Assembly: GCF_032884065.1 (NCBI RefSeq) | Contig: NC_088864.1 | Span: 18,294,409 to 18,358,408, forward strand | Source: Artemia franciscana | Taxonomy: Eukaryota > Arthropoda > Branchiopoda > Anostraca > Artemiidae | DNA: 64,000 nt | Direction: 5' to 3' | In this document: positions 1 through 64,000 of the stretch, piece after piece | Layout: each line of letters starts with the position of its first letter | How positions within the stretch are numbered: position 1 is the stretch's first letter | Notes under the pieces: model-generated | Told to the model about the DNA's origin: nothing | Databases searched by the model: none | The model's input: only the letters and a program-made list of their open reading frames with translations | Translations under genes and position numbers: made by a program

Positions 1-790
1 CACTAATACAAAAGAAGAAAAAAACTAAAAAAGGTAAAAACTACAAAAAAAAACTAAAAAGAAAAAAAAATAAAAAAGCTAAAAAACTAAAAAAAAAGTA
101 AAAAAAGGTAAAAATCTAATAACTAAAAAAAAAACTGAAAAAAATAAAAAAAGGCAAAAACTACAAAAAAAATAAAAACTAATAAAAAAACTAAAAAAGC
201 TAAAAAACTAAAAAAACTAAAAAAAACTAAAAAAAGGTAAAAAAACTAAAAAAAACTAAAAACTAAAAAAGAAAAAAACTAAAAAAAAGGAAAAAACTGA
301 AAAATAAAAGAGAAAAAGAAAACTAAAAAAATATGAATAAATATATATAAAAATAAGTTGTTTGTGGGTTATGTCTGTCTGTCTGTCTGTCGAGTGACGT
401 CGTGTTTGTCCGCATATGACGTCTGAATTATTTCACACTAATACAAAAGAAGAAAAAAAACTAAAAAAGGTAAAAACTACAAAAAAAACTAAAAAGAAAA
501 AAACTAAAAAAGCTAAAAAACTGAAAAAAACTAAAAAAAGGTAAAAAACTAAAACTAAAAAAAACTGAAAAAACTAAAAAAAGGCAAAAACTAAAAAAAA
601 ACTAAAAACTAATAAAAAAACTAAAAAAGCTAAAAAACTAAAAAAACTAAAAAAAACTAAAAAAAGGTAAAAAACAAAAAAAAACCAAAAACTAAAAAAG
701 AAAAAACTAAAAAAAAGGAAAAAACTGAAAAATAAGAGAAAAAGAAAACTAAAAAAATATTAATAAATATAAAAAATATAAATATAAATA
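1..790 (+). repeat. A-rich (A)nCT(A)nG tract in two tandem copies
   Basis: Low-complexity sequence built from runs of A broken by CT, G or GG. The block beginning CACTAATACAAAAGAAG at 1 restarts at about 435, so two copies of about 345 bp lie in tandem, separated by an 87-bp Helitron 5'-end-like piece. The same tract type recurs inside the Helitron copies throughout the first 28 kb. No gene is supported here. Confidence 0.8.
347..433 (+). mobile_element. Helitron 5'-end-like sequence
   Basis: The sequence AATAAGTTGTTTGTGG followed by (CTGT)n and GAGTGACGTC matches, in plus orientation, the 5' ends seen at about 4262 (minus), 8610 (minus), 8630 (plus) and 9825 (minus). It marks the likely start of the plus-strand Helitron remnant that ends at 1734. 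The exact terminus cannot be fixed because the flank is A/T simple sequence. Confidence 0.5.
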
Positions 791-804
791 TAATATAAAT
801 TAGT

Positions 805-1362
805 AATCAACAAAGCACCGAGACACAAATGACGACCGGGACACAGGGAGTATAAATGACGACCAGGACATAAGTAAAAAAAAAAAAAACTAAAAAAACT
901 AAAAAAATGGTAAAAACTACAAAAAAACTAGAAACTAATAAAAAAACAAAAAAATCTAAAAATCTAAATAAACTAAAAAAGAAAAAAAAGAAAAAAGGAA
1001 AAAAATAAAGGAGAAAAACAAAACTAAAAAACGAATGTATATACAGACCGGGACACCGGGATACAAATGACGACCGGGACACAGGGAATATAAATGACGA
1101 CCGGGACACAGGGACACAACTACAATGGGGACGCCGGGGGGCACAGGGGGATATAAATGACGACCGGGACACCGGGACACAAGGAATATAAATGACGCCC
1201 GGGACACTCAAAGAGAAATCACAGACTGGAACACCGGGACACAAATGACGACCGGGACACAGGGAATATAAATGACGACCGGGACACAGGGACATAACTA
1301 CAAAGGGGACGCCGGGGTGCATAGGGGGATATATAAATGACGATGGCGACTCAGGGAATGGT
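805..1362 (+). repeat. CCGGGACA/TAAATGACGA minisatellite with A-rich inserts
   Basis: Irregular tandem repeats of units such as AATGACGACCGGGACACAGG and TATAAATGACGACC, broken by an A-rich stretch (about 866-1030) and by a 'GGGGACGCCGGGG' variant. On the opposite strand the unit reads TGTCCCGGTCGTCATTTAT, as at 2341-2605, 6055-6130, 7895-8050 and 8830-9760. Long open frames across it (repeating CPGRHLYSLCPGRH) come only from the repeat periodicity and are not a gene. Confidence 0.85.
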
Positions 1363-1556
1363 CGATTAGCAATAACCATCAACAAAGCTCAAGGGCAATC
1401 ATTAGAATCATGAGGTATAGATCTGAATACGGATTGTTTTCCCATGGACCATTATATGTTGCATGTTCAAGAGTCGGTAAACCTGACAATCTATTTATAT
1501 GCACAGGCAATGGGACAGCAAAGAATGTTGTATATTCGCAAGTTTTACTTAGTTAA
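1363..1556 (+). pseudogene. Helitron helicase C-terminal fragment
   Basis: Translation gives [13 protein letters not shown], then after one stop GIDLNTDCF and, after a frame change, FSHGPLYVACSRVGKPDN followed by LFICTGNGTAKNVVYSQVL. This is the last part of the Pif1-like SF1 helicase of Helitron transposases; 'NKAQGQS' and 'YVACSRV' are its terminal motifs. The frame break in 'CFSH' and the stop after 'SLES' show it is decayed. It follows directly on the minisatellite, which replaces the upstream helicase. Confidence 0.85.
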
Positions 1557-1557
1557 A

Positions 1558-1734
<177 letters not shown>

Positions 1735-1746
1735 TATATATATATA

Positions 1747-1790
1747 CCAACTGGGTGTTGGGGTGGTTTGAAGCGCCACCCCAACAGCTA

Positions 1791-1791
<1 letters not shown>
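1747..1791 (+). mobile_element. Second Helitron 3' terminus, isolated
   Basis: The sequence CAACTGGGTGTTGGGGTGG, a short loop, and CGCCACCCCAACAG end in CTAG at 1788-1791 before TATATA. Both hairpin arms are present. Only about 45 bp of the element remain, set between TA arrays. Confidence 0.65.
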
Positions 1792-2108
<317 letters not shown>

Positions 2109-2123
2109 TATAGATAGATAGAT

Positions 2124-2340
2124 ATATGTTTTTAACTACGTAAAATTTGCAAATATACAATATTCTTCGCTGTCACATTGTCTATGCATATAAATAGATT
2201 GTCAGGTTTACCGACTCTTGAACATGCAACATATAATTGTCCATGGGAAAACAATCCGTATTCAGATCTATACCGCATTTTTCAAATGATTGTCCTTGGG
2301 CTTTGTTGATGGTAATTGCTAATCGAATATTCCCTGTTTC
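2124..2340 (-). pseudogene. Helitron helicase C-terminal fragment
   Basis: The minus strand encodes [18 protein letters not shown], then IDLNTDCF and, after a frame change, a segment homologous to YVACSRVGKPDNLF, ending in a tail like the plus copy at 1363-1556. It belongs to the SF1 helicase of Helitrons. It is immediately preceded on the coding strand by the TGTCCC minisatellite instead of the usual 'LQFPIRLAF' segment. Confidence 0.8.
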
Positions 2341-2605
2341 CCCGTCGTCATATATATATCCCCCATGTGCCCTTCCAGCGTCCCCCTTGTAGTTGTGTCC
2401 CTGTGTCCCCGTCGTCATTTATATTCCCTGTGTCCCGGTTGTCATTTTTGTCCCGGTCTATAATTTCTCTTTGAGTGTCCCGGTCGTCTTTTATATCCCC
2501 TCTATCCCGCTTGTCATTTGTGTCCCAGTGCCCCGGTCTGTAATTTTTCTTTGAGCGTCCCGGTTGTCATTTATATTCCTTGTGTCCCGGTGTCCCGGTC
2601 TGTAA
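2341..2605 (-). repeat. TGTCCCGGTCGTCATT minisatellite
   Basis: Degenerate tandem units such as TGTCCCGGTTGTCATTT and CTTTGAGTGTCCCGGTC lie between the pre-helicase block and the helicase tail. This is the same position that the minisatellite holds in the plus copy at 805-1362. Confidence 0.85.
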
Positions 2606-3160
2606 AATACGACAATAGATCAATTGTGTTGTAACTTTGTTCACGATCCCAACCTACATATGTAGAAATAGAAGCAGTACGATTAGGCGAAGGCATTTCC
2701 AAGTGCTTGAGAAGTTTGTATGCAATAGATAGGCCAAAATCTTCAATCATAACTAAAGTGCAGTTATAAATTTCTGTTTTAAAGTCCAAGGTCATATCTG
2801 ACCTTTCTAGCCGTATTGGGTGGAGTATATTCTCGGCCATTTGCGATTTGTATTTCTCCCACAACTCTGTAGGAGATGAAGGAGAGCAACGTTTGCCGGA
2901 AGACACGGGCCGTAAGGTCATGGACCGGTGATTGTCCAGGATGTAAAGGCTGTTGTATCTAATCCCAAGATGGCTTATATATAAATGTAACAAATGACGA
3001 ATCATTAATCTATAGGCGTAATATTTCAATGCGCTGCATTTCTTGTCCATTTCTTTGTTACTGGCTGGATTTATCAATTTAATATTAAAGTGATAGCCTT
3101 CGGCTCCATTCCAAAAAATTATAGGATATTGTAGGTCATCGTAGCATCGATGAGTTTAAT
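2606..3160 (-). pseudogene. Helitron central/pre-helicase fragment
   Basis: The minus strand gives YPIIFWNGAEGYHFNIKL, then NPASNKEMDKKCSALKYYAY and RLMIRH. It then jumps across a deletion to 'CSPSSPTELWEKYKSQM', 'AENILHPIRLERSDMTLDF' and 'LEMPSPNRTAS...DREQSYNT'. The equivalent parts of the fuller copy lie at 18,400 and 16,650-16,440, so about 1.7 kb including the HUH endonuclease is missing. Short relics such as LYILDNHRSMTL sit at the join. The fragment is non-functional. Confidence 0.75.
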
Positions 3161-3225
3161 AAGAACCTCTCTTTGAAACGCCTTCTTATATACTTATAAT
3201 GACGTCATATACAAAGCCTTTGATG

Positions 3226-4085
3226 TCATATACAAATCACAGACCATAACGATTGCCACTTCGTTGATAGTTGCGTATCAGTAGGCGTCAATTCGATTGC
3301 TGTTTTGAACAGAAGTACTGAATTAATATTTATGTGGAGAAGATGTTGCAACTGGGAAACGATAGTCCTTTCAACGTCATTTTTTTTATCATCAGTATCA
3401 CTTTCAAGTTGTTTTACCTTGACTTGTCTTTTGTCACTATGAAATATATATCGCCGAACCCTTGTTTTTTCAACTAAAATCTGGTAGGCATTGATGACCT
3501 TATCCAAGTCAAAATCCCAAACCCAATCATCATCGCTATCATTTTCAGTTTTGATACGTTTTGATTCTCGCTGTCCAGGTTGTTTCAGGCTGCTCTTGTG
3601 ATTCCTCGGCACGCTTTCTTTTGGTGATTTCTCTTTGAGACGCAAGCTTGTTTTCACACTGTTGTTGTGATTCCTCGGCACGCTTTCTTTTCATACTTTC
3701 TCTATTAGCTGCAAGCCTGTTTTCACGCTGTTGTTGTGATTCCTCCACACGCTTTCTTTTCGTACTTTCTGTATTATCTGCAAGCCTATTGGCATTAGCT
3801 CTTTGAGCAGCTTCCTCGGCAGTTTTTTTGCCATTTTAGGTTCTTCTGTAATTTTAAGATGTATATTAAAAATTTCTCTTTGATGTTGTGATTCCACGGC
3901 ACGCTTTCTTTTCATACTTTTTCTATTACCTGCAAGCCTGTTTTCACGCTGTTGTTGTGATTCCTCGGTACGCTTTCTTTTCTTAATTTCTCTCTTGGCC
4001 GCAAGCCTTTTGGCATTAGCTGTTTGAGCAATTTTCTCGGCTGTTTTTCCGCCATTGTAGGTTCTTTTGTCATTTTAAGATCTAC
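3226..4085 (-). pseudogene. Helitron N-terminal region with STPR-like 23-residue repeats
   Basis: The minus strand encodes repeats of the form KRKRAEESQQQRENRLAANR + ES. The shared motif ACGCTTTCTT recurs at 3611, 3680 and 3749 (69 bp apart, 23 codons) and again at 3901 and 3970. The repeats are followed by an acidic DDDWVWDFDLDKVINAYQIL segment and by SQLQHLLH...LFKTAIELTPTDT, which is homologous to 18,600-18,745. Twenty-three-residue basic repeats of this kind match the STPR (score-and-three peptide repeat) DNA-binding domain known from silkworm FMBP-1. Several frame changes interrupt it. The function is inferred from repeat form only. Confidence 0.7.
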
Positions 4086-4274
4086 ATTAAAAATTTCTCT
4101 TTGAAAGGCCTTCTTATATACTTATAATGACGTCATATACAAAACCTTTGACGTCATAACAAACATGATGTCAGTCGACAAACAACTTCATGACGGCATA
4201 ATGCTCAATCCTTATAATGACGTCAGTCGACAAACATGACGTCAGTCGACACACAAACAACTTATCTATATAGA
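4086..4274 (-). promoter_or_regulatory. Helitron 5' leader with TGACGTCA array
   Basis: The palindrome TGACGTCA, the CRE (CREB/ATF) consensus, occurs at 4128-4135, 4149-4156, 4218-4225 and 4237-4244, with near matches between them. The last two are extended to TGACGTCAGTCGACA. The array lies between the inferred 5' terminus and the start of the N-terminal repeat coding region, so a promoter role is plausible. The motif count is direct; the factor is inference. Confidence 0.5.
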
Positions 4275-4280
4275 TAAAAA

Positions 4281-4795
4281 CTAGCTGTTGGGGTGGCGCT
4301 TCTCGCCACCCCAACACCTAGTTGGTGGGGCGCCTCGCGCCCCCCAAGCCCCCCCGCGCGCGTAAGTCGTTACGCGCCATATTAGTTACGCGCCATTGTA
4401 GTTGTGTCCCTGTGTCCCACCTGTGAATATAGATAGATTTATATATGTGTTTCAAACTACGTAAAAATTGCGAATATACAACATTTTTGGCTTTCCCACT
4501 ACTGGGACCTTTCCGTTTCCAATTGCCAGCAATTGATCTGAAAATGTTTGACCAGAGTCATCGTTTTGCAATCGGACACGCATATTTGTAGTTAATTCTA
4601 ATACTTTTACGTTTGCCCATAAATTAAAATTTTTCAGGCAAGCATTCATTTCGTCTGCAGGAGTTAAACTACGTAAAAATTACGAATATACAACATTCTT
4701 GGTTTTCCCTACAAAGCCGTATGTACTAATAATGACGTCATATGCAAACGCTCTTTTTACAAACAAACAAACATGCATACACACACCTCGTTTTT
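4281..4795 (-). mobile_element. Mini-Helitron, about 515 bp
   Basis: On the minus strand the 3' end is a perfect hairpin TGTTGGGGTGGCG / CGCCACCCCAACA followed by GCTAG at 4281 and then T. Upstream lie a GC-rich CGCGCGGGG stretch, a 'MLYIRNFYVV' tail, and an internal helicase piece, NACLKNFNLWANVKVLELTT then NMRVRLQNDDSG. A leader containing TGACGTCA (4733-4740) ends at about 4795 beside a GATA repeat. It looks like a deletion derivative with both ends. Confidence 0.65.
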
Positions 4796-4822
4796 ATATA
4801 GATAGATAGATAGATAGATACA
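4796..4822. repeat. (GATA)n microsatellite
   Basis: A short TATAGATAGATAGATAGATA array sits between the mini-Helitron leader and the next Helitron tail. Confidence 0.85.
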
Positions 4823-4829
4823 ATACAAA

Positions 4830-5189
4830 TTAACTGCGTAAAACTTGCGAATATACAACATTCTTCGCTGTCCAATTGTCGCTGCATATAAATAGATTGT
4901 CAGGTTTACCGACCCTCGAACATGCAACGTACAATTGTCCATGGGAAAAACAATCAGTATTAAGATCTATACCACATTTTTCTTATGATTGACCTTGAGC
5001 TTTGTTAATGGTGATTGCAAATGCTAATCGAATTGGGAATTGCAATCTTTTAAATTGAAAAGGCAGATCCGTTGGAATCATGGGAATGCGAGGAATAAGA
5101 ACAGCCTCACCCTCAAAAGGCCCTGTCAAGATTGTGGCCTCTATTAGGTTTTCCATTGTTTTTTTACGGCAAGTCGCGTGCCATTGCAA
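4830..5189 (-). pseudogene. Helitron helicase C-terminal part
   Basis: The minus strand encodes [20 protein letters not shown], then [40 protein letters not shown] and KAQGQS, followed by the YVACSRVGKPDN-type end in a shifted frame. Here the segment upstream of NKAQGQS has the regular Helitron form, without a minisatellite, which gives the reference order for the other copies. At least one frameshift lies near 'DCFSHG'. Confidence 0.8.
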
Positions 5190-5737
5190 AGCTTCGGTGG
5201 GTTGACATTTCTTAAAAGAATTATTGGTACGCCTATTTTTAGTTGTAGCAAGTGTGGTGGAAACCCTGAAAGATCTATGGAATTTAAAAATTCAGATGGA
5301 TAATTAACCGCTTCATTCAGTTCCAAAACTGTGTCGACTGACTTGTAAAGGACTGCCTGGTCTCGAATCTTGGTCAAACTAATATTGTTGATTTCGTGGA
5401 CGTCTATATTTTTGGGTGCGAGAATCGCTCTTTCACTTAGCCATTTATTATTTTTATAATTTGTTAGAATATTCGGAAATACTTTTTCAATCAATTCATT
5501 TTTGGACGTCACTAAATTACAGAAATCAGCAGGTAGTTGTATACGTCCTGAAATTGAGTCTATCGTATCATAAATGTCTTTTTCTTCCGACGTTAACTTG
5601 GAAATGTTATTTTGTACATACGACAATAGATCACTCGTACTGTAACTTTGTTCACGATCCAATTCTACACATGTCGAAACAGCAGCGATACGGTTAGGTG
5701 AAGGCATTCCCAAATCCTGAAGAGGTTTGTTCGCCAT
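5144..5737 (-). pseudogene. Helitron helicase fragment lacking Walker A region
   Basis: A 197-codon open frame on the minus strand reads from MPSPNRIAAVSTCVELDREQ through SYSTSDLLSYVQNNISKLTS and EEKDIYDTIDSISGRIQLPA to NELIEKVFPNI, NYKNNKWLSERAILAPKNID and [10 protein letters not shown]-like '[10 protein letters not shown]'. Normal Helitron helicases carry a Walker A (FFLDAPGGTGKT-type) loop soon after EQKDIYD. Here the frame jumps from 'IDSISG' to the distal helicase, so the ATPase core is deleted in frame. The same deletion is in the 6829-7761 copy, so it predates their divergence. The protein could not be an active helicase. Confidence 0.75.
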
Positions 5738-5985
5738 ACGTATTCACAAATCTTCTATAATAACTAAAGTGTAGTTATAAATTTCTGATGTAAAATCAAA
5801 AGTCATATCTGACGTCACTAACTGTTTTCGATGGAGTATATCTTCGGACATTTTTGACTTATATTTTTCCCATGACTCTGTAGGAGCTGATGGAGAGCAA
5901 GTGTAGAGTCTTCTTGAGGAATATGGACTGGTTATCTACTTCGATGGTGGTACCGTTGCCATTGTAGGTTCTTCAGTCATTTTAC
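5738..5985 (-). pseudogene. Helitron pre-helicase fragment with fused short leader
   Basis: The minus strand encodes ESWEKYKSKMSEDILHRKQL and FTSEIYNYTLVIIEDL, contiguous in sense with the helicase fragment downstream. At its 5' side it is joined to a piece reading MTEEPTMATVPPSK, resembling the MTDELTMAK start of the N-terminal block at 6547. It lacks about 130 bp that the sister copy keeps at 7600-7740. Confidence 0.55.
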
Positions 5986-6054
5986 AATTAGAAATTTCCT
6001 TTTCAACGGTCTTCTTACAATTAAAAATTTGTCTTTGAACGATATTCTTAAATA

Positions 6055-6205
6055 CCTGTGTCCTGGTCGTCATTTATATTCCCTGTGTCCCGGTCGTCAT
6101 TTGTGTCCCGGTCTGTAATTTCTCTTTGAGTGTTTTTTCTTTTTAGTATTTCTTAGTTTTTTACATTTTTTCTTTTTTCAGTTTTCTTTTTCTTCTTTAT
6201 TTTTC
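6055..6205 (-). repeat. Minisatellite and T-rich spacer in Helitron
   Basis: Two or three TGTCCCGGTCGTCATT units are followed by CTTTGAGTG and a T-rich tract (TTTTTAGT, TTTTTC). The same spacer occurs at 7895-8125 in the sister copy. Confidence 0.75.
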
Positions 6206-6209
6206 AGCT

Positions 6210-6547
6210 TCACTATGAAACAGATCGCCGAACCTTTGTTTTTTTTAAACTAAAATCTGGTAGTCATTGATGACCTTATCCAAGTCAAAATCCCAAACCC
6301 AATCATCATCGCTATCATTTTCAGTTTTGATATGTTTTGACTCTCGCTGTCCAGGTGGATCTTCATCTAACTGCACGGTTTTGCGTTCTTTAGCATCAAG
6401 CCTGTTTCCTTGCTGTTCTTTTGATTCCTCGGCACGCTTCCTTTTCTGACTTTCTCTATCAGCAGCAAGTTTTTTGGCATAGACTCTTTGAGCATCTTCA
6501 TCTGCTTTTGCCATTGTAAGTTCATCAGTCATTTTAAACTTAGACAT
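6210..6547 (-). pseudogene. Helitron N-terminal block (one STPR-like unit plus acidic segment)
   Basis: The minus-strand frame starts MSKFKMTDELTMAKADEDAQ, continues RVYAKKLAADRESQKRKRAE and ESKEQQGNRL, and reaches the acidic SDDDWVWDFDLDKVIN near its end. It is open for 100 codons and then stops shortly after 'YQILV'. It resembles the N-terminus at 3226-4085 but retains only about one and a half of the 23-residue repeats. It could be translated as a short basic protein; nothing shows that it is. Confidence 0.6.
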
Positions 6548-6582
6548 TAATAGATTTCTACGTGAACATATATGTCTTAAAT

Positions 6583-6646
6583 ATCTTTACCACCTATCTT
6601 TACCACCAACTATCTTTACCACCAAATATCTTTACCACCAACACCT
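6583..6646. repeat. TATCTTTACCACCAA tandem repeat
   Basis: About four units of a 15-18 bp motif (TATCTTTACCACC + AA/TAT) lie at the junction between two Helitron copies and run into CACCTAGTTGGTGGG. Confidence 0.85.
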
Positions 6647-6828
6647 AGTTGGTGGGTATTTGTAGTTAATTTTAATATTTTTACGTGTGCCCATAAATTA
6701 GAATTTTTCAGGCAAGCATTCATTTCGTCTGCAGGAGTTAAACTACGTAAAAATTGCGAATATACAACATCCTTGGCTTTCCCATTGTCTGTGCATATAC
6801 AAAGCCGTATGTACTAATAATGACTCTA

Positions 6829-7761
6829 TTAGGTTTTCCATTGTTTTTTTTTTTTTTTTTTTTTTACGGCAAGTCGCGTGCCATTGCAAAGCTTTGGTGG
6901 GTTGATATTTCTTAAAAGTATTATTGGTAAGCCTATTTTTAGTTGTAGCACGTGTGGTGGAAACCCTGAAAGACCTATGGAATTTAAAAATTCAGATGTA
7001 TAATTAACCGCTTCATTTGGTTCCAAAACTGTGTCGACTGACTTGTAAAGGACTGCCTGGTCTCGAATCTTGGTCAAAGCAATATTGTTGATCTCGTGGA
7101 CGTCTATATTTTTGGGTGCGAGAATCGCTCTTTCACTTAGCCATTTATTATTTTTATAATTTTTTAGAATATTCGGAAATACTTTTTCAATCAATTCATT
7201 TTAGGACGTCACTAAACTACAGAAATCAGCAGGTAGTTGTATACGTCCTGAAAAAGAGTCTATCGAATCATAAATGTCTTTTTGTTCCGACGTTAACTTG
7301 GAAATGTTATTTTGTACATACGACAATAGATCACTCGTACTGTAACTTTGTTCACGATCCAATTCTACACATGTCGAAACAGCAGCGATACGGTTAGGTG
7401 AAGGCATTCCCAAATCCTGAAGAGGTTTGTTTGCCATACGTACACACAAATCTTCTATAATAACTAAAGTGTAGTTATAAATTTCTGATGTAAAATCAAA
7501 AGTCATATCTGACGTCTCTAACTGTTTTCGATGGAGTATATCTTCGGACATTTTTGACTTATATTTTTCCCATAACTCTGTAGGAGCTGATGGAGAGCAA
7601 GTTGTTAAAATGATGCCAAACAATGCACGAATTTGACTTGGGGTTGACGTTTCGCACGCGTCATTGATGCAGTTATCCCAGTGTTGGTCATTCTCCAATA
7701 AATTCATAGCTTGGCATGTGTGCATTAAATTTTTTTGATAATAATGGGGAATATGGAACAA
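6829..7761 (-). pseudogene. Helitron pre-helicase and partial helicase
   Basis: Two adjoining minus-strand open stretches encode LLENDQHWDNCINDACETST, PSAPTELWEKYKSKM, MPSPNRIAAVSTCVELDREQ, TSEQKDIYDSIDSFSGRIQL and then, after a stop at 7200, the distal helicase ending [11 protein letters not shown] homopolymer run (22 T at 6844-6865) interrupts the end. The Walker A region is absent, as in the 5144-5737 copy. This copy keeps the 'NDQHWDNCINDAC' segment that the other lost. Confidence 0.75.
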
Positions 7762-7894
7762 ACAACTGGTTATCTACTTCGATGGTGGTACCGTTGCCAT
7801 TGTTGGTTCTTCAGTCATTTTACAATTAGAAATTTCTCTTTCAGCGGTCTTCCTACAATTAAAAATTTGTCTTTGAACGATATTCTTAAATACC

Positions 7895-8125
7895 TGTGTC
7901 CTGGTCGTCATTTATATTCCCTGTGTCCCGGTCGTCATTTGTGTCCCGGTATCCCAGTCTGTAATTTCTCTTTGAGTGTCCCGGTCGTTATTTATATTCC
8001 CTCTGTCCCGGTCGTCATTTGTGTCCCGGTCTGTAATTTCTCTTTGAGTGTTTTTTCTTTTTAGTATTTTTTAGTTTTTTACATTTTTTCTTTTTTCAGT
8101 TTTCTTTTTCTTCTTTATTTTTCAG
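7895..8125 (-). repeat. Minisatellite and T-rich spacer in Helitron
   Basis: TGTCCCGGTCGTCATT units and a following T-rich tract occupy the gap between the pre-helicase block and the N-terminal block, matching 6055-6205 with a few extra units. Confidence 0.75.
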
Positions 8126-8465
8126 CTTCACTATGAAATACATATCGCCGAACCTTTGTTTTTTTAACTAAAATCTGGTAGGCATTGATGACCTTATCCA
8201 AGTCAAAATCCCAAACCCAATCATCATCGCCATCATTTTCAGTTTTGATATGTTTTGACTCTCGCTGTCCAGGTGGATCCTCATCTAACTGCGCGGTTTT
8301 GCGTTCTTTAGCCTCAAGCCTGTTTCCTTGCTGTTCTTTTGATTCCTCGGCACGCTTTCTTTTCTGACTTTCTCTATCAGCAGCAAGTTTTTTGGCATAG
8401 ACTCTTTGAGCATCTTCATCGGCTTTTGCCATTGTAAGTTCATCAGTCATTTTAAACTTAAACAT
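8115..8465 (-). pseudogene. Helitron N-terminal block
   Basis: The minus-strand frame of 116 codons reads MFKFKMTDELTMAKADEDAQ, RVYAKKLAADRESQKRKRAE, then DDDWVWDFDLDKVINAYQIL and VKKTKVRRYVFHSEAEK. It is the sister of 6210-6547 and is a few codons longer. The region joins basic STPR-like repeat sequence to an acidic WVWDFDLDKVI segment, as in the longer N-terminus at 3226-4085. Confidence 0.6.
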
Positions 8466-8479
8466 TAATAGATTTCTAC

Positions 8480-8620
8480 GTGAACATATATGTCTTAAAT
8501 ATCTTTAATGACGTCACCGTCATATCAAAAATGACGACAACTAACTTCATGACGTCAGTCGACACAGAAACATGACGTCACCTGATCCACAGACAGACAA
8601 CTTATTTTTATATATATAGA
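8480..8620 (-). promoter_or_regulatory. Helitron 5' leader with TGACGTCA sites
   Basis: TGACGTCA occurs at 8509-8516, 8550-8557 and 8573-8580 between the N-terminal block and the 5' end. Together with the leader at 4086-4274 and the sites at 8657-8664 and 9773-9780, it shows that the motif is a constant part of this Helitron family's 5' region. Confidence 0.5.
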
Positions 8621-8689
8621 TAGAGATAAGTTGTCTGTCTGTGTGTCTGTCTGTCAGGTGACGTCATGTTTCTGTGTCGACTGGTAAAC

Positions 8690-8830
8690 ATTGTCAGCTT
8701 TACCGACTCTTGAACATGCAACATATAATGGTCCATGGGAAAAGAATCCATATTCAGATCTATACCTCATGATTCTAATGATTGCCCTTGAGCTTTGTTG
8801 ATGGTGATTGCTAATCGACCATTCCCTGTG
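8690..8830 (-). pseudogene. Helitron helicase tail fragment
   Basis: The minus strand reads [20 protein letters not shown] and then, in another frame, the YVACSRVG region. It is followed on the plus side by minisatellite. A shorter copy (NKAQGQ to E-S) recurs at 9121-9180 after a T-rich tract, and a third trace lies at 9650-9680. Confidence 0.7.
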
Positions 8831-9760
8831 TTGCCGTCGTCATTTATTTATCCCCCTGTGCCCCCCGGCGTCCCCGTTGTGGTTGTGTCCCTGTGTCCCG
8901 GTCGTCATTTATATTCCCTGTGTCCCGGTCGTCATTTGTGTCCCGGTGTCCCAGTGTGTGATTTCTCTTTGAGTGTCCCGGGCGTCATTTATATTCCTTG
9001 TGTCCCGGTGTCCTTGTCGTCATTTGTGTCCTGGTGTCCCGGTCTGTATATACATTTGTTTTTGAATTGGTCTTTTTTTTAGTTTTTAGTTTTTACCTTT
9101 TTTTTAGTTTTTTTTTTAGTTATACCTCATGATTCTAATGATTGCCCTTGAGTTTCGTTGATGGTGATTGCAAATCGAACATTCCCTGTGTCCCCGTCGT
9201 CATTTATATATCCCCCTGTGCCCCCCGGCGTCCTCGTTGCAGTTGTGTCCCTGTGTCCCGGTTGTCATTTGTATCCCGGTGTCCCGGTCTGTATATACAT
9301 TCGTCTTTGAAATGGTATATGATGAAATAAATTTGTGTATTTTTCACCTTTTTTTCTTTTTAGTTTTTTTTTGTTTTTACTTTTTTTTAGTTTTTTAGTT
9401 TTTTTTCTTTTTTTTTATTTTCATTTTTTTTAGTTTTGTTTTTCTCCTTTATTTTTCATTTTTTTCCTTTTTTTTCTTTTTTAGTTATTTTAGTTTTTTG
9501 GCTTTTTTAGCTTTTTTATTAGTTTTTAGTTTTTTTTCTTTTTAGTTTTTTGTAGTTTTTACCTTTTTTTTAGTTTTTTTTAGTTTTTTTTTTACTTATG
9601 TCCTGGTCGTCATTTATGCTCCCTGTGTCCCGGTCGTCATTTGTGTCCCGGTGCTTTGTTGATGGTGATTGCTAATCGAAAATTCCTTGTGTCCCGGTCC
9701 CTTTCTCTTTGAGTGTCCCAGTCGTCATTTGTGTCCCGATGTCCCGGTCTGTAATTTCGT
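8831..9760 (-). repeat. Alternating TGTCCC minisatellite and T-rich tracts
   Basis: Minisatellite at 8831-9060, 9181-9310 and 9597-9760 alternates with T-rich (TTTTTTAGTTTTTT) tracts at 9065-9120 and 9340-9597. This is a tandem-like amplification of the module [helicase tail - minisatellite - T tract]. Open frames over it are repeat artefacts. Confidence 0.8.
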
Positions 9761-9871
9761 CAGTCGAAAACATGACGTCAGTCGACAAACAAACATGACG
9801 TGACTCGACAGACACACACACACAGACAACTTATTTATTATATATATAGGTAGATATATATAATATATATA

Positions 9872-9960
9872 CTAGCTGGGTCCCGATGGCTTCACCGCCA
9901 GGGACTAGCATAGCACGCGTCAGGATTCATAAATGGAATCTTATTGTCCCTTTCTAATGC
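9872..9960 (-). mobile_element. Helitron 3' terminus, second hairpin type
   Basis: The minus strand reads GTCCCTGGCGGTGAAGCCAT then CGGGACCCAG and CTAG (9872-9875), followed by TATATATA. The hairpin (GTCCC/GGGAC with GGC/GCC) differs in sequence from the TGTTGGGGTGGCG hairpins but has the same layout and the same CTAG|T end, so at least two 3'-end types exist among these Helitrons. Confidence 0.6.
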
Positions 9961-10470
9961 AGTTTTTTAAAAGATATTTGATAATTGAAGTAAGTTCAAT
10001 TTCCAACAATGATATCTACTAAGCTTCAAAGTTTTGGTTTTTTTTAAGGTTTTTGAATTCTTGTAATCTCTTGCTTTTTAATTAATTTTTTTTTCTTTTT
10101 TTCTTTTTTAGTTTTTTCTTTTTTTCTAGTTTTTTGTTTTTTTTTCTTATTTCTACTTTATTTTTCTTCTTTATTTCTTAGTTTTTTTTTTCCGTAACTT
10201 GCCCCAGCAACACGTGTGCAAGGTACTAATTTTTAACTGCATAAAACTTGCAGATATACAACCGGTAATTTCCTCTGATATACTGTGGTAATTCCTCGAC
10301 ACGCATTCATTTTTTACTTTCTCCTTCAGCCGCAAGACAGGTTACGCGTTGCTCTTGTAATACATCGACACGCTTTCTTTTGGTAAATTCTCTCTGACCC
10401 GGAAATTCTAAACACACTTCCCCATAAAGCAACACGTATGCAAGGTGCTAATTTTTAACTGCGTAAAACA
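9961..10470 (-). mobile_element. Helitron 3' spacer with captured STPR-like piece
   Basis: The stretch holds a T-rich tract (10,020-10,200) and a segment AACACGTGTGCAAGGTACTA + ATTTTTAACTGC that is repeated at 10,430-10,470. Between the two repeats (10,285-10,400) lies a minus-strand STPR-like fragment (KRKRVDVLQEQRVTCLAAEG). N-terminal repeat sequence in the 3' region points to rearrangement. Confidence 0.5.
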
Positions 10471-11735
10471 TGTGGATATACAGCATTCTTTGCTGTCCCA
10501 TTGTCTGTGCATATAAATAGATTGTCCTGTTTACCGACTCTTGAACATGCAACATATAATTATCAATGGGAAAAGCAATCCGTATTAAAATCTATACCGC
10601 ATTTTTCTAATGATTGCCCTTGAGCTTTGTTGATGGTGATTGCAAATGTAAATCGAATTGGGAATTGCAATCTTTTAAATCGAAAAGGCAGATCCATTGG
10701 AATCATGGGAAGGCGAGGAATAAGAACAGTCTCACCCTCGGAAGGCCCTGTCAAGATCGTTGCCTTTATTACTTTTTCCATTGTTTTTTTACGGCAAATC
10801 GCATGCCATTGCAAAGCTTTGGTGGGTTAATATTTCCCAACAGTATTATTGGTACGCCTATTTTTAGTTGTAGCACATGTGTTAGAAACCCTCTGAGATC
10901 CAGGGAATTCAAAAATTCTAATGGATAGTTAACCGCTTCATTTAATTCCAGAACTGTGTTGACTGACTTGTAAATAACCGCTTGGTCTCGAATCTAGGTC
11001 AGAATAATATTGTTGATTTCGTGGACGTCTTTGTTCTTGGCTGCCAGAATGGCTCCTTCACTTATCCATTTATAATTTTTTATAATTGGTTAGAATATTC
11101 GGAAATACCTTTTCAACCAAATCATTTTTTGACGTCACTAAATTACGGAATTCAGGAAGAAGGTGTATACGTCCTGAAATTGGTCAACTGGGAACATTCT
11201 GTTTCCAATTGTTCACAATTGATCTGAAAATATTTCACCAGAGTGATCGTTTTGCAATCGGACGCGCATATTTATAGTTAATTTTAATGTATTTACCTGT
11301 GCCCATAAATAAGAATATTTCAGGCAAGCATCTAGGTGTCGATTCAGGAATTATAGGTAATGTTTGCCTGCAATCTCCCGCAAGCAATATTAATATGCTG
11401 CCAAAGGGTTTAGAATTTCCTCGCAAATCTTACAATGATTTTGCACTCGTCCCAAACAATAAGTTTACATTGCTGCAATACTTTACCCATCCCAGATGAT
11501 TTGGAAATGTTGCACGTGGGAGTTTCTGTAGATTGCGTATTCAGAGGCAATTTCAAAGCGGAATGAGCAGTTCTCCCACCAGGCAGCAACGTTGCGGCTA
11601 TTCTGGACGAAGCAAGGGCCAACGCTATGTCATTTTTGGATCAAATTGATGCCAGAAACAATCTAATTAGAAATTTTTACAAGTACCTCCTGACGCATCC
11701 AACAAGAAGATTTTTCCAACTTGCTTATTGACAAA
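10471..11735 (-). pseudogene. Helitron Pif1-like helicase, decayed
   Basis: The minus strand contains, in order: a degenerate Walker A (KIFLLDASGGTCKNF for the usual FFLDAPGGTGKTF), ALASSRIAATLLPGGRTAHS, LPLNTQSTETPTCNISKSSG, VLQQCKLIVWDECKI (Walker B, DE), ILILLAGDCRQTLPIIPEST, YARPIAKRSLW, distal blocks, [51 protein letters not shown] and a YVACSRV-type end. These are the ordered motifs of the Helitron SF1 helicase. Frames change many times and the P-loop lysine-threonine pair is lost, so it is inactive. It is the only helicase core with Walker B in the window. Confidence 0.8.
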
Positions 11736-11850
11736 AGGCATTATCTGATCATAAATCATGGGAGTTCCTGTAGACTGCATATTCAGAGGAAATTTAAGAG
11801 CGGAATGAGCAATTCTTTCACCAAGCGGTAACGTTGCGGCTATTCACTCT
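11736..11850 (-). pseudogene. Duplicated Helitron helicase segment
   Basis: The sequence GGAGTTCCTGTAGACTGCAT with the following CAGAGG...GCGGCTATTC repeats, with changes, the 11,515-11,610 stretch that encodes AATLLPGGRTAHSALKLPL. It is thus a local tandem duplication of about 110 bp of the helicase, placed before the Walker A relic. Confidence 0.6.
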
Positions 11851-11859
11851 TAATTTTTT

Positions 11860-12644
11860 TTTTCGGTTTATTTTTTTGTTTTTTGACGCCATATTGAATA
11901 TGTCGTCATGTTTAGATTTTTTCAATTTTTCCTTTTTAATTTTTCCATTTTCAGTTTTTTTTTAATTTTTTGATGTCATATTGAACATAACGTCATTTAT
12001 AGATTTTTGTCTTTTTTTCAGATTTTTTCCCTTATTATTTTTTATATTTTTTCTTGTCTTTTGACGTCATATTGAATATGAGGTCATGTGCAGTTCTTTT
12101 TGATTTTTTCTTTTTTTAGTTTTTTTCTTTTTTAGTTTTATCTTTTTTGTTTTTTTTTCTTTTTTAGTTTTTTTCTTTTTTAGTTTTTTTCTTTTTTTAG
12201 TTTCTTCTTTTTTTCTTTCTTTTTTTTAGTTTTTTAGATAATTTTCTTTTTTTTTCTTTTTAGTTTTTTTTTACCTAATTTAGGATTTTTAATTTTTTTT
12301 CCTTTTTTAGTTTTTTTTCATTTCCTTTTTCTTCATTTTCTTTAGTTTGTATCTTTTTGCCTTTTATTTTAGTTGTTCTTTTTTAAGATTTTTTTTAGTT
12401 TTTCTTTTTTTCTTTTTTTTTAATCTTCCTTTTGTTTACTTTTTTCTTTTTTTCTTTTTCTTTTTTAGTTTTACTTTTTTTAGTTTCTTTTTTTAGTCAT
12501 TTTCGTTTTTTGTTTTTTTTTAGTTTAGTTTTACTTTTTCTTTTTCAGTTTTTTCTTTTTTAGTTTTTTTTAGTTTCTTTTTTTTCTTTTTCAGTTTTTT
12601 CTTTTTTTTGTTTTTTTCTTTTTTTTAGTTTTTTAACTAATTTT
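11860..12644. repeat. T-rich (TTTTTTAG/TTTTTC) tract
   Basis: About 780 bp of T runs broken by AG, C and G, with a few ATTGAATATGACGTCAT-like segments at 11,880-12,090 (a perfect TGACGTCA at 12,062). The part from ACCTAATTTAGG (12,272) onward is repeated after the LINE at 15,889. There is no gene. Confidence 0.8.
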
Positions 12645-12981
12645 GGAGGTGAATGAAGTTCGTCCGGAATGAGGCAGACTCTGTCTGTTGACCACGTGCC
12701 TCTGGATATGGGGTTTCTCCCCTAACTAAGCACTCCGATCAGGACGGCCGCAACCTCATATGGTGGGTTTGAGCCCACCCCAGGAATCTCAGTACCTGTT
12801 TAACCTAGCTCTAATCAGATTCAAGGCCTAGGGTCGGTTGGGCTAGCGACCCTCCACCCGAAAATTAAGTGCTACGAAAAGTGACAATATAGTCTTGGAC
12901 CCGGAATTTCTTTTAAGATCTCGACCATCGCACGTCAATGGACATGCTGACGACGTCAGAAAGACCGAGAGACTAAACCTA

Positions 12982-13760
12982 ATGGACCGAAGGGGGCTAC
13001 GAATAGCCACCTGGAATGTCTTGACTCTGAATGCACCTGCGTCAAAGAACCTACTATCTGAAGAACTTCGGAAGAATAAAGTGTCAATTGCATGTCTTAC
13101 AGAAACCTGTCTTACTGGAAGTGGAAAAGAGCGAGTAGGTAACAGTGACTCATTACTCTGGTCTAGAGGAAGCACGAGAAGGAATGGCGTTGGCCTTGCA
13201 CTGAATAGCTCTACAAGAAAGGCCTTACTTTTACATGAACCTGTATCTTACAGATTAATGAAGGCCCGCTTCGAACACAAACATGGCAAGATGACTGTCA
13301 TCGTATGCTATGCCCCAACCAACGATTCCGATGATGTGACTAAGGAGGATTTCTACTCTGCTTTGTCCAGATGCCTTGCAACAGTGCCCCCCATGATATA
13401 ACCGTTTTCTTTGGCGACTTTAATGCGACAGTGCGCAATGATATGGGTATATGGCGCGGAACAGTTGTTCCTGTATCCCCCGACCCACTTAACAACAATG
13501 GGCTCCGCCTGCTTGAGCTGTGCTGATCTCACGACCTTTGCATTGCAAACACCTACTTCCAACGCAAAACTATTCATCAGTACACGTGGTATAGTAACGA
13601 CGGTCGTACAAAGAAGATGATTGACCACGTCATTATTTCCAAACGCTGGAGATCATTGGTGAAGAACTGCAGAACTTACAGATCAGCAGAGCTCGGAAAC
13701 GCAGACCATGGGCACGTTAAGCTGATTTCCGGCTTCGCCTCCATGCACAACGATCGGTAA
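12982..13760 (+). pseudogene. LINE apurinic-like endonuclease domain
   Basis: The translation runs MDRRGLRIATWNVLTLNAPA, then KVSIACLTETCLTGSGKERV, NGVGLALNSS, TVIVCYAPTNDSDDVTKEDF, and after a frame change VFFGDFNATVRNDMGIWRG, LNNNGLRLLELC and IDHVIISKRWRSLVKNCRTY followed by GNADHGHVKLI. WN, ET, GDFNA, and the D-H near the end are the endonuclease/exonuclease/phosphatase signature residues. The domain nicks target DNA to prime reverse transcription. The main open frame is 168 codons and breaks just before GDFNA, and a second break follows in the distal part. Confidence 0.85.
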
Positions 13761-14099
13761 GAAAACCTGTTACTGCAGATATTGGGAAACTAAAGGAACC
13801 AGATACTCGCCAGAAGTACAGTATCGAGTTGCTTTGAGCCCGTCGACTCACTTAATAGCAGCGAAGTCCTCTGGAAGCATTTTAAATCGCAGACCAGTGA
13901 AACAGCAAAACTAGTGCTTGGCAAGAGGAGTTACCCAAAGAAATTGTGGCTAACAAATGAAACACTGCAAGTCATAGAGCATAGACAGAAGGCAAGACTT
14001 CTCGGGTACATGACCACATATCGAAGGCTCAATGGAGTGCGGAACAGACTCATTCATTGGGATAGAACCCAGTTTGTTGTAAGGAAAGCCGATGAAATC

Positions 14100-15866
14100 T
14101 AACTAGCCTCAAAAAAGAGAGACATGGGCAGCCTATTCAAAAATCTCCGAGATCTCACTGAAAATAAAACTCCCACCTTGGGTCCTGTCCTGTCCAGGGA
14201 TGGGCCACTTCTTTCTGATGAAGGTTCTTGTCTTGGGCGGTGAAAGGACCACTTCTGTTCACTCCTCAACAATACTAGCCCATCTGCGCCTCCTAATGAT
14301 AGTCCCAGTCAAACTTGCAGTCAAAGACCTGAAACTGATGCTCCTCCAGTTGAGCCTTTCAGCCCCTAAGAAATCGGACATGCAGTAAAAAGGCTCGAGA
14401 ATAATAAAGCTGCTGGTATCTGAGGCTTAAACTCAGAGCTGCAAAAATATGGGGGTCCTGCAATGCTCCTGTTTCTTCACATCCTGTTCTCTACAATCTG
14501 GCAAACGGAGATAATTCCTGAGGATTGGCAGAAGGGTGTCATCATCCCCTTATGGAAGAGAAAAGGCTCAAGAAACGACTGCTCCAACTACCGGGAATAA
14601 CCCTACTGTTCGTCCCTATCAAACTGTGTTCAATGGTCCTGCTGGATCGATGAGGGAACATCATTCGCAAAATCCGGCGACCGGAACAAGCTGGTCTTAT
14701 GTCGGATCGTTCAACCATCAAGCAGATTTTCACGATTCGACGAATAGTAGAGAAGTCTACAGAGTTCCGATAAAAGCATTTATTGCCTTCGTTGACTTCC
14801 GTGCTGCATTTGACTCAGTCGATCGAAAAGCCCTTTGGCGGATTCTAGAGTTAACTGGCCTACCGAGAAATTTTGAAGACTTCTCGAGGCTCTGCACCAT
14901 GGGACAGAGAGCTATATACAAGGAAATGGTTGGGGCAGCCCGTTCTTTCAAATCACGACAGGGGTGCGCCAAGGATGTGCCGTGGCTCCAGAGCTCATGT
15001 CATCGTAGATTACAATATGGCGAAAACCACTTCAATTCTCAGCTTTGGGCTAAATTTTGGAGATCGGGCCATCACAGATGTCGATTTTGTCGATGACTCG
15101 GCCATTCTGGTGGACTCCATAGAGCAGCTGCTAGAAGTGCCCCGAATTCTACGAGAAGAGGCTGCCAAAGTAGGACTGCATATAAACTGGAACAAAACTA
15201 AAATTATACCCGTCTTTTCCTATTGTTAACTCTCCAGTTAGCCTGGACAGCCCCACTGGCATCGAGGTTATTCAAGACTTCACCTACCTGTGCTCCATAA
15301 TTTCTTCAAATGGCTCGCTTCTCCCCGAGATGCAATCGAGATTATCTAAAGCTTCTTTGGTCATGGGCAGACTAAATCGTCACCTCTGGTGAAAACCAAA
15401 CATCAGTCGTACAACCAAACTATGGATCTTCAACGCTCTAGTTGGCTCTGTGATGCTTTACGGAGCTGAGACATGGCAAGCATCAGCAGCAACTCTCAAG
15501 GAAATTGACGTATTTCATGCGAAGAACCTGAGGAGGATCGAGGGCCTACGATGGTCAGAATTCTTCAGCAATGAGAAGCTTCTGCAGCTCACAAATCAGT
15601 CTTGGTTTTAGACTCAAGCAGCCGAGCAAACCTTGCGATTGTTCGGGCCCCCACATCTACCCGCAAAGACGATTTACGACTTCAACGCTATCAAAGTTGG
15701 TTGCAAGCGACCTCGCAGCCTATCGAAGAAACGCTGGTCCTACACCCTGTCCGAGTTCTTGACGATGGCAAACAACAGACAGGGCGAAGAGCAAATACTC
15801 ACCATGAACCGAAGTGGATGGAGGAGGCAGACCTCACTCTCTACGCCGAGCAGTGCCCGGCAGGAG
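14100..15866 (+). pseudogene. LINE reverse transcriptase and C-terminal region
   Basis: Ordered RT blocks are visible across shifting frames: NNKAAG, IIPEDWQKGVIIPLWKRKGS with NDCSNYRGI, RPEQAGLMSDRSTIKQIFTI, FIAFVDFRAAFDSVDRKALW, RQGCAVAPEL and VDFVDDSAILVDSIEQLLEV, then FTYLCSIISSNGSLLPEM and GSVMLYGAETWQASAATLKE with RIEGLRWSEFFSN. FVDD holds the catalytic aspartates. The C-terminus ends DLTLYAEQCPAGDLSQVK. Multiple stops and frameshifts make it inactive. Neighbouring T tracts and the Helitron on either side show that it is an insertion. Confidence 0.85.
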
Positions 15867-15886
15867 ACTTAAGTCAAGTCAAGTAA

Positions 15887-16404
15887 GTCACCTAATTTAG
15901 GTTTTTTAATTTTTTTCTTTTTTGGTTTTTTCTTTTTTTTCTTTTTTGTTTTTTTTCATTTTCTTTTTTTCTTTTTCTTTAGTTTTTATCTTTTTGTCTT
16001 TTATTTTAGTTGTTCTTTTTTTCTTTTTCTCTGTTTTAGTTTTTCTTTTTTTTTAGCTTTTCCTTTTGTTTAGTTTTATTTTTTTAGCTATTTTACTTTT
16101 ATTTTTTATTTTTTCTTTTTTTTCTTTTTATTTTTTCCCCTTTTACTCTTTTTCTTTTTTTTTAATTTTGCCTTTTTGTCTTTTTTTAGTTTTCTTTTTT
16201 AGTTTTTTCTATTTTTTAGTTTTTCCTTATTTTTAGTTTTTTCTTTTTTTGTTTTTTTCTTTTTTAGCTTTCTGTTTTTTAATTTCTTCTTTCTTTTCTT
16301 TTTCTTTTTTAGTTTTCTTTTTTAGTTTTTTTATTTTTTTTATAGTTTTTTCCATTTTTAGTTTTCTTTTTTTTCAGTGTTTTTTTTATAGAGGATAGTA
16401 TTTA
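15887..16404. repeat. T-rich tract repeating the LINE's left flank
   Basis: The sequence CACCTAATTTAGGTTTTTTA and the following T-rich text (TTTCATTTTC, TTTAGTTTTTATCTTTTTG, TTTTATTTTAGTTGTTC) parallels 12,272-12,450, before the LINE, in the same orientation and order. There is no gene. Confidence 0.8.
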
Positions 16405-17256
16405 ATTCTTTAAAAAAAATTTTTCGTGTCGTAACTTTGTTGACGATCCAATTGTACACATGTAGAAATAGCAGCACTACGATTAGATGAAGACATTCCC
16501 AAATCCTTTAGAAGTATGTTTGCCATAGATAAACACAAATCTTAAATCATAACTAAAGTGAAGTTATAAATTTATGTTGTAAAATTCGAGGTCATATCTG
16601 ACTTCTCTAACCGTATTTGGTGGATTATATCCTTGGCCATTTGTGATTTGTATTTCTCCCGTAATTCTCTAGGAGATGAAGGAGAGCAAGTTATCAATAT
16701 GATTCCAAATAATGCAAGAAATTGACTTGTAGTTGACCCTTTGCACGCGTCATTGATGCATTTATCCCAGTGTTGGTCTTTTTTCAATAAATTTAGACAT
16801 TGGCAAGCACTACGGTAAGTGTCAAGTATAGTCCCGTTTACAGTTCTCAAATGCTCAAAAGACGTCGAGCTGGGTAAATTAACCAAAAACAGGCGTAGAA
16901 AGAAGCATTTATCTTCATTGGGGTGAATGGTGTAGGGTCTTCCTATCGTGGTTTCTTTGAAGATTCTAGGCTGGCCGTCGACTGACCCATCCCGTTTTCG
17001 ACGTTCAAATGCGACGTTCAATACGTAGGCACTTCAGAATGCAGCAGTTTTTTGCAAATGGATCATTTTGACATAACGCGAAGAAAGCAGTTAACGTTGT
17101 AGGCGGTGGATTCAGGGCTTTTTGTTGCCAATTGGATTTCAAAAAATAAACACGTTGACCATTCTGTAAATATACCGCAAAGTGAACAACACCGCATGAT
17201 TGCTGATTTTCCGCCATATTCGGTAGACCTTCTTCTTTATAAAGGGTATCCATCAT
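16405..17256 (-). pseudogene. Helitron post-Rep/pre-helicase region
   Basis: The minus strand encodes LYKEEGLPNMAENQQSCGVV, HFAVYLQNGQRVYFLKSNWQ, PPPTTLTAFFALCQNDPFAK, then in a second frame GRPYTIHPNEDKCFFLRLFL, TSFEHLRTVNGTILDTYRSA and CQCLNLLKKDQHWDKCINDA, LREKYKSQMAKDIIHQIRLE and finally DREQSYDT. These are the conserved blocks between the Rep and helicase domains of Helitron transposases. A frame change between the two open stretches (83 and 149 codons, overlapping at about 17,005-17,021) and stops near 16,560 break it. Confidence 0.85.
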
Positions 17257-17910
17257 TGCCGGTAATTGTGTTAGGTACTAATATATGAGGATATTGCTTT
17301 GTGCACCCTCCTCTGTCCATGCATGGTGAATTTTCATTCAGTTTACCGCAATGTCTATGTATCATATTTTTTACCACAATGACATGTAAGCCCCTATGGA
17401 CATCTACATCAGGTATTTCAGTGGAAATCACTTCGTCAATTTCATTAGAATTAATTTTATTAGATAGCCATATTAGCATATGTGCGTGTGGCAATCCTCG
17501 CTTTTGCCATTCCACTGAGTACAACCAGCATCACACTGGCCCAAACACGTTAAGTTGTACTATGAAATTCATCAGTGATTTCAACTTTAACCAACTTTTT
17601 CAAAGGATATTGCTTTGAGCACCTTCCTCTGTCCATGCATGGTTAATTTTCATTCAGTTTACCGCAGGGTCCATGTATCATATTTTTTACCACAATGCAT
17701 GTAAGTCCCTATCGACATCTACACCAGGTATTTCAGAGGAAATCACATCGTCAATTTCATTAGAAGTAATTTTATTAAATAACCATATTAATAGATGTGC
17801 GTGTGGCAATCCTTACTTTTGCCATTCCACTGAGTACAACCAGCATCGCACTGGCCCAAACACGTTAAGTTTTACTATGAAATTCATCAGTGATTTCAGC
17901 TTTTGCCGGA
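17237..17910 (-). pseudogene. Helitron Rep (HUH) domain, HUH segment duplicated
   Basis: The minus strand encodes YSVEWQKRGLPHAHMLIWLS at 17,524-17,465. PHAHM is the HUH metal-binding motif of the rolling-circle Rep nuclease. EIDEVISTEIPDVDVHRGLH, GLNEN-type 'CGKLNENSPCMDRGGCTKQY' and ITGNDGYPL follow. About 300 bp including this motif is repeated in tandem at 17,605-17,910 (second copy YSVEWQK..GLPHAHLLIWL across a frame change). After GNDGYPL the text jumps to LYKEEGLPN, so the two-tyrosine catalytic segment (Y..KY in active Reps) is absent. The domain is therefore dead. Confidence 0.85.
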
Positions 17911-18893
17911 TCACATAGGCTGTAATGTCATGTCTATGTCTATAACCGGCGATTGTCCAGGAAGTAAAAGTTACTGTATCCCGTCCCGAGATGGATTACA
18001 TGTAAATGTAATAAATAAATCTGGACGACCATAGAGGCGAACATACGCAAAGGCACCGAGCATATTCATATATATGACACGGACTACCAGCATATGACAA
18101 AGGTAAAATCGTTACTCTTCTAATGTTAGTGGTATTACCGTCATTTACAACTGCATCTCGCAAATGAATGTATTCTTCAGAGCGGAGCTAGGTCTGATTC
18201 AGACGGATGAATAGCAAACGTTCTAATTCAATCTTTGCATACATATCAACGATGTATTGGTGAAACAATTGACAGCATTTTAAACCATAATTCTCTTCAT
18301 CCTGACAAATCATTAGTCTATAGGTATAATAGTTCATTGCGCTGCATTTCTTATCCATTTCTTTGTTAGTGGCTGGACTGATCAAATTAATACTAAAGTT
18401 ATAGCCGTCGGCTCCGTCCCAAAAAATTATAGGATATTGTAGGGCATCGTAGCATCGATGAGTTTCAGCAATTCTTGTCAACCGAGCGTTTCGCCTATGA
18501 AGAATAATATCTCGAGATAAGAACTGATCACCGAATATAACGAGTGCCACTTCGATGATAGTTGGAGCATTGTATCTATGCAATTGTTCACCAGTAGGCG
18601 TTTTGTCAGGGTAAATAACAATTTTATGCGTATCAGTAGGCATCAAATCGATTGCTGTTTTGAACAGACGCACTAAATTATTATTTTCGTGGAAAAGATG
18701 TTGCAAATGGGAAATGATAGTCGGGAGAAATTTTCCAACTTGCATTCAATTCAGCATTGCTATCACTGATGATGTACATTTGGAAAAATTTGTGATGCTC
18801 ACCTGAGAATGGTAGAAGGGAACTTGCTCTGTGATAAATTTCTTCTTGATCTTCCCTTGAAAATTTCCTTTGATCTTCAATTTGGGTTCCCAA
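17911..18893 (-). pseudogene. Helitron N-terminal conserved (Helitron-like N) region
   Basis: From upstream: SFGTQIEDQRKFSREDQEEI + YHRASSLLPFSGEHHKFFQM, an ELNASWK remnant, SHLQHLFHENNNLVRLFKTA, IDLMPTDTHKIVIYPDKTPT, APTIIEVALVIFGDQFLSRD, HRCYDALQYPIIFWDGADGY, SPATNKEMDKKCSAMNYYTY, LFHQYIVDMYAKIELERLLF, IRLNQT*LRSEEYIHLRD, VVNDGNTTNIRRVTILPLSY. This is the usual order of the N-terminal domain of Helitron transposases, upstream of Rep. The 185-codon frame at 18,745-18,188 is the longest well-preserved Helitron stretch here. A stop after RLNQT and several frame changes break it. Confidence 0.85.
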
Positions 18894-18911
18894 ACGACGT
18901 CATTTGGAAAC

Positions 18912-19125
18912 ATGAGTTATGTGTCTTGATGTTTAATAAAAAACGCTTTGATTTAGACTCATCCCCAGTAAGCAAAGTTTTCAATGGCTCCGGTGGTGCA
19001 GCCAGTTGAGGAAGCTTAACTTTTCCTGAGGCGCAACACATTCACCATTAAATTTCAAGGCCTTGCAATAGGGAAAAATTTCAGATAAAGTTCCGATTTG
19101 AATATTTTGACTCAAGGTATAATCA
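18912..19125 (-). pseudogene. Helitron N-terminal fragment (KLPQLAAPPEPLKTLL)
   Basis: The minus strand encodes LKFNGECVAP (ending the previous frame) and, in the frame of the intact sister at 25,172-25,043, MCCASGKVKLPQLAAPPEPL + KTLLTEDESKSKRFLLNIKT. It sits between the STPR-like array and the SFGTQIEDQ block, the standard place in Helitron proteins. Confidence 0.75.
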
Positions 19126-19139
19126 TCGGAAGGGCAGTA

Positions 19140-19560
19140 CTTGAATTCTGGCAATTACACACACAATACTTTTGTAATACAGCGACACGCCTTCTTTTTT
19201 ACTATCTCTGTCAGCCACAGGCCTGGTGTCACGTCGTTCTTGTACTTCCTCGACACGCCTTCATTTTTTGCTATCTCTATCAGCCGCAAGCATGGTTTCG
19301 CGTTGCTCTGGTAGTTCCTTAACACGCCACCGTTTATTACTATCTCTATCAGCCACAAGCTTGGTTTTGTGTTGCTCTGGTAGGTCCTCGACACGCCTTG
19401 TTTTTTTACTTTCTCTTTCATCAGAAAGTCTGGTTACGCGTTGCTCTGGTGATTCCTCAACATACCTTCTTTTTTTACTTTCTCTGTCATCTGCAAATCT
19501 CGTTTCGCATTGCTCTCGTGGTTTCCCGACACGCCTTCGTTAACGTAAATTAGACATTCC
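19140..19560 (-). pseudogene. STPR-like 23-residue repeat array of the Helitron
   Basis: On the plus strand the motif GACACGCC or a close variant starts at 19,184, 19,252, 19,321, 19,390, 19,459 and 19,528: four intervals of exactly 69 bp, and one of 68. On the minus strand the units read like KKTRRVEDLPEQHKTKLVAD + RDS. The 23-residue period and the R/K-rich, EQRxTRL pattern match the STPR DNA-binding repeat. The 68-bp interval is a frameshift. Two more weak units may continue to 19,620. Confidence 0.75.
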
Positions 19561-19890
19561 TAATCTGGCCCTTTCTCTTTAAGCAACAAGCCTGGTTTTG
19601 CGTTGCTCTGGTGTTTCGTCTGGTTATTCCCTTTTTGGCAACATTGTAGGATAATTTCTCTTTGACATTAATGACACTTTTTCTTTGAGCAGCAAGCATT
19701 CCAAACTTCATCAATTTCTACTAAACTTCAAGATTTGGTTTTCTATCTTAAGGTTTTCGAATTGCTTTAATTTACTGTCAAAATATATTGAAATATTTGT
19801 GCAATTACCAGTTTTTTACTCTTTAAGCCATTTAATACCATTTAATAAGAGCCTCAAGTTATGTTTTTGTAAATTACTGAAATAAAAGCT
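19561..19890 (-). mobile_element. Helitron leader and unassigned flank
   Basis: The minus strand has further EQRKTRL-like text (19,560-19,640) and a 'NVKEKLS' stretch, then A/T-rich sequence with no recognisable feature. The TGACGTCA leader and 5' terminus seen in other copies are not found here, so the element is truncated or rearranged. Confidence 0.4.
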
Positions 19891-20300
19891 TCCTTATATT
19901 GCAAAATATTTTATTGCAATTTTATATAATTTTATTTTGTTGCAATTCTATTTTTATTAATTATTTAATTTTTTTTAGTTTTTTTTTTTTAGTTTTTAGA
20001 ATTTTTTTTAAAATATATTTTAGTATTTTTTATTATCTTTTTTAATTTTCTTTCCTTTTTGTAGTTTTCTTTTACTTTTCTCTTTTTTATTTTTTTGTTT
20101 TTTTCCTTCTTTTGTTTTCTTTTATTTTTTTCAGTTTTTTTTTCATTTTTTTATAGAACATAGTTTTTTTCACTTTTCAATAGAAGAAACGTTAATTACA
20201 TGCTATAGGCTGCACTAAAAAGTGGCTGTACATCAGTCACAGTAAGTTAATGAAGTTTTTTAAGAATTACTTTTTATGATACCTTGCGATAACCTAATGG
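19885..20300. repeat. Inverted-repeat modules A and B, left side
   Basis: Module A (about 19,890-19,975: CCTTATATTGCAAAATATTT, TTATATAATTTTATTTTGTT, ATTATTTAATTTTTT) and module B (about 20,185-20,300: AACGTTAATTACATGCTAT, GTACATCAGTCAC, ATGATACCTTGCGATAAC) recur as reverse complements at 22,795-22,890 and 22,890-23,035. Both pairs are inverted, but the order is A-B on each side, not mirrored, so this is not a simple terminal-inverted-repeat element. Confidence 0.75.
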
Positions 20301-20356
20301 ATAAGGCCGCGTCTCTTGACCAAAGATTGAGCGGTTCAATCCTACGTGTCGCAAGG
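20282..20356 (+). other. tRNA-Arg-like sequence with Pol III B box
   Basis: A 7-bp acceptor-like pair (CTTGCGA ... TCGCAAG) encloses 59 nt. An A-box-like TAACCTAATGGATAAGGC resembles the D arm of tRNA-Arg, AGATTGAG resembles the variable loop/T-stem junction, and GTTCAATCC fits the B box consensus GWTCRANNC. The anticodon arm does not fold and the T-stem is out of register by two bases, so a working tRNA is unlikely. A tRNA pseudogene or tRNA-derived SINE head is possible. The 5' half also overlaps inverted module B. Confidence 0.35.
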
Positions 20357-20573
20357 CTGAATGTTTTCCAGATTATTGGTGTAGCTTTTAGTAATACTCC
20401 ACCTGCAACGGCACAAATAGCACTACTTGTAAAAATTACTGGAACCATACTTCATTGAATCTTGCATCTAAAGCTATGCGTGAATTAGTGAAAACCTAAC
20501 AAAAACCAAAACTAGTTTTAAAATTTTAGAGTATTTTTCTTAGTCTTCTATCTCGTCTGTTACACTATCTTCT

Positions 20574-21500
20574 AATTAAAAAAAAAACGACAAAAAATTA
20601 AATAAAAAAGATAAAAACTGAAAAAGAAAACACTACAAAGAAAAACTAAAAGAAAATTAAAAAAACTAAAAAATAAAAAAACCTTAAAAAAAGAAACAAT
20701 TAAAAAAAAGAAAAAACTAAAACATAAGAAAACACAATAAAAAGAAAAAAAGAGAAAAAAAGAAAAGAAAAAACATAAAATAGAAAAAAACTAAAAAATA
20801 AAAAAATAAAAAAGCAAAAACTAAAAAAGAAAGAAACTAAAAAAGGAAAAAAACATCCTAAGAATGAAAAATAAAACAGAAAAAACTAAAAAAGAAAAAA
20901 CTAAAAAAAGAAAAAACTAAAACTAGAAAACTAGAGAAAAATTAAAAAAGAAAAAAACTAAATAACGAAAAAAATCAAAAATAAAAACTAAAAAAAGAAA
21001 AAACTAAACAAGAAACAAAAAAAGAAAATCTTAAAAAAAAACTAAAAAAGAATAAAACTAAAAAAAGAAAAACTAAGAAAAAGAAAAAACCAAAAAAGGG
21101 AAAAAATAAATGCTGAAAGAGAAAGCAAAAAAAGAACGTATGTCCAGAAACTACCAGAGCAAAACTAAAAAAGGAAAAACTAACAAAATTGAAAAACTAA
21201 AAAATAAAAAAATAAAAAAATAATAAAAAATAAAGAAATTCAAGAGAAAAAAACTAAAAATAAAAGACAAAATTTAAACAAAAAATAAAAATGAAAAGAA
21301 AAAAAGAAAAAACTAAAACAGAAAAAAACTAAAAAAGGAAAAACTAAAAAAAGAAAAGCTAAGAAAAGAAAAAAAAGAAAAAAACTAAAAAAGAAAAAAC
21401 TAAAACAAAGAAAAAAACTAAAAAAGAATAACTAAAAAAAAAAACTAAAAAAGATTGAAACTAAAAAAGAAAAACTAAAAAAAACTAACAAAAAGGAAAA
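20574..21500. repeat. A-rich (A)nCT(A)nG tract
   Basis: About 900 bp of A runs separated by CT, G and T. The first part (to about 20,993) is duplicated at 26,715-27,110 and the rest is present only here. It leads directly into plus-strand Helitron STPR-like coding text (RERKKEGVSRxYxxN). There is no gene. Confidence 0.8.
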
Positions 21501-22150
21501 AAAATGCTGAGAGAAAGAAAAAAAGAAGGCGTGTCCAGAAGCTACAAGAGAAACGCGAAACCAGGCTTGCGGTTGATAGAGACAGTAAAAAACGAAGGCG
21601 TGTCGAGAATAAAAAAATAAAATAAAAAAAATAAAAAAAAAAATCAAAAGAAAATAAAAAAAATTTAAAAAAAAGATAAAAAGAAAAAAAGAAAAACTAA
21701 AACAGAAAAAACTAAAAAAGTAGAATCCAAAAACAAGAAAAACTAAAAAAAGAAAAACTTATAAAAGAAAAAACTTAAAAAATAAAAAATAAAAAACTAA
21801 AACAATGAAAAGACTAAAAAAGAAAAAAACTAAAAAAGATTGAAACAAAAAAAGAAAAACTTAAAAAAGGAAAAAAATACTGAAAGAGAAAGGAAAAAAG
21901 AAGGCGTGTCCAGGAACTACCAGAGTATTGCGAAACCAGGCTTGTGGCCGATAGAGATAGTAAAAAACGAAGGCGTGTTGAGGAACCACGAGAGCAACGT
22001 GAAACCATACTTGATGCTGAAAGAGAAAATAAAAAAAAGAAGGCATGTCGAGGAGCTAACAGAGCAAAGCGAAACCAGGCTTGCGGCCAACAGAGATAGT
22101 AAAAAAAAGAATGTGTGTCACTGTATTACATTAGCAATGAGTGTATAATC
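21490..22150 (+). pseudogene. STPR-like Helitron N-terminal fragment, plus strand
   Basis: The plus strand carries 69-bp-type units such as AAAAAACGAAGGCGTGTCGA + GGAACCACGAGAGCAACGTG, with protein text like KRRHVEELTEQSETRLAANR + DSKKK (22,040-22,110). A T/A-rich interruption (21,610-21,880) splits it. It is the inverted counterpart of 19,140-19,560. It is absent from segmental-duplication copy 2. Confidence 0.7.
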
Positions 22151-22165
22151 ACCTGGCATTCAAGT

Positions 22166-22450
22166 TCTGCCCTTCCGATGGAATTTATCCCTGCGGATTA
22201 AAATTTGTCCCTATTGCAAGGCCTTGAAATTTAATTGTGAAACAATGGGAATGTGTTTCCGCTCAGGAAAATTCAAGCTGCCTCAACTGGCTGAACAACC
22301 AGAGCCATTGAAAACTTTGCTTACTGGGTATACATCTAAATCGAAGTGTTTTTTTCTTTTTTTATCAAATATCAGGATATATAACTCATGTTTCCAAATG
22401 ACGTCGTTTGGGGCCCAAATCGAAGATTACGGTCATTTCATGCCTACTTT
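22166..22450 (+). pseudogene. Helitron N-terminal fragment, plus strand
   Basis: The 92-codon frame from 22,224 reads MKFNCETMGMCFRSGKFKLP, QLAEQPEPLKTLLTGYTSKS, then NIRIYNSCFQMTSFGAQIED and FMPTFESS. It corresponds to the minus-strand blocks at 18,850-19,125 and keeps the family order [KLPQL - PEPLKTLL - NSCFQMTSFGAQ]. It ends at an A-rich tract. Confidence 0.8.
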
Positions 22451-22794
22451 CGAATCTTCTATAAAAAAGGAAAACAACTTAAAAAAAAGAGACAAAATTT
22501 AAAAAAACTAAAAAAATACTAAAAAAGTTACAAGAATATTAAAAAAAGAAAACACTAAAAAACTTAAAAAACTAAAGAAAATAAAAAAACTAAAAGAAAA
22601 CAAAAAAAAAAAAAAATAAAAAAACTATCTTCTATAAAAAATGAGAAAACTGAAAAAACTAAAAGAAAGCAAAAAAGGAAAAAAACTAAAAAAAAACTAA
22701 AAAAAATAAAAAGAAAAAAAAGTAAAAGAAAACTACTAAAAAGAAAAAAAATTAAAAAAGATAATAAAAAAATCCTAAAATAAATTCAAAAAAA
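22451..22794. repeat. A-rich tract
   Basis: Runs of A broken by CT, G and T follow the plus-strand Helitron fragment, duplicated at 27,420-27,765. No gene. Confidence 0.8.
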
Positions 22795-23035
22795 TTATAA
22801 AAACTAAAAAAATTAAATAATTAATTACAATAAAATTGCAACAAAATAAAATTATATAGAAATTGCAATAAAGTATATGCAATATAAGGAACGTTATCGC
22901 ACTTTATCCGTTACGTTATCGCAAGGTATCATAAAAAGTAATCCTTGTATAACTTCATTAACTTACTTTGACTGATGTACAGCCGCTTTTAATCGAGCAT
23001 ATAGCATGTAATTAACGTTAATTACAAATTACAAA
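22795..23035. repeat. Inverted-repeat modules A' and B', right side
   Basis: Reverse complements of modules A and B at 19,890-20,300. Within B' the words GTTATCGC (22,905, 22,915) are repeated as GTTATCGCACTTTATCCG TTACGTTATCGC, and the tRNA-like part downstream of GGATAA is absent. Confidence 0.75.
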
Positions 23036-24247
23036 ATAAGCAAAATTGTCATTTGTAGCTGTCTCATGAATGGTAACTATTATCCCCTAGACCATTCAGG
23101 ACATCAAAAGACTTTCCTGTGTAATACATCATATACCATTTTGATAACACTTAAAGACAAGAGCACCTTATTATAGAGGAGGTTTTTTGGATCTTTGACC
23201 TAACATATCTGTTATTAGGGGCTAGAGTTCGTTTTTTACTGCAATATGCTAAACAGTTCAGTTAGTATTGGCTAGAATATATGTCAGTTAGCATAGGCTA
23301 GAGTTCGTTCTTTATTACAATCATAATGTTAACAGTGAATATGGTTTATGGTTATAATCTATACGATTATGACGTCATTCACCAAGCTTGTACCCGAAAA
23401 TGCAACTTTTCTTCAAAATTTATTCTATTTCAAACTATTTTATTTTTAATTACAAAAGGTACTAGATGTAGCAATTTCCTTTGAAATGAGCCATTATGCA
23501 GCTTTCTATCATTTCCCAGTACAAAGCCAGTTGAGGATAAAAAAACGGAAAGAAAAAAGATGCCGTATATGCAGAATATCGTAGTTTCAGCCACTTTTCT
23601 TAATTTTCAGGCCAGTGTAATTTCCTTTTAGTTCAAGCCAAGAGACGGTAAAATTTCTGTATAGAGGTTTAGGACAGGGTGGTTCGAATAATGTACTTCT
23701 TGTTTTAATCTGACTCTATTCTTAGGAGTTTTGGGATAATTTAGCTTTTACAATTGGTCGAGATCGACTCTGAATAGGTTGCTAGTTTTCGCTGCAACCC
23801 GGATTACAAGTTTCATTACATTTTATTGTTTGTTTTTACAACTTGTTACTTATGTTTATCGTATTATATCCCAAAATGTTATATTTAATAATAATAATTT
23901 CTATAGTTGATTTAAAGTTGTATACTTTTCCAACAATTTTATAATATGAATATTTGTATTCATAAAAGTTTTGTATAATGTCCTTCCGAAAAATTAGGCG
24001 TGACCTTTGATTAAAAAAAATAATGTTTTGTACTAACTCCAGTGTCAGGTTTATACAGCTTCATGAACTTCGTTAATTTTTTTTTAATTTCTTTCCGATA
24101 AACTGGCAATAATCTTTGCTTAAAAAATACAAATTCCTTTTCTATTTCCCTTCACTGCTAGCTTTATACATTTTCATTAATTTACTTAATGCATAACCTT
24201 TACAGGTAGTAACACTATTATGAGACATTTTAACCTTGAAAAAACCT
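23036..24247. other. Unassigned DNA inside the duplication
   Basis: About 1.2 kb without a supported gene, present again at 27,990-29,201. It contains two partial copies of GGCTAGAGTTCGTT(C/T)TTTA (23,220 and 23,276) and a TGACGTCA at 23,370. No motif identifies it. Confidence 0.6.
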
Positions 24248-24994
24248 GCAATATAGGTCACTCCCAAAATTACTTAGGCCAACCAATAAGTTGATAAGAA
24301 AAGATTGCATGCTTCATAATTTCTAGCATCGGACATAAAAGAGAAGAAGTTGGAAAAATTGTATTCTCTCAGCGTTTTACCAAAAATATGACCTGGGAAA
24401 ATATCCATTTGAGAAAAAAGCTTCTTGAAGAAAATTTCATATAGTTGAGAATTGAAATGTTTTGACTATCGTATGAAGGAGGAAAATTATGCTAAGGATT
24501 CGTTTAAACAGTAAAAAAAAAAAACAAAAAAAAACGGGAAAATATCTTATATCTCTAACAAGCAATAATTGTATATATATTTTTTTCAAACATGGCACTG
24601 CATTTTTTTTTATGGAAATTGGCATAATATCATTTTTCGGTGTAAAAAACGATCTAGATAAGTCACGACTTAGAGAAAATTGGACGAGCATCCTTAATAT
24701 TTTTTCTTTCTTAAATCTTCTGCGAGACCCAGTAACTGTAAAACTGTTGACAGCTCAAAAAGGGTGAGTGAACACCAATCACTTCATTACTATTCTTAAA
24801 CAGTCAGTCAGTGTTATGTTGACCTGTATTTGAGCTCCTATTTGTAGGTCAATTGAAACTTCCAGGTTGTCAGAACAGGTAAACTGAACATTAAGAGTGG
24901 TCTTAGCAAGATATTAAATGAAAAAGACAAGTTTTTCCAACTGAAAGTAGGGAGCAACATTGAAAATTAAAATGTATGTGAGGATAGTTTTTTG
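24248..24994. other. Unassigned spacer between duplication copies
   Basis: About 750 bp of A/T-rich DNA. A 92-codon plus frame (24,489-24,767) starts in an A-rich stretch with lysines and shows no domain I recognise. A 25-30 bp T-rich stretch lies at 24,580-24,612. I would not annotate a gene. Confidence 0.5.
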
Positions 24995-25032
24995 TTTGAT
25001 CTCTGATCTTTTTTAAATATTGCTGGGAAAAA
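24995..25032. repeat. 38-bp direct repeat, left copy
   Basis: The 38 bases from TTTGATCTCTGATC to GCTGGGAAAAA are identical to 29,202-29,239. The pair brackets segmental-duplication copy 2. The word ATTGCTGGGAA is repeated once more immediately inside the left junction (25,033-25,043). Confidence 0.9.
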
Positions 25033-25042
25033 ATTGCTGGGA

Positions 25043-25680
25043 ATGAGTTATGTGTCTTGATGTTTAATAAAAAACGCTTTGATTTAGACTCATCCTCAGT
25101 AAGCAAAGTTTTCAATGGCTCCGGTGGTGCAGCCAGTTGAGGAAGCTTAACTTTTCCTGAGGCGCAACACATTCACCATTAAATTTCAAGGCCTTGCAAT
25201 AGGGAAAAATTTCAGATAAAGTTCCGATTTGAATATTTTGACTCAAGGTATAATCATCGGAAGGGCAGTACTTGAATTCTGGCAATTACACACACAATAC
25301 TTTTGTAATACAGCGACACGCCTTCTTTTTTACTATCTCTGTCAGCCTGATGTCACAGGCCTGGTGTCACGTCGTTCTTGTACTTCCTCGACACGCCTTC
25401 ATTTTTTGCTATCTCTATCAGCCGCAAGCATGGTTTCGCGTTGCTCTGGTAGTTCCTTAACACGCCACCGTTTATTACTATCTCTATCAGCCACAAGCTT
25501 GGTTTTGTGTTGCTCTGGTAGGTCCTGGACACGCCTTGTTTTTTTACTTTCTCTTTCATCAGAAAGTCTGGTTACGCGTTGCTCTGGTGATTCCTCAACA
25601 TACCTTCTTTTTTTTACTTTCTCTGTCATCTGCAAATCTCGTTTTGCGTTGCTCTCGTGGTTTCCCGACACGCCTTCGTT
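25043..25680 (-). pseudogene. Helitron N-terminal blocks and STPR-like repeats, copy 2
   Basis: The minus frames include KKRRYVEESPEQRVTRLSDE+RES, KKTRRVQDLPEQHKTKLVAD+RDS and NKRWRVKELPEQRETMLAAD+RDS: three consecutive units of exactly 23 residues at 25,671-25,399. MCCASGKVKLPQLAAPPEPL follows at 25,172. This is the clearest reading of the repeat in the window. The left edge cuts the Helitron coding at the duplication boundary. Confidence 0.8.
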
Positions 25681-26019
25681 AACGTAAATTGGACATTCCT
25701 AATCTGGCCCTTTCTCTTTAAGCAACAAGCCTGGTTTTGCGTTGCTCTGGTGTTTCGTCTGGTTATTCCCTTTTTGGCAACATTGTAGGATAATTTCTCT
25801 TTGACATTAATGACACTTTTTCTTTGAGCAGCAAGCATTCCAAACTTCATCAATTTCTACTAAGCTTCAAGATTTGGTTTTCTATCTTATGGTTTTCGAA
25901 TTGCTTTAATTTACTGTCAAAATATATTGAAATATTTGTGCAATTACCAGTTTTTTACTCTTTAAGCCATTTAATACCATTTAATAAGAGCCTAAGTTAT
26001 GTTTTTGTAAATTACTGAA

Positions 26020-26440
26020 ATAAAAGCTTCCTTATATTGCAAAATATTTTATTGCAATTTTATATAATTTTATTTTGTTGCAATTCTATTTTTATTAATT
26101 ATTTAATTTTTTTTTAGTTTTTATTTTTTAGTTTTTAGAATTTTTTTTAAAATATATTTTAGTATTTTTTATTATCTTTTTTAATTTTCTTTCCTTTTTG
26201 TAGTTTTCTTTTACTTTTCTCTTTTTTGTTTTTTTTGTTTTTTTCCTTCTTTTGTTTTCTTTTATTTTTTTCAGTTTTTTTTTCATTTTTTTATAGAACA
26301 TAGTTTTTTTCACTTTTCAATAGAAGAAACGTTAATTACATGCTATAGGCTGCACTAAAAAGTGGCTGTACATCAGTCACAGTAAGTTAATGAAGTTCTT
26401 TAAGAATTACTTTTTATGATACCTTGCGATAACCTAATGG
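26020..26440. repeat. Modules A and B, copy 2
   Basis: Same as 19,885-20,300, with inverted partners at 27,765-27,990. Confidence 0.75.
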
Positions 26441-26496
26441 ATAAGGCCGCGTCTCTTGACCAAAGATTGAGCGGTTCAATCCTACGTGTCGCAAGG
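26422..26496 (+). other. tRNA-Arg-like sequence, copy 2
   Basis: Identical over the 75 bases to 20,282-20,356, because it lies in the duplicated block. The bases right after it differ (GCTGTGAACG here, GCTGAATG there). Confidence 0.35.
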
Positions 26497-26714
26497 CTGT
26501 GAACGTTTTCCAGATTATTGGTGTAGCTTTTAGTAATACTCCACCTGCAACGGCACAAATAGCACTACTTGTAAAAATTACTGGAACCATACTTCATTGA
26601 ATCTTGCATCTAAAGCTATGCGTGAATTAGTGAAAACCTAACAAAAACCAAAACTAGTTTTAAAATTTTAGAGTATTTTTCTTAGTCTTCTATCTCGTCT
26701 GTTACACTATCTTC

Positions 26715-27111
26715 TAATTAAAAAAAAGATAAAAACTGAAAAAGAAAACACTAAAAAGAAAAACTAAAAGAAAATTAAAAAAACAAAAAAATAAAAAAAA
26801 CCTTAAAAAAAGAAACAATTAAAAAAAAGAAAAAACTAAAACATAAGAAAACACAATAAAAAGAAAAAAAGAGAAAAAAAGAAAAGAAAAAACATAAAAT
26901 AGAAAAAAACTAAAAAATAAAAAAATAAAAAAGCAAAAACTAAAAAAGAAAGAAACTAAAAAAGGAAAAAAACATCCTAAGAATGAAAAATAAAACAGAA
27001 AAAACTAAAAAAGAAAAACTAAAAAAAGAAAAAACTAAAAGTAGAAAACTAGAGAAAAATTAAAAAAGAAAAAAACTAAATAACGAAAAAAATCAAAAAT
27101 AAAAACTAAAA
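26715..27111. repeat. A-rich tract, copy 2
   Basis: Copy of 20,574-20,993, ending at the internal deletion junction. Confidence 0.8.
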
Positions 27112-27420
27112 AGTTCTGCCCTTCCGATGGAATTTATCCCTGCGGATTAAAATTTGTCCCTATTGCAAGGCCTTGAAATTTAATTGTGAAACAATGGGAA
27201 TGTGTTTCCGCTCAGGAAAATTCAAGCTGCCTCAACTGGCTGAACAACCAGAGCCATTGAAAACTTTGCTTACTGGGTATACATCTAAATCGAAGTGTTT
27301 TTTTTTTTTTTTTATCAAATATCAGGATATATAACTCATGTTTCCAAATGACGTCGTTTGGGGCCCAAATCGAAGATTACGGTCATTTCATGCCTACTTT
27401 CGAATTTACACTATCTTCTA
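27112..27420 (+). pseudogene. Helitron N-terminal fragment, plus strand, copy 2
   Basis: Copy of 22,166-22,450 with the same KLPQLAEQPEPLKTLLTGYT text. It carries a longer T run at 27,300-27,313 and a few extra bases near 27,410. It is cut off from any upstream STPR-like array by the deletion. Confidence 0.75.
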
Positions 27421-29201
27421 TAAAAAAGGAAAACAACTTAAAAAAAAGAGACAAAATTTAAAAAAACTAAAAAAATACTAAAAAAGCTACAAGAATATTA
27501 AAAAAAGAAAACACTAAAAAACTTAAAAAACTAAAGAAAATAAAAAAACTAAAAGAAAACAAAAAATAAAAAAATAAAAAAACTATCTTCTATAAAAAAT
27601 GAGAAAACTGAAAAAACTAAAAGAAAGCAAAAAAGGAAAAAAACTAAAAAAAAAACTAAAAAATAAAAAGAAAAAAAAAGTAAAAGAAAACTACTAAAAA
27701 TAAAAAAAAAATAAAAAAGATAATAAAAAAATCCTAAAATAAATTCAAAAAAATTATAAAAACTAAAAAAATTAAATAATTAATTACAATAAAATTGTAA
27801 CAAAATAAAATTATATAGAAATTGCAATAAAGTATATGCAATATAAGGAACGTTATCGCACTTTATCCGTTACGTTATCGCAAGGTATCATAAAAAGTAA
27901 TTCTTGTATAACTTCATTAACTTACTTTGACTGATGTACAGCCGCTTTTAATGCAGCATATAGCATGTAATTAACGTTAATTACAAATTACAAAATAAGC
28001 AAAATTGTCATTTGTAGCTGTCTCATGAATGGTAACTATTATCCCCTAGACCATTCAGGACATCAAAAGACTTTCCTGTGTAATACATCATATACCATTT
28101 TGATAACACTTAAAGACAAGAGCACCTTATTATAGAGGAGGTTTTTTGGATCTTTGACCTAACATATCGGTTATTAGGGGCTAGAGTTCGTTTTTTACTG
28201 CAATATGCTAAACAGTTCAGTTAGTATTGGCTAGAATATATGTCAGTTAGCATAGGCTAGAGTTCGTTCTTTATTACAATCATAATGTTAACAGTGAATA
28301 TGGTTTATGGTTATAATCTATACGATTATGACGTCATTCACCAAGCTTGTACCCGAAAATGCAATTTTTCTTCAAAATTTATTCTATTTCAAACTATTTT
28401 ATTTTTAATTACAAAAGGTACTAGATGTAGCAATTTCCTTTGAAATGAGCCATTATGCAGCTTTCTATCATTTCCCAGTACAAAGCCAATTGAGGATAAA
28501 AAAACGGAAAGAAAAAAGATGCCGTATATGCAGAATATCGTAGTGACAGCCACTTTTCTTAATTTTCAGGCCAGTGTAATTTCCTTTTAGTTCAAGCCAA
28601 GAGACGGTAAAATTTCTGTATAGAGGTTTAGGACAGGGTGGTTCGAATAATGTACTTCTTGTTTTAATCTGACTCTATTCTTAGGAGTTTTGGGATAATT
28701 TAGCTTTTACAATTGGTCGAGATCGACTCTGAATAGGTTGCTAGTTTTCGCTGCAACCCGGATTACAAGTTTCATTACATTTTATTATTTGTTTTTACAA
28801 CTTGTTACTTATGTTTATCGTATTATATCCTAAAATGTTATATTTCATAATAATAATTTCTATAGTTGATTTAAAGTTGTATACTTTTCCAACAATTTTA
28901 TAATATGAATATTTGTAATCATAAAAGTTTTGTATAATGTCCTTCTGAAAAATTAGGCGTGACCTTTGATTAAAAAAAATAATGTTTTGTACTAACTCCA
29001 GTGTCAGGTTTATACAGTTTCATGAACTTCGTTAATTTTTAATTTCTTTCCGATAAACTGGCAATAATCTTTGCTTAAAAAATACAAATTCCTTTTCTAT
29101 TTCCCTTCACTGCTAGCTTTATACATTTTCATTAATTTACTTAATGCATAACCTTTACAGGTAGTAACACTATTATGAGACATTTTAACCTTGAAAAAAC
29201 C
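27421..29201. repeat. A-rich tract, modules A'/B' and unassigned DNA, copy 2
   Basis: Counterpart of 22,451-24,247: A-rich to 27,765, inverted modules to about 27,990, then 1.2 kb with no gene. A few substitutions and a 4-6 base length difference (AATTTTTTTTTAATT versus AATTTTTAATT) separate the copies. Confidence 0.8.
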
Positions 29202-29239
29202 TTTGATCTCTGATCTTTTTTAAATATTGCTGGGAAAAA
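29202..29239. repeat. 38-bp direct repeat, right copy
   Basis: Identical to 24,995-25,032. It is followed by the start of a minus-strand U element. Confidence 0.9.
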
Positions 29240-30002
29240 CGGCACCCCCTTCATTGAGAAATCCCTTCCCCAATAAAAGATTTTTCCAGGGAAACATCCT
29301 CCCACTTAGCCCCCGACATTCCCACCAGAAAAAATCTTCCCTGAAAATGTCTTATGCTTCCCAATTACCAATACTATGTGTAAATGTGGGCAAAGCTTAT
29401 AAATTTCGGCCCTTCCCCCGGGGACTTCGGGGGATTAAGTTATACTTAAAGATATAGTCATTAGAATTTTTTACTATGCTGAACAAAATGGCTATCTCAA
29501 AATTTTAATTGGGTTACTTTGGAAAAAGAAAGCTTGGGAGGTTACCGAGTTGCCCTCCATCTTTTTAGTCACTTAAAAAGGGCACTAGAGCTTTTCTTTC
29601 CGTTTGAACAAGCCCTCTCACAAGAGTCTATGACCCACTGAGTCAATACGATCACCCATGTGAAAAAATTAAATAAACACGCATCTGATCTTTCTTCTGG
29701 CAAAAAATACAAATTTCCACATTTTGTAGATATGGGATTGAAACCTCTACGGCAAGGCTCCCTAATACGCTGAACCTGATGGTGTGGTTTTAGTTAAGAT
29801 TCTAATGGTGTTTCTCCCCTTTTTTTGAAAATAAGGCAAATATCATCAGACTCGTAACTTTGATTAGTAAGAATAAACTTGATGAAACTTTAATATTCGA
29901 AATAAGCACAAAAATCCAATTCTTTCGATGTATCTATGGGTATCAAATTACGTTTTTTGAGTTTCGGTTACTATTGAGCCGGGTTACTCCTTAATTTCAG
30001 TT
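29240..30002 (-). mobile_element. Family U copy, minus, both ends truncated
   Basis: On the minus strand it runs from CGGCTCAATAGTAACC (about 29,985) through the CCAGAAG, TTGGAGGGCA and CCCCGGGG-type landmarks found in all U copies, and ends near 29,240 without the 3' hairpin. The sequence is more diverged than the others. It lies head to head with the next copy. It has no coding capacity. Confidence 0.75.
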
Positions 30003-31711
30003 TCAAACAGTTTGTGGTAACGAACTGTAGTAAGGAGCAACCCGGCTCAATAGAAACCAAAACTCTAAAAAATGGAATATTGATACCAATAGCTACATCA
30101 AAAGAATCGCATTTTAATGCTGATTTTAAATATATAAGTTTCATCAAGTTTAGTCTTACGCACCAAAAGTTACGAGCCTGAGAAGATTTGTGTGATTTTA
30201 GAAAATAGGGGGAAACACCCCCTAAAAGTCATAGAATCTTAACGAAAATTACACCATCAGATTCAGCGTATCAGAGAACCCTACTGTAAAAGTTTCAAGC
30301 TCCTATCTACAAAAATGTGGAATTTTGTATTTTTGGCCAGAAGGCAGATCACGGATGCGTGTTTATTTGTTTTTTTTGTTTTGTTTTTTTTTCCCAGGGA
30401 TGATCGTATCGACCCAGTTGTCCTAGAATGTTGCGAGAGGGCTCATTCTAACGGAAATGAAAAGTTCTAGTGCCCTTTTTATGTGACCAAAAAAATTGGA
30501 GGGCACCTAGGCCCACTCCCACGCTCAATATTTTCCCAAAGTCAACGGATCAAAATTCTGAGATAGCCATTTTATTCAGCATAGTCGAAAAACCTTAACT
30601 GTGTCTTTGGGGACGACTTACTCCTCCACAGTCCCCGTGGGAGGGGCTACAATTTACAAACTTTGACCAGTGCTTACATATAGTAATGGTTATTGGGAAG
30701 TGTACAGGTGTTTTAAGGAGGATTTTTGGTTGGAGGGAGGGGTTGAAAAGAGGGGGATATACTGGGGGAACTTTCCATCGAGGAATTTGTCATGGGGGAG
30801 TAAAATTTCCATGAAGGGAGCGCAGGATTTACTAGCATTATTTAAAAAAAAAAAAACAATGAAAAAATAAATATGAAAAAGGTTTTTTCAGCTGGAAGTA
30901 AGGAGCAGCATTAAAACTTAAAACGAACAGAAATTATTACCCATATGAGGGGCTCACCTCCTCCTAATACCTCGCTCTTTACGCTAAAGTATTTTTAGTA
31001 ATGTCAACTATTTATTCTACGGCTTTGGTGATTCAGGGGTCATTCTTAATGAATTGGGCCAAAATTTAAGATTTAGTGTAAAGAGAGAGGTACTGACGAG
31101 AAGCGAACCCTATCATATGTGTAATAAAAACATGAGAATAAAAAATTCTTTACGTAAGCTAGTTTATAAGTTACGTATATCTTTTACTAATAAAAGATTC
31201 GTAAAAAATTAAAAGTTCTAGTTGCCTTTTTTATTAACCAAAAAATTGGAGGGCAACTAGGCTTCCTCCCCCGCTCTTTTTTCTCAAAATCATTCGATCA
31301 AAATTATGAGAAAGCCATTTAGCCCCCCCCCAAAAAAGTGAAAATTTCGTTATAATTATTTCTCTGCGGAGAGCCAAAATCAAAACATGTATTGATTCAA
31401 AAACGTTCAGAAATTAAATAAAAAACAGGTTTTTCAACTGAAAGTAAGGAGCTACACTAAAACTTAAAACGAACAGAAATTACTTCGTATATGAAAGGGG
31501 CTGCTTCCTCATCAACGCCGCGCTCTTTACGCTAAAGTTTTTTACTGTTTTAAAAAGAAGAGTTGAGAGAAAGAGTCAAACTCTAGCGTAAAGAGCGGGC
31601 TGCTGATGAGGAAGCAGCCCCTTTCATATACGAAGTAATTTCTGTTCGTTTTAAGTTTTAATGTCGCTCCTTACTTTCAGTTGAAAAAACTTGTTTTTTT
31701 TTTTATTTAAT
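30003..31711 (+). mobile_element. Family U copy, complete
   Basis: It starts TCAAACAGTTTGTGGTAACG + AACTG, a hairpin with 8-bp arms, followed by TAGTAAGGAGCAACCCGGCT. Shared landmarks follow (GGGGGAAACACCCCCT, TTGGAGGGCACCTAGG, GGTTATTGGGAAGTG), then an inner hairpin around ACCTCGCTCTTTACGCTAAA (30,970-31,105), and a 300-bp terminal hairpin (31,412-31,711). There is no ORF, no poly(A) and no clear target duplication. The family is not recognised by me. A non-autonomous DNA element is the best description. Confidence 0.8.
31412..31711. repeat. Terminal hairpin of U element
   Basis: Arms of about 130 bp: ATTAAATAAAAAACAGG...AAGTAAGGAGC...GAACAGAAATTACTTCGTAT and its reverse complement, closing around TTTTTACTGTTTTAAAAAGAAG. 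Confidence 0.85.
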
Positions 31712-31899
31712 GTTACCAAGAACTATACGATGTAACTAAAATATTGTTAAATTGGACTGGAGATTTTGTGAAGTAAGTTTGTTTCTCCTTTTTATAGCTC
31801 AGGGGCATGAATTCACTAATTGACGATGCAAAAAATAAAGCGAATGTCAATTTAATTTAATGTAGAAAAATGACACAAGAACAATTTTCCGGTCCGAAT

Positions 31900-32935
31900 T
31901 AGGGTATGAGGGATTTTAAAACAGAGTAAGGTCCCAGGTTCTGTTAGTATGGTGACGGATTTTATTTTAATATGGTGGTTTTGAATCTACACATAAATTT
32001 ACTGAAGATAATGAATATTATTTCTGAAAACGAGACGTACCTAGCTATTTTAAGAAAGCTTTAATAAGAATTAAGAAAGGTTAAAAGAGTCAGTGTATTA
32101 ATTATAGAGGCATTAGGTTGATTTCTGTATAAAACAAAAACTACTTAGTATGATGTAGATAAAGTTTTAAGAGAAGAACAGCGTGGTCTTAGGAAGGGGA
32201 AAGGATAGCTCGAATAAACTGTCACTCTTAGATTAATAATGATAAGACCTGAGACCCATTAAGTCCTCACTTTCAAGGATTATGAGCAAGTGTTCGATTC
32301 AGTCCATAGAAGAGCTTTAGTGAATGTCATAGACTTGTAAAAAATGCCAGATAAATACATTAAAACGATTAGTGCTATATGTGAGAATGGCATTGCTGCG
32401 GTTAAGGTAGGAAGTGAGGTTAGTAGCTGGTTTTGTATTGAATCAGGAGTCAATCAGGGTTACGTTTCATCCCCACTTAGATGGATCATTTTGATAGACA
32501 CTGTCCCAAGAAGCACAGCAGCGACAACTGGAGAGTTATCACAAATTATCTGACTTGAATGATTAATAATTTCTGTCTATGCCGATTGCTTTGGGTACCC
32601 GACTGACTTACCGTATTTTAAACAGTGGGCTGTACGAAAAGTTTGGTTCAATCCTGCTTTCTAGGGCTCTAATGAAAGAAAGGTTGAGATGGCTAGGGCA
32701 CGTTCTATGGATGAAGGATGATCGATTGCTAGCCGTCTAGGGCTAAATTGGAAACAGGTCGTCCGTGGCTGGTGTAGGAGGATGTCGTAAAGAAATATTT
32801 AAGGGAAATGGAAACTTTTTGGGAGGGTGTATAGAAGGAGGCTTTGAATAGATTGGAATGGAGACGGACCGTGCGTAGTTGTGTTGGCCTAAGGTGGTTC
32901 GGTGCTTCGGTGAGTTGTTAATAGTAGCAGTAGCA
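31900..32935 (+). pseudogene. Decayed LINE fragment (RT and C-terminus)
   Basis: RT blocks are readable in pieces: NYRGIRLISV, LREEQRGLRKG, FKDYEQVFDSVHRRALVNVI, KYIKTISAICENGIAAVKVG and GVNQGYVSSPL. After a gap lacking the YADD box come RLRWLGHVLWMKDDRLLAV and a tryptophan-rich tail. These are features of RTE-type or related LINEs. The catalytic segment is deleted and stops are frequent. Confidence 0.75.
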
Positions 32936-35082
32936 TCTGATTACTGTGACATACGGGCTCACATTTAACAGTTTAGAATGGAATCTAGAATAACAATCCT
33001 TGTTTGTACTATTTGCATCTATCCATGTATCTATTCCTTATTTGTACTTTCATCAGGACCAAGATATATTAGATATAAAGATAAACACTTCTTTATATTT
33101 ATTTTAAATGTTTTGGTTGTGAAAAGTTTACCGAAGTAAATCCAGTGTCGTCAGTTCATAAATTTAGGAGGGGGGTAGTACATAATTTTTTAAATCTATT
33201 AGGGATCCTCTTCAATTTTTCAATGAAAATTCCAGAACAAACATTAGAAATAAAAATATCAGCTAGTCATTTCAAAAATTCTAAGGGGGATCAAATCCCC
33301 TCCCCAAATTGGCACCACTGAGAACATCTTTGTTGAACTTACACTTATTTGTCAGGGAATTTTCACAGTAGGATTACAATAGCACCATTTGAGGGATAGG
33401 AATGCTATTTTGGAAGTCTCTTTTGAAATTGTGATATTGAAATTCCCTGAAATTTGTCATGTAAGCATGTGCTGAATGAAGTTCCTAATCAACTTTTTCC
33501 TCCGAAGACTTCCTAAGAAGAAAATTGAAACTTTCTGCAGAAGTTTCTAATTAAAACAGACGAATCATTATTTACCAGCTAAAGCAGATTCATAATATTT
33601 TTTTCTTAAACGAGCTCAGAACATTTTTAAGTAAATATTCTTTGTTATGAATGTGCTGAATATTTTAGTTTTTACTTTATTCGGTACTCCTATATTTTTT
33701 ATACTTTTTAATTTAAAATTCATGCTACGATCCGTTATAAAGCCATCAGTGCGTTCAAATATACGTGTTAAAATAAAATACACGTCCAGTCGTGTAGTGT
33801 CAATTTCTAATACAGTTTTCACGTCTCTTCAAATCATGGCCATAGTGGAAATAGAGGGGGGATGAGGATATAAAATACCCCTTTTAAATTTTCTGCCTCC
33901 CTCCGGATTTAAGAAAAAAATATTTTTTATGGGAAAGGGATTGTAATTGAAAAATACCTTGTTTCAATTTTTTCAGTTTATTTTTTCAACAAATTAAATT
34001 ATAACAAAACTGAAAGAAATACTTCCAGGGTTTAAAAAGTAAATTATAGTCTTCCCCCTAACTCGTTGTGAGTTGACCCCTCTGTTAGTTGGCTCATTCG
34101 GTGACAGTGCAGTTAGCAAAAAGCAATATACGTTAATAACTCAACACATGGAACAGACTGAAGTCTTACTAGGCAATCAAATTACAAAGAAAAAAAGTTT
34201 TTTTCTCAAAGGAAAGTGAAGGAAAAAATGCTAAAACTAAAATCAATTGCAAATTACCGCACGTTAATAGGGTAATTACCGTGCCCTAAGAAAACAACCC
34301 TTTATGCTCAGATTGAAGCAGAAGTTAAGCTTTAGCACAAAGAGGACGGAAAGGTGGTGGTAGCCACCCAAATATATGGATTAATTTTTGTTCAAATTAA
34401 ATGTTAACGTTGCTCCTTAGTTTTGTTTCAATCACATATATTGTACTTAATTTTTCACTTTTAATACCACTTTCAGGATATTTTAAAATATGAAAAAAGT
34501 TGCAACCTAGCTCAACCCTGACGTATTGTTTTAAAGGTTAAATTTTCTATTAAAAATACAAATTAAAAAAGGTGTATGCTTAGAATTTTCTTTTCAAATA
34601 CCAACAACAATTTACATGGTTGCAATGTGTAAGTTTGAAGGAACATTCAATTGAAAACTACTACTCCTGGGGGATACTCTCCCCCCACCGATACACCATT
34701 GTGAAAATAAATATATCATTGTTATCGTTTATTTTACAATAAAAATATTCATCCGTTAAAGGGGAGCTATCAAACCCTCATCCTTTATATGGTAAGCAGT
34801 TTTCTAATAAACTCTTCTAAAAAAGAAAAATCGATGAGGGGCAAATAAACCCCTAATCTCCCCTACTTAGGGGCAAATCTACCCCCCTAATTAGCCGAAA
34901 AATCTTTGCCGGCTAAGCCGCAACTTTCATAGAATGAACTATTTCAGCGTAATACATATCTAATTCCAACGAATGAAACTTATGAGACTGGGACAGGAGG
35001 TGAAAAGGAATTCTGATTCTGATGAGAGTATCATCTAATACCCACTGATATTTCACAGTCTATCCTAGAAGTTTACGTCTGT

Positions 35083-35130
<48 letters not shown>

Positions 35131-35163
35131 CATGAATAATATGGGGATTTTACTTGAAGTTAA
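32936..35163. other. Unassigned DNA with a diverged U fragment and a poly(T)
   Basis: No gene is supported. Around 34,300-34,430 a diverged half of the U terminal hairpin can be seen (AAGCTTTAGCACAAAGAGGA ... AACGTTGCTCCTTAGTTTTG). A run of 44 T lies at 35,085-35,128. The stretch 33,616-33,865 is open on both strands for about 70 codons without recognisable content. Confidence 0.5.
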
Positions 35164-36490
35164 TCAAACAGTTCGTGGTAACGAACTGTAGTAAGGAGTG
35201 ACCCGGCTCAATAGAAACCAAAACTCTAAAAAAATGGAATTTTGATACCAATAGCTACATCAAAAGAATCGCATTTTAATGCTGATTTTAAATATATAAG
35301 TTTCATCAAGTTTAGTCTTACGCACCAAACGTTACGAGCCTGAGAAAATTTGTGTTATTTTAGAAAATAGGGGGAAACACCCCCTAAAAGTCATAAAATC
35401 TTAACGAAAATTACACCATCAGATTCAGCGTATCAGAGAACCCTACTGTAGAAGTTTCAAGCTCCTATCTATAAAAATGTGGAATTTTGTATTTTTTGCC
35501 AGAAGGCCGATCACGGATGCGTGTTTATTTGTTTGTTTATTTTTTTTTTTTCTTTTTTCTTTTTCCCAGGGGTGATCGTATCGACCCAGTTGTCCTAGAA
35601 TGTCGCAAGAGGGCTCATTCTAACGGAAATGAAAAAAGTTCTAGTGCTCTTTTTAAGTGACCAAAAAAATTGGAGGGCACCTAGGCCCCCTCCCAAGCTA
35701 ATTATTTTCCCAAAGTCAATGGATCAAAATTCTGAGATAGCCATTTTATTCAGCGTAGTCGAAAAACCTTATAGCTATGTCTTTGGGGACGACTTACTCC
35801 TCCACAGTCCCCATGGGAGGGGTTACAAGTTACAAACTTCGACCAGTGCTTGCATATAGTAATGGTTATTGGGAAGTGTTTTCAGGAGGATTTTTTGGTT
35901 GGGGGGAGGGGTTGAAAAGAGGGGGATATACTGGGGGAACTTTCCATCGAGGAATTTGTCATGGGGGAAGAAAATTTCCACGAAGGGAGAGCAGGATTTA
36001 CTAGCATTATTTAAAAAAAACAATGAAAAAGTAAATATGAAAAAGTTTTTTTTTCAGCTGGAAGTAAGGAGCAGCATTAAAACTTAAAACAAACAGAAAT
36101 TATTACCCATATGAGGGGCTCACCTCCTCCCAATACCTCGCTCTTTACGCTAAAGTATTTTTAGTAATGTCACCTATTTATTCTACGGCTTTTGTGATTC
36201 AGGGGTCATTCTTAATGAATTGGGCCAAAATTTAAGATTTAGTGTAAAGAGAGAGGTACTGACGAGGGGGCGAACTTTCTCATATGTGTAATAAAAACAT
36301 GGGAATAAAAAATTCTTTACGTAAGCTAGTTTATAAGCTACGTATATCTTTTACTAATAAAAAGATTCGTAAAAATTAAAAGTTCTAGTTGCCTTTTTTA
36401 TTAACCAAAAAATTGGAGGGCAACTACGCTTCCTCCCCCGCTCTTTTTTCTCAAAATCGTTCGATCAAAATTATGAGAAAGCCATTTAGC

Positions 36491-36531
<41 letters not shown>

Positions 36532-36900
36532 CAAATTTCGTTTAAATTATTTTTCTGCGGAGAGCCAAAATAAAAACATGCATTGATTCAAAAATGTTCA
36601 GAAATTAAATAAAAAACAAGTTTTTTCAACTGAAAGTAAGGAGCGACATTAAAACTTAAAACGAACAGAAATTACTTCGTATATGAAAGGGGCTGCATCC
36701 TCATAAACGCCCCGCTCTTTACGCTAAAGTTCTTTACTGTTTTAAAAAGAAGAGTTGAGAGAAAGAGTCAAACTTTAGCGTAAAGAGCGGGGCGTTTATG
36801 AGGATGCAGCTCCTTTCATATACGAAGTAATTTCTGTTCGTTTTAAGTTTGAATGTCACTCCTTACTTTCAGTTGAAAAAACTTGTTTTTTTATTTAATT
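35164..36900 (+). mobile_element. Family U copy, complete
   Basis: The 5' hairpin CAGTTCGTGGTAACGAACTG is perfect. Landmarks and order are as in 30,003-31,711, with the inner hairpin at about 36,130-36,265 and the terminal hairpin at 36,604-36,900. A 38-A run (36,492-36,529) sits where other copies have CCCCCAAAAAAGTG. The terminal hairpin arms pair almost perfectly through GCTGCATCCTCATAAACGCC. The short open frames inside are not conserved in a coding way. Confidence 0.85.
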
Positions 36901-39393
36901 TAATAAAAAGATATAACAGCACAACCCAATAATAAACCGAGCAAAACATAGTGGTTTTCCCAGTCATAAGACTTTGATCATCCAAGTAAGAAAACGGTCA
37001 ATAAGTATTGATCTTGTTGATCTTTTAATAGATCACAACAAATTTATTCAATTTGCTTCTCAAATAAAGACATTTTCTATTTCAGAAAGAGTCTAACCAG
37101 CTTTTCCACACATATTTCTAAGCAGTAGAGGTTCCCTCGTCATTTATCACAGTAAAAAAAACGAATCACTCCCGAACTGCCTCCATTGTTTCTATGTACA
37201 CGAGAAAGCTTAAAAGACTATCATTTACATAATATTCTGACCCCTAACCCCATAAAAAATATTTTCTTTTGCAATATACTGTTCTTTAGGTAGAAACCTC
37301 CTTAATGGTCTTAGAGAAATCTGGCGTGAAACAAGACGAGTCCTTTCGTCTAACAATTCGATTATTCCGACGGATTTTGCTTTGTATGGGTCTCCAGAGT
37401 AGATTAGTGGCGATCCAGGAGGAAATCTGATTTTGTTTACACAAAACATCTTTGATTACTTGGAAAAGTATAAATGATCATTGTCCGTGTTGATGATAGT
37501 TACAATAAACACGGCGGAAAGAAATTTTTACAAATATAGAAATAAAAGGAAGTGGATAAGCTGAATAAATGAAATTTGAAAAAAGCATAAGTTAAATAAA
37601 TAATCAAGTTAATCAAGAAGTTAAATGAATAACAAACAACAAGTTGGCTACCTTTATGAGAAAGTGGGACTATCACCTTCTTAAACACTCCAAGATTGGA
37701 GCATCATACCTAAATTTTAAAACTTCAAATAAATCGGAGACACAATAATTGTTGGCCCCCATCTTTGGCCGAAAGCCTGATGTCCCCATAAAAAAAAAGT
37801 AGCTTTAAAAATTCACATTGTAGTTTCCTTGAACAGTCATCTTTTCCAAACACTCTGAAAGTTTCAACTCAATTCCTTTAAGCTGTTCTCCATATGTTTA
37901 AAATTTGCTGTAATTTAAACTTGACGGACACACCGTCTTTTGACTTTCTATTATTTCTCCCCTCCAGATTGAAATTCCAGGTCAACTTTGTCCTCCAACC
38001 ATCCCTGAGAGTTTCATTTTCACTCCTGAAGCTGTCCCTGATTCATTGCAGAAATGCTGTTTTGGTAATGTCTACACAATCAGTGTCTCCCGATTTAGGT
38101 CTTACTCCTCCTGCCCTCGAGAAAAGTTGAGGTCTACTTGATACCCCAAAAGCACTGGAAATGGCAACTCATCAACCAAACCATTCCTGAGATGTTGTAG
38201 ATAAAATTTTGAAAACCCGGGCGCACATAACGTCATTTGATTTAACAGGTCTGCCTTATGTGTCAAAAGCGTAACTGTGGGATATTTTGAAAGATATTAG
38301 CCGAATGAAATGTCACAAGGTTTCCAAGTTGATCGGAAAATCAGACTAAACATTCCTACCTTTCTTAATATTACAAAAAAAAGAAAAAAAGTAAATGGTC
38401 AGAAATCTAAATTTGACCAAGGAGTAATTTATTTGATTTATGGCTGTTTCTCCAGGGTTTGTGTGGGCAATATTGACCCTGGAAGCACATATAAAAGGCC
38501 TTTCGACTATTTTGAACGAATTACAATCTCAAAATTGTGGTCCGATACCACTGGGGCTTTGAGGTGCCCCAAGGCAAAAAAACATAGAAAGGCTGGCGGG
38601 CAGCCTCCAATTTTTGGTCTTTAAAGACCAAAAAAGGTCCTGAAAGACTATTAATAATGTCGATGTCCATCAAAAGAGCCTACTCAAAAGTTTTTATTAT
38701 TACCACTTCCCTGAAAAGTGGTCGGAGAGAAAAAGAAAACATATGAGAGGCACGTGGCTTTCTAGTAAGCTGACACTAGAATGTTGCGTTTGAATTTTGG
38801 ATCGGTCATCGTTTGGTATATTTACATTTTAATAACTTTGATAGTAAAATTCACAGTCTATCTACTTCAGCAATATTTAAGACCAAAATAGGTAAAATTC
38901 TTGGGTAATTTCTTGTCGCCCAATTCTCTCGAAAATACATTAATAACAATTTTTCAGCAACACCGCACTAAGGTTCTTATAAACTAAGTATAAAGGATAT
39001 CACGGAAACTTGCATGGAAGTAACCTATTTGGGCAGTATCTCAGAAAGGCGCGCATACTAAATTCTTTCAAAAGACGGATACTAACATGGTCCTTCCCTT
39101 AGTAGGGATAAGCCTGTAGAGGCAAAAACAAATACTCTATGGGATTTAGCTGTAATAGCGTGTTTTAGCTGTGTACTTTATTCTTCTTGAATCAAAATTG
39201 ATTACTATGAATAGTTTTGATGATATTTAATTTAGGATGACTCTCATTAAATCAAGAAAGTACTGTGTCAGTTTGTGCCTTGTCCTTTTCTTTATATGTC
39301 ATTGCGACAGCAGCACTAACAGGTAACTGGTCAATTTTTCACTTTTGGACTATTCGCTTTTGGACTATAATTAATCAGTGATTGGTTTGTCTT
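36901..39393. other. Unassigned DNA, possible repeat at 37.7-38.6 kb
   Basis: There are no transposon landmarks. The region 37,720-38,640 reads like degraded repeat sequence with oligopyrimidine segments (CTTTGGCCGAAAGCC, CCCCAAGGC). The short frames at 37,894-38,130 and 38,310-38,624 show no domain. Confidence 0.45.
37225..37449 (-). CDS. Possible short coding fragment, unknown
   Basis: A 74-codon minus frame reads NKIRFPPGSPLIYSGDPYKA, KSVGIIELLDERTRLVSRQI and SLRPLRRFLPKEQYIAKENI. Its composition is balanced (charged residues, prolines, glycines), unlike the repeat-derived frames around it, and it lies outside any identified element. I recognise no family. The flanks give no convincing GT/AG splice sites. 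It could be a decayed host exon, a fragment of an unidentified transposon, or chance. Confidence 0.2.
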   Translation of the reverse strand: MFCVNKIRFPPGSPLIYSGDPYKAKSVGIIELLDERTRLVSRQISLRPLRRFLPKEQYIAKENIFYGVRGQNIM

Positions 39394-39475
39394 TTCAAAC
39401 ACCTCGTGGTGACAAACTGCAAATTAAGAGCGACTCGCGCTAATGGCAGACACACTAGAAAGGAATTTTTTTTAT
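39394..39475 (+). mobile_element. Diverged U 5' end
   Basis: The sequence TTCAAACACCTCGTGGTGAC + AAACTGCAAATTAAGAGCG aligns to the U start (TCAAACAGTTCGTGGTAACG + AACTGTAGTAAGGAGCG). Only about 80 bp remain, directly before the short minus copy. Confidence 0.55.
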
Positions 39476-39479
39476 AAGA

Positions 39480-39910
39480 ATTAAATAAAAAACTAGTTTT
39501 TTTTAACTGAAAGTAAGGAGCGACATTAAAACTTAATACGAACAGAAATTACTTCGTAACTCAAAGGGGCTGTTACATTCTCAACGTCCAACTCTTTACA
39601 CTAAAGTTTGACTCTTTCTTTCAACTCTACTTTTTAAAACAGTAAGAAACTTTAACGTAAAGATTGGGGTGTTGATACTATGACTTATACGGGGTGTTTC
39701 CTCATATTTTCTAAAATAAGGCAAATTTTCTCAGGCTCGTAACTTTTGATGGATAAGACTAAACTTGATGAGACTTATATATTTAAAATCAGTATTAAAA
39801 ATGCAATTCTTTTGATGTAACTATTGGTATCAAAATTCTGTTTTTTAGAGTTTCGGTTACTAGTGAGGCGGGTCGCTCCTTACTACAGTTCGTTACCATG
39901 AACTATTTGA
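39480..39910 (-). mobile_element. Short internally deleted U copy, about 430 bp
   Basis: The 3' hairpin start (AATTAAATAAAAAACTAG...) lies at 39,480, and the 5' end (TCAAATAGTTCATGGTAACG on minus) at 39,910. The middle 1.3 kb is missing: the sequence passes from half of the terminal hairpin to GGGGTGTTTCCTCATATTTT and the 5' part. Both outer ends are preserved, as in a MITE-like deletion derivative. Confidence 0.8.
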
Positions 39911-41110
39911 CAACATATTATGTCTAATGATATGGGTTTCTTATGGTTATTACAAAAATTTAGTATTCATTAAATTTCAAATTACCTTTGAAAAGGTGAG
40001 CAAATTTTTTAATCCTGGAAAAGAGGGGAAACATTTCCAAAAAATTGACGTTTATGAAATACACCGTCAAACCTAGCATTTCAAAGAACTTGATTACAGG
40101 GGATTAAAACCCATTAAAAAAACAACAAAAAATTAAACCTTGGATTTTTGCTGGTAGGGGTTTAAAACTTCTGTAAAAGGCTTCTTCGGGTACATATAGA
40201 GGTAATGAAGAACGGAATCCACTCCTAAACTTGACCGAAAAAAAAGAGTGAACGAAAAACCGGAAAAATGAATCTAAAATTATGAGAGTAAAAATTTATG
40301 TATGTTGGAGAGATTAGATATTTAACACTGAAAATGCTAGTATTCAAAACTCTCACACTCGCTACCCTGTAAGGACCATTTATGCTTTTTGGAGGAAATA
40401 CACTATCATTTGTTTTCAGTATAACATCAGAAAAACCTGATTGCTATATGTAGAAAATCTTGTCATTAACGAAAATATTTCTTCTTTTCACTGACTTAAA
40501 ATTTTATATAAGGGAACCAGTGAAATAATTCGATTTTTAGAATATGGGCTATTCTGGAGTTTAAATTTCAATTAAAAAAAATGTCAAACCATGGACCATA
40601 ATTTTAAGATTAATGAAACATAAGCATTAGTGTCGCAGGACGTGCGTAGCCTAAGTGCTAATGCTCAGGTGTTCTAGAAATTCCACTTTTGTGTGATCTT
40701 TTCTGCTGAGGATGATAAGATATGGAAAGCTATACTACTTTAACTTATAATCTTCTACATATTGCATATCCTCTTTCTTAGTCAGATTTAAGTCCAGTTC
40801 AAATGTATGCATCGAGACTCAACCTAACACACGCAAAGTCTGTTAATTTTTATCCGTTGGTGTTAAAATAATGTAATATGTGCCAGAGCTTACTTAATGC
40901 TATGGATTTTCCCTGACTGGTCCAAGACACCAGTGATAATATCAAATATATAGGTAGAAAGAACGTGTTGAGGGAAAGAAGGGGAAGAGGGGGTTTGACC
41001 CTCCCCCCACAGTGACAATTAAAAGAGTCTAACGAGACCTCTTCTAAAAATATAAACATTACTTCCTGAAAACTAATTTCGGTATTTTAGACTGAAATAA
41101 AAAAGGGTCA
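39911..41110. other. Unassigned DNA
   Basis: A/T-rich sequence without gene signals. Around 40,130-40,200 there is weak similarity to the U interior (TTTGCTGGTAGGGG). Nothing else is recognised. Confidence 0.5.
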
Positions 41111-42842
41111 TCAAACAGTTCGTGGTAACGAACTGTAGTAAGGAGCGACCCGGCTCAATAGTAACCAAAACTCTAAAAAATTGAATTTTGATACCAATAG
41201 CTACGTCAAAAGAATCGCATTTTAATGCTGATTTTAAATATATAAGTTTCATCAAGTTTAGTCTCACCCATCAAAAGTTACGAGCCTGAGAAAATTTGCC
41301 TTATTTCAGAAAATAGGGGGAAACACCCCCTAAAAGTCATAAAATCTTAACGAAAATCACAACATCAGATTCAGCGTATCAGAGAACCCTATATTAGAAG
41401 TTTCAAGCTCTTATCTACAAAATTGTGGAATTTTGTATTTTTTCGCCAGAAGGCAGATCACGGATGCGTGTTTATTTGTTTTTTTTTTTCCAGGGGTGAT
41501 CGTATTGACCCAGTGGTCCTAGAATATTGCTAGAGGGCTCATTCTAATGGAAATGAAAAGTTCTAGTGCCCTTTTTAAGTGACCAAAAAAATGGAGGGGA
41601 CCTAGGCCCCCTCCCACGCTAACTGTTTTCCCAAAGTCTACGGATCAAAATTCTGAGATAGCCATTTTATTCAGCGTAGTCGAAAAACCATAATAACTAT
41701 GTCTTTGGGAATGACGTACTGTGGGGGACTGTGGGGGAGGGGCTGCAAGTTACAAACTTCGACCAGTGTTTACATATAATAATGGTTATTGGGAACTTTA
41801 CAGACATTTTCAGGGGATTTTTTTTTGGTTTTGGGGATGGGGTTGAGGGGAGGGGGCTATGTGGAACGATCTTTCCTTGGAGAGATATGTCATGGGGGAA
41901 CAGAATTTCAATGAAAAGGGCAAAGGATTTTCTAAAATTACTATAAAAAAACGATGAAAAAATAAACATGGAAAAGTTTTTTTCAATTGAAAGTAAGGAG
42001 GAGCATTGAAACTTAAAACGAAGAGAGATTATTACGCATATGAGGGGTTCTAAAAATACTTTACAATAAAGGGTAGGTTTTTAGGAGGAGATAAATACCT
42101 CGCTTGTTATGCTATAGTATTTTTAGTAATTCCGACAATCTATTCTACGGCCTTTCTGATTCAGGGGTCATTCTTAAAGAATTGGGACAAAACTTACGAT
42201 TTAGTGTAAAGAGCGAGGTATTAACGAGGGTAAAAACCCCCTCATATACATAATAAAATTTAAGAATATAAAAGTTTGTTACGTAAGTTAATTCTTAAGT
42301 TACGTATATTTCTTACTAATAAAAACATTCGTTAAAAAATAAAATTTATAGTTGCCTTTTTATGTAACCGAAAAATTGCAGGGCAACTAGGCCTCCTTCC
42401 CCACCCTTTATTTCTCAAAATCGTCTGATCAAAACTAAGAGAAAGTCATTTAGCGAAAAAGGAATTAATATACAAATTTCATTTTAATAATTTATGTGTG
42501 GAGAGCCAAAATCAAATATACATTAATTCAAAAACGTTCAAAAATTACATAAAAAAATTAGTTTTTTTTAACTGAAAGTAAGGAGCGACATTAAAACTTA
42601 AAACGAACAGAAATTACTCCGTATATGAAATGGGTTGTCCCCTCCGCGATCCCTCGCTATTTACGCTAAAGTTTGACTCTTTGCCACAATTCTGCTTTTT
42701 AAAACAATTAAAAGCTTCAGCGAAATGAGCGAGGGATTGTGGGGGGGACTACCCATTTCATATACGGAGTAATTTCTGTTCGTTTTAAGTTTTAATGTCG
42801 CTCCTTACTTTCAGTTAAAAAAATTAGTTTTTTATATGTAAT
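41111..42842 (+). mobile_element. Family U copy, complete
   Basis: It starts TCAAACAGTTCGTGGTAACG at 41,111 and ends with the terminal hairpin (about 42,545-42,842). The hairpin interior here reads GGTTGTCCCCTCCGCGATCC, different from the copies at 31.5 and 36.7 kb, but pairs with GGATTGTGGGGGGGACTACC on the other arm. Landmarks GGGGGAAACACCCCC and GGTTATTGGGAA are present. Non-coding. Confidence 0.85.
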
Positions 42843-42910
42843 TGTGTACATAGACACAACGTCAAAGCTACTGATAATTGTATTTTCTGAAATATTTACG
42901 TTTTCGAGCT

Positions 42911-43848
42911 TCAAACCGTTCGTGGTAACGAACTGTAGTAAGGAGCGACCCGGCTGAATAGTAACCAAAAATCTAAAAAATGGAATTTAGATACCAATAG
43001 CTAATCAAAAGAATCGCATTTTAATGCTGATTTTAAATATATAAGTTTCATCATGTTTAGTCTTACCCATCAAAAGTTACGAGCCTGAGAAAATTTGCCT
43101 TATTTCAGAAAATAGGGGGAAACACCCCTAAAAGTCATAGAATCTTAACGAAAATTACACTATCAGATTCAGTGTATCAGAGAACCCTACTGTAGAAGTT
43201 TCAAGCTCTTATCTACAAAAATGTGGAATTTTCTATTTTTTGCCAGAAGGCGGATCACGGATGCGTGTTTATTTGTTTGTTTGTTGTTTTTTTCCAAGGG
43301 GTGATCGTATCGACCCAGTTGTCCTAGAATGTTCCGAAAGGGCTCAGTCTAATGGAAACGAAAAGTTCTAGTGCCCTTTTTAAGTGACCAAAATTTGGAG
43401 GGCACCTAGGCCCCCTCCCACGCTAATTATTTTCCCAAAGTCAAACGATCAAAATTCTGAGATAGCCATTTTATTCAGCGTAGTCGAAAAACCTTATAAC
43501 TATGTCTTTGGGGACGACTTACTCCCCCACAGTCCCCGTGGGAGGGGCAACAAGTTACAAACTTTGACCAGTGCTTACATATAGCAATGGTTATTCGGAA
43601 GTGTACAGGTGTTTTCAGGAGGATGTTTTTAGTTGGGGGAGGGGTTGAGAAGAGGGGGATATGCGGGGGGAACTTTCCATTGAGAATTTGTCATGGGGTA
43701 AATTTCCATGAAGGGAGTGCAAGATTTTCTAGCATTATTTAAAAAAAACATTGAAAAAATAAATATGAAAAAGTTTTTTCAACTGGAAGTAAGGAGCAGC
43801 ATTAAAACTTAAAACGAACAGAAATTATTACGCATATGAGGGGCATGA
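42911..43848 (+). mobile_element. Family U copy, 3' truncated by a Penelope-like element
   Basis: The 5' end TCAAACCGTTCGTGGTAACG at 42,911 begins only 70 bp after the preceding copy. The copy runs to CATATGAGGGGC (about 43,848) and stops where PLE sequence begins, so the inner and terminal hairpins are missing. Confidence 0.8.
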
Positions 43849-43959
43849 GAAATTTTTTAAAGTTTTAAAAGTATAGGCACATCTATATTTGTATACATTT
43901 CTGTATATATTTGTATACATTTTCTATTTCTGAGGAATTATTAAAAAAACAAAATAGAA

Positions 43960-44590
43960 AAACATTACCACTTAATCGAGGCCTCAGTGACGGGAATTGA
44001 TTGTGAAGTTTTAATGACTCTGGTTAGAATTTGTAATAGCTTTACTATGTATTTTCAATTTCGCGATTCTTTTTATCAGCAAAAAAAATGGATTACCTAT
44101 GGGGGCACCTTTATCCGGGCTATAAATATTTATGTCGAGAACCTTGAAAATTGGGCATTAAATTCTTATTTTTTAAAACACGTCTATTGGGGTCGTTATA
44201 TGGATGACGTAATTTCATTTTTGAATTATGGGGAAGCTGAACTTCGGGGCTTCTTAGATCATCTTAACACTTATGACCAAAATTTGTAGTTCACCCTAGA
44301 AGTTGAAATTGAAAATAAACTACCGTTTTTAGATATGTTAACTATTCGTAATGCTGATAAACTGGATTTTACTATCTATCGAAAGCCAACACAAAACAAT
44401 AGATATCTTCACTTTAATTCAAATCACCCCCCACAAGTTAAAAGAGCAGTTGTAACTTCCCTCATTGATCGTGCCCTGAATATTTGCTCCGATTCATATA
44501 TAAATGCTGAAATAAACTTTATCAGAGACATTCTTTTTGGTAATGGATACCCCATTTCTTTTGTCAATAAAATAATTACCGTAGAATAAA
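43960..44590 (+). pseudogene. PLE reverse transcriptase, C-terminal half
   Basis: The text DSFYQQKKWITYGG is followed by ANIYVE-like NIYVENLENWALNSYFLK, HVYWGRYMDDVISFLNYGEA, FLDHLNTYDQNL, LDFTIYRKPTQNNRYLHFNS, DRALNICSDSYINAEINFIR and FGNGYPISFVNKI. YMDD is the catalytic palm motif and the order matches the Penelope-family RT. It is broken in several places. The sister copy is at 48,680-49,420. Confidence 0.85.
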
Positions 44591-44704
44591 AAGACATTCT
44601 TGTAAAATCGAAGAAGATATTTCACAATGTGAGGCTACTGATAAGCCCCCAAATATTGTCTATCTTCCTTATATCCCAAAGATCGCAACAAAATTAAAAA
44701 ATAT

Positions 44705-45259
44705 TTGCACAAAAATAATCTGTACGTAGTTTTTACTAATAATTTTAAAATCATTAATTTCTTAAATTCTGGTAAAGATAAGACCCCAGTTACTCGCCAA
44801 AGAGGGGTCTATCAAATACCCTGTGATTGTGGAAATTACTATGTCGGCAGGACCCATCAGAATCTAGAAAGACGGTTACAACAGCATAAAAAAGACATAG
44901 ACAAGGCATTAATTTCAAATAGTTCCAACAACTCCTTTGATTCTGCTTTAGGTTGGCATATATTTAATAGTCCGTCCCACACGATACTTTTTGAAAAATC
45001 TTCACTCCTCAGTAATGATTTTGGGATAAAACAGGTGGTTCGAGAATCAATCGAAATTAATCTCAAAATAAATAATAATATTTTTTTGAACAGGGACTTA
45101 GGGGAATACTCACTAAATTCTTTATACTCAAATTTAATTAAAAACAATCTAACAAAATGTTTTACTAAACCGATTTATAATAGTACTGAACCAGCTACGA
45201 AAAGGCCTTTGAGACAGGCTGCTAAAAAAGCAAGGTTGGCTCTGAGAAATTGCATTTAA
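44705..45259 (+). pseudogene. PLE GIY-YIG-type endonuclease
   Basis: A 184-codon frame. RQRGVYQIPCDCGNYYVGRT (about residues 36-55) is the GIY-YIG core in its PLE form (GVY...YYVG), with CDC between, followed by QNLERRLQQHKKDI with the conserved Arg/His helix. FEKSSLLSNDFGIKQVVRES + IEINLKINNNIFLNRDLGEY lies near the end, and the C-terminus is basic (KKARLALRN). In Penelope elements this domain makes the nick that primes reverse transcription. The frame is open, but the RT upstream is in another frame and broken. Confidence 0.85.
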
Positions 45260-45459
45260 TCACTTTGTTCTCTTTACTTTGAATGAGTTTATATTCTCAC
45301 TTCATTCTTTTTGTCAGTCCTGGTTGAATTTCGTTGAAGTAAGGATGCTAGGGCTGTTTTTTAAAAAAGTTTTTAAATAGTATTATTTAGTTTTAATTCT
45401 CACAATTTAATGTAAGTTTATTTATATATACATATTTTCTCTGTTGTTCTCGTATTGTG

Positions 45460-45495
45460 CTGAAGACGGTCCTTGGACATAGGGCCGAAATATTC
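45460..45495 (+). ncRNA. PLE tail stem-loop, hammerhead-like
   Basis: The sequence CTGAAGACGGTCC - TTGGACATA - GGGCCGAAATATTC has a CUGANGA-like start, a stem (GGTCC/GGGCC) and a GAAA. PLEs are known to carry hammerhead ribozymes in their terminal repeats. Here one extra base separates CTGAAGA from the stem, and no clear stem III or cleavage site is found, so self-cleavage is unproven. The motif recurs at 47,981-48,016 (minus), 50,101-50,136 and 54,218-54,253. Confidence 0.4.
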
Positions 45496-45557
45496 ACAGA
45501 ATTGATTTCCACTGTCTTGAAAAGATTTTCCCTATTGTTTCTACTTTGTATTTGTTT

Positions 45558-46717
45558 GTTCTAGTGCTCTTTTAAGTGACCAAAAAAATGGGAGGGCATG
45601 TAGGCCCCCTCCCACGCACACTTTTACCCAAAGTTACCGAATCATAATTTTGAGATAGCCAATCTGTTCAACTTAGTCGAAAACCTAAGAACTATGTCTT
45701 TTTGAGGACGACTTAATCCCCCACAGTCTCCGGTGGAGGGGCTGCAAGTTACAAACTTTGACCATTGTTTACATATAGCAATGGTTATTATGAAGTGTAA
45801 AGACCTTTTTCAGGGTGACTTTATCACTTTGGGATGGGGGTGGGTCGGAGGGAGGGTGGTATGTGGGAGGATCTTTCCATGGAGGAATTTATCATGAGGG
45901 AAGAGAATTTCCATGAAGGGGGCGCAGGTTTTCTTAGCATTATTTAAAAAAAAAATGAGAAAAAAAATTCACTTGGAAGTAATGAGTAGCATTAAAACTT
46001 AAAACGAACATAAAATATTGCGTATTTAAGAGGGTTTGTATCCTTCACTTTACCTTGCTCTTTACGCTAAAGTATTTTTAGTAATTTCAACAATTTATTC
46101 TATGGCCTTTGTGATTCAGGGTCATTTTTAAAGATTTGGGATAAAATTCAAGATTTAGTGTAAAGAATGAGGTATTTATAAAGGGGCAAACTTCCCGTAT
46201 ATTTATTGCTAACAAAAGCAAAAATAAAAAAAAAAATCTAGTTGCATTTTTAAGTAACCAAAAATTGGAGGGCAACTAGGCCTCCTCTACCCTTTTTTTT
46301 AATCAAACTCCTCCGATCAAAACTATGAGAAAGCCATTGAGCAAAAAAAAATATATATACGCAAATTTCTTTTTAATTGCTCATGTGCGGTGAGCCGAAA
46401 TCTAAACATGTATTAATTCAAAAATGTTCAATTAAAAAACAAGTTTTTTTAACTGCAAGTAAGGAGCGACATTAAAACTTAAAACAAACAGAAATTATTC
46501 CGTATATGAAAGGGGTTGTCCCCTCCGCAACATCTCGCTCTTTACGCTAAAGTTATTTTATTGTTTTAAAAAGTTGTGACAGAGTCAAACTTTAGCGTAA
46601 GCACCTGGGCGTTGTGGAGTGGACAACTCCTTTCATATACGGAATAATTTCTGTTTGTTTTAAGTTTTAATGTCGCTCCTTACTTGCAGTTAAAAAAACT
46701 TGTTTTTTAATTTAATT
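45558..46717 (+). mobile_element. Family U copy, 5' truncated
   Basis: It begins mid-element at GTTCTAGTGCTCTTTTAAGT, right after the PLE end, and runs to a complete terminal hairpin (about 46,432-46,717). Because 43,364-43,848 and 45,558-46,020 cover the same part of the family, this is a separate copy and not the continuation of the one at 42,911. Confidence 0.8.
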
Positions 46718-46769
46718 TCAACTAAATTGACCGAATTACATATATAGATTTTTGAAAAAAAATCTATTT

Positions 46770-47800
46770 TTTAGAAATAGATTTTGAGAAAAAAGCAAAG
46801 GTTTGAAGGCTGTACATGACCATTTTCCAATATTGGAGGCTGGGGCTTTCGTACAAGCTACAATTTGCCTTAAAGGAATGCCTTGCTTATGTAATTTTGG
46901 TAGACCATAAAGTTTTGGACAAAAGCTGTCCGAAGTAAAAATTTATTATATAATTGTGGAGTAATTTTACCATTTTATTTTAGATCTTTTAATTCTTTTA
47001 TAATTTTGTTAGCAAACTGATCAGTATGGTCGTGGGCTATAGTTTTATATGTAGTTTTGTCATTTAGATGAGCATAAATTTTTGTGTCGTAATCTTTCGT
47101 ATCCATGACAACCAAAGAATTGCTTTTATATGCTTTAATTATAATAATGGACGGATCTTATGGGGTATGGGATATAATACTTAGGTCACACAAATTATCT
47201 GGTCTTATATTGGCGGTAGGATTAGCCTCTTTTTTTAATTGTAAAGTGTATCGGTAAGACAAGCCCTAACTTCGTCTGGGTTGGAAATAGATGAATAAAA
47301 TTTGTGCAAAGACGACTCTAGAGAGGAAATCAAATCCACCACAGGAATTTATTTTTGAAAAAAAAAGAGAATTTTGGACCTTTTTCGAGAGTTTGAATTT
47401 CCAATGGTTCAAGCGTTCTAGAGGGCAAGTTAACCGCAGCCGGTCCAGGACTGAATCTTGGAGCATAAATAGGGTTATTTATCGATGATTCCTTTCGTAG
47501 GTTTTCCAATTTTTTAATAAGTCGTTCCCTTGATAAGCGGAAATCATGACTAAATAAATTTCTTTCCAATCCAGCAATTTGGTTAAAATCAGCAGATGAC
47601 AAATTTTCAAATAAAAACTTTTCTAGAGATTTCCTTTCAGAGGAAATAATGTATCTTTTTCGTTTTTTATCTTTAATAATGTGTATTAATGTTTTTAATT
47701 GAAATGTATGAGCAAATCGCTCTTCTTTTCGGGTATTTAAGTGTAATCTGAATCTTAAAGACTTGGGAATAAGATTTTCAAATTTGCAAGATTCCAAGAA
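46770..47800 (-). pseudogene. PLE N-terminal region and start of RT
   Basis: A 155-codon minus frame (47,797-47,330) begins MESCKFENLIPKSLRFRLHL, and further text includes DFNQIAGLERNLFSHDFRLS. Downstream, in broken frames, come DTKIYAHLNDKTTYK and LYGLPKLHKQGIPLRQIVAC + TKAPASNIGKW, which match the start of the PLE reverse transcriptase (YGLPKIHK...PLRPI). This part is missing from the two plus-strand PLE copies. It ends near 46,770 by truncation. Confidence 0.75.
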
Positions 47801-47980
47801 CTTTTGCTGGTTAATAATATTAGCATGTTTTTTTGCCTAAACTAATAAAGTAAAATATATCATTGGTCAAATGCTCCCCATAAGCGAGACGTGAATAACG
47901 ACGAAGACCACACTACCTTTCCATCACGACAAGAAGAACAATAGGAAATTTTTTTAAGACAGTGTGAAACAAATTAGAAT

Positions 47981-48016
47981 GAATATTTCGGCCCTATGTC
48001 CAAGGGTCGTCCTCAG
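47981..48016 (-). ncRNA. PLE tail stem-loop, hammerhead-like, minus copy
   Basis: The minus strand reads CTGAGGACGACCCTTGGACA + TAGGGCCGAAATATTC. It is the same motif as at 45,460 with one stem change. Confidence 0.4.
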
Positions 48017-48181
48017 CAATACAAATAAGAAAAAATAACTTACGAGAGGATAAAATCAATAAAACTAAAATGAACAGTTTTTCAAAACAGTCCTAGCATC
48101 CTTACTTCAACAAAGTTCAACCAGGACTGAAAAATAAATTGTTATGAAACGAGGTAATTCAATGAAATGAAAGAAAATGAT

Positions 48182-48481
48182 TTAGAAACAGGTTTTTAAT
48201 GCCAGCCTAGCTTTTTTTGCTGCTGATCTTATGGGTCTATTTGTGACAGGTTCTGTGTTAATGTCTATTGGCTTTTTAAAATATTTTGTAAGGTCATTTT
48301 TAATCAAATTTGTGTATAAAGCATTCAGTGAATATTCTCCTAAATCCCTATTTAAGGAAATATTATTATTAATCTTAAGTCTGATTTCAATTGTTTCTCG
48401 AACTACATGCTTTGTGCCTAGATCATTGCTAATAATGGCGGATTCTTCAAAAAGTATTCTTTTGATGTATATTTTATACAA
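48182..48481 (-). pseudogene. PLE protein C-terminal end
   Basis: The minus frame reads RILFEESAIISNDLGTKHVV, REIIEI-like RETIEIRLKINNNISLNRDL, GEYSLNALYTNLIKNDLTKY and KKARLALKTCF. It corresponds to the last third of the endonuclease ORF at 44,705-45,259. The GIY-YIG core is missing; the sequence changes into a U fragment near 48,456. Confidence 0.8.
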
Positions 48482-48565
48482 CGGAAAAAATTCCGTTTTG
48501 TAGAGTTTCGTTTACTGTTGAGCCGGGTCGCTCCTTACTAGAGTTCGTTACCACGAACTGTTTGA
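48456..48565 (-). mobile_element. U 5'-end fragment, minus
   Basis: About 110 bp ending in TTTGA at 48,565 (on minus TCAAACAGTTCGTGGTAACG). It lies between two PLE segments that point in opposite directions. Confidence 0.75.
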
Positions 48566-48679
48566 TAATGTAGCAGAGTCCGAGAAATTATTAGAAAATA
48601 AAACAAATGAAAATTGTGTCTTAAATTATAAAAATTATTAACTAGAAAATTATAGAAGTTTCAGCGATAGGATTATATT

Positions 48680-49420
48680 GCGACGTTTTAATGACCTTGG
48701 TTAAACTTTGTAACAAGTATTCAACGTATTTCCAATTCCATAATTCTTTCTACCAACAAATAAATGGCTTACCCATGGGTGCGCCTCTTTCCGGGTTACT
48801 GGCGAATATTTATGTGGAGCATATTGAAAATTGGGCATTAAATTCATATTTTTTGAATCATTTCTTTTGGGGACGTTTCATGGATGACGTAATTTCACTT
48901 TGGAACTATGGGGAAAATGAACTTAGGTTTTTTTTAGATCACCTTAACACATATGATAGGAATTTACAGTGTACCTTCGAAATTGAAATTGCAAATAAAA
49001 TCTCATTCATAGATGTTCTAATTATTCTTAACTTCGATGAACTCAATTTTACTATTTACGGAAAACCAACACAAAACAATAGATATTTACATTTTGAATA
49101 AAAACAACCCCCCGTTAAAAGAGGTGTTGTAATATCTCTTGTGGACCGTGCCCAGAATATTTGTTCTGATTCCTACATCACAGCTGAACTAGACTTTATC
49201 AGGGACATGCTTTTCGGAAATGGGTATCCTCTTTTATTTATTAATAATAAAATTAACAGTAGAGTGAAAAGACACTCCCATAAAATCAACGATAATTTAC
49301 CATGTGAAAACAACGATAAGCCCCAAAACATAATTTACCTCCCATATATCCCAAAAATCACTGGAAATCTTAAAAAAGTATGCACAAAAAAATCTGTATG
49401 TTGTATTTACCAATAATTTG
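48680..49420 (+). pseudogene. PLE reverse transcriptase, C-terminal half
   Basis: FYQQINGLPMGAPLSGLLAN + IYVEHIENWALNSYF is the RT block 'GLPMGxPLS..ANIY', well kept here. FFWGRFMDDVISLWNYGENE holds the palm motif as FMDD. TIYGKPTQNNRYLHFE and DRAQNICSDSYITAELDFIR with FGNGYPLLFINNK follow. The 136- and 91-codon frames are broken between them. Confidence 0.85.
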
Positions 49421-49479
49421 AAAATCATAAATCTCCTAAATTCTGGTAAAGATTAGACTCCAGTTACTCGCCTAAGAGG

Positions 49480-49935
49480 TGTCTATCAAATGCCATGCGA
49501 CTGTGGCAAATTTTGTGTAGGAAGAAACCACCAGAATTTCGAGAAACGCTTACAACAACATAAAGATGATGTCACCAAAACTCCGAATTCTAATAATATT
49601 ACTTCTGTTTCTTTTGATTCTGCTTTAAGTAGCCATGTTTTCAAAAATCGTAGTCACAAAATACTCTTTGAAGAATCCGCCATTATTAGCAATGTTTTAG
49701 GCATAAAGCAAGTAGTTCGAGAAGCAATTGAAATCAGACTTAAGATTAATAATAATATTTCTTTAAATAGGGATTTAGGAGAATGTTCACTGAATGCTTT
49801 ACACACAAATTTAATAAAAATGACCTTACAAAATATTTTAAAAAACCAATAGATATTAACACAGAACTTGTCACAAATAGACCTATAAGATCAGCAGCAA
49901 AAAAGCTAGACTGGCATTAAAAACCTGTTTTTAAA
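49480..49935 (+). pseudogene. PLE GIY-YIG-type endonuclease, degraded
   Basis: GVYQMPCDCGKFCVGRNHQN replaces the YYVGRT of the copy at 44,705; the second tyrosine of the YIG-like motif is cysteine, which would impair catalysis in this family. QNFEKRLQQHKDDV, SSHVFKNRSHKILFEESAII and NNNISLNRDLGECSLNALHT follow. Broken near the end. Confidence 0.8.
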
Positions 49936-50100
49936 TCGTTTTCTTTCATTTCATTGAATTGCCTCGTTTCATAACAATTTATTTTTCAGTCATGGTTGAA
50001 CTTCGCTGAGGTAAGGATGCTAGGACTGTTTTGAAGAAACTGTTCATTTTAGTTTTATTGATTTTATCCTCTCGTAAGTTGTTTTTTCTTATTTGTATTG

Positions 50101-50136
50101 CTGAGGACGGCCCTTGGACATAGGGCCGAAATATTC
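50101..50136 (+). ncRNA. PLE tail stem-loop, hammerhead-like
   Basis: CTGAGGACGGCCCTTGGACA + TAGGGCCGAAATATTC. The stem GGCCC/GGGCC is perfect here. Confidence 0.4.
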
Positions 50137-50200
50137 ATTCTAATTTGTGTCACACTGTCTTAAAAAATTCCCTATTGTTCCTCTTGTTTTTGGTGTTTAT

Positions 50201-51053
50201 TCAAGAGTGAATGCTCCAATAAAAGAGCAACATGATAATTACTTCCTCCGTTCTAAATTACTTTTAAGTGTTTTTAAATACTAAAGTATTTTGGTGCTTC
50301 AAAGAATCTTCTTATTCCAATTATAATGCCATTATGTTTCAGCAGTCGTTCTTAAAGAACGGGGACAGAAAGTTCGACATTTAGCTTAAATGGTGAGGTA
50401 ATGAGGAGGGGGCGTAACCATCTTATGTACGGAATAAAATCTGTTCGTTTTAATTTTTATTGCTACTTCTTATTTTCTGTTGAAAAGCTTATTTTTTTCT
50501 AATCATACCAAGAGATTGCTTCCCCCAATTTAAGGTTTCATCTAGAATCCCCCCTTAAATAAAATACTTCTAATGGAAAATTCTATTCATTTGAAACTTC
50601 CAACTGTTTTCTCAGGAGCTGTGGGAGGGGGGTAATTTTAATCCTCTGAACTAGAACTTAACTTTTTTAAACAACAATGATAAACATAAGTCGTATACGA
50701 AGAAAACAAAGAAGAAACTCATTATATCTCCTTAGCCTTTCAAATATGCTGAACCAAATGGTTATCTCAAGAACTTTATTGGGTGTTTTTTGGGAAAAAG
50801 ATTCATGAGAGGGGGGCAAGTTGCACTCAAATCTCTTAAATGATGTATTTCCTGATTTTATAAGATAATTGGCTTGACATGACAACCCATAGGGGAACAA
50901 AAAACAAGAAATAAACACGCATCTGTCATCTTTCTCTTGTGTAAAAGCTTTGTATCAAACAGTACACCTGTGTAAAAGCTTTGTATCTAAAACTTTTTGC
51001 ATTAAAAGGTATCTGTTTAAACTAAATTTTGTAATATTCTTTTTTAAGATTAG
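50201..51053. mobile_element. Diverged U fragments and unassigned DNA
   Basis: The stretch 50,240-50,500 resembles the U 3' part (TAAAGTATTTTGG, GTCGTTCTTAAAGAACGGGG, ATCTGTTCGTTTTAATTTTT). The stretch 50,735-50,960 resembles the minus U interior (GGTTATCTCAAGAAC, GGGAAAAAGATTCATG, ATAAACACGCATCTG). Both are much older than the full copies. Nothing coding. Confidence 0.55.
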
Positions 51054-52769
51054 AATTAAATAAAAAAAAACAAGTTTTTTTAAATGAAAGTAAGGAGCGA
51101 CATTAAAACTTAAAACGAACAGAAATTACTCCTTATATGAAAGGGGCTTTTCCTCCTCGACACCCCGCTCCTTACGCTAAAGTTTTTTATTGTTTTAAAA
51201 AGTAGAGTTACGAGAAAGAATCAAACTTTAGCGCAAGGAGCGGGGTGTCGAGGAGGAAAAGCCCCTTTCATATAAGGAGTAATTTCTGTTCGTTTTAAGT
51301 TTTAATGTCGCTCCTTACTTTCATTTAAAAAAACTTGTTTTTTTTTATTTAATTTCTGAAAGTTTTTGAATTAATGCATGTTTGATTTTGGCTCTCCGTA
51401 CATAAATTACTAAATTACGCTCTCCGTACATAAATTACTAAAATGAAATTTGCATATTAATTCTTTTTTTGGCTAAATGGCTTTCTCTTAGTTTTGATCA
51501 GACGATTTTGAGAAATAAGGGGTGGGTAAGGAGGTCTAGTTGCCCTCCAATTTTTCGGTTACTCAAAAAGGCAACTAGATCTTTTAATTTTTAACGAACG
51601 TTTTTATTAGTAAAAAAAAAAACGTAACTTAAGAATTAACTTACGTAACAAACGTACATAATTTACGTTACGTTTTATCCCAATTCTTTAAGAATGACCC
51701 CTGAATCAGAAAGGCCGTAGAATAAATAGTTGAAAATATTTAAAAAAATTTTAGCATAAAGAGCGAAGTATTTATCTCCTCCTAAATACCTCGCTCTTTA
51801 TGCTAAAGTATTTTTAGAACCCTTCATATGCGTAATAATCTGTTCGTTTCAAGTTTTAATGCTACTCCTTACTTTCAATTGAAAAAACTTTTTCATGTTT
51901 ATATTTTCACTGTTTTTTTTTTATAGTAATGCTAGAAAGTCCTGCGCCCTTTTCATTGAATTTCTCTTCCCCCATGAAATACTCCTCCAAGGAAAGATCC
52001 TCCCATATAGCCCCCTCCCCTGAACCCCACACCCAAACCTAAGAAATCCCCCTGATAACGTCGGTACACTTCCCAGTAACCATTACTGTATGTAAACATT
52101 GGTCAAAGTTTGTAACTTGCAGCCCCTCCCCCAGGGACTGTGGGGGGTAATTCATCCCCAAAGACATAGTTATTACGGTTTTTGACTATTCGAAACAAAA
52201 TGGCTATCTCAAAATTTTGATCCGTTGACTTTGGGAAAAAAATGAGCGTGGGAGGGGGCCTAGGTGCCCTCCAATTTTTTTGGTCACTTAAAAAGGGCAC
52301 TAGAACTTTTCATTTCCGTTAGAATGAGCCCTCTTGCAACTCTCTAGGACCACTTGGTCGATACGATGACCCCTGGGAAAAAAAAAAAAAACAAAAAAAA
52401 AAAAAATAAACACGCACCCGTGATTTGTCTTCTGGCAAAAAATATGAAATTCCACATTTTTGTAGATTGGACCTTGGAATTTTTTCTATAGGGTTCTCTG
52501 ATAAGCTGAATGCGATGGTGTAATTTTCGTTAAGATCCTATGACTTTTAGGGGGTGTTACCCCCTATTTTCCAAAATAAGGCAAATTTTCTTAGGCTCGT
52601 AACTTTTGATGACAAAGACTAAATTTGATGAAACTTATATATTTAAAATCAGCAGAAAAATCCGATTCTTTTGATATATCTTTTAGTATCGAAATTCCGT
52701 TTTTTAGAGTTTCGTTTACTATTGAGCCGGGTCGCTCCTTACTACAGTTCGTTACCACGAACTGTTTGA
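51054..52769 (-). mobile_element. Family U copy, complete, minus
   Basis: The terminal hairpin is at 51,054-51,355 and the 5' end at 52,769 (minus TCAAACAGTTCGTGGTAACG). The arms carry GGGGCTTTTCCTCCTCGACA / TGTCGAGGAGGAAAAGCCCC, a perfect pair unlike those of the plus copies. The inner hairpin TAAATACCTCGCTCTTTATG is at about 51,740-51,825. It is nearly identical to 56,031-57,731, so the two form a young subfamily. Confidence 0.85.
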
Positions 52770-54103
52770 TATCACTAGTAAAATATCAGAGTGTAATTTC
52801 TGGGTCAGATTGGTGGCCGTAGTTTATTCGACTTGTTTGTACTATCATATCATTACATTTTTTGTTGTTGTGATTTTTCCTTGGTCACTTGACGGTTTTG
52901 ACGTGTTTATTTTGAGTTTTCTGTATTGAGTCTTTAAAGGCTGAGTTACTTGTTTCCCAACTAACTGATTTTTATGGTCTATGTTGGGTTTCTTGAGTTG
53001 AGGCTGACTTGCCTTAGTTGGCTCCATTGAGTTTCCTGTTCCGTTTTGACCGACCTGAATTGCCTGCTTTGGGTTCATTTTTTAACGTTCCATACGGTTA
53101 GTTGCATGGGCGTAGCTCCAACATTTTTATTTGGGGGGGGGGGGGAGGGTGAAAAGTGTCTCTTCCGGAGAGTCAATTGGCATGGGATTTATAATAATTT
53201 TTTTAATCCAAAATTTTGGAGAGCAGATGTCCCGCTCGCCTCCCCTCCCCAAACGAAGCCATTGGTTAGTTCTCTGAAATCAAATATCAATCTTGTTTGA
53301 AGCACTATAAAAATAATCATTGACGCATTAGTCAAAGGAGTGGAAATTGCTATTGGGCATTCCCTTCACATACTTTGTCACTTGAGAAGGGTATTTGACC
53401 TAAGAATATGAGACCAAATAAGGCTTCTCCCAGCTATCTACAATCATCTGCATCATGCAATGAGATGTAGACTAGATTTTGAATTTTTAAGACTCTATTG
53501 ATCTAAAAATTTGCTATATTACAGGTGTACTTTCACGCCCTTAGGTCATAATCTAGGAATAAAGAAAAGTGAAAACTAACTCATAATGTTTTTACTATGC
53601 TTCTTTTAAAGTTTTAGAAGAATAAGTTTTCCTTACTATTTCCTTTTCAGCTCTTTTAATGAATGGCTACATTTTTAATGAAATTTCACTTATGTCTTTA
53701 ATTCTTGGAACATAACCTACATTTTTTTTCTCTATTCCAAAATGAAAGTTTATCCTTCTCTGAAGACAGTTTTATCTTTTCTTTTATAAGATCTTTTAAG
53801 TTTTTTGTTTATCTGAAGAAGAGAATATGGAAAAATGCATAAATTAAAGGACATATATATTAAAGGAAAACGAAAATGAATATGCAAAAATCATACTGAA
53901 CATACAGTTTTATGGATAAGGGAAGTTATCTTTTGAGCCCTATGTTCAAAACAGCCTACAGTAACCAAAATTTTAGAAAAAATATTTCTAAAAAAACTGG
54001 CTAGTACGATAGAATTGCCATTGGCAGCTGATTCAGGAATGGTAATTACTATTTTCCTTAGTCTCAATAATAAAATGTTAGTATGAGTCCAGAGAAGGAC
54101 CTG
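52770..54103. other. Unassigned DNA
   Basis: No gene is supported. A 77-codon minus frame (53,078-52,845; glutamine- and lysine-rich) has no recognisable domain. A run of about 13 G lies near 53,133-53,145 after TTGCATGGGCGTAGCTCC, a context that looks repeat-derived. Confidence 0.45.
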
Positions 54104-54328
54104 GAGAGAAGGAAACGTAAATAACGACGAAGACCACACTCCCTTTCCATCACAAACTGTTCATTCTAGTTTTATTGATTGTAACCTCTTGTAAGTTGTT
54201 TTTTCTTATTTGTATTGCTGAGGACGGCCCTTGGACCTAGGGCCGAAATATTCATTCTAATTTGTTTCTCACTGTCTTAAAAAATTCCCTATTGTTCTTC
54301 CTGTTTTTGGTCTTTGAGAGAAGGAAAC
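54104..54328 (+). mobile_element. Short PLE-derived insertion with 13-bp flanking repeat
   Basis: A 199-bp insert (54,117-54,315) lies between two copies of GAGAGAAGGAAAC (54,104-54,116 and 54,316-54,328). The insert is a PLE 3' region with its ribozyme-like stem (54,218-54,253), preceded by about 45 bp (TAACGACGAAGACCACACTC...) in inverted orientation that normally lies just beyond that region in the PLE at 47,890-47,935. It is non-coding, like a SINE-sized PLE derivative. Confidence 0.75.
54218..54253 (+). ncRNA. PLE tail stem-loop, hammerhead-like
   Basis: CTGAGGACGGCCCTTGGACC + TAGGGCCGAAATATTC. Same core and stem as the PLE copies. Confidence 0.4.
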
Positions 54329-54459
54329 ATGTTAAGAAAACAATTTGTACTTCATAATATGCAGACTAATTGTGGCTAAGACATCTGGCATACAGCCCTG
54401 CTATATTTTAAATATACAACACTTAACAATTTAAACAATAAAACGGGATTCAGGCTCTA

Positions 54460-55787
54460 TTAAACAGTTCGTGGTAACGAACTCTAGTAAGGACCGATCC
54501 GGCTCAATAGTAAACGAAACTCTAAAAAACGGGATTTTGATACTAATAGATACATCAAAAGAATTGGATTTTTATGCTGATTTGAAATATACAAGTTTCA
54601 TCAAATTTAGTCTTCTTATCAAAAGTTAAGAGCCTGAGAAAATTTGCCTTATTTTGAAAAATAGGGAGAACCCCCCCTAAAAGTCATAGAATCTTAACAA
54701 AATCACATCAACGCATTCAGTGTATCAGAGAACCCTACTGAAGAATTTTCAAGCTCCTATGTACAAAAATGTGGAATTTCGTATTTTTTGCCAGAAGACC
54801 GATTACGGGTGCGTGTTTATTAGTTGTTTTTTTTTTTTCCCAGGGGTGATGGTATCGACTCGGTGGTCCTAGAATGTTGTGAGAGGGCTCATTCTAACGG
54901 AAACTAAAAGTTCTTGTGCCATTTTTAAGTGACCAAAAAAATTGGAGGGCAGCTAGACCCCCTCCCACGCTCATTTTTCCACAAAGTCTATGGGTCAAAA
55001 TTATGAGATAGCCATTTTGCTTAGCATAGTCGAAAAACCTAATAACTATGTCTTTCGGGACGACTTACTCCCTCACAGTCCCCGGGGGAGGGGCTACAAG
55101 TTACAAACTTTGACCAGTGTTTACATGTAGTAATGGTTATTCAAAAGTGTACAGACGTTTTCAGGGGAATTTTTCTCTTAGATAGGGAGGGGTTTGAGGG
55201 GTGGGGGCTACGTGGGAGGATCTTTCCATGGAGAATTTCCTTGGAGGGTGCGTAGGATTTTTTTGTATTATATAAAACAAAAAACAATGAAAAGATAAAT
55301 ATGGAAAAGTTTCTTCAACTGAAAGTAAGGATCAGCATTAAAACAAAACGAACGGAAATTATTACGCATATGATGGGTTCATCTCCTCCTAAATACCTGC
55401 TCTTTACACTAAAGTATTTTTAGTAATTTCAACTATTTATTCTACGGCTTTTGTGATTCAGGGGTCATTCTTAAAGAATTGGGAAAAATTTAAGCTTTAG
55501 TGCAAAGAGCAAGGTATTAAAGAGGGGGCAAACCCCCTCATATACGTAATAAAAATATACGAATATAGAAGTTCGTTACGAAAGTTAATTCGGAAGTTAG
55601 GTATATTTCTTATTAATAAAAACGTTCGTAAAAAATTAGAAGTTCTAGTTGCCTTTTTAAGTAGCCAAAAGATTGAAGGGCAACTAAGCCTCCTCCCCCA
55701 TTACTTTTTTCTCAAAATCCCCGATGAAAACTAAGAAAAAATCATTTAGCAAAAAACAAAAATATGCTAATTTTTGCATATTCATTT
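54460..55787 (+). mobile_element. Family U copy, 3' truncated
   Basis: It starts TTAAACAGTTCGTGGTAACG and follows the family order to CATTTAGCAAAAAACAAAAA (about 55,787), losing the terminal hairpin. It is more diverged than the complete copies. Confidence 0.8.
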
Positions 55788-56030
55788 TTGTTGTCATTTA
55801 TATTTTATGTCCTTTAATTTATGCCTTTTTACCTATTCTCTTCTGCAGATAAGCAAAAGCTCTAACAACCGCAAACGATTAGTGAATATTTTATAATTTT
55901 AGGTCTTCCATTTTTCCCTTGTTGCGTGAAATTCTTACACATATACAAATAATATTTGAGTCTTACATTTTTCTGTCGTTCTGTGAAATGTTCGGCATTT
56001 AAAAGGAGAAAAACTGCCGATCCTTATCCA
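55788..56030. other. Unassigned spacer
   Basis: About 240 bp of A/T-rich DNA between two U copies. Nothing recognised. Confidence 0.5.
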
Positions 56031-57731
56031 AATTAAATAAAAAAAACAAGTTTTTTCAACTGAAAGTAAGGAGCGACATTAAAACTTAAAACGAACAGAA
56101 ATTACTCCGTATATGAAAGGGGCTTTTCCTTCTCGACACCCCGCTCCTTACGCTAAGTATTTTATTGTTTTAAAAAGTAGAGTTGCGAGAAAGAATCAAA
56201 CTTTAGCGCAAGGAGCGGGGTGTCGAGGAGGAAAAGCCCCTTTCATATACGGAGTAATTTCTGTTCGTTTTAAGTTTTAATGTCGCTCCTTACTTTCATT
56301 TAAAAAAACTTGTTTTTTTTTATTTAATTTCTGAAAGTTTTTGAATTAATGCATGTCTGATTTTGGCTCTCCGTACATAAATTACTAAAATGAAATTTGC
56401 ATATTAATTCTTTTTTTGGCTAAATGGCTTTCTCTTAGTTTTGATCAGACGATTTTGAGAAATAAGGGGTGGGGAAGGAGGTCTAGTTGCCCTCCAATTT
56501 TTCGGTTACTCAAAAAGGCAACTGGATCTTTTAATTTTTAACGAACGTTTTTATTAGTAAAAAAAAAACGTAACTTAAGAATTAACTTACGTAACAAACG
56601 TACATAACTTACGTAACTTACGTTACGTTTTATCCCAATTCATTAAGAATGACCCCTGAATCAGAAAGGCCGTAGAATAAATAGTTGAAATTATTTAAAA
56701 AATTTTTAGCATAAAGAGCGAAGTATTTATCTCCTCCTAAATACCTCGCTCTTTATGCTAAAGTATTTTTAGAACCCTTCATATGCATAATAATCTCTGT
56801 TCGTTTTAAGTTTTAATGCTTCTCCTTACTTTCAATTGAAAAAACTTTTTCATGTTTATATTTTCATTTTTTTTTTTTTAATAGTAATGCTAGAAAATCC
56901 TGCGCTCTTTTCATTGAATTTCTCTTCCCCCATGAAATATTCCTCCAAGGAAAGATCCTCCCATATAGCCCCCTCCCCTGATCTCCACACCCAAACCTAA
57001 AAAATCCCCCTGATAACGTCGGTACACTTCCCAGTAACCATTACTGTATGTAAACTATGGTCAAAGTTTGTAACTTGCAGCCCCTCCCCCAGGGACTGTG
57101 GGGGGTAAGTCATCCCCAAAGACATAGTTATTATGGTTTTCGACTATTCGGAACAAAATGGCTATCTCAAAATTTTGATCCGTTGAATTTGGGAAAAAAA
57201 TGAGCGTGGGAGGGGGCCTAGGTGCCCTCTAATTTTTTTTGTCACTTAAAATGGGCACTAGAACTTTTCATTTCCGTTAGAATGAGCCCTCTTGCAACAC
57301 TCTAGGACCACTTGGTCGATACGATGACCCCTGGGAAAAAAAACAAAAAAAAACAACAAAAAAACAAATAAACACGCACCCGTGATTTGTCTTCTGGCAA
57401 AAAATACGAAATTCCACATTTTTGTAGCTTGGACCTTGGAATTTTTTCTACTGGGTTCTCTGATACGTTGAATGCGATGGTGTAATTTTCGTTAAGATCC
57501 TATGACTTTTAGGGGGTGTTACCCCCTATTTTCCAAAATAAGGCAAATTTTCTCAGGCTCGTAACTTTTGATGACAAAGACTAAATTTGATGAAATTTAT
57601 ATATTTAAAATCAGCATAAAAATCCGATTCTTTTGATATATCTTTTAGTATCGATATTCCGTTTTTTAGAGTTTCGTTTACTATTGAGCCGGGTCGCTCC
57701 TTACTACAGTTCGTTACCACGAACTGTTTGA
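56031..57731 (-). mobile_element. Family U copy, complete, minus
   Basis: The terminal hairpin is at 56,031-56,330 and the 5' end at 57,731. It shares with 51,054-52,769 the hairpin interior TTTTCCTTCTCGACACC / GGTGTCGAGGAGGAAAA and nearly all other text, including GATAACGTCGGTACACTTCC. Non-coding. Confidence 0.85.
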
Positions 57732-57925
57732 TTAAATTAAAAAAACAAAGTTTTTTAACTGAAAGTAAGGAGCGACATTAAAACTTAAAACGAACAGAAA
57801 TTACTTTGTATATGAAAGGGCTTGTTCCCTCCTCAACCCCCCGCTCTTTATGTTAAAGTTTTTCACTGTTTTAAAAAGTAGATTTGACAGAAAGAGTCAA
57901 CCTTTAGCGCAAAGAGCGGGGCTTA
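57732..57925. mobile_element. Half of a U terminal hairpin
   Basis: AAATTAAAAAAACAAAGTTT and AAGTAAGGAGCGACATTAAA mark one hairpin arm plus the loop and the first part of the second arm (to AAGAGCGGGGC). It abuts the previous copy's 5' end directly. Confidence 0.75.
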
Positions 57926-58300
57926 CTACTGACACAAATGAATTTTAGATATAGTCACATTATATTTTATGATGCTGATCAACGGTAAAAATGAGGTTAA
58001 AATTTAGGGGATTATCAGCTCTAGAATATTTCAGACTAATTACACCCATTGCGAGGATTATGGAGGCAACCATCGTGCCTACATTTTAAAAATACCTTTT
58101 TTCGTATTGTCTTAAAAATGCTGAAAAAAGACAAAAATCACTTCCCCTAGATTTTGAGAAATACCTTTTTTTAGTATATTCATTAAAAAAAAATCCCTAC
58201 CTTTACCCCATATTTTCATGAGTTTTTGTCACTGTTTCTGGCTTTTTGAAAGAAAAAAATAATCAGAAAGTTAACAAAAAAAAAACAAAATCTAGTATAT
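57926..58300. other. Unassigned DNA
   Basis: About 375 bp without gene or repeat landmarks, between the U half-hairpin and a LINE. Confidence 0.5.
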
Positions 58301-58314
58301 ATTCCTAACTTCAA

Positions 58315-59330
58315 TTACTCTAAAGCTGTCTGCTACGGCCCAACAAGTCTTACCTGCCACGTCGCAAAAATACTCACAAAAGTCATGCTCGGGCTTACAC
58401 GAGCCATATCCTCTCCAGAATACCAAACGGGCTTCCGACCTAATTGATCAACAATTGATCAGCTATTCACTGTCCAGCAGATCATGGCAAAGTTCAGCGA
58501 ACTTGGACGCACCATTTACTGCATTTTCATGTATTTTAAACAAACCTTTGAGCTTATAAGGAGAGAAGGTCTATGACACATACTTTTTCACTTTGGCATC
58601 CTATACAATCTGACCTCTCTAATCAAAGATATGTATAAAAGTTCAGAAGCCAAGTCATGACTGGAGAAAGGCCTAGTGAAAGCTTCGAAACCTCTACTGG
58701 AGTGCTACAAGGCTCCCTACTATCATCAGAGCTTTCAATCTCTCCCTACAAGCATCCCTTTCACTCAATGACAACCCGTCTGGCACCCTCATTGGATTAA
58801 TATTGATAAATAAACTAGCATATTCCGATGACATAGACTTAAAAGCTGAGTCACTGCAAGACCTCCAATCCCAGGCTAATAGCAAACACTCGTCTGTCAA
58901 CCTCTTCGGGATGACCATCAACATCTCTAAAATGAAAGCTATGCGCTGCACATGCAAGCCTGATTCACAGGCAAATCTCAGCCTTAAGCTTTGTGGAGAT
59001 ATCATTGAGTGGATGAAACATTTCACTACCTAGGAGTCCCAATTAATTCTGATATAAACTATCTCAAAGATGTCAAGAGACACCTGACTCTTGCCCACTC
59101 CATTTTTAAAACCCTGATACCCATCGGGAGGAATAAGAATTGATCAATAATTCTCAACATAGGCTTTTTTTTACTCTCTCATTATTCTGATTGCCATCTA
59201 TGCAATCTATGCATGTGAATCCTTGAAGCTTAAGACCTAGCGGAAGTCCAAACATTTTACTCCCTAGTCAATTCTTTTTCAGGGGCGGCAACTCTGTCAA
59301 AGCCAAAATTATCAGTTTTCTTCGTCCCTT
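58315..59330 (+). pseudogene. LINE reverse transcriptase fragment
   Basis: RPTSLTCHVAKILTK-like text, YQTGFRPN*STIDQLFTV, IMAKFSELGRTIYCIFMYFK + QTFELI, KASKPLLECYKAP, then NKLAYSDDIDLKAESLQDLQ (YSDD is the YADD active-site box), FGMTINISKMKAMRC and GVPINSDINYLKDVKRHLTL. Order and content fit the RT of an APE-type LINE. Many stops and frameshifts; only the frame 58,803-59,033 is open for more than 70 codons. Confidence 0.8.
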
Positions 59331-60004
59331 CAACTAGATAGACATGAGAAGGTTGAAACTAAAGAGTTTCTCACTCAAAATTACGATTAGGCACAGGTTA
59401 TCCTTAGCAAATCCTTTTGTAATTGTTTATACAATACAATTTATTTTTATATATTTATTAACATGCAGTTTGGTGTCTGCACACTATTTACTCTCAAGAC
59501 TCTGATTAAACCGGTTATAGTTAGATAATACTTCACTGATGCGCTCAAGAACAACCCAAGTGGTTAGTCCCTTGGTCTAATTTATGCATTCTCAAGCGCT
59601 CCGATTACAGCTGCATCTAGTCTTTTGAGAGGAATTTTCGACTTTGGAACATAAATATGTAAAGTATTTGAAGGGACTGCAGCCAGCAAGTATATATTAT
59701 AGAGATAAGTTTCTGATTGTTGAACAAAATATTTTTTGCTCTATTTTTGGATAAACCACAACAACAATGTCAAGAATAGCAATCTAGAATGCAAACCCGA
59801 AACAGGTTCTATGATTATTTTGGAGTTATAAAAAAAATTATCGGCTTTAAGATTTGATTAGATCAAAATATTCACCCGGTTTTTTTCATATTTGCTAAAA
59901 TAAAAACCACCAAAATCGCTAATTCTGGAACGTCAGGCAAACTCCAAATGTTTAACATAGTAGGTATAGGAAGATTCCTTGAAAGCCCGTCTGCCTTAAA
60001 ACTG

Positions 60005-60360
60005 ACGATCAATGTTGCCCTACGAAATCCCTGCGACGCATGGCTTACCACTTACCACGACTGAGTTTCCAACTCCAAACTTCTCGACAATCTGAAAGTC
60101 AAACTCACAATACTTGATAAAATAAAACTTAAACAACTTAAATGCCTAGGGCAAGCTCGACGCATGGCTAGCACTAGTCTTCCGAAAATAGCCTTGGATG
60201 GACGAGTACATAGTTCTCGGCCGAAAGGTCGCCCCGCAAAGAAATGGAAAGAAAAATTTTCTTCCTATTACCTGCCACAACTCCTCCACCTGGCCATCAA
60301 CAAAAGCACTTACAGGAAGCATGTCAATAAACTGGTTAAAGAGGAGGCCCCAAAATGACC
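60005..60360 (+). pseudogene. LINE C-terminal fragment
   Basis: LDNLKVKLTILDKIKLKQLK then LGQARRMASTSLPKIALDGR, HSSRPKGRPAKKWKEKFSSY. The [RLRWLGHVxRM - GRRxxGRPxxRW] type ending is usual for these LINEs. It is followed by the CTTAAGTCAAGT tail. Confidence 0.75.
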
Positions 60361-60405
60361 TTCAGGGGTGGACGGAACTTAAGTCAAGTAAGTCAAGTCA
60401 AGGGA

Positions 60406-63035
60406 CTTACGTCATGAATCAATCCATTAAAGAGATCATTTAAATCGATTGTATAAAAATTAGCAAAGACTAGACGAGGAATACAAGAGAGGACCAAACA
60501 ACATGGTTGATAGACACTGGCTGATCTAAAAAAAGTGGCCTCTCCAACACCACCTTTAAGCATGGGCGAATCTGCTATGATCCCATTCAGTATATCCAAA
60601 GGACTAATATGTTTCCTTCCTATTACTCTTTTTTGTATGTGGGTTACCTCCAATATCCTCCACTTTATGTCTGAACATCCTATGAAGAAAGACTCAATTT
60701 AATTTCTGTTGGTTTTGGGTTTTATTTATTGGTCGAGACTAATTTCAATACGTTTTAAGCTCGTAGGATGTATGACTGTATTTTTGATCGGTTAAGGTTT
60801 TAATATGACTCTTTGCTTTTCTCTGAAAGCTCCTTTTGCAAAAAAACGGTATCTGTTGAAAAACGTATATTGATGATTGGTGTGCATAACTTTGATCTGG
60901 CAATAGGCAAGAAAACATATGAAAAAAAGGTTTTCGCTATTTACTCTTATTTTTATTTTGTGGAATAGCCTAGCATAAAACGCTTAAACGCGTAAATTGA
61001 CTTGATTACGCTTTTGCTTGTATAAACCAATAAATTAATTAGATTAGGTTTTAAGAACTCTTTATATTACTACGAGTTTTCCATTAGGAAATTTTCAGAG
61101 CCACGCCTGATGTTCTTGTGCTACCGCAAATGTGAGCACAGTCTGTTACTGAAAAGGTTAAATCGGAAGAGTTAAATGTCAACGCAATAATGCGAAGCAT
61201 TCATTCTTAATCTTAAGTAGCATCAAAAAAGGCTTTTTTTGCGAAATAAAGTAATATTTCTGATATTTTTACCCTACCCTTGGTACCAGTGATTAACAAG
61301 ACCCGTCTCCTTAGCATCAGAAAATATCATTCCTCACATTTAAGTAGACGCGACCATACAGGTGTAGCCTGGATTGACGTACAATAGTCAGGAAAGCGTG
61401 GCGTAAAATGAAGAAAAACGAAATTGAATAATCAAGAAATATTTCAAAACAACACAGATTCTTATGAATATATAAGTGGAAACAAAAATGAACATAAAGT
61501 AAAATGAATCATGAACGTGGACTTGAAAATAGCAGACAGTGATCAATCACACTTGAATCCTCTTGACCTACATTGCCCTTGCTGATCTTCCGCTTGAAGA
61601 TCCTGTCTTGAGCGCAGCGAAAGCAGGTTTGGTAATTATCCTGGAAGTGTGTAAAATATCAGGTATGAATTGACATTTCTAGGCGTGACAATAATGACAC
61701 CTACTCATAATTTCAGGATTATGAATTCAGTTCGAGGCAGCATTAAATATCACAAACAGTTCTTATATTGAATACCCAATTACAATAGGTTTCCTCTAGA
61801 TAAACGCCTGATAAAATTTTGGAGTCTAGACATTTATATCGTGTTCAAAAATTTATATTATCCCTTTTATGGATATAAATGGATAGACCCTTTTAATCAT
61901 AATTTTATTTTTATAATGAAAAGCGGGTTCTCAAAAAACGTTCAGCTAAAAATATTATTTTTCAGAACTTTTAGCTACTGGATCATCAGTTTAACTAGCT
62001 TGCTATGGTAACAGAAACAGTTCAAAATAGCGATCAAAAGTTAGTTATATAAAATAATGGATTATTTTCGTCCAAGTTTGGTAACCAAGTTCGTCTTGTA
62101 TGCATTGAAGCATTAAGGTATTAACTTTGGAAGCATACTTTAAGGACTTGAAAGCAAAGTTCAAGCTAATGAGATAGCCTAAAAAAACATCTATGATAGC
62201 AATTTATTATGCAAGATCTTTAGACATGACAAGTGCAAAGACAGGACATATTATATCATATGTCACAGATATAAATTAATAAAATAAAAACATTGTTTTT
62301 ACCATGGAAATATAGGAAAGCAACATCTCTTTTCTCTTTGTTGCAGTGAATTTAATTTAGTTTTACCATGTATATTATATCATATTTTATCCATATATTT
62401 ATTCCATCTATTTTTGTTTGCTATTTGATTTTCGTAATAAATAACGTTAAACGTCAAATGTCATGTCATATAAGATCTTTAGACACAACAGTGACAAAAA
62501 AACGTACGTTTTAGTCAACGTAATTACAGAATTGGCTACAAGTTTCAATGTGTTTCCCGTCTGAATTTTGTCTTTGGACTCATAATAAAATTGATGGTTG
62601 TAAAAATCTTAAAAGAGGCTCATTCATTTGTAAATTAAAGTTGTGGGCCCTTTTTAAAGCCACAGGTTCCAGCAGAGCGCAACATTACCATAAACTGTAC
62701 ACATAGCCATTATAATGAGGTAGAAATCGCTCAAGGTGCTACATAATCTTCACAGCTCCAGGGTTTGTCAAATACGCGTCATTATTGAGGTGTTATAGCT
62801 TGTTAGATTAGGAGCTATGGAAATATTTTTGATCTCTATCATTTACATACGTGATGATTGAGACTAACCAATTCAGATATTTTGAACTAGAGCTACCAGG
62901 AGTTTTAATAGCGCCTATTCCACGGGTTGGACATATGCAGCTAGATAATACAGAATTTATTTACTGCACCAGGAAGAATAGAGTGCATAGTTGACTGCAT
63001 AGTGAGTGCATAGTGAGGCTCATGATGAATAAGGA
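60406..63035. other. Unassigned DNA
   Basis: About 2.6 kb with no transposon landmark and no convincing gene. The 86-codon minus frame at 60,653-60,393 has no recognisable domain. The composition is less repeat-like than the rest and could be host intergenic or intronic DNA. Confidence 0.5.
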
Positions 63036-63390
63036 ATGCTAGCTGCTCATTTTATGACCAGAAAAGCGAAATCTCAGTCAGATGAAACAGGAAAGTCATA
63101 GTAAAAAGGAAATCAGTCGCAGACTTACAGGAAAAGTAGAAAAGAATGAAAAAGTTTGTGATACTTTGAACTTGAGCAAACAGTTATTTGTGAGGATGAA
63201 CTAGTGACAGTACTAAAAGGATTAAAAAATAATAAGGCTCTAATAAGGCTTTTAATACTAGAGTGCTAGCTGCTCATTTTATGACCAGAAAAGCGAAATA
63301 TCAGTCAAATGAAACAGGAAAAGTCAGAGTAAAAAGGAAATCAGTCACATACTTACAGGAAAAGATATAGAAAAGACTGAAAAAGTTTGT
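63036..63390 (+). repeat. Direct repeat of about 135 bp, LINE-like
   Basis: The text TGCTAGCTGCTCATTTTATG + ACCAGAAAAGCGAAAT...CTTACAGGAAAAG...AAAAAGTTTGTG occurs at 63,040-63,172 and 63,262-63,388. Between the copies, ELVTVLKGLKNNKAL can be read, like the RT start 'LKxLKNNKAxG' of LINEs. Probably a rearranged LINE fragment. Confidence 0.5.
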
Positions 63391-64000
63391 GAGTTGTTGA
63401 GTTCTTTATTTAACATTAAAATCCATAAACAAAAAAATTACTTCAAGACAATCTCCCCCATAAGGCTCCATGGCCGGGAAAGAACAGGGGAGAAAAAAAT
63501 ACCAACAACAAAAAAATATAAACAAAAACCAAAAATTGAGTCGCCCACCTCAATAATCTCCAAAAAATGACAAGCTAGGCAGGGGGTAGCACATGATTTC
63601 ACCGACTCAATTAAATATCCAACTCAATCCAGAGACATCAACTCCAAGGGAAACCGGAATAAAAAATAAAGACAAAAAAAACAACAAACAAACAAAATTA
63701 TTTACTAGCTAGAAAATCTCTAACATAATTTTTGAACATACCAAACGAGTGGCAGCTTCGTACGAACTCTGGAAGCGTGTTCCAGATCCTGTTGCAAGCT
63801 GTCAGAGGGTTGAAGTCAGACCTCACTGACGGTGTGTGAAGAACCAGTAAATTGTTGGAAGTGCGGAGATGATAAGTCGATTGATCAGAAACAAAAGATA
63901 TATTATTACATAGGACAGCAGGAAGATGGCCGTGCAACTGTAAAAAAACGAAAGAAGAACAAGAAAGAAAATAGAGAGATTTCAAATCAAGCAAGGGTTT
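63391..64000 (-). mobile_element. LINE 3' end, continues beyond the window
   Basis: The minus strand carries a LINE C-terminus (63,994-63,698) and a 3' untranslated region with AATAAA (near 63,410). The rest of the element lies past position 64,000. Confidence 0.65.
63698..63994 (-). CDS. LINE ORF C-terminal segment, partial
   Basis: A 98-codon minus frame reads SDQSTYHLRTSNNLLVLHTP, SVRSDFNPLTACNRIWNTLP and EFVRSCHSFGMFKNYVRDFL. The pattern [YxLRxS...TPxxRTxxxxxxxxRxWNSLP...SxxxFKxxLxxFL] is the standard C-terminal tail of CR1/Jockey-like LINE reverse transcriptase proteins. The frame is open to its stop at 63,698 and probably enters from outside the window. It is a different LINE group from the elements at 12.6 and 58.3 kb, which end in SRPKGRPAKKW-type tails. 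Confidence 0.65.
   Translation of the reverse strand: MLDLKSLYFLSCSSFVFLQLHGHLPAVLCNNISFVSDQSTYHLRTSNNLLVLHTPSVRSDFNPLTACNRIWNTLPEFVRSCHSFGMFKNYVRDFLASK

Follow-up and report, generated by a model that had tools for sequence, protein, structure and literature searches.

Inherited subfamilies with occasional copying between arms probably explain the matched terminal hairpins of a Helentron-like element in Artemia franciscana

How do the two arms of a long hairpin stay complementary when the hairpin itself differs from copy to copy? The question is raised by a window of 64,000 nt of Artemia franciscana DNA (GCF_032884065.1, NC_088864.1), in which a sequence-only reading had described five copies of a hairpin, termed U, and had proposed that one arm is rewritten from the other whenever the element transposes. 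The five hairpins do lie where that reading placed them; a gapped pattern of their edges is found five times in the window and in none of 100 shuffles.

The hairpin U is the 3'-terminal part of an element of about 1.7 kb. It measures about 300 bp, has up to 131 pairs and extends to the 3' end of the element; folded as single-stranded DNA, the copy at 51.1 kb is predicted to form 131 pairs with 1 mismatch (-153.9 kcal/mol, z = -33.95). The element is non-autonomous and resembles the derivatives of Helitron2/Helentron, which include DINE-1/HINE and the FoHeli elements of Fusarium. Like these, it carries a hairpin at each terminus, seen by inspection at the 5' end (CAGTTCGT-GGTA-ACGAACTG) and by folding of the 51.1-kb copy at the 3' end, an arrangement described as a Helitron2/Helentron feature (PMC5148889). 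Also shared is a short asymmetric terminal inverted repeat, here AGTAAGGAGCGAC, which, counted by eye, is present near both ends: in the C reference copy it starts at base 27, and its inverse ends 35 bp short of the aligned 3' end, similar to the 3' copy in FoHelis, which is reported to lie about 20-40 bp inside the end (PMC5148889). Apart from some that are cut or truncated at the 5' end, the aligned rows start with TCAAACA, once TCAGACA, and thus with the TC of canonical Helitrons (Helitron1) and of FoHeli1 and 2. The CTRR 3' end of Helitron1 is absent, most aligned rows ending in ATTTAAT. By eye, the flanks share no target-site duplication and most rows have a T at each junction, which may be a target or an element base. 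The Helitron2/Helentron derivatives likewise lack CTRR; they insert at T-rich or TT sites without a duplication, a pattern that the flanks here may share. Genome-wide, 14,968 hairpins fit a strict pattern. Elsewhere in the window, at 5-19 kb, two Pif1 2B domains score above the Pfam cut-off, and two Helitron_like_N fragments and one Exo_endo_phos fragment score below it; the last lies near a weak RVT_1 fragment on the opposite strand and may be a piece of a LINE. The stretch at 29.2-30.0 kb resembles element bases 21-851 at 74% identity. An autonomous Helitron2/Helentron encodes a Rep-helicase protein, to which Helentrons add an endonuclease, and these fragments are at most candidate remains of such a partner.

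Three types of arm, A, B and C, occur among the window copies. Type A is represented on the forward strand by the full element at 30003..31711, which matches the C reference element over its full length at 80% identity (blastn) and has the ends TCAAACAG... and ...ATTTAAT, and by the full element at 35164..36900 (end comparison, blastn). The hairpin of the former (31412..31711, found as a self-inverse match) has 7 mismatches between its arms in 98 columns, and that of the latter (36603..36901, blastn) has 3, together with two changes present in both arms and private to this copy within the sample. The full type B element at 41111..42843 (forward strand) has its loop inverted relative to the body when compared with type A, an orientation entered by hand for the body-tree analysis, and its hairpin (42543..42843, blastn) has 8 mismatches in 98; the 5' part of a related element follows at 42911..43859 (forward strand, blastn). 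On the reverse strand lie the two type C elements, both full. The first, at 51054..52769, shares 95% identity with the C reference copy, and the single mismatch in the 98 columns of its hairpin (51054..51354) is a fixed A/G marker discussed below; the second, at 56031..57731 (end comparison, blastn), has a hairpin (56030..56329, blastn) with 4 mismatches in 98. A related element that lacks the 3' hairpin lies at 54462..55791 (forward strand, blastn), and a partial hairpin of unassigned strand (57731..57921) adjoins the second type C element (56031-57731) at its 5' end. A sixth hairpin, which the sequence-only reading lacked, ends the partial element at 45558-46717 (46434..46719, forward strand) and has 10 mismatches in 98.

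The hairpins thus differ between copies and are largely complementary within them, as had been claimed. The statement that the other arm of each copy carries the matching complement holds overall, but the arms of the 31.5-kb and 42.6-kb copies fall well short of a perfect match, and the left arm at 56.1 kb reads CCTTCTCGACACC rather than the CCTCCTCGACACC assigned to it; the two type C copies have CTCCTTATATG in both arms (51.1 kb) versus CTCCGTATATG in both (56.1 kb). Within one subfamily, the window copies leave no contrast between the two kinds of distance: the 31.5-kb and 36.7-kb hairpins differ from each other in 5 (left) and 9 (right) columns, as against 7 and 3 between their own arms, and those at 51.1 and 56.1 kb in 4 (left) and 1 (right), as against 1 and 4. 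Over 204 copies, the comparison of arms that the earlier reading had called for did show the contrast, with a difference of 5.2% within copies and 11.5% across copies.

Much of the difference between copies is inherited. On a tree of the element body, arm types A and C each form one clade; type B does not, and neither B1 nor B2 is a single clade. The A and C variants cited in the sequence-only reading track these body clades, so that those copies alone require no repeated rewriting. Copy L186, in which a C-type hairpin lies next to an A-type body flank, is a mosaic and indicates that exchange between copies takes place as well.

Inheritance leaves a second pattern to be considered, namely changes which appear in both arms of the same copy. 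Fifteen private changes are mirrored in the opposite arm at offset 0, each to the same base, where 0.73 are expected; any other offset gives at most 3. In the three subfamilies for which single-arm and matched changes were counted (clusters of at least 8 members, which leave 36 of the 204 copies outside), the 168 copies have 69 matched cells against shuffle means that sum to about 11, and matched changes exceed those of re-paired arms in all three subfamilies tested. Among distinct variants, 30 are matched (18 private) and 216 affect a single arm (185 private), while no site is altered in the two arms to different bases. In a set of 113 copies, used to ask whether copies with matched changes are older, those with private matched changes carry 1.86 private single changes each (14 copies), compared with 1.16 in the 99 others (p = 0.06, not decisive); the copying may take place in resident copies or in amplifying lineages. 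Arm-to-arm copying happens, occasionally. The outer poly-A/T columns, where matches may be misalignment, had been removed from these counts and from the 204-copy comparison (the first 21 of 119) and from the 113-copy set (the first 16 of 123), in which 4 of 20 private matched variants fall within the first 9 kept columns and are hence doubtful. Hairpins with fewer than 52 bases of flank were skipped in sampling, in uncounted number; L146 and L147, whose spacing suggests that they may have arisen from L145 by tandem duplication, and L001, L010 and L024, which repeat other loci, were excluded.

Matched variants could also be spread, and hairpins flipped, by ectopic conversion or crossing-over between copies, as every arm shares homology with both arms of all other copies. 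The mosaic L186 speaks for such exchange. Nevertheless, exchange imports only matched pairs that already exist and cannot create private mirrored changes; the search for donors outside the sample covered one variant, a T>C change of type C, which genome-wide is found in both arms in 2 places and in 11 more arms elsewhere. As the source of the mirrored changes, exchange is very unlikely.

If the arms were rewritten at every transposition, mismatches shared by many copies should not persist. At one site, type C has a fixed mismatch of left-arm A with right-arm G, which stands in 615 places; G occupies both arms in 79 places, and A occupies both in 5, the C loop being present in 1 or 2 of these 5. 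A set of 60 C copies had been picked by the A/G pattern and is uninformative on the frequency of this marker, and the variant TTCTTCC of L019 does not define the G/G set, as it occurs together with G in the left arm in just 4 places. In type A, 14 copies share one left-arm-only change, out of 35 that had in part been chosen as best matches to the 31.5-kb copy. Among 42 type B copies, 7 have one change in the left arm alone, 1 has it in the right arm alone and 4 have it in both. The proposed rewriting by fold-back synthesis or intra-hairpin conversion does agree with the finding that, in 196 of 204 copies, the two arms are closer to each other than they are, on average, to the arms of other copies, and a hairpin at the 3' end of an element could prime its own synthesis. 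We nevertheless find it scarcely credible as an event of each transposition, and rewriting at every transposition is ruled out by the shared mismatches, which persist across many dispersed copies. Of the original proposal, the copying of one arm from the other stands, and its recurrence at each transposition does not.

A further observation concerns the loop, whose orientation relative to the body changed at least 4 times on the body tree, some of these changes lying on long, unsure branches and the orientations of L019 and L033, as of the 42.6-kb copy, being hand-entered. Copy L012 is sister to L013, L021 and L023 (98, 97) and has the opposite loop orientation with the arms kept; its 53-nt arm interiors are identical to those of L021. 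Among 92 type C copies, 88 have the loop one way, 2 the other way and 2 are unscored. One of the inverted pair, L135, combines a C-type body flank with the matched T>C change, and the inversion and the change could have been acquired separately. Type B copies show both orientations, in a count whose B1 label is loose and takes in B2 arms too. Flip-flop of the hairpin is a feature of rolling-hairpin replication in parvoviruses; as a routine mode this is ruled out here by the 88 of 92 C copies in one orientation, which also counts against rewriting at each transposition.

Taken together, inherited subfamilies combined with occasional arm copying by template switching are, in our judgement, the probable explanation. 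Amplifying lineages would each pass on their own hairpin, giving rise to subfamilies, and the arms would mutate mostly independently. Occasionally, short-range template switching between the inverted repeats (quasipalindrome correction), an event of one round of DNA synthesis, would transfer a stretch of one arm to the other and may at the same time turn the loop round, and amplification of a corrected copy would make its matched change a mark of the subfamily. We infer template switching as the underlying step, and the timing of copying in the life cycle likewise, whereas the inversions and mirrored changes themselves are observed. Template switching is read as the cause because in yeast it is described as producing both arm homogenisation and spacer inversion (PMC8604942), and in work on RNA genes a matched stem change with loop inversion is called the strongest possible support, and extremely rare (PMC8794818). 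Counting against it, the inverted spacers tabulated for yeast are 2-5 bp long (PMC8604942) and the loop here is about 40 nt. Furthermore, simple template switching does not predict the lopsided C marker, unless the G/G copies are one sublineage or the older state.

Matching of the arms can also be obtained without switching, which weighs against the template-switch reading: mismatches may be repaired in the folded stem, when the hairpin forms on single-stranded DNA or as a cruciform. Repair of this kind accounts for the mirrored changes, the 131-bp stem predicted for the 51.1-kb copy would be its substrate, and a bias towards G:C could yield 79 G/G against 1 or 2 A/A places with the C loop, though this imbalance could equally reflect one sublineage or an older state. 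It cannot invert the loop, yet inverted loops are seen, and we regard it as rather unlikely. A more specific version takes from the same marker counts a bias to G:C: the 3' hairpin would fold on a rolling-circle single-stranded intermediate, and host repair with this bias would copy one arm to the other. It appears improbable to us; if it were true, the arms of the subfamilies would be a record of repair inside transposition intermediates.

Selection on inherited hairpins, by which a chance partner change in the second arm improves transposition, fits the way in which types A and C descend along with the element body, and a related reading, compensatory mutation, has been proposed for the 3' stem of DINE-1 (PMC2374699). 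Against it, the mismatched form persists in 615 places, mirrored changes include ones that a single copy of the sample has to itself, no position has different bases substituted in its two arms, and loop inversion is left unexplained. Moreover, private single-arm transitions in 113 copies do not favour preservation of a G-U pair over loss of pairing (43 versus 46). This explanation is very doubtful, and selection for RNA pairing is rejected, the transitions showing no sign of it; no Rfam family matches in the window at the gathering threshold.

Several known systems resemble the element in part. Foldback elements such as Galileo and Tetris are transposons with long inverted arms, from which the present element differs in that its long inverted repeat is one terminal hairpin and not both element ends. 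The 3' stem of DINE-1 is reported to vary among species and to stay self-complementary, as the arms do here, but with stems of 7-11 nt (PMC2374699) compared with a hairpin that reaches the 3' end. The yeast mutations share arm homogenisation and spacer inversion with our copies, and are described for short repeats in unique genes (PMC8604942) instead of a dispersed hairpin; in RNA hairpins, matched stem changes and loop inversion are the expected mark of template switching, as here (PMC8794818), where the element differs in lacking the sign of RNA-pairing selection. In the literature searched, template switching, Helitron, hairpin and inverted repeat appear jointly only in methods work on detecting transposon families.

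Matched arms of this kind would preserve an error of DNA copying in readable form. As a warning, covariation in transposon hairpins is not proof of a selected RNA or DNA structure. The template-switch studies considered here concern short repeats in genes or RNA genes. In the present genome, a single long hairpin has about 15,000 dispersed matches, and its subfamilies carry asymmetric markers of their own. With so many marked hairpins, one could count directly how often arms are copied and loops inverted, over what tract lengths and in which direction.

The hairpins that the sequence-only reading placed at 31.5, 36.7, 42.6, 51.1 and 56.1 kb of the window were recovered with a gapped pattern of their edges, which matched five times in the window and in none of 100 shuffles. 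Genome-wide (1.27 Gb, 6,468 contigs; the window spans C2:18294409-18358408), this pattern has 14,968 matches. The hairpins are about 300 bp long, of which about 40 nt form the loop, and the predicted single-stranded DNA fold of the 51.1-kb copy has 131 pairs and one mismatch (z = -33.95). Because a body motif lies on one hairpin side only in 114 of 127 copies (undetected in 12, on both sides in one) and the opposite side varies between copies, the hairpin forms one terminus of a larger element. When copies were aligned together with 1.5 kb of flank, a unit of about 1.69 kb emerged, which in a full-length reference copy of arm type C starts with TCAAACAGTTCGTGGTAACGAACTGTAGTAAGGAGCGAC and terminates in the hairpin with ...TTATTTAAT; the 13-mer AGTAAGGAGCGAC has an inverted second occurrence about 35 bp before this 3' end. 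By eye, the flanks of the aligned copies show no target-site duplication, and the five full-length copies of the window hold no ORF reaching 100 aa. Helitron2 elements are described as having a hairpin at each end together with an asymmetric inverted repeat (PMC5148889), and the element likewise possesses both. It lacks the CTRR 3' terminus of canonical Helitrons. For Artemia franciscana, the genome report gives 21 chromosome-scale scaffolds and 8.81% Helitrons (PMC11492255).

The minus strand of the window carries Pif1 2B domains (5144-5737 and 6829-7194, above the Pfam cut-off) and Helitron_like_N fragments (18188-18745 and 17237-17527, both below it), decayed Helitron-type gene pieces within 5144-18745 that possibly represent a relative of a putative autonomous partner. 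Weak plus-strand matches to Exo_endo_phos and reverse transcriptase at 12895-15226, both below the Pfam cut-off, perhaps represent a LINE or the endonuclease part of a Helentron. A 74% relative of element bases 21-851, the 5' part, lies inverted on the minus strand at 29214-30002, immediately next to position 30003, where the 5' end of a full-length copy lies. The window also contains long A-rich and T-rich arrays (1-28000; built from units resembling AAAAAAACT, and from 27-bp repeats near GACCGGGACACAGGGAATACAAATGAC) and large direct repeats (18912-20994 with 25043-27112, 97.5%; 22162-24247 with 27111-29202, 98%). On the plus strand, an ORF with a GIY-YIG domain (44705-45259) and a reverse-transcriptase fragment (48691-49101) are together reminiscent of Penelope-like elements.

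Of the roughly 15,000 pattern matches, 206 hairpins were read: pattern places listed up to 2.85 Mb on contig C1, best hits of the 31.5-kb and the 51.1-kb copy with further hairpins in their flanks, and the window's own hairpins with 60 type-C copies chosen by their A/G pattern (see below). The edge pattern requires intact edges and therefore favours young copies. Over 98 arm columns in 204 copies, arms differ by 5.2% within a copy and 11.5% between copies, the former lying below the mean cross-copy distance in 196 of 204 (5.7% versus 12.9%, and 139 of 142, in an earlier 142-copy set); the lower within-copy divergence foreseen by the sequence-only reading is thus borne out. Much of this contrast is accounted for by subfamily structure, with clusters C, B and A of 91, 42 and 35 copies. 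When 56 element bodies were placed on a tree without their hairpins, all 12 A copies (support 99) and all 32 C copies (100) form one clade each, and the A and C variants are therefore inherited types. This is less clear for B, whose subtypes B1 and B2 (five rows each) are not single clades and require at least two and at least four changes; all arm types together require six, the least possible being four.

Within clusters, same-copy arms are still closer than arms re-paired at random (2.10% versus 2.46% in C, 2.33% versus 3.75% in B, 3.00% versus 3.67% in A), in each case under the smallest of 300 shuffles. Matched changes, i.e., the same variant in both arms of a copy, fill 69 copy-by-site cells (C 17, B 38, A 14; shuffle means 0.64, 8.71 and 1.99), and in these clusters no site had changed to different bases in the two arms. 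Counted once, 30 variants are matched (18 private to one copy) and 216 single-arm (185 private). Among the 101 left-arm and 102 right-arm private changes, 15 pairs fall at mirrored positions, each pair sharing its base, against 0.73 expected and at most three at any other offset. Two private matched changes occur in the 36.7-kb copy. One type-C change is found genome-wide in both arms at two places, copy L135 and a copy on contig C82 that could be its sibling or second haplotype; counted arm by arm, another 11 arms elsewhere carry it. Well under one double is expected by chance, given that the marker described next was counted in about 695 C copies. Arms are thus indeed rewritten from each other, occasionally; in these assembly data, errors in assembling palindromes could conceivably give some copies a false appearance of matched arms or turned loops.

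Rewriting during each transposition, as had been proposed, is excluded by mismatches that many copies share. One mismatch is fixed in type C, where one arm reads TTACGC and its partner TTGCGC. Pattern counts in identical exact context gave 615 A/G places (loci listed for 100), 79 G/G and 5 A/A. The 30 of the 79 G/G places displayed as sequence have C-type loops; among the A/A places, one has a C loop and one a partly C-like loop. With 97 single-arm cells across its 91 copies, C has a rate of about 0.5% per arm site, all changes taken together, and therefore one or two A/A places are about what plain mutation predicts, while 79 G/G places are far above it. Non-C subfamilies carry A/A at this site; either A/G preceded a later copying of G, or a G/G state is older. 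Arm mismatches are likewise common to many A and B copies: one B change is left-arm-only in seven copies, right-arm-only in one and matched in four, and one A change is left-arm-only in 14 of 35 copies, a count partly due to the inclusion of best matches to the 31.5-kb copy in that set. Mismatched hairpins evidently spread. Three C copies (contig C1, 22.518-22.538 Mb) lie at a spacing of about 9.66 kb, which perhaps reflects tandem segmental duplication.

The data give no support to selection for RNA pairing: 43 transitions keep G-U pairing and 46 break it. The copying events may occur in resident or in transposing copies; private single changes are slightly more numerous in copies with private matched changes, averaging 1.86 against 1.16 in others (p = 0.06).

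The loops have also turned. Relative to the body, they point one way in 39 of 42 A copies and the opposite way in 88 of 92 C copies (two reversed, two unscored), and B loops take both orientations. The body tree requires at least four orientation changes, some on long, unsure branches, the cleanest cases being the A clade versus C and most of B, and copy L012. The latter, sister to L013, L021 and L023 (support 98 and 97), has 53-nt arm interiors identical to those of L021 and the opposite loop. In L135, with a C-type body flank, the loop and the A/G marker have turned together, and a matched arm change is present too. Were the folded stem repaired, the arms would come to match while the loop stayed unturned; the lopsided marker (79 G/G versus one or two A/A) still leaves room for such repair as an accompanying process. 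Copies also exchange sequence with each other, because one copy (C2:21675584-21676037) joins a type-C hairpin to an A-type body flank; a stretch resembling an inverted element 5' end adjoins its 3' end. When replication in yeast switches template between the arms of an inverted repeat, arm homogenisation and spacer inversion are reported to result (PMC8604942), and both of these marks are present in the Artemia hairpins.
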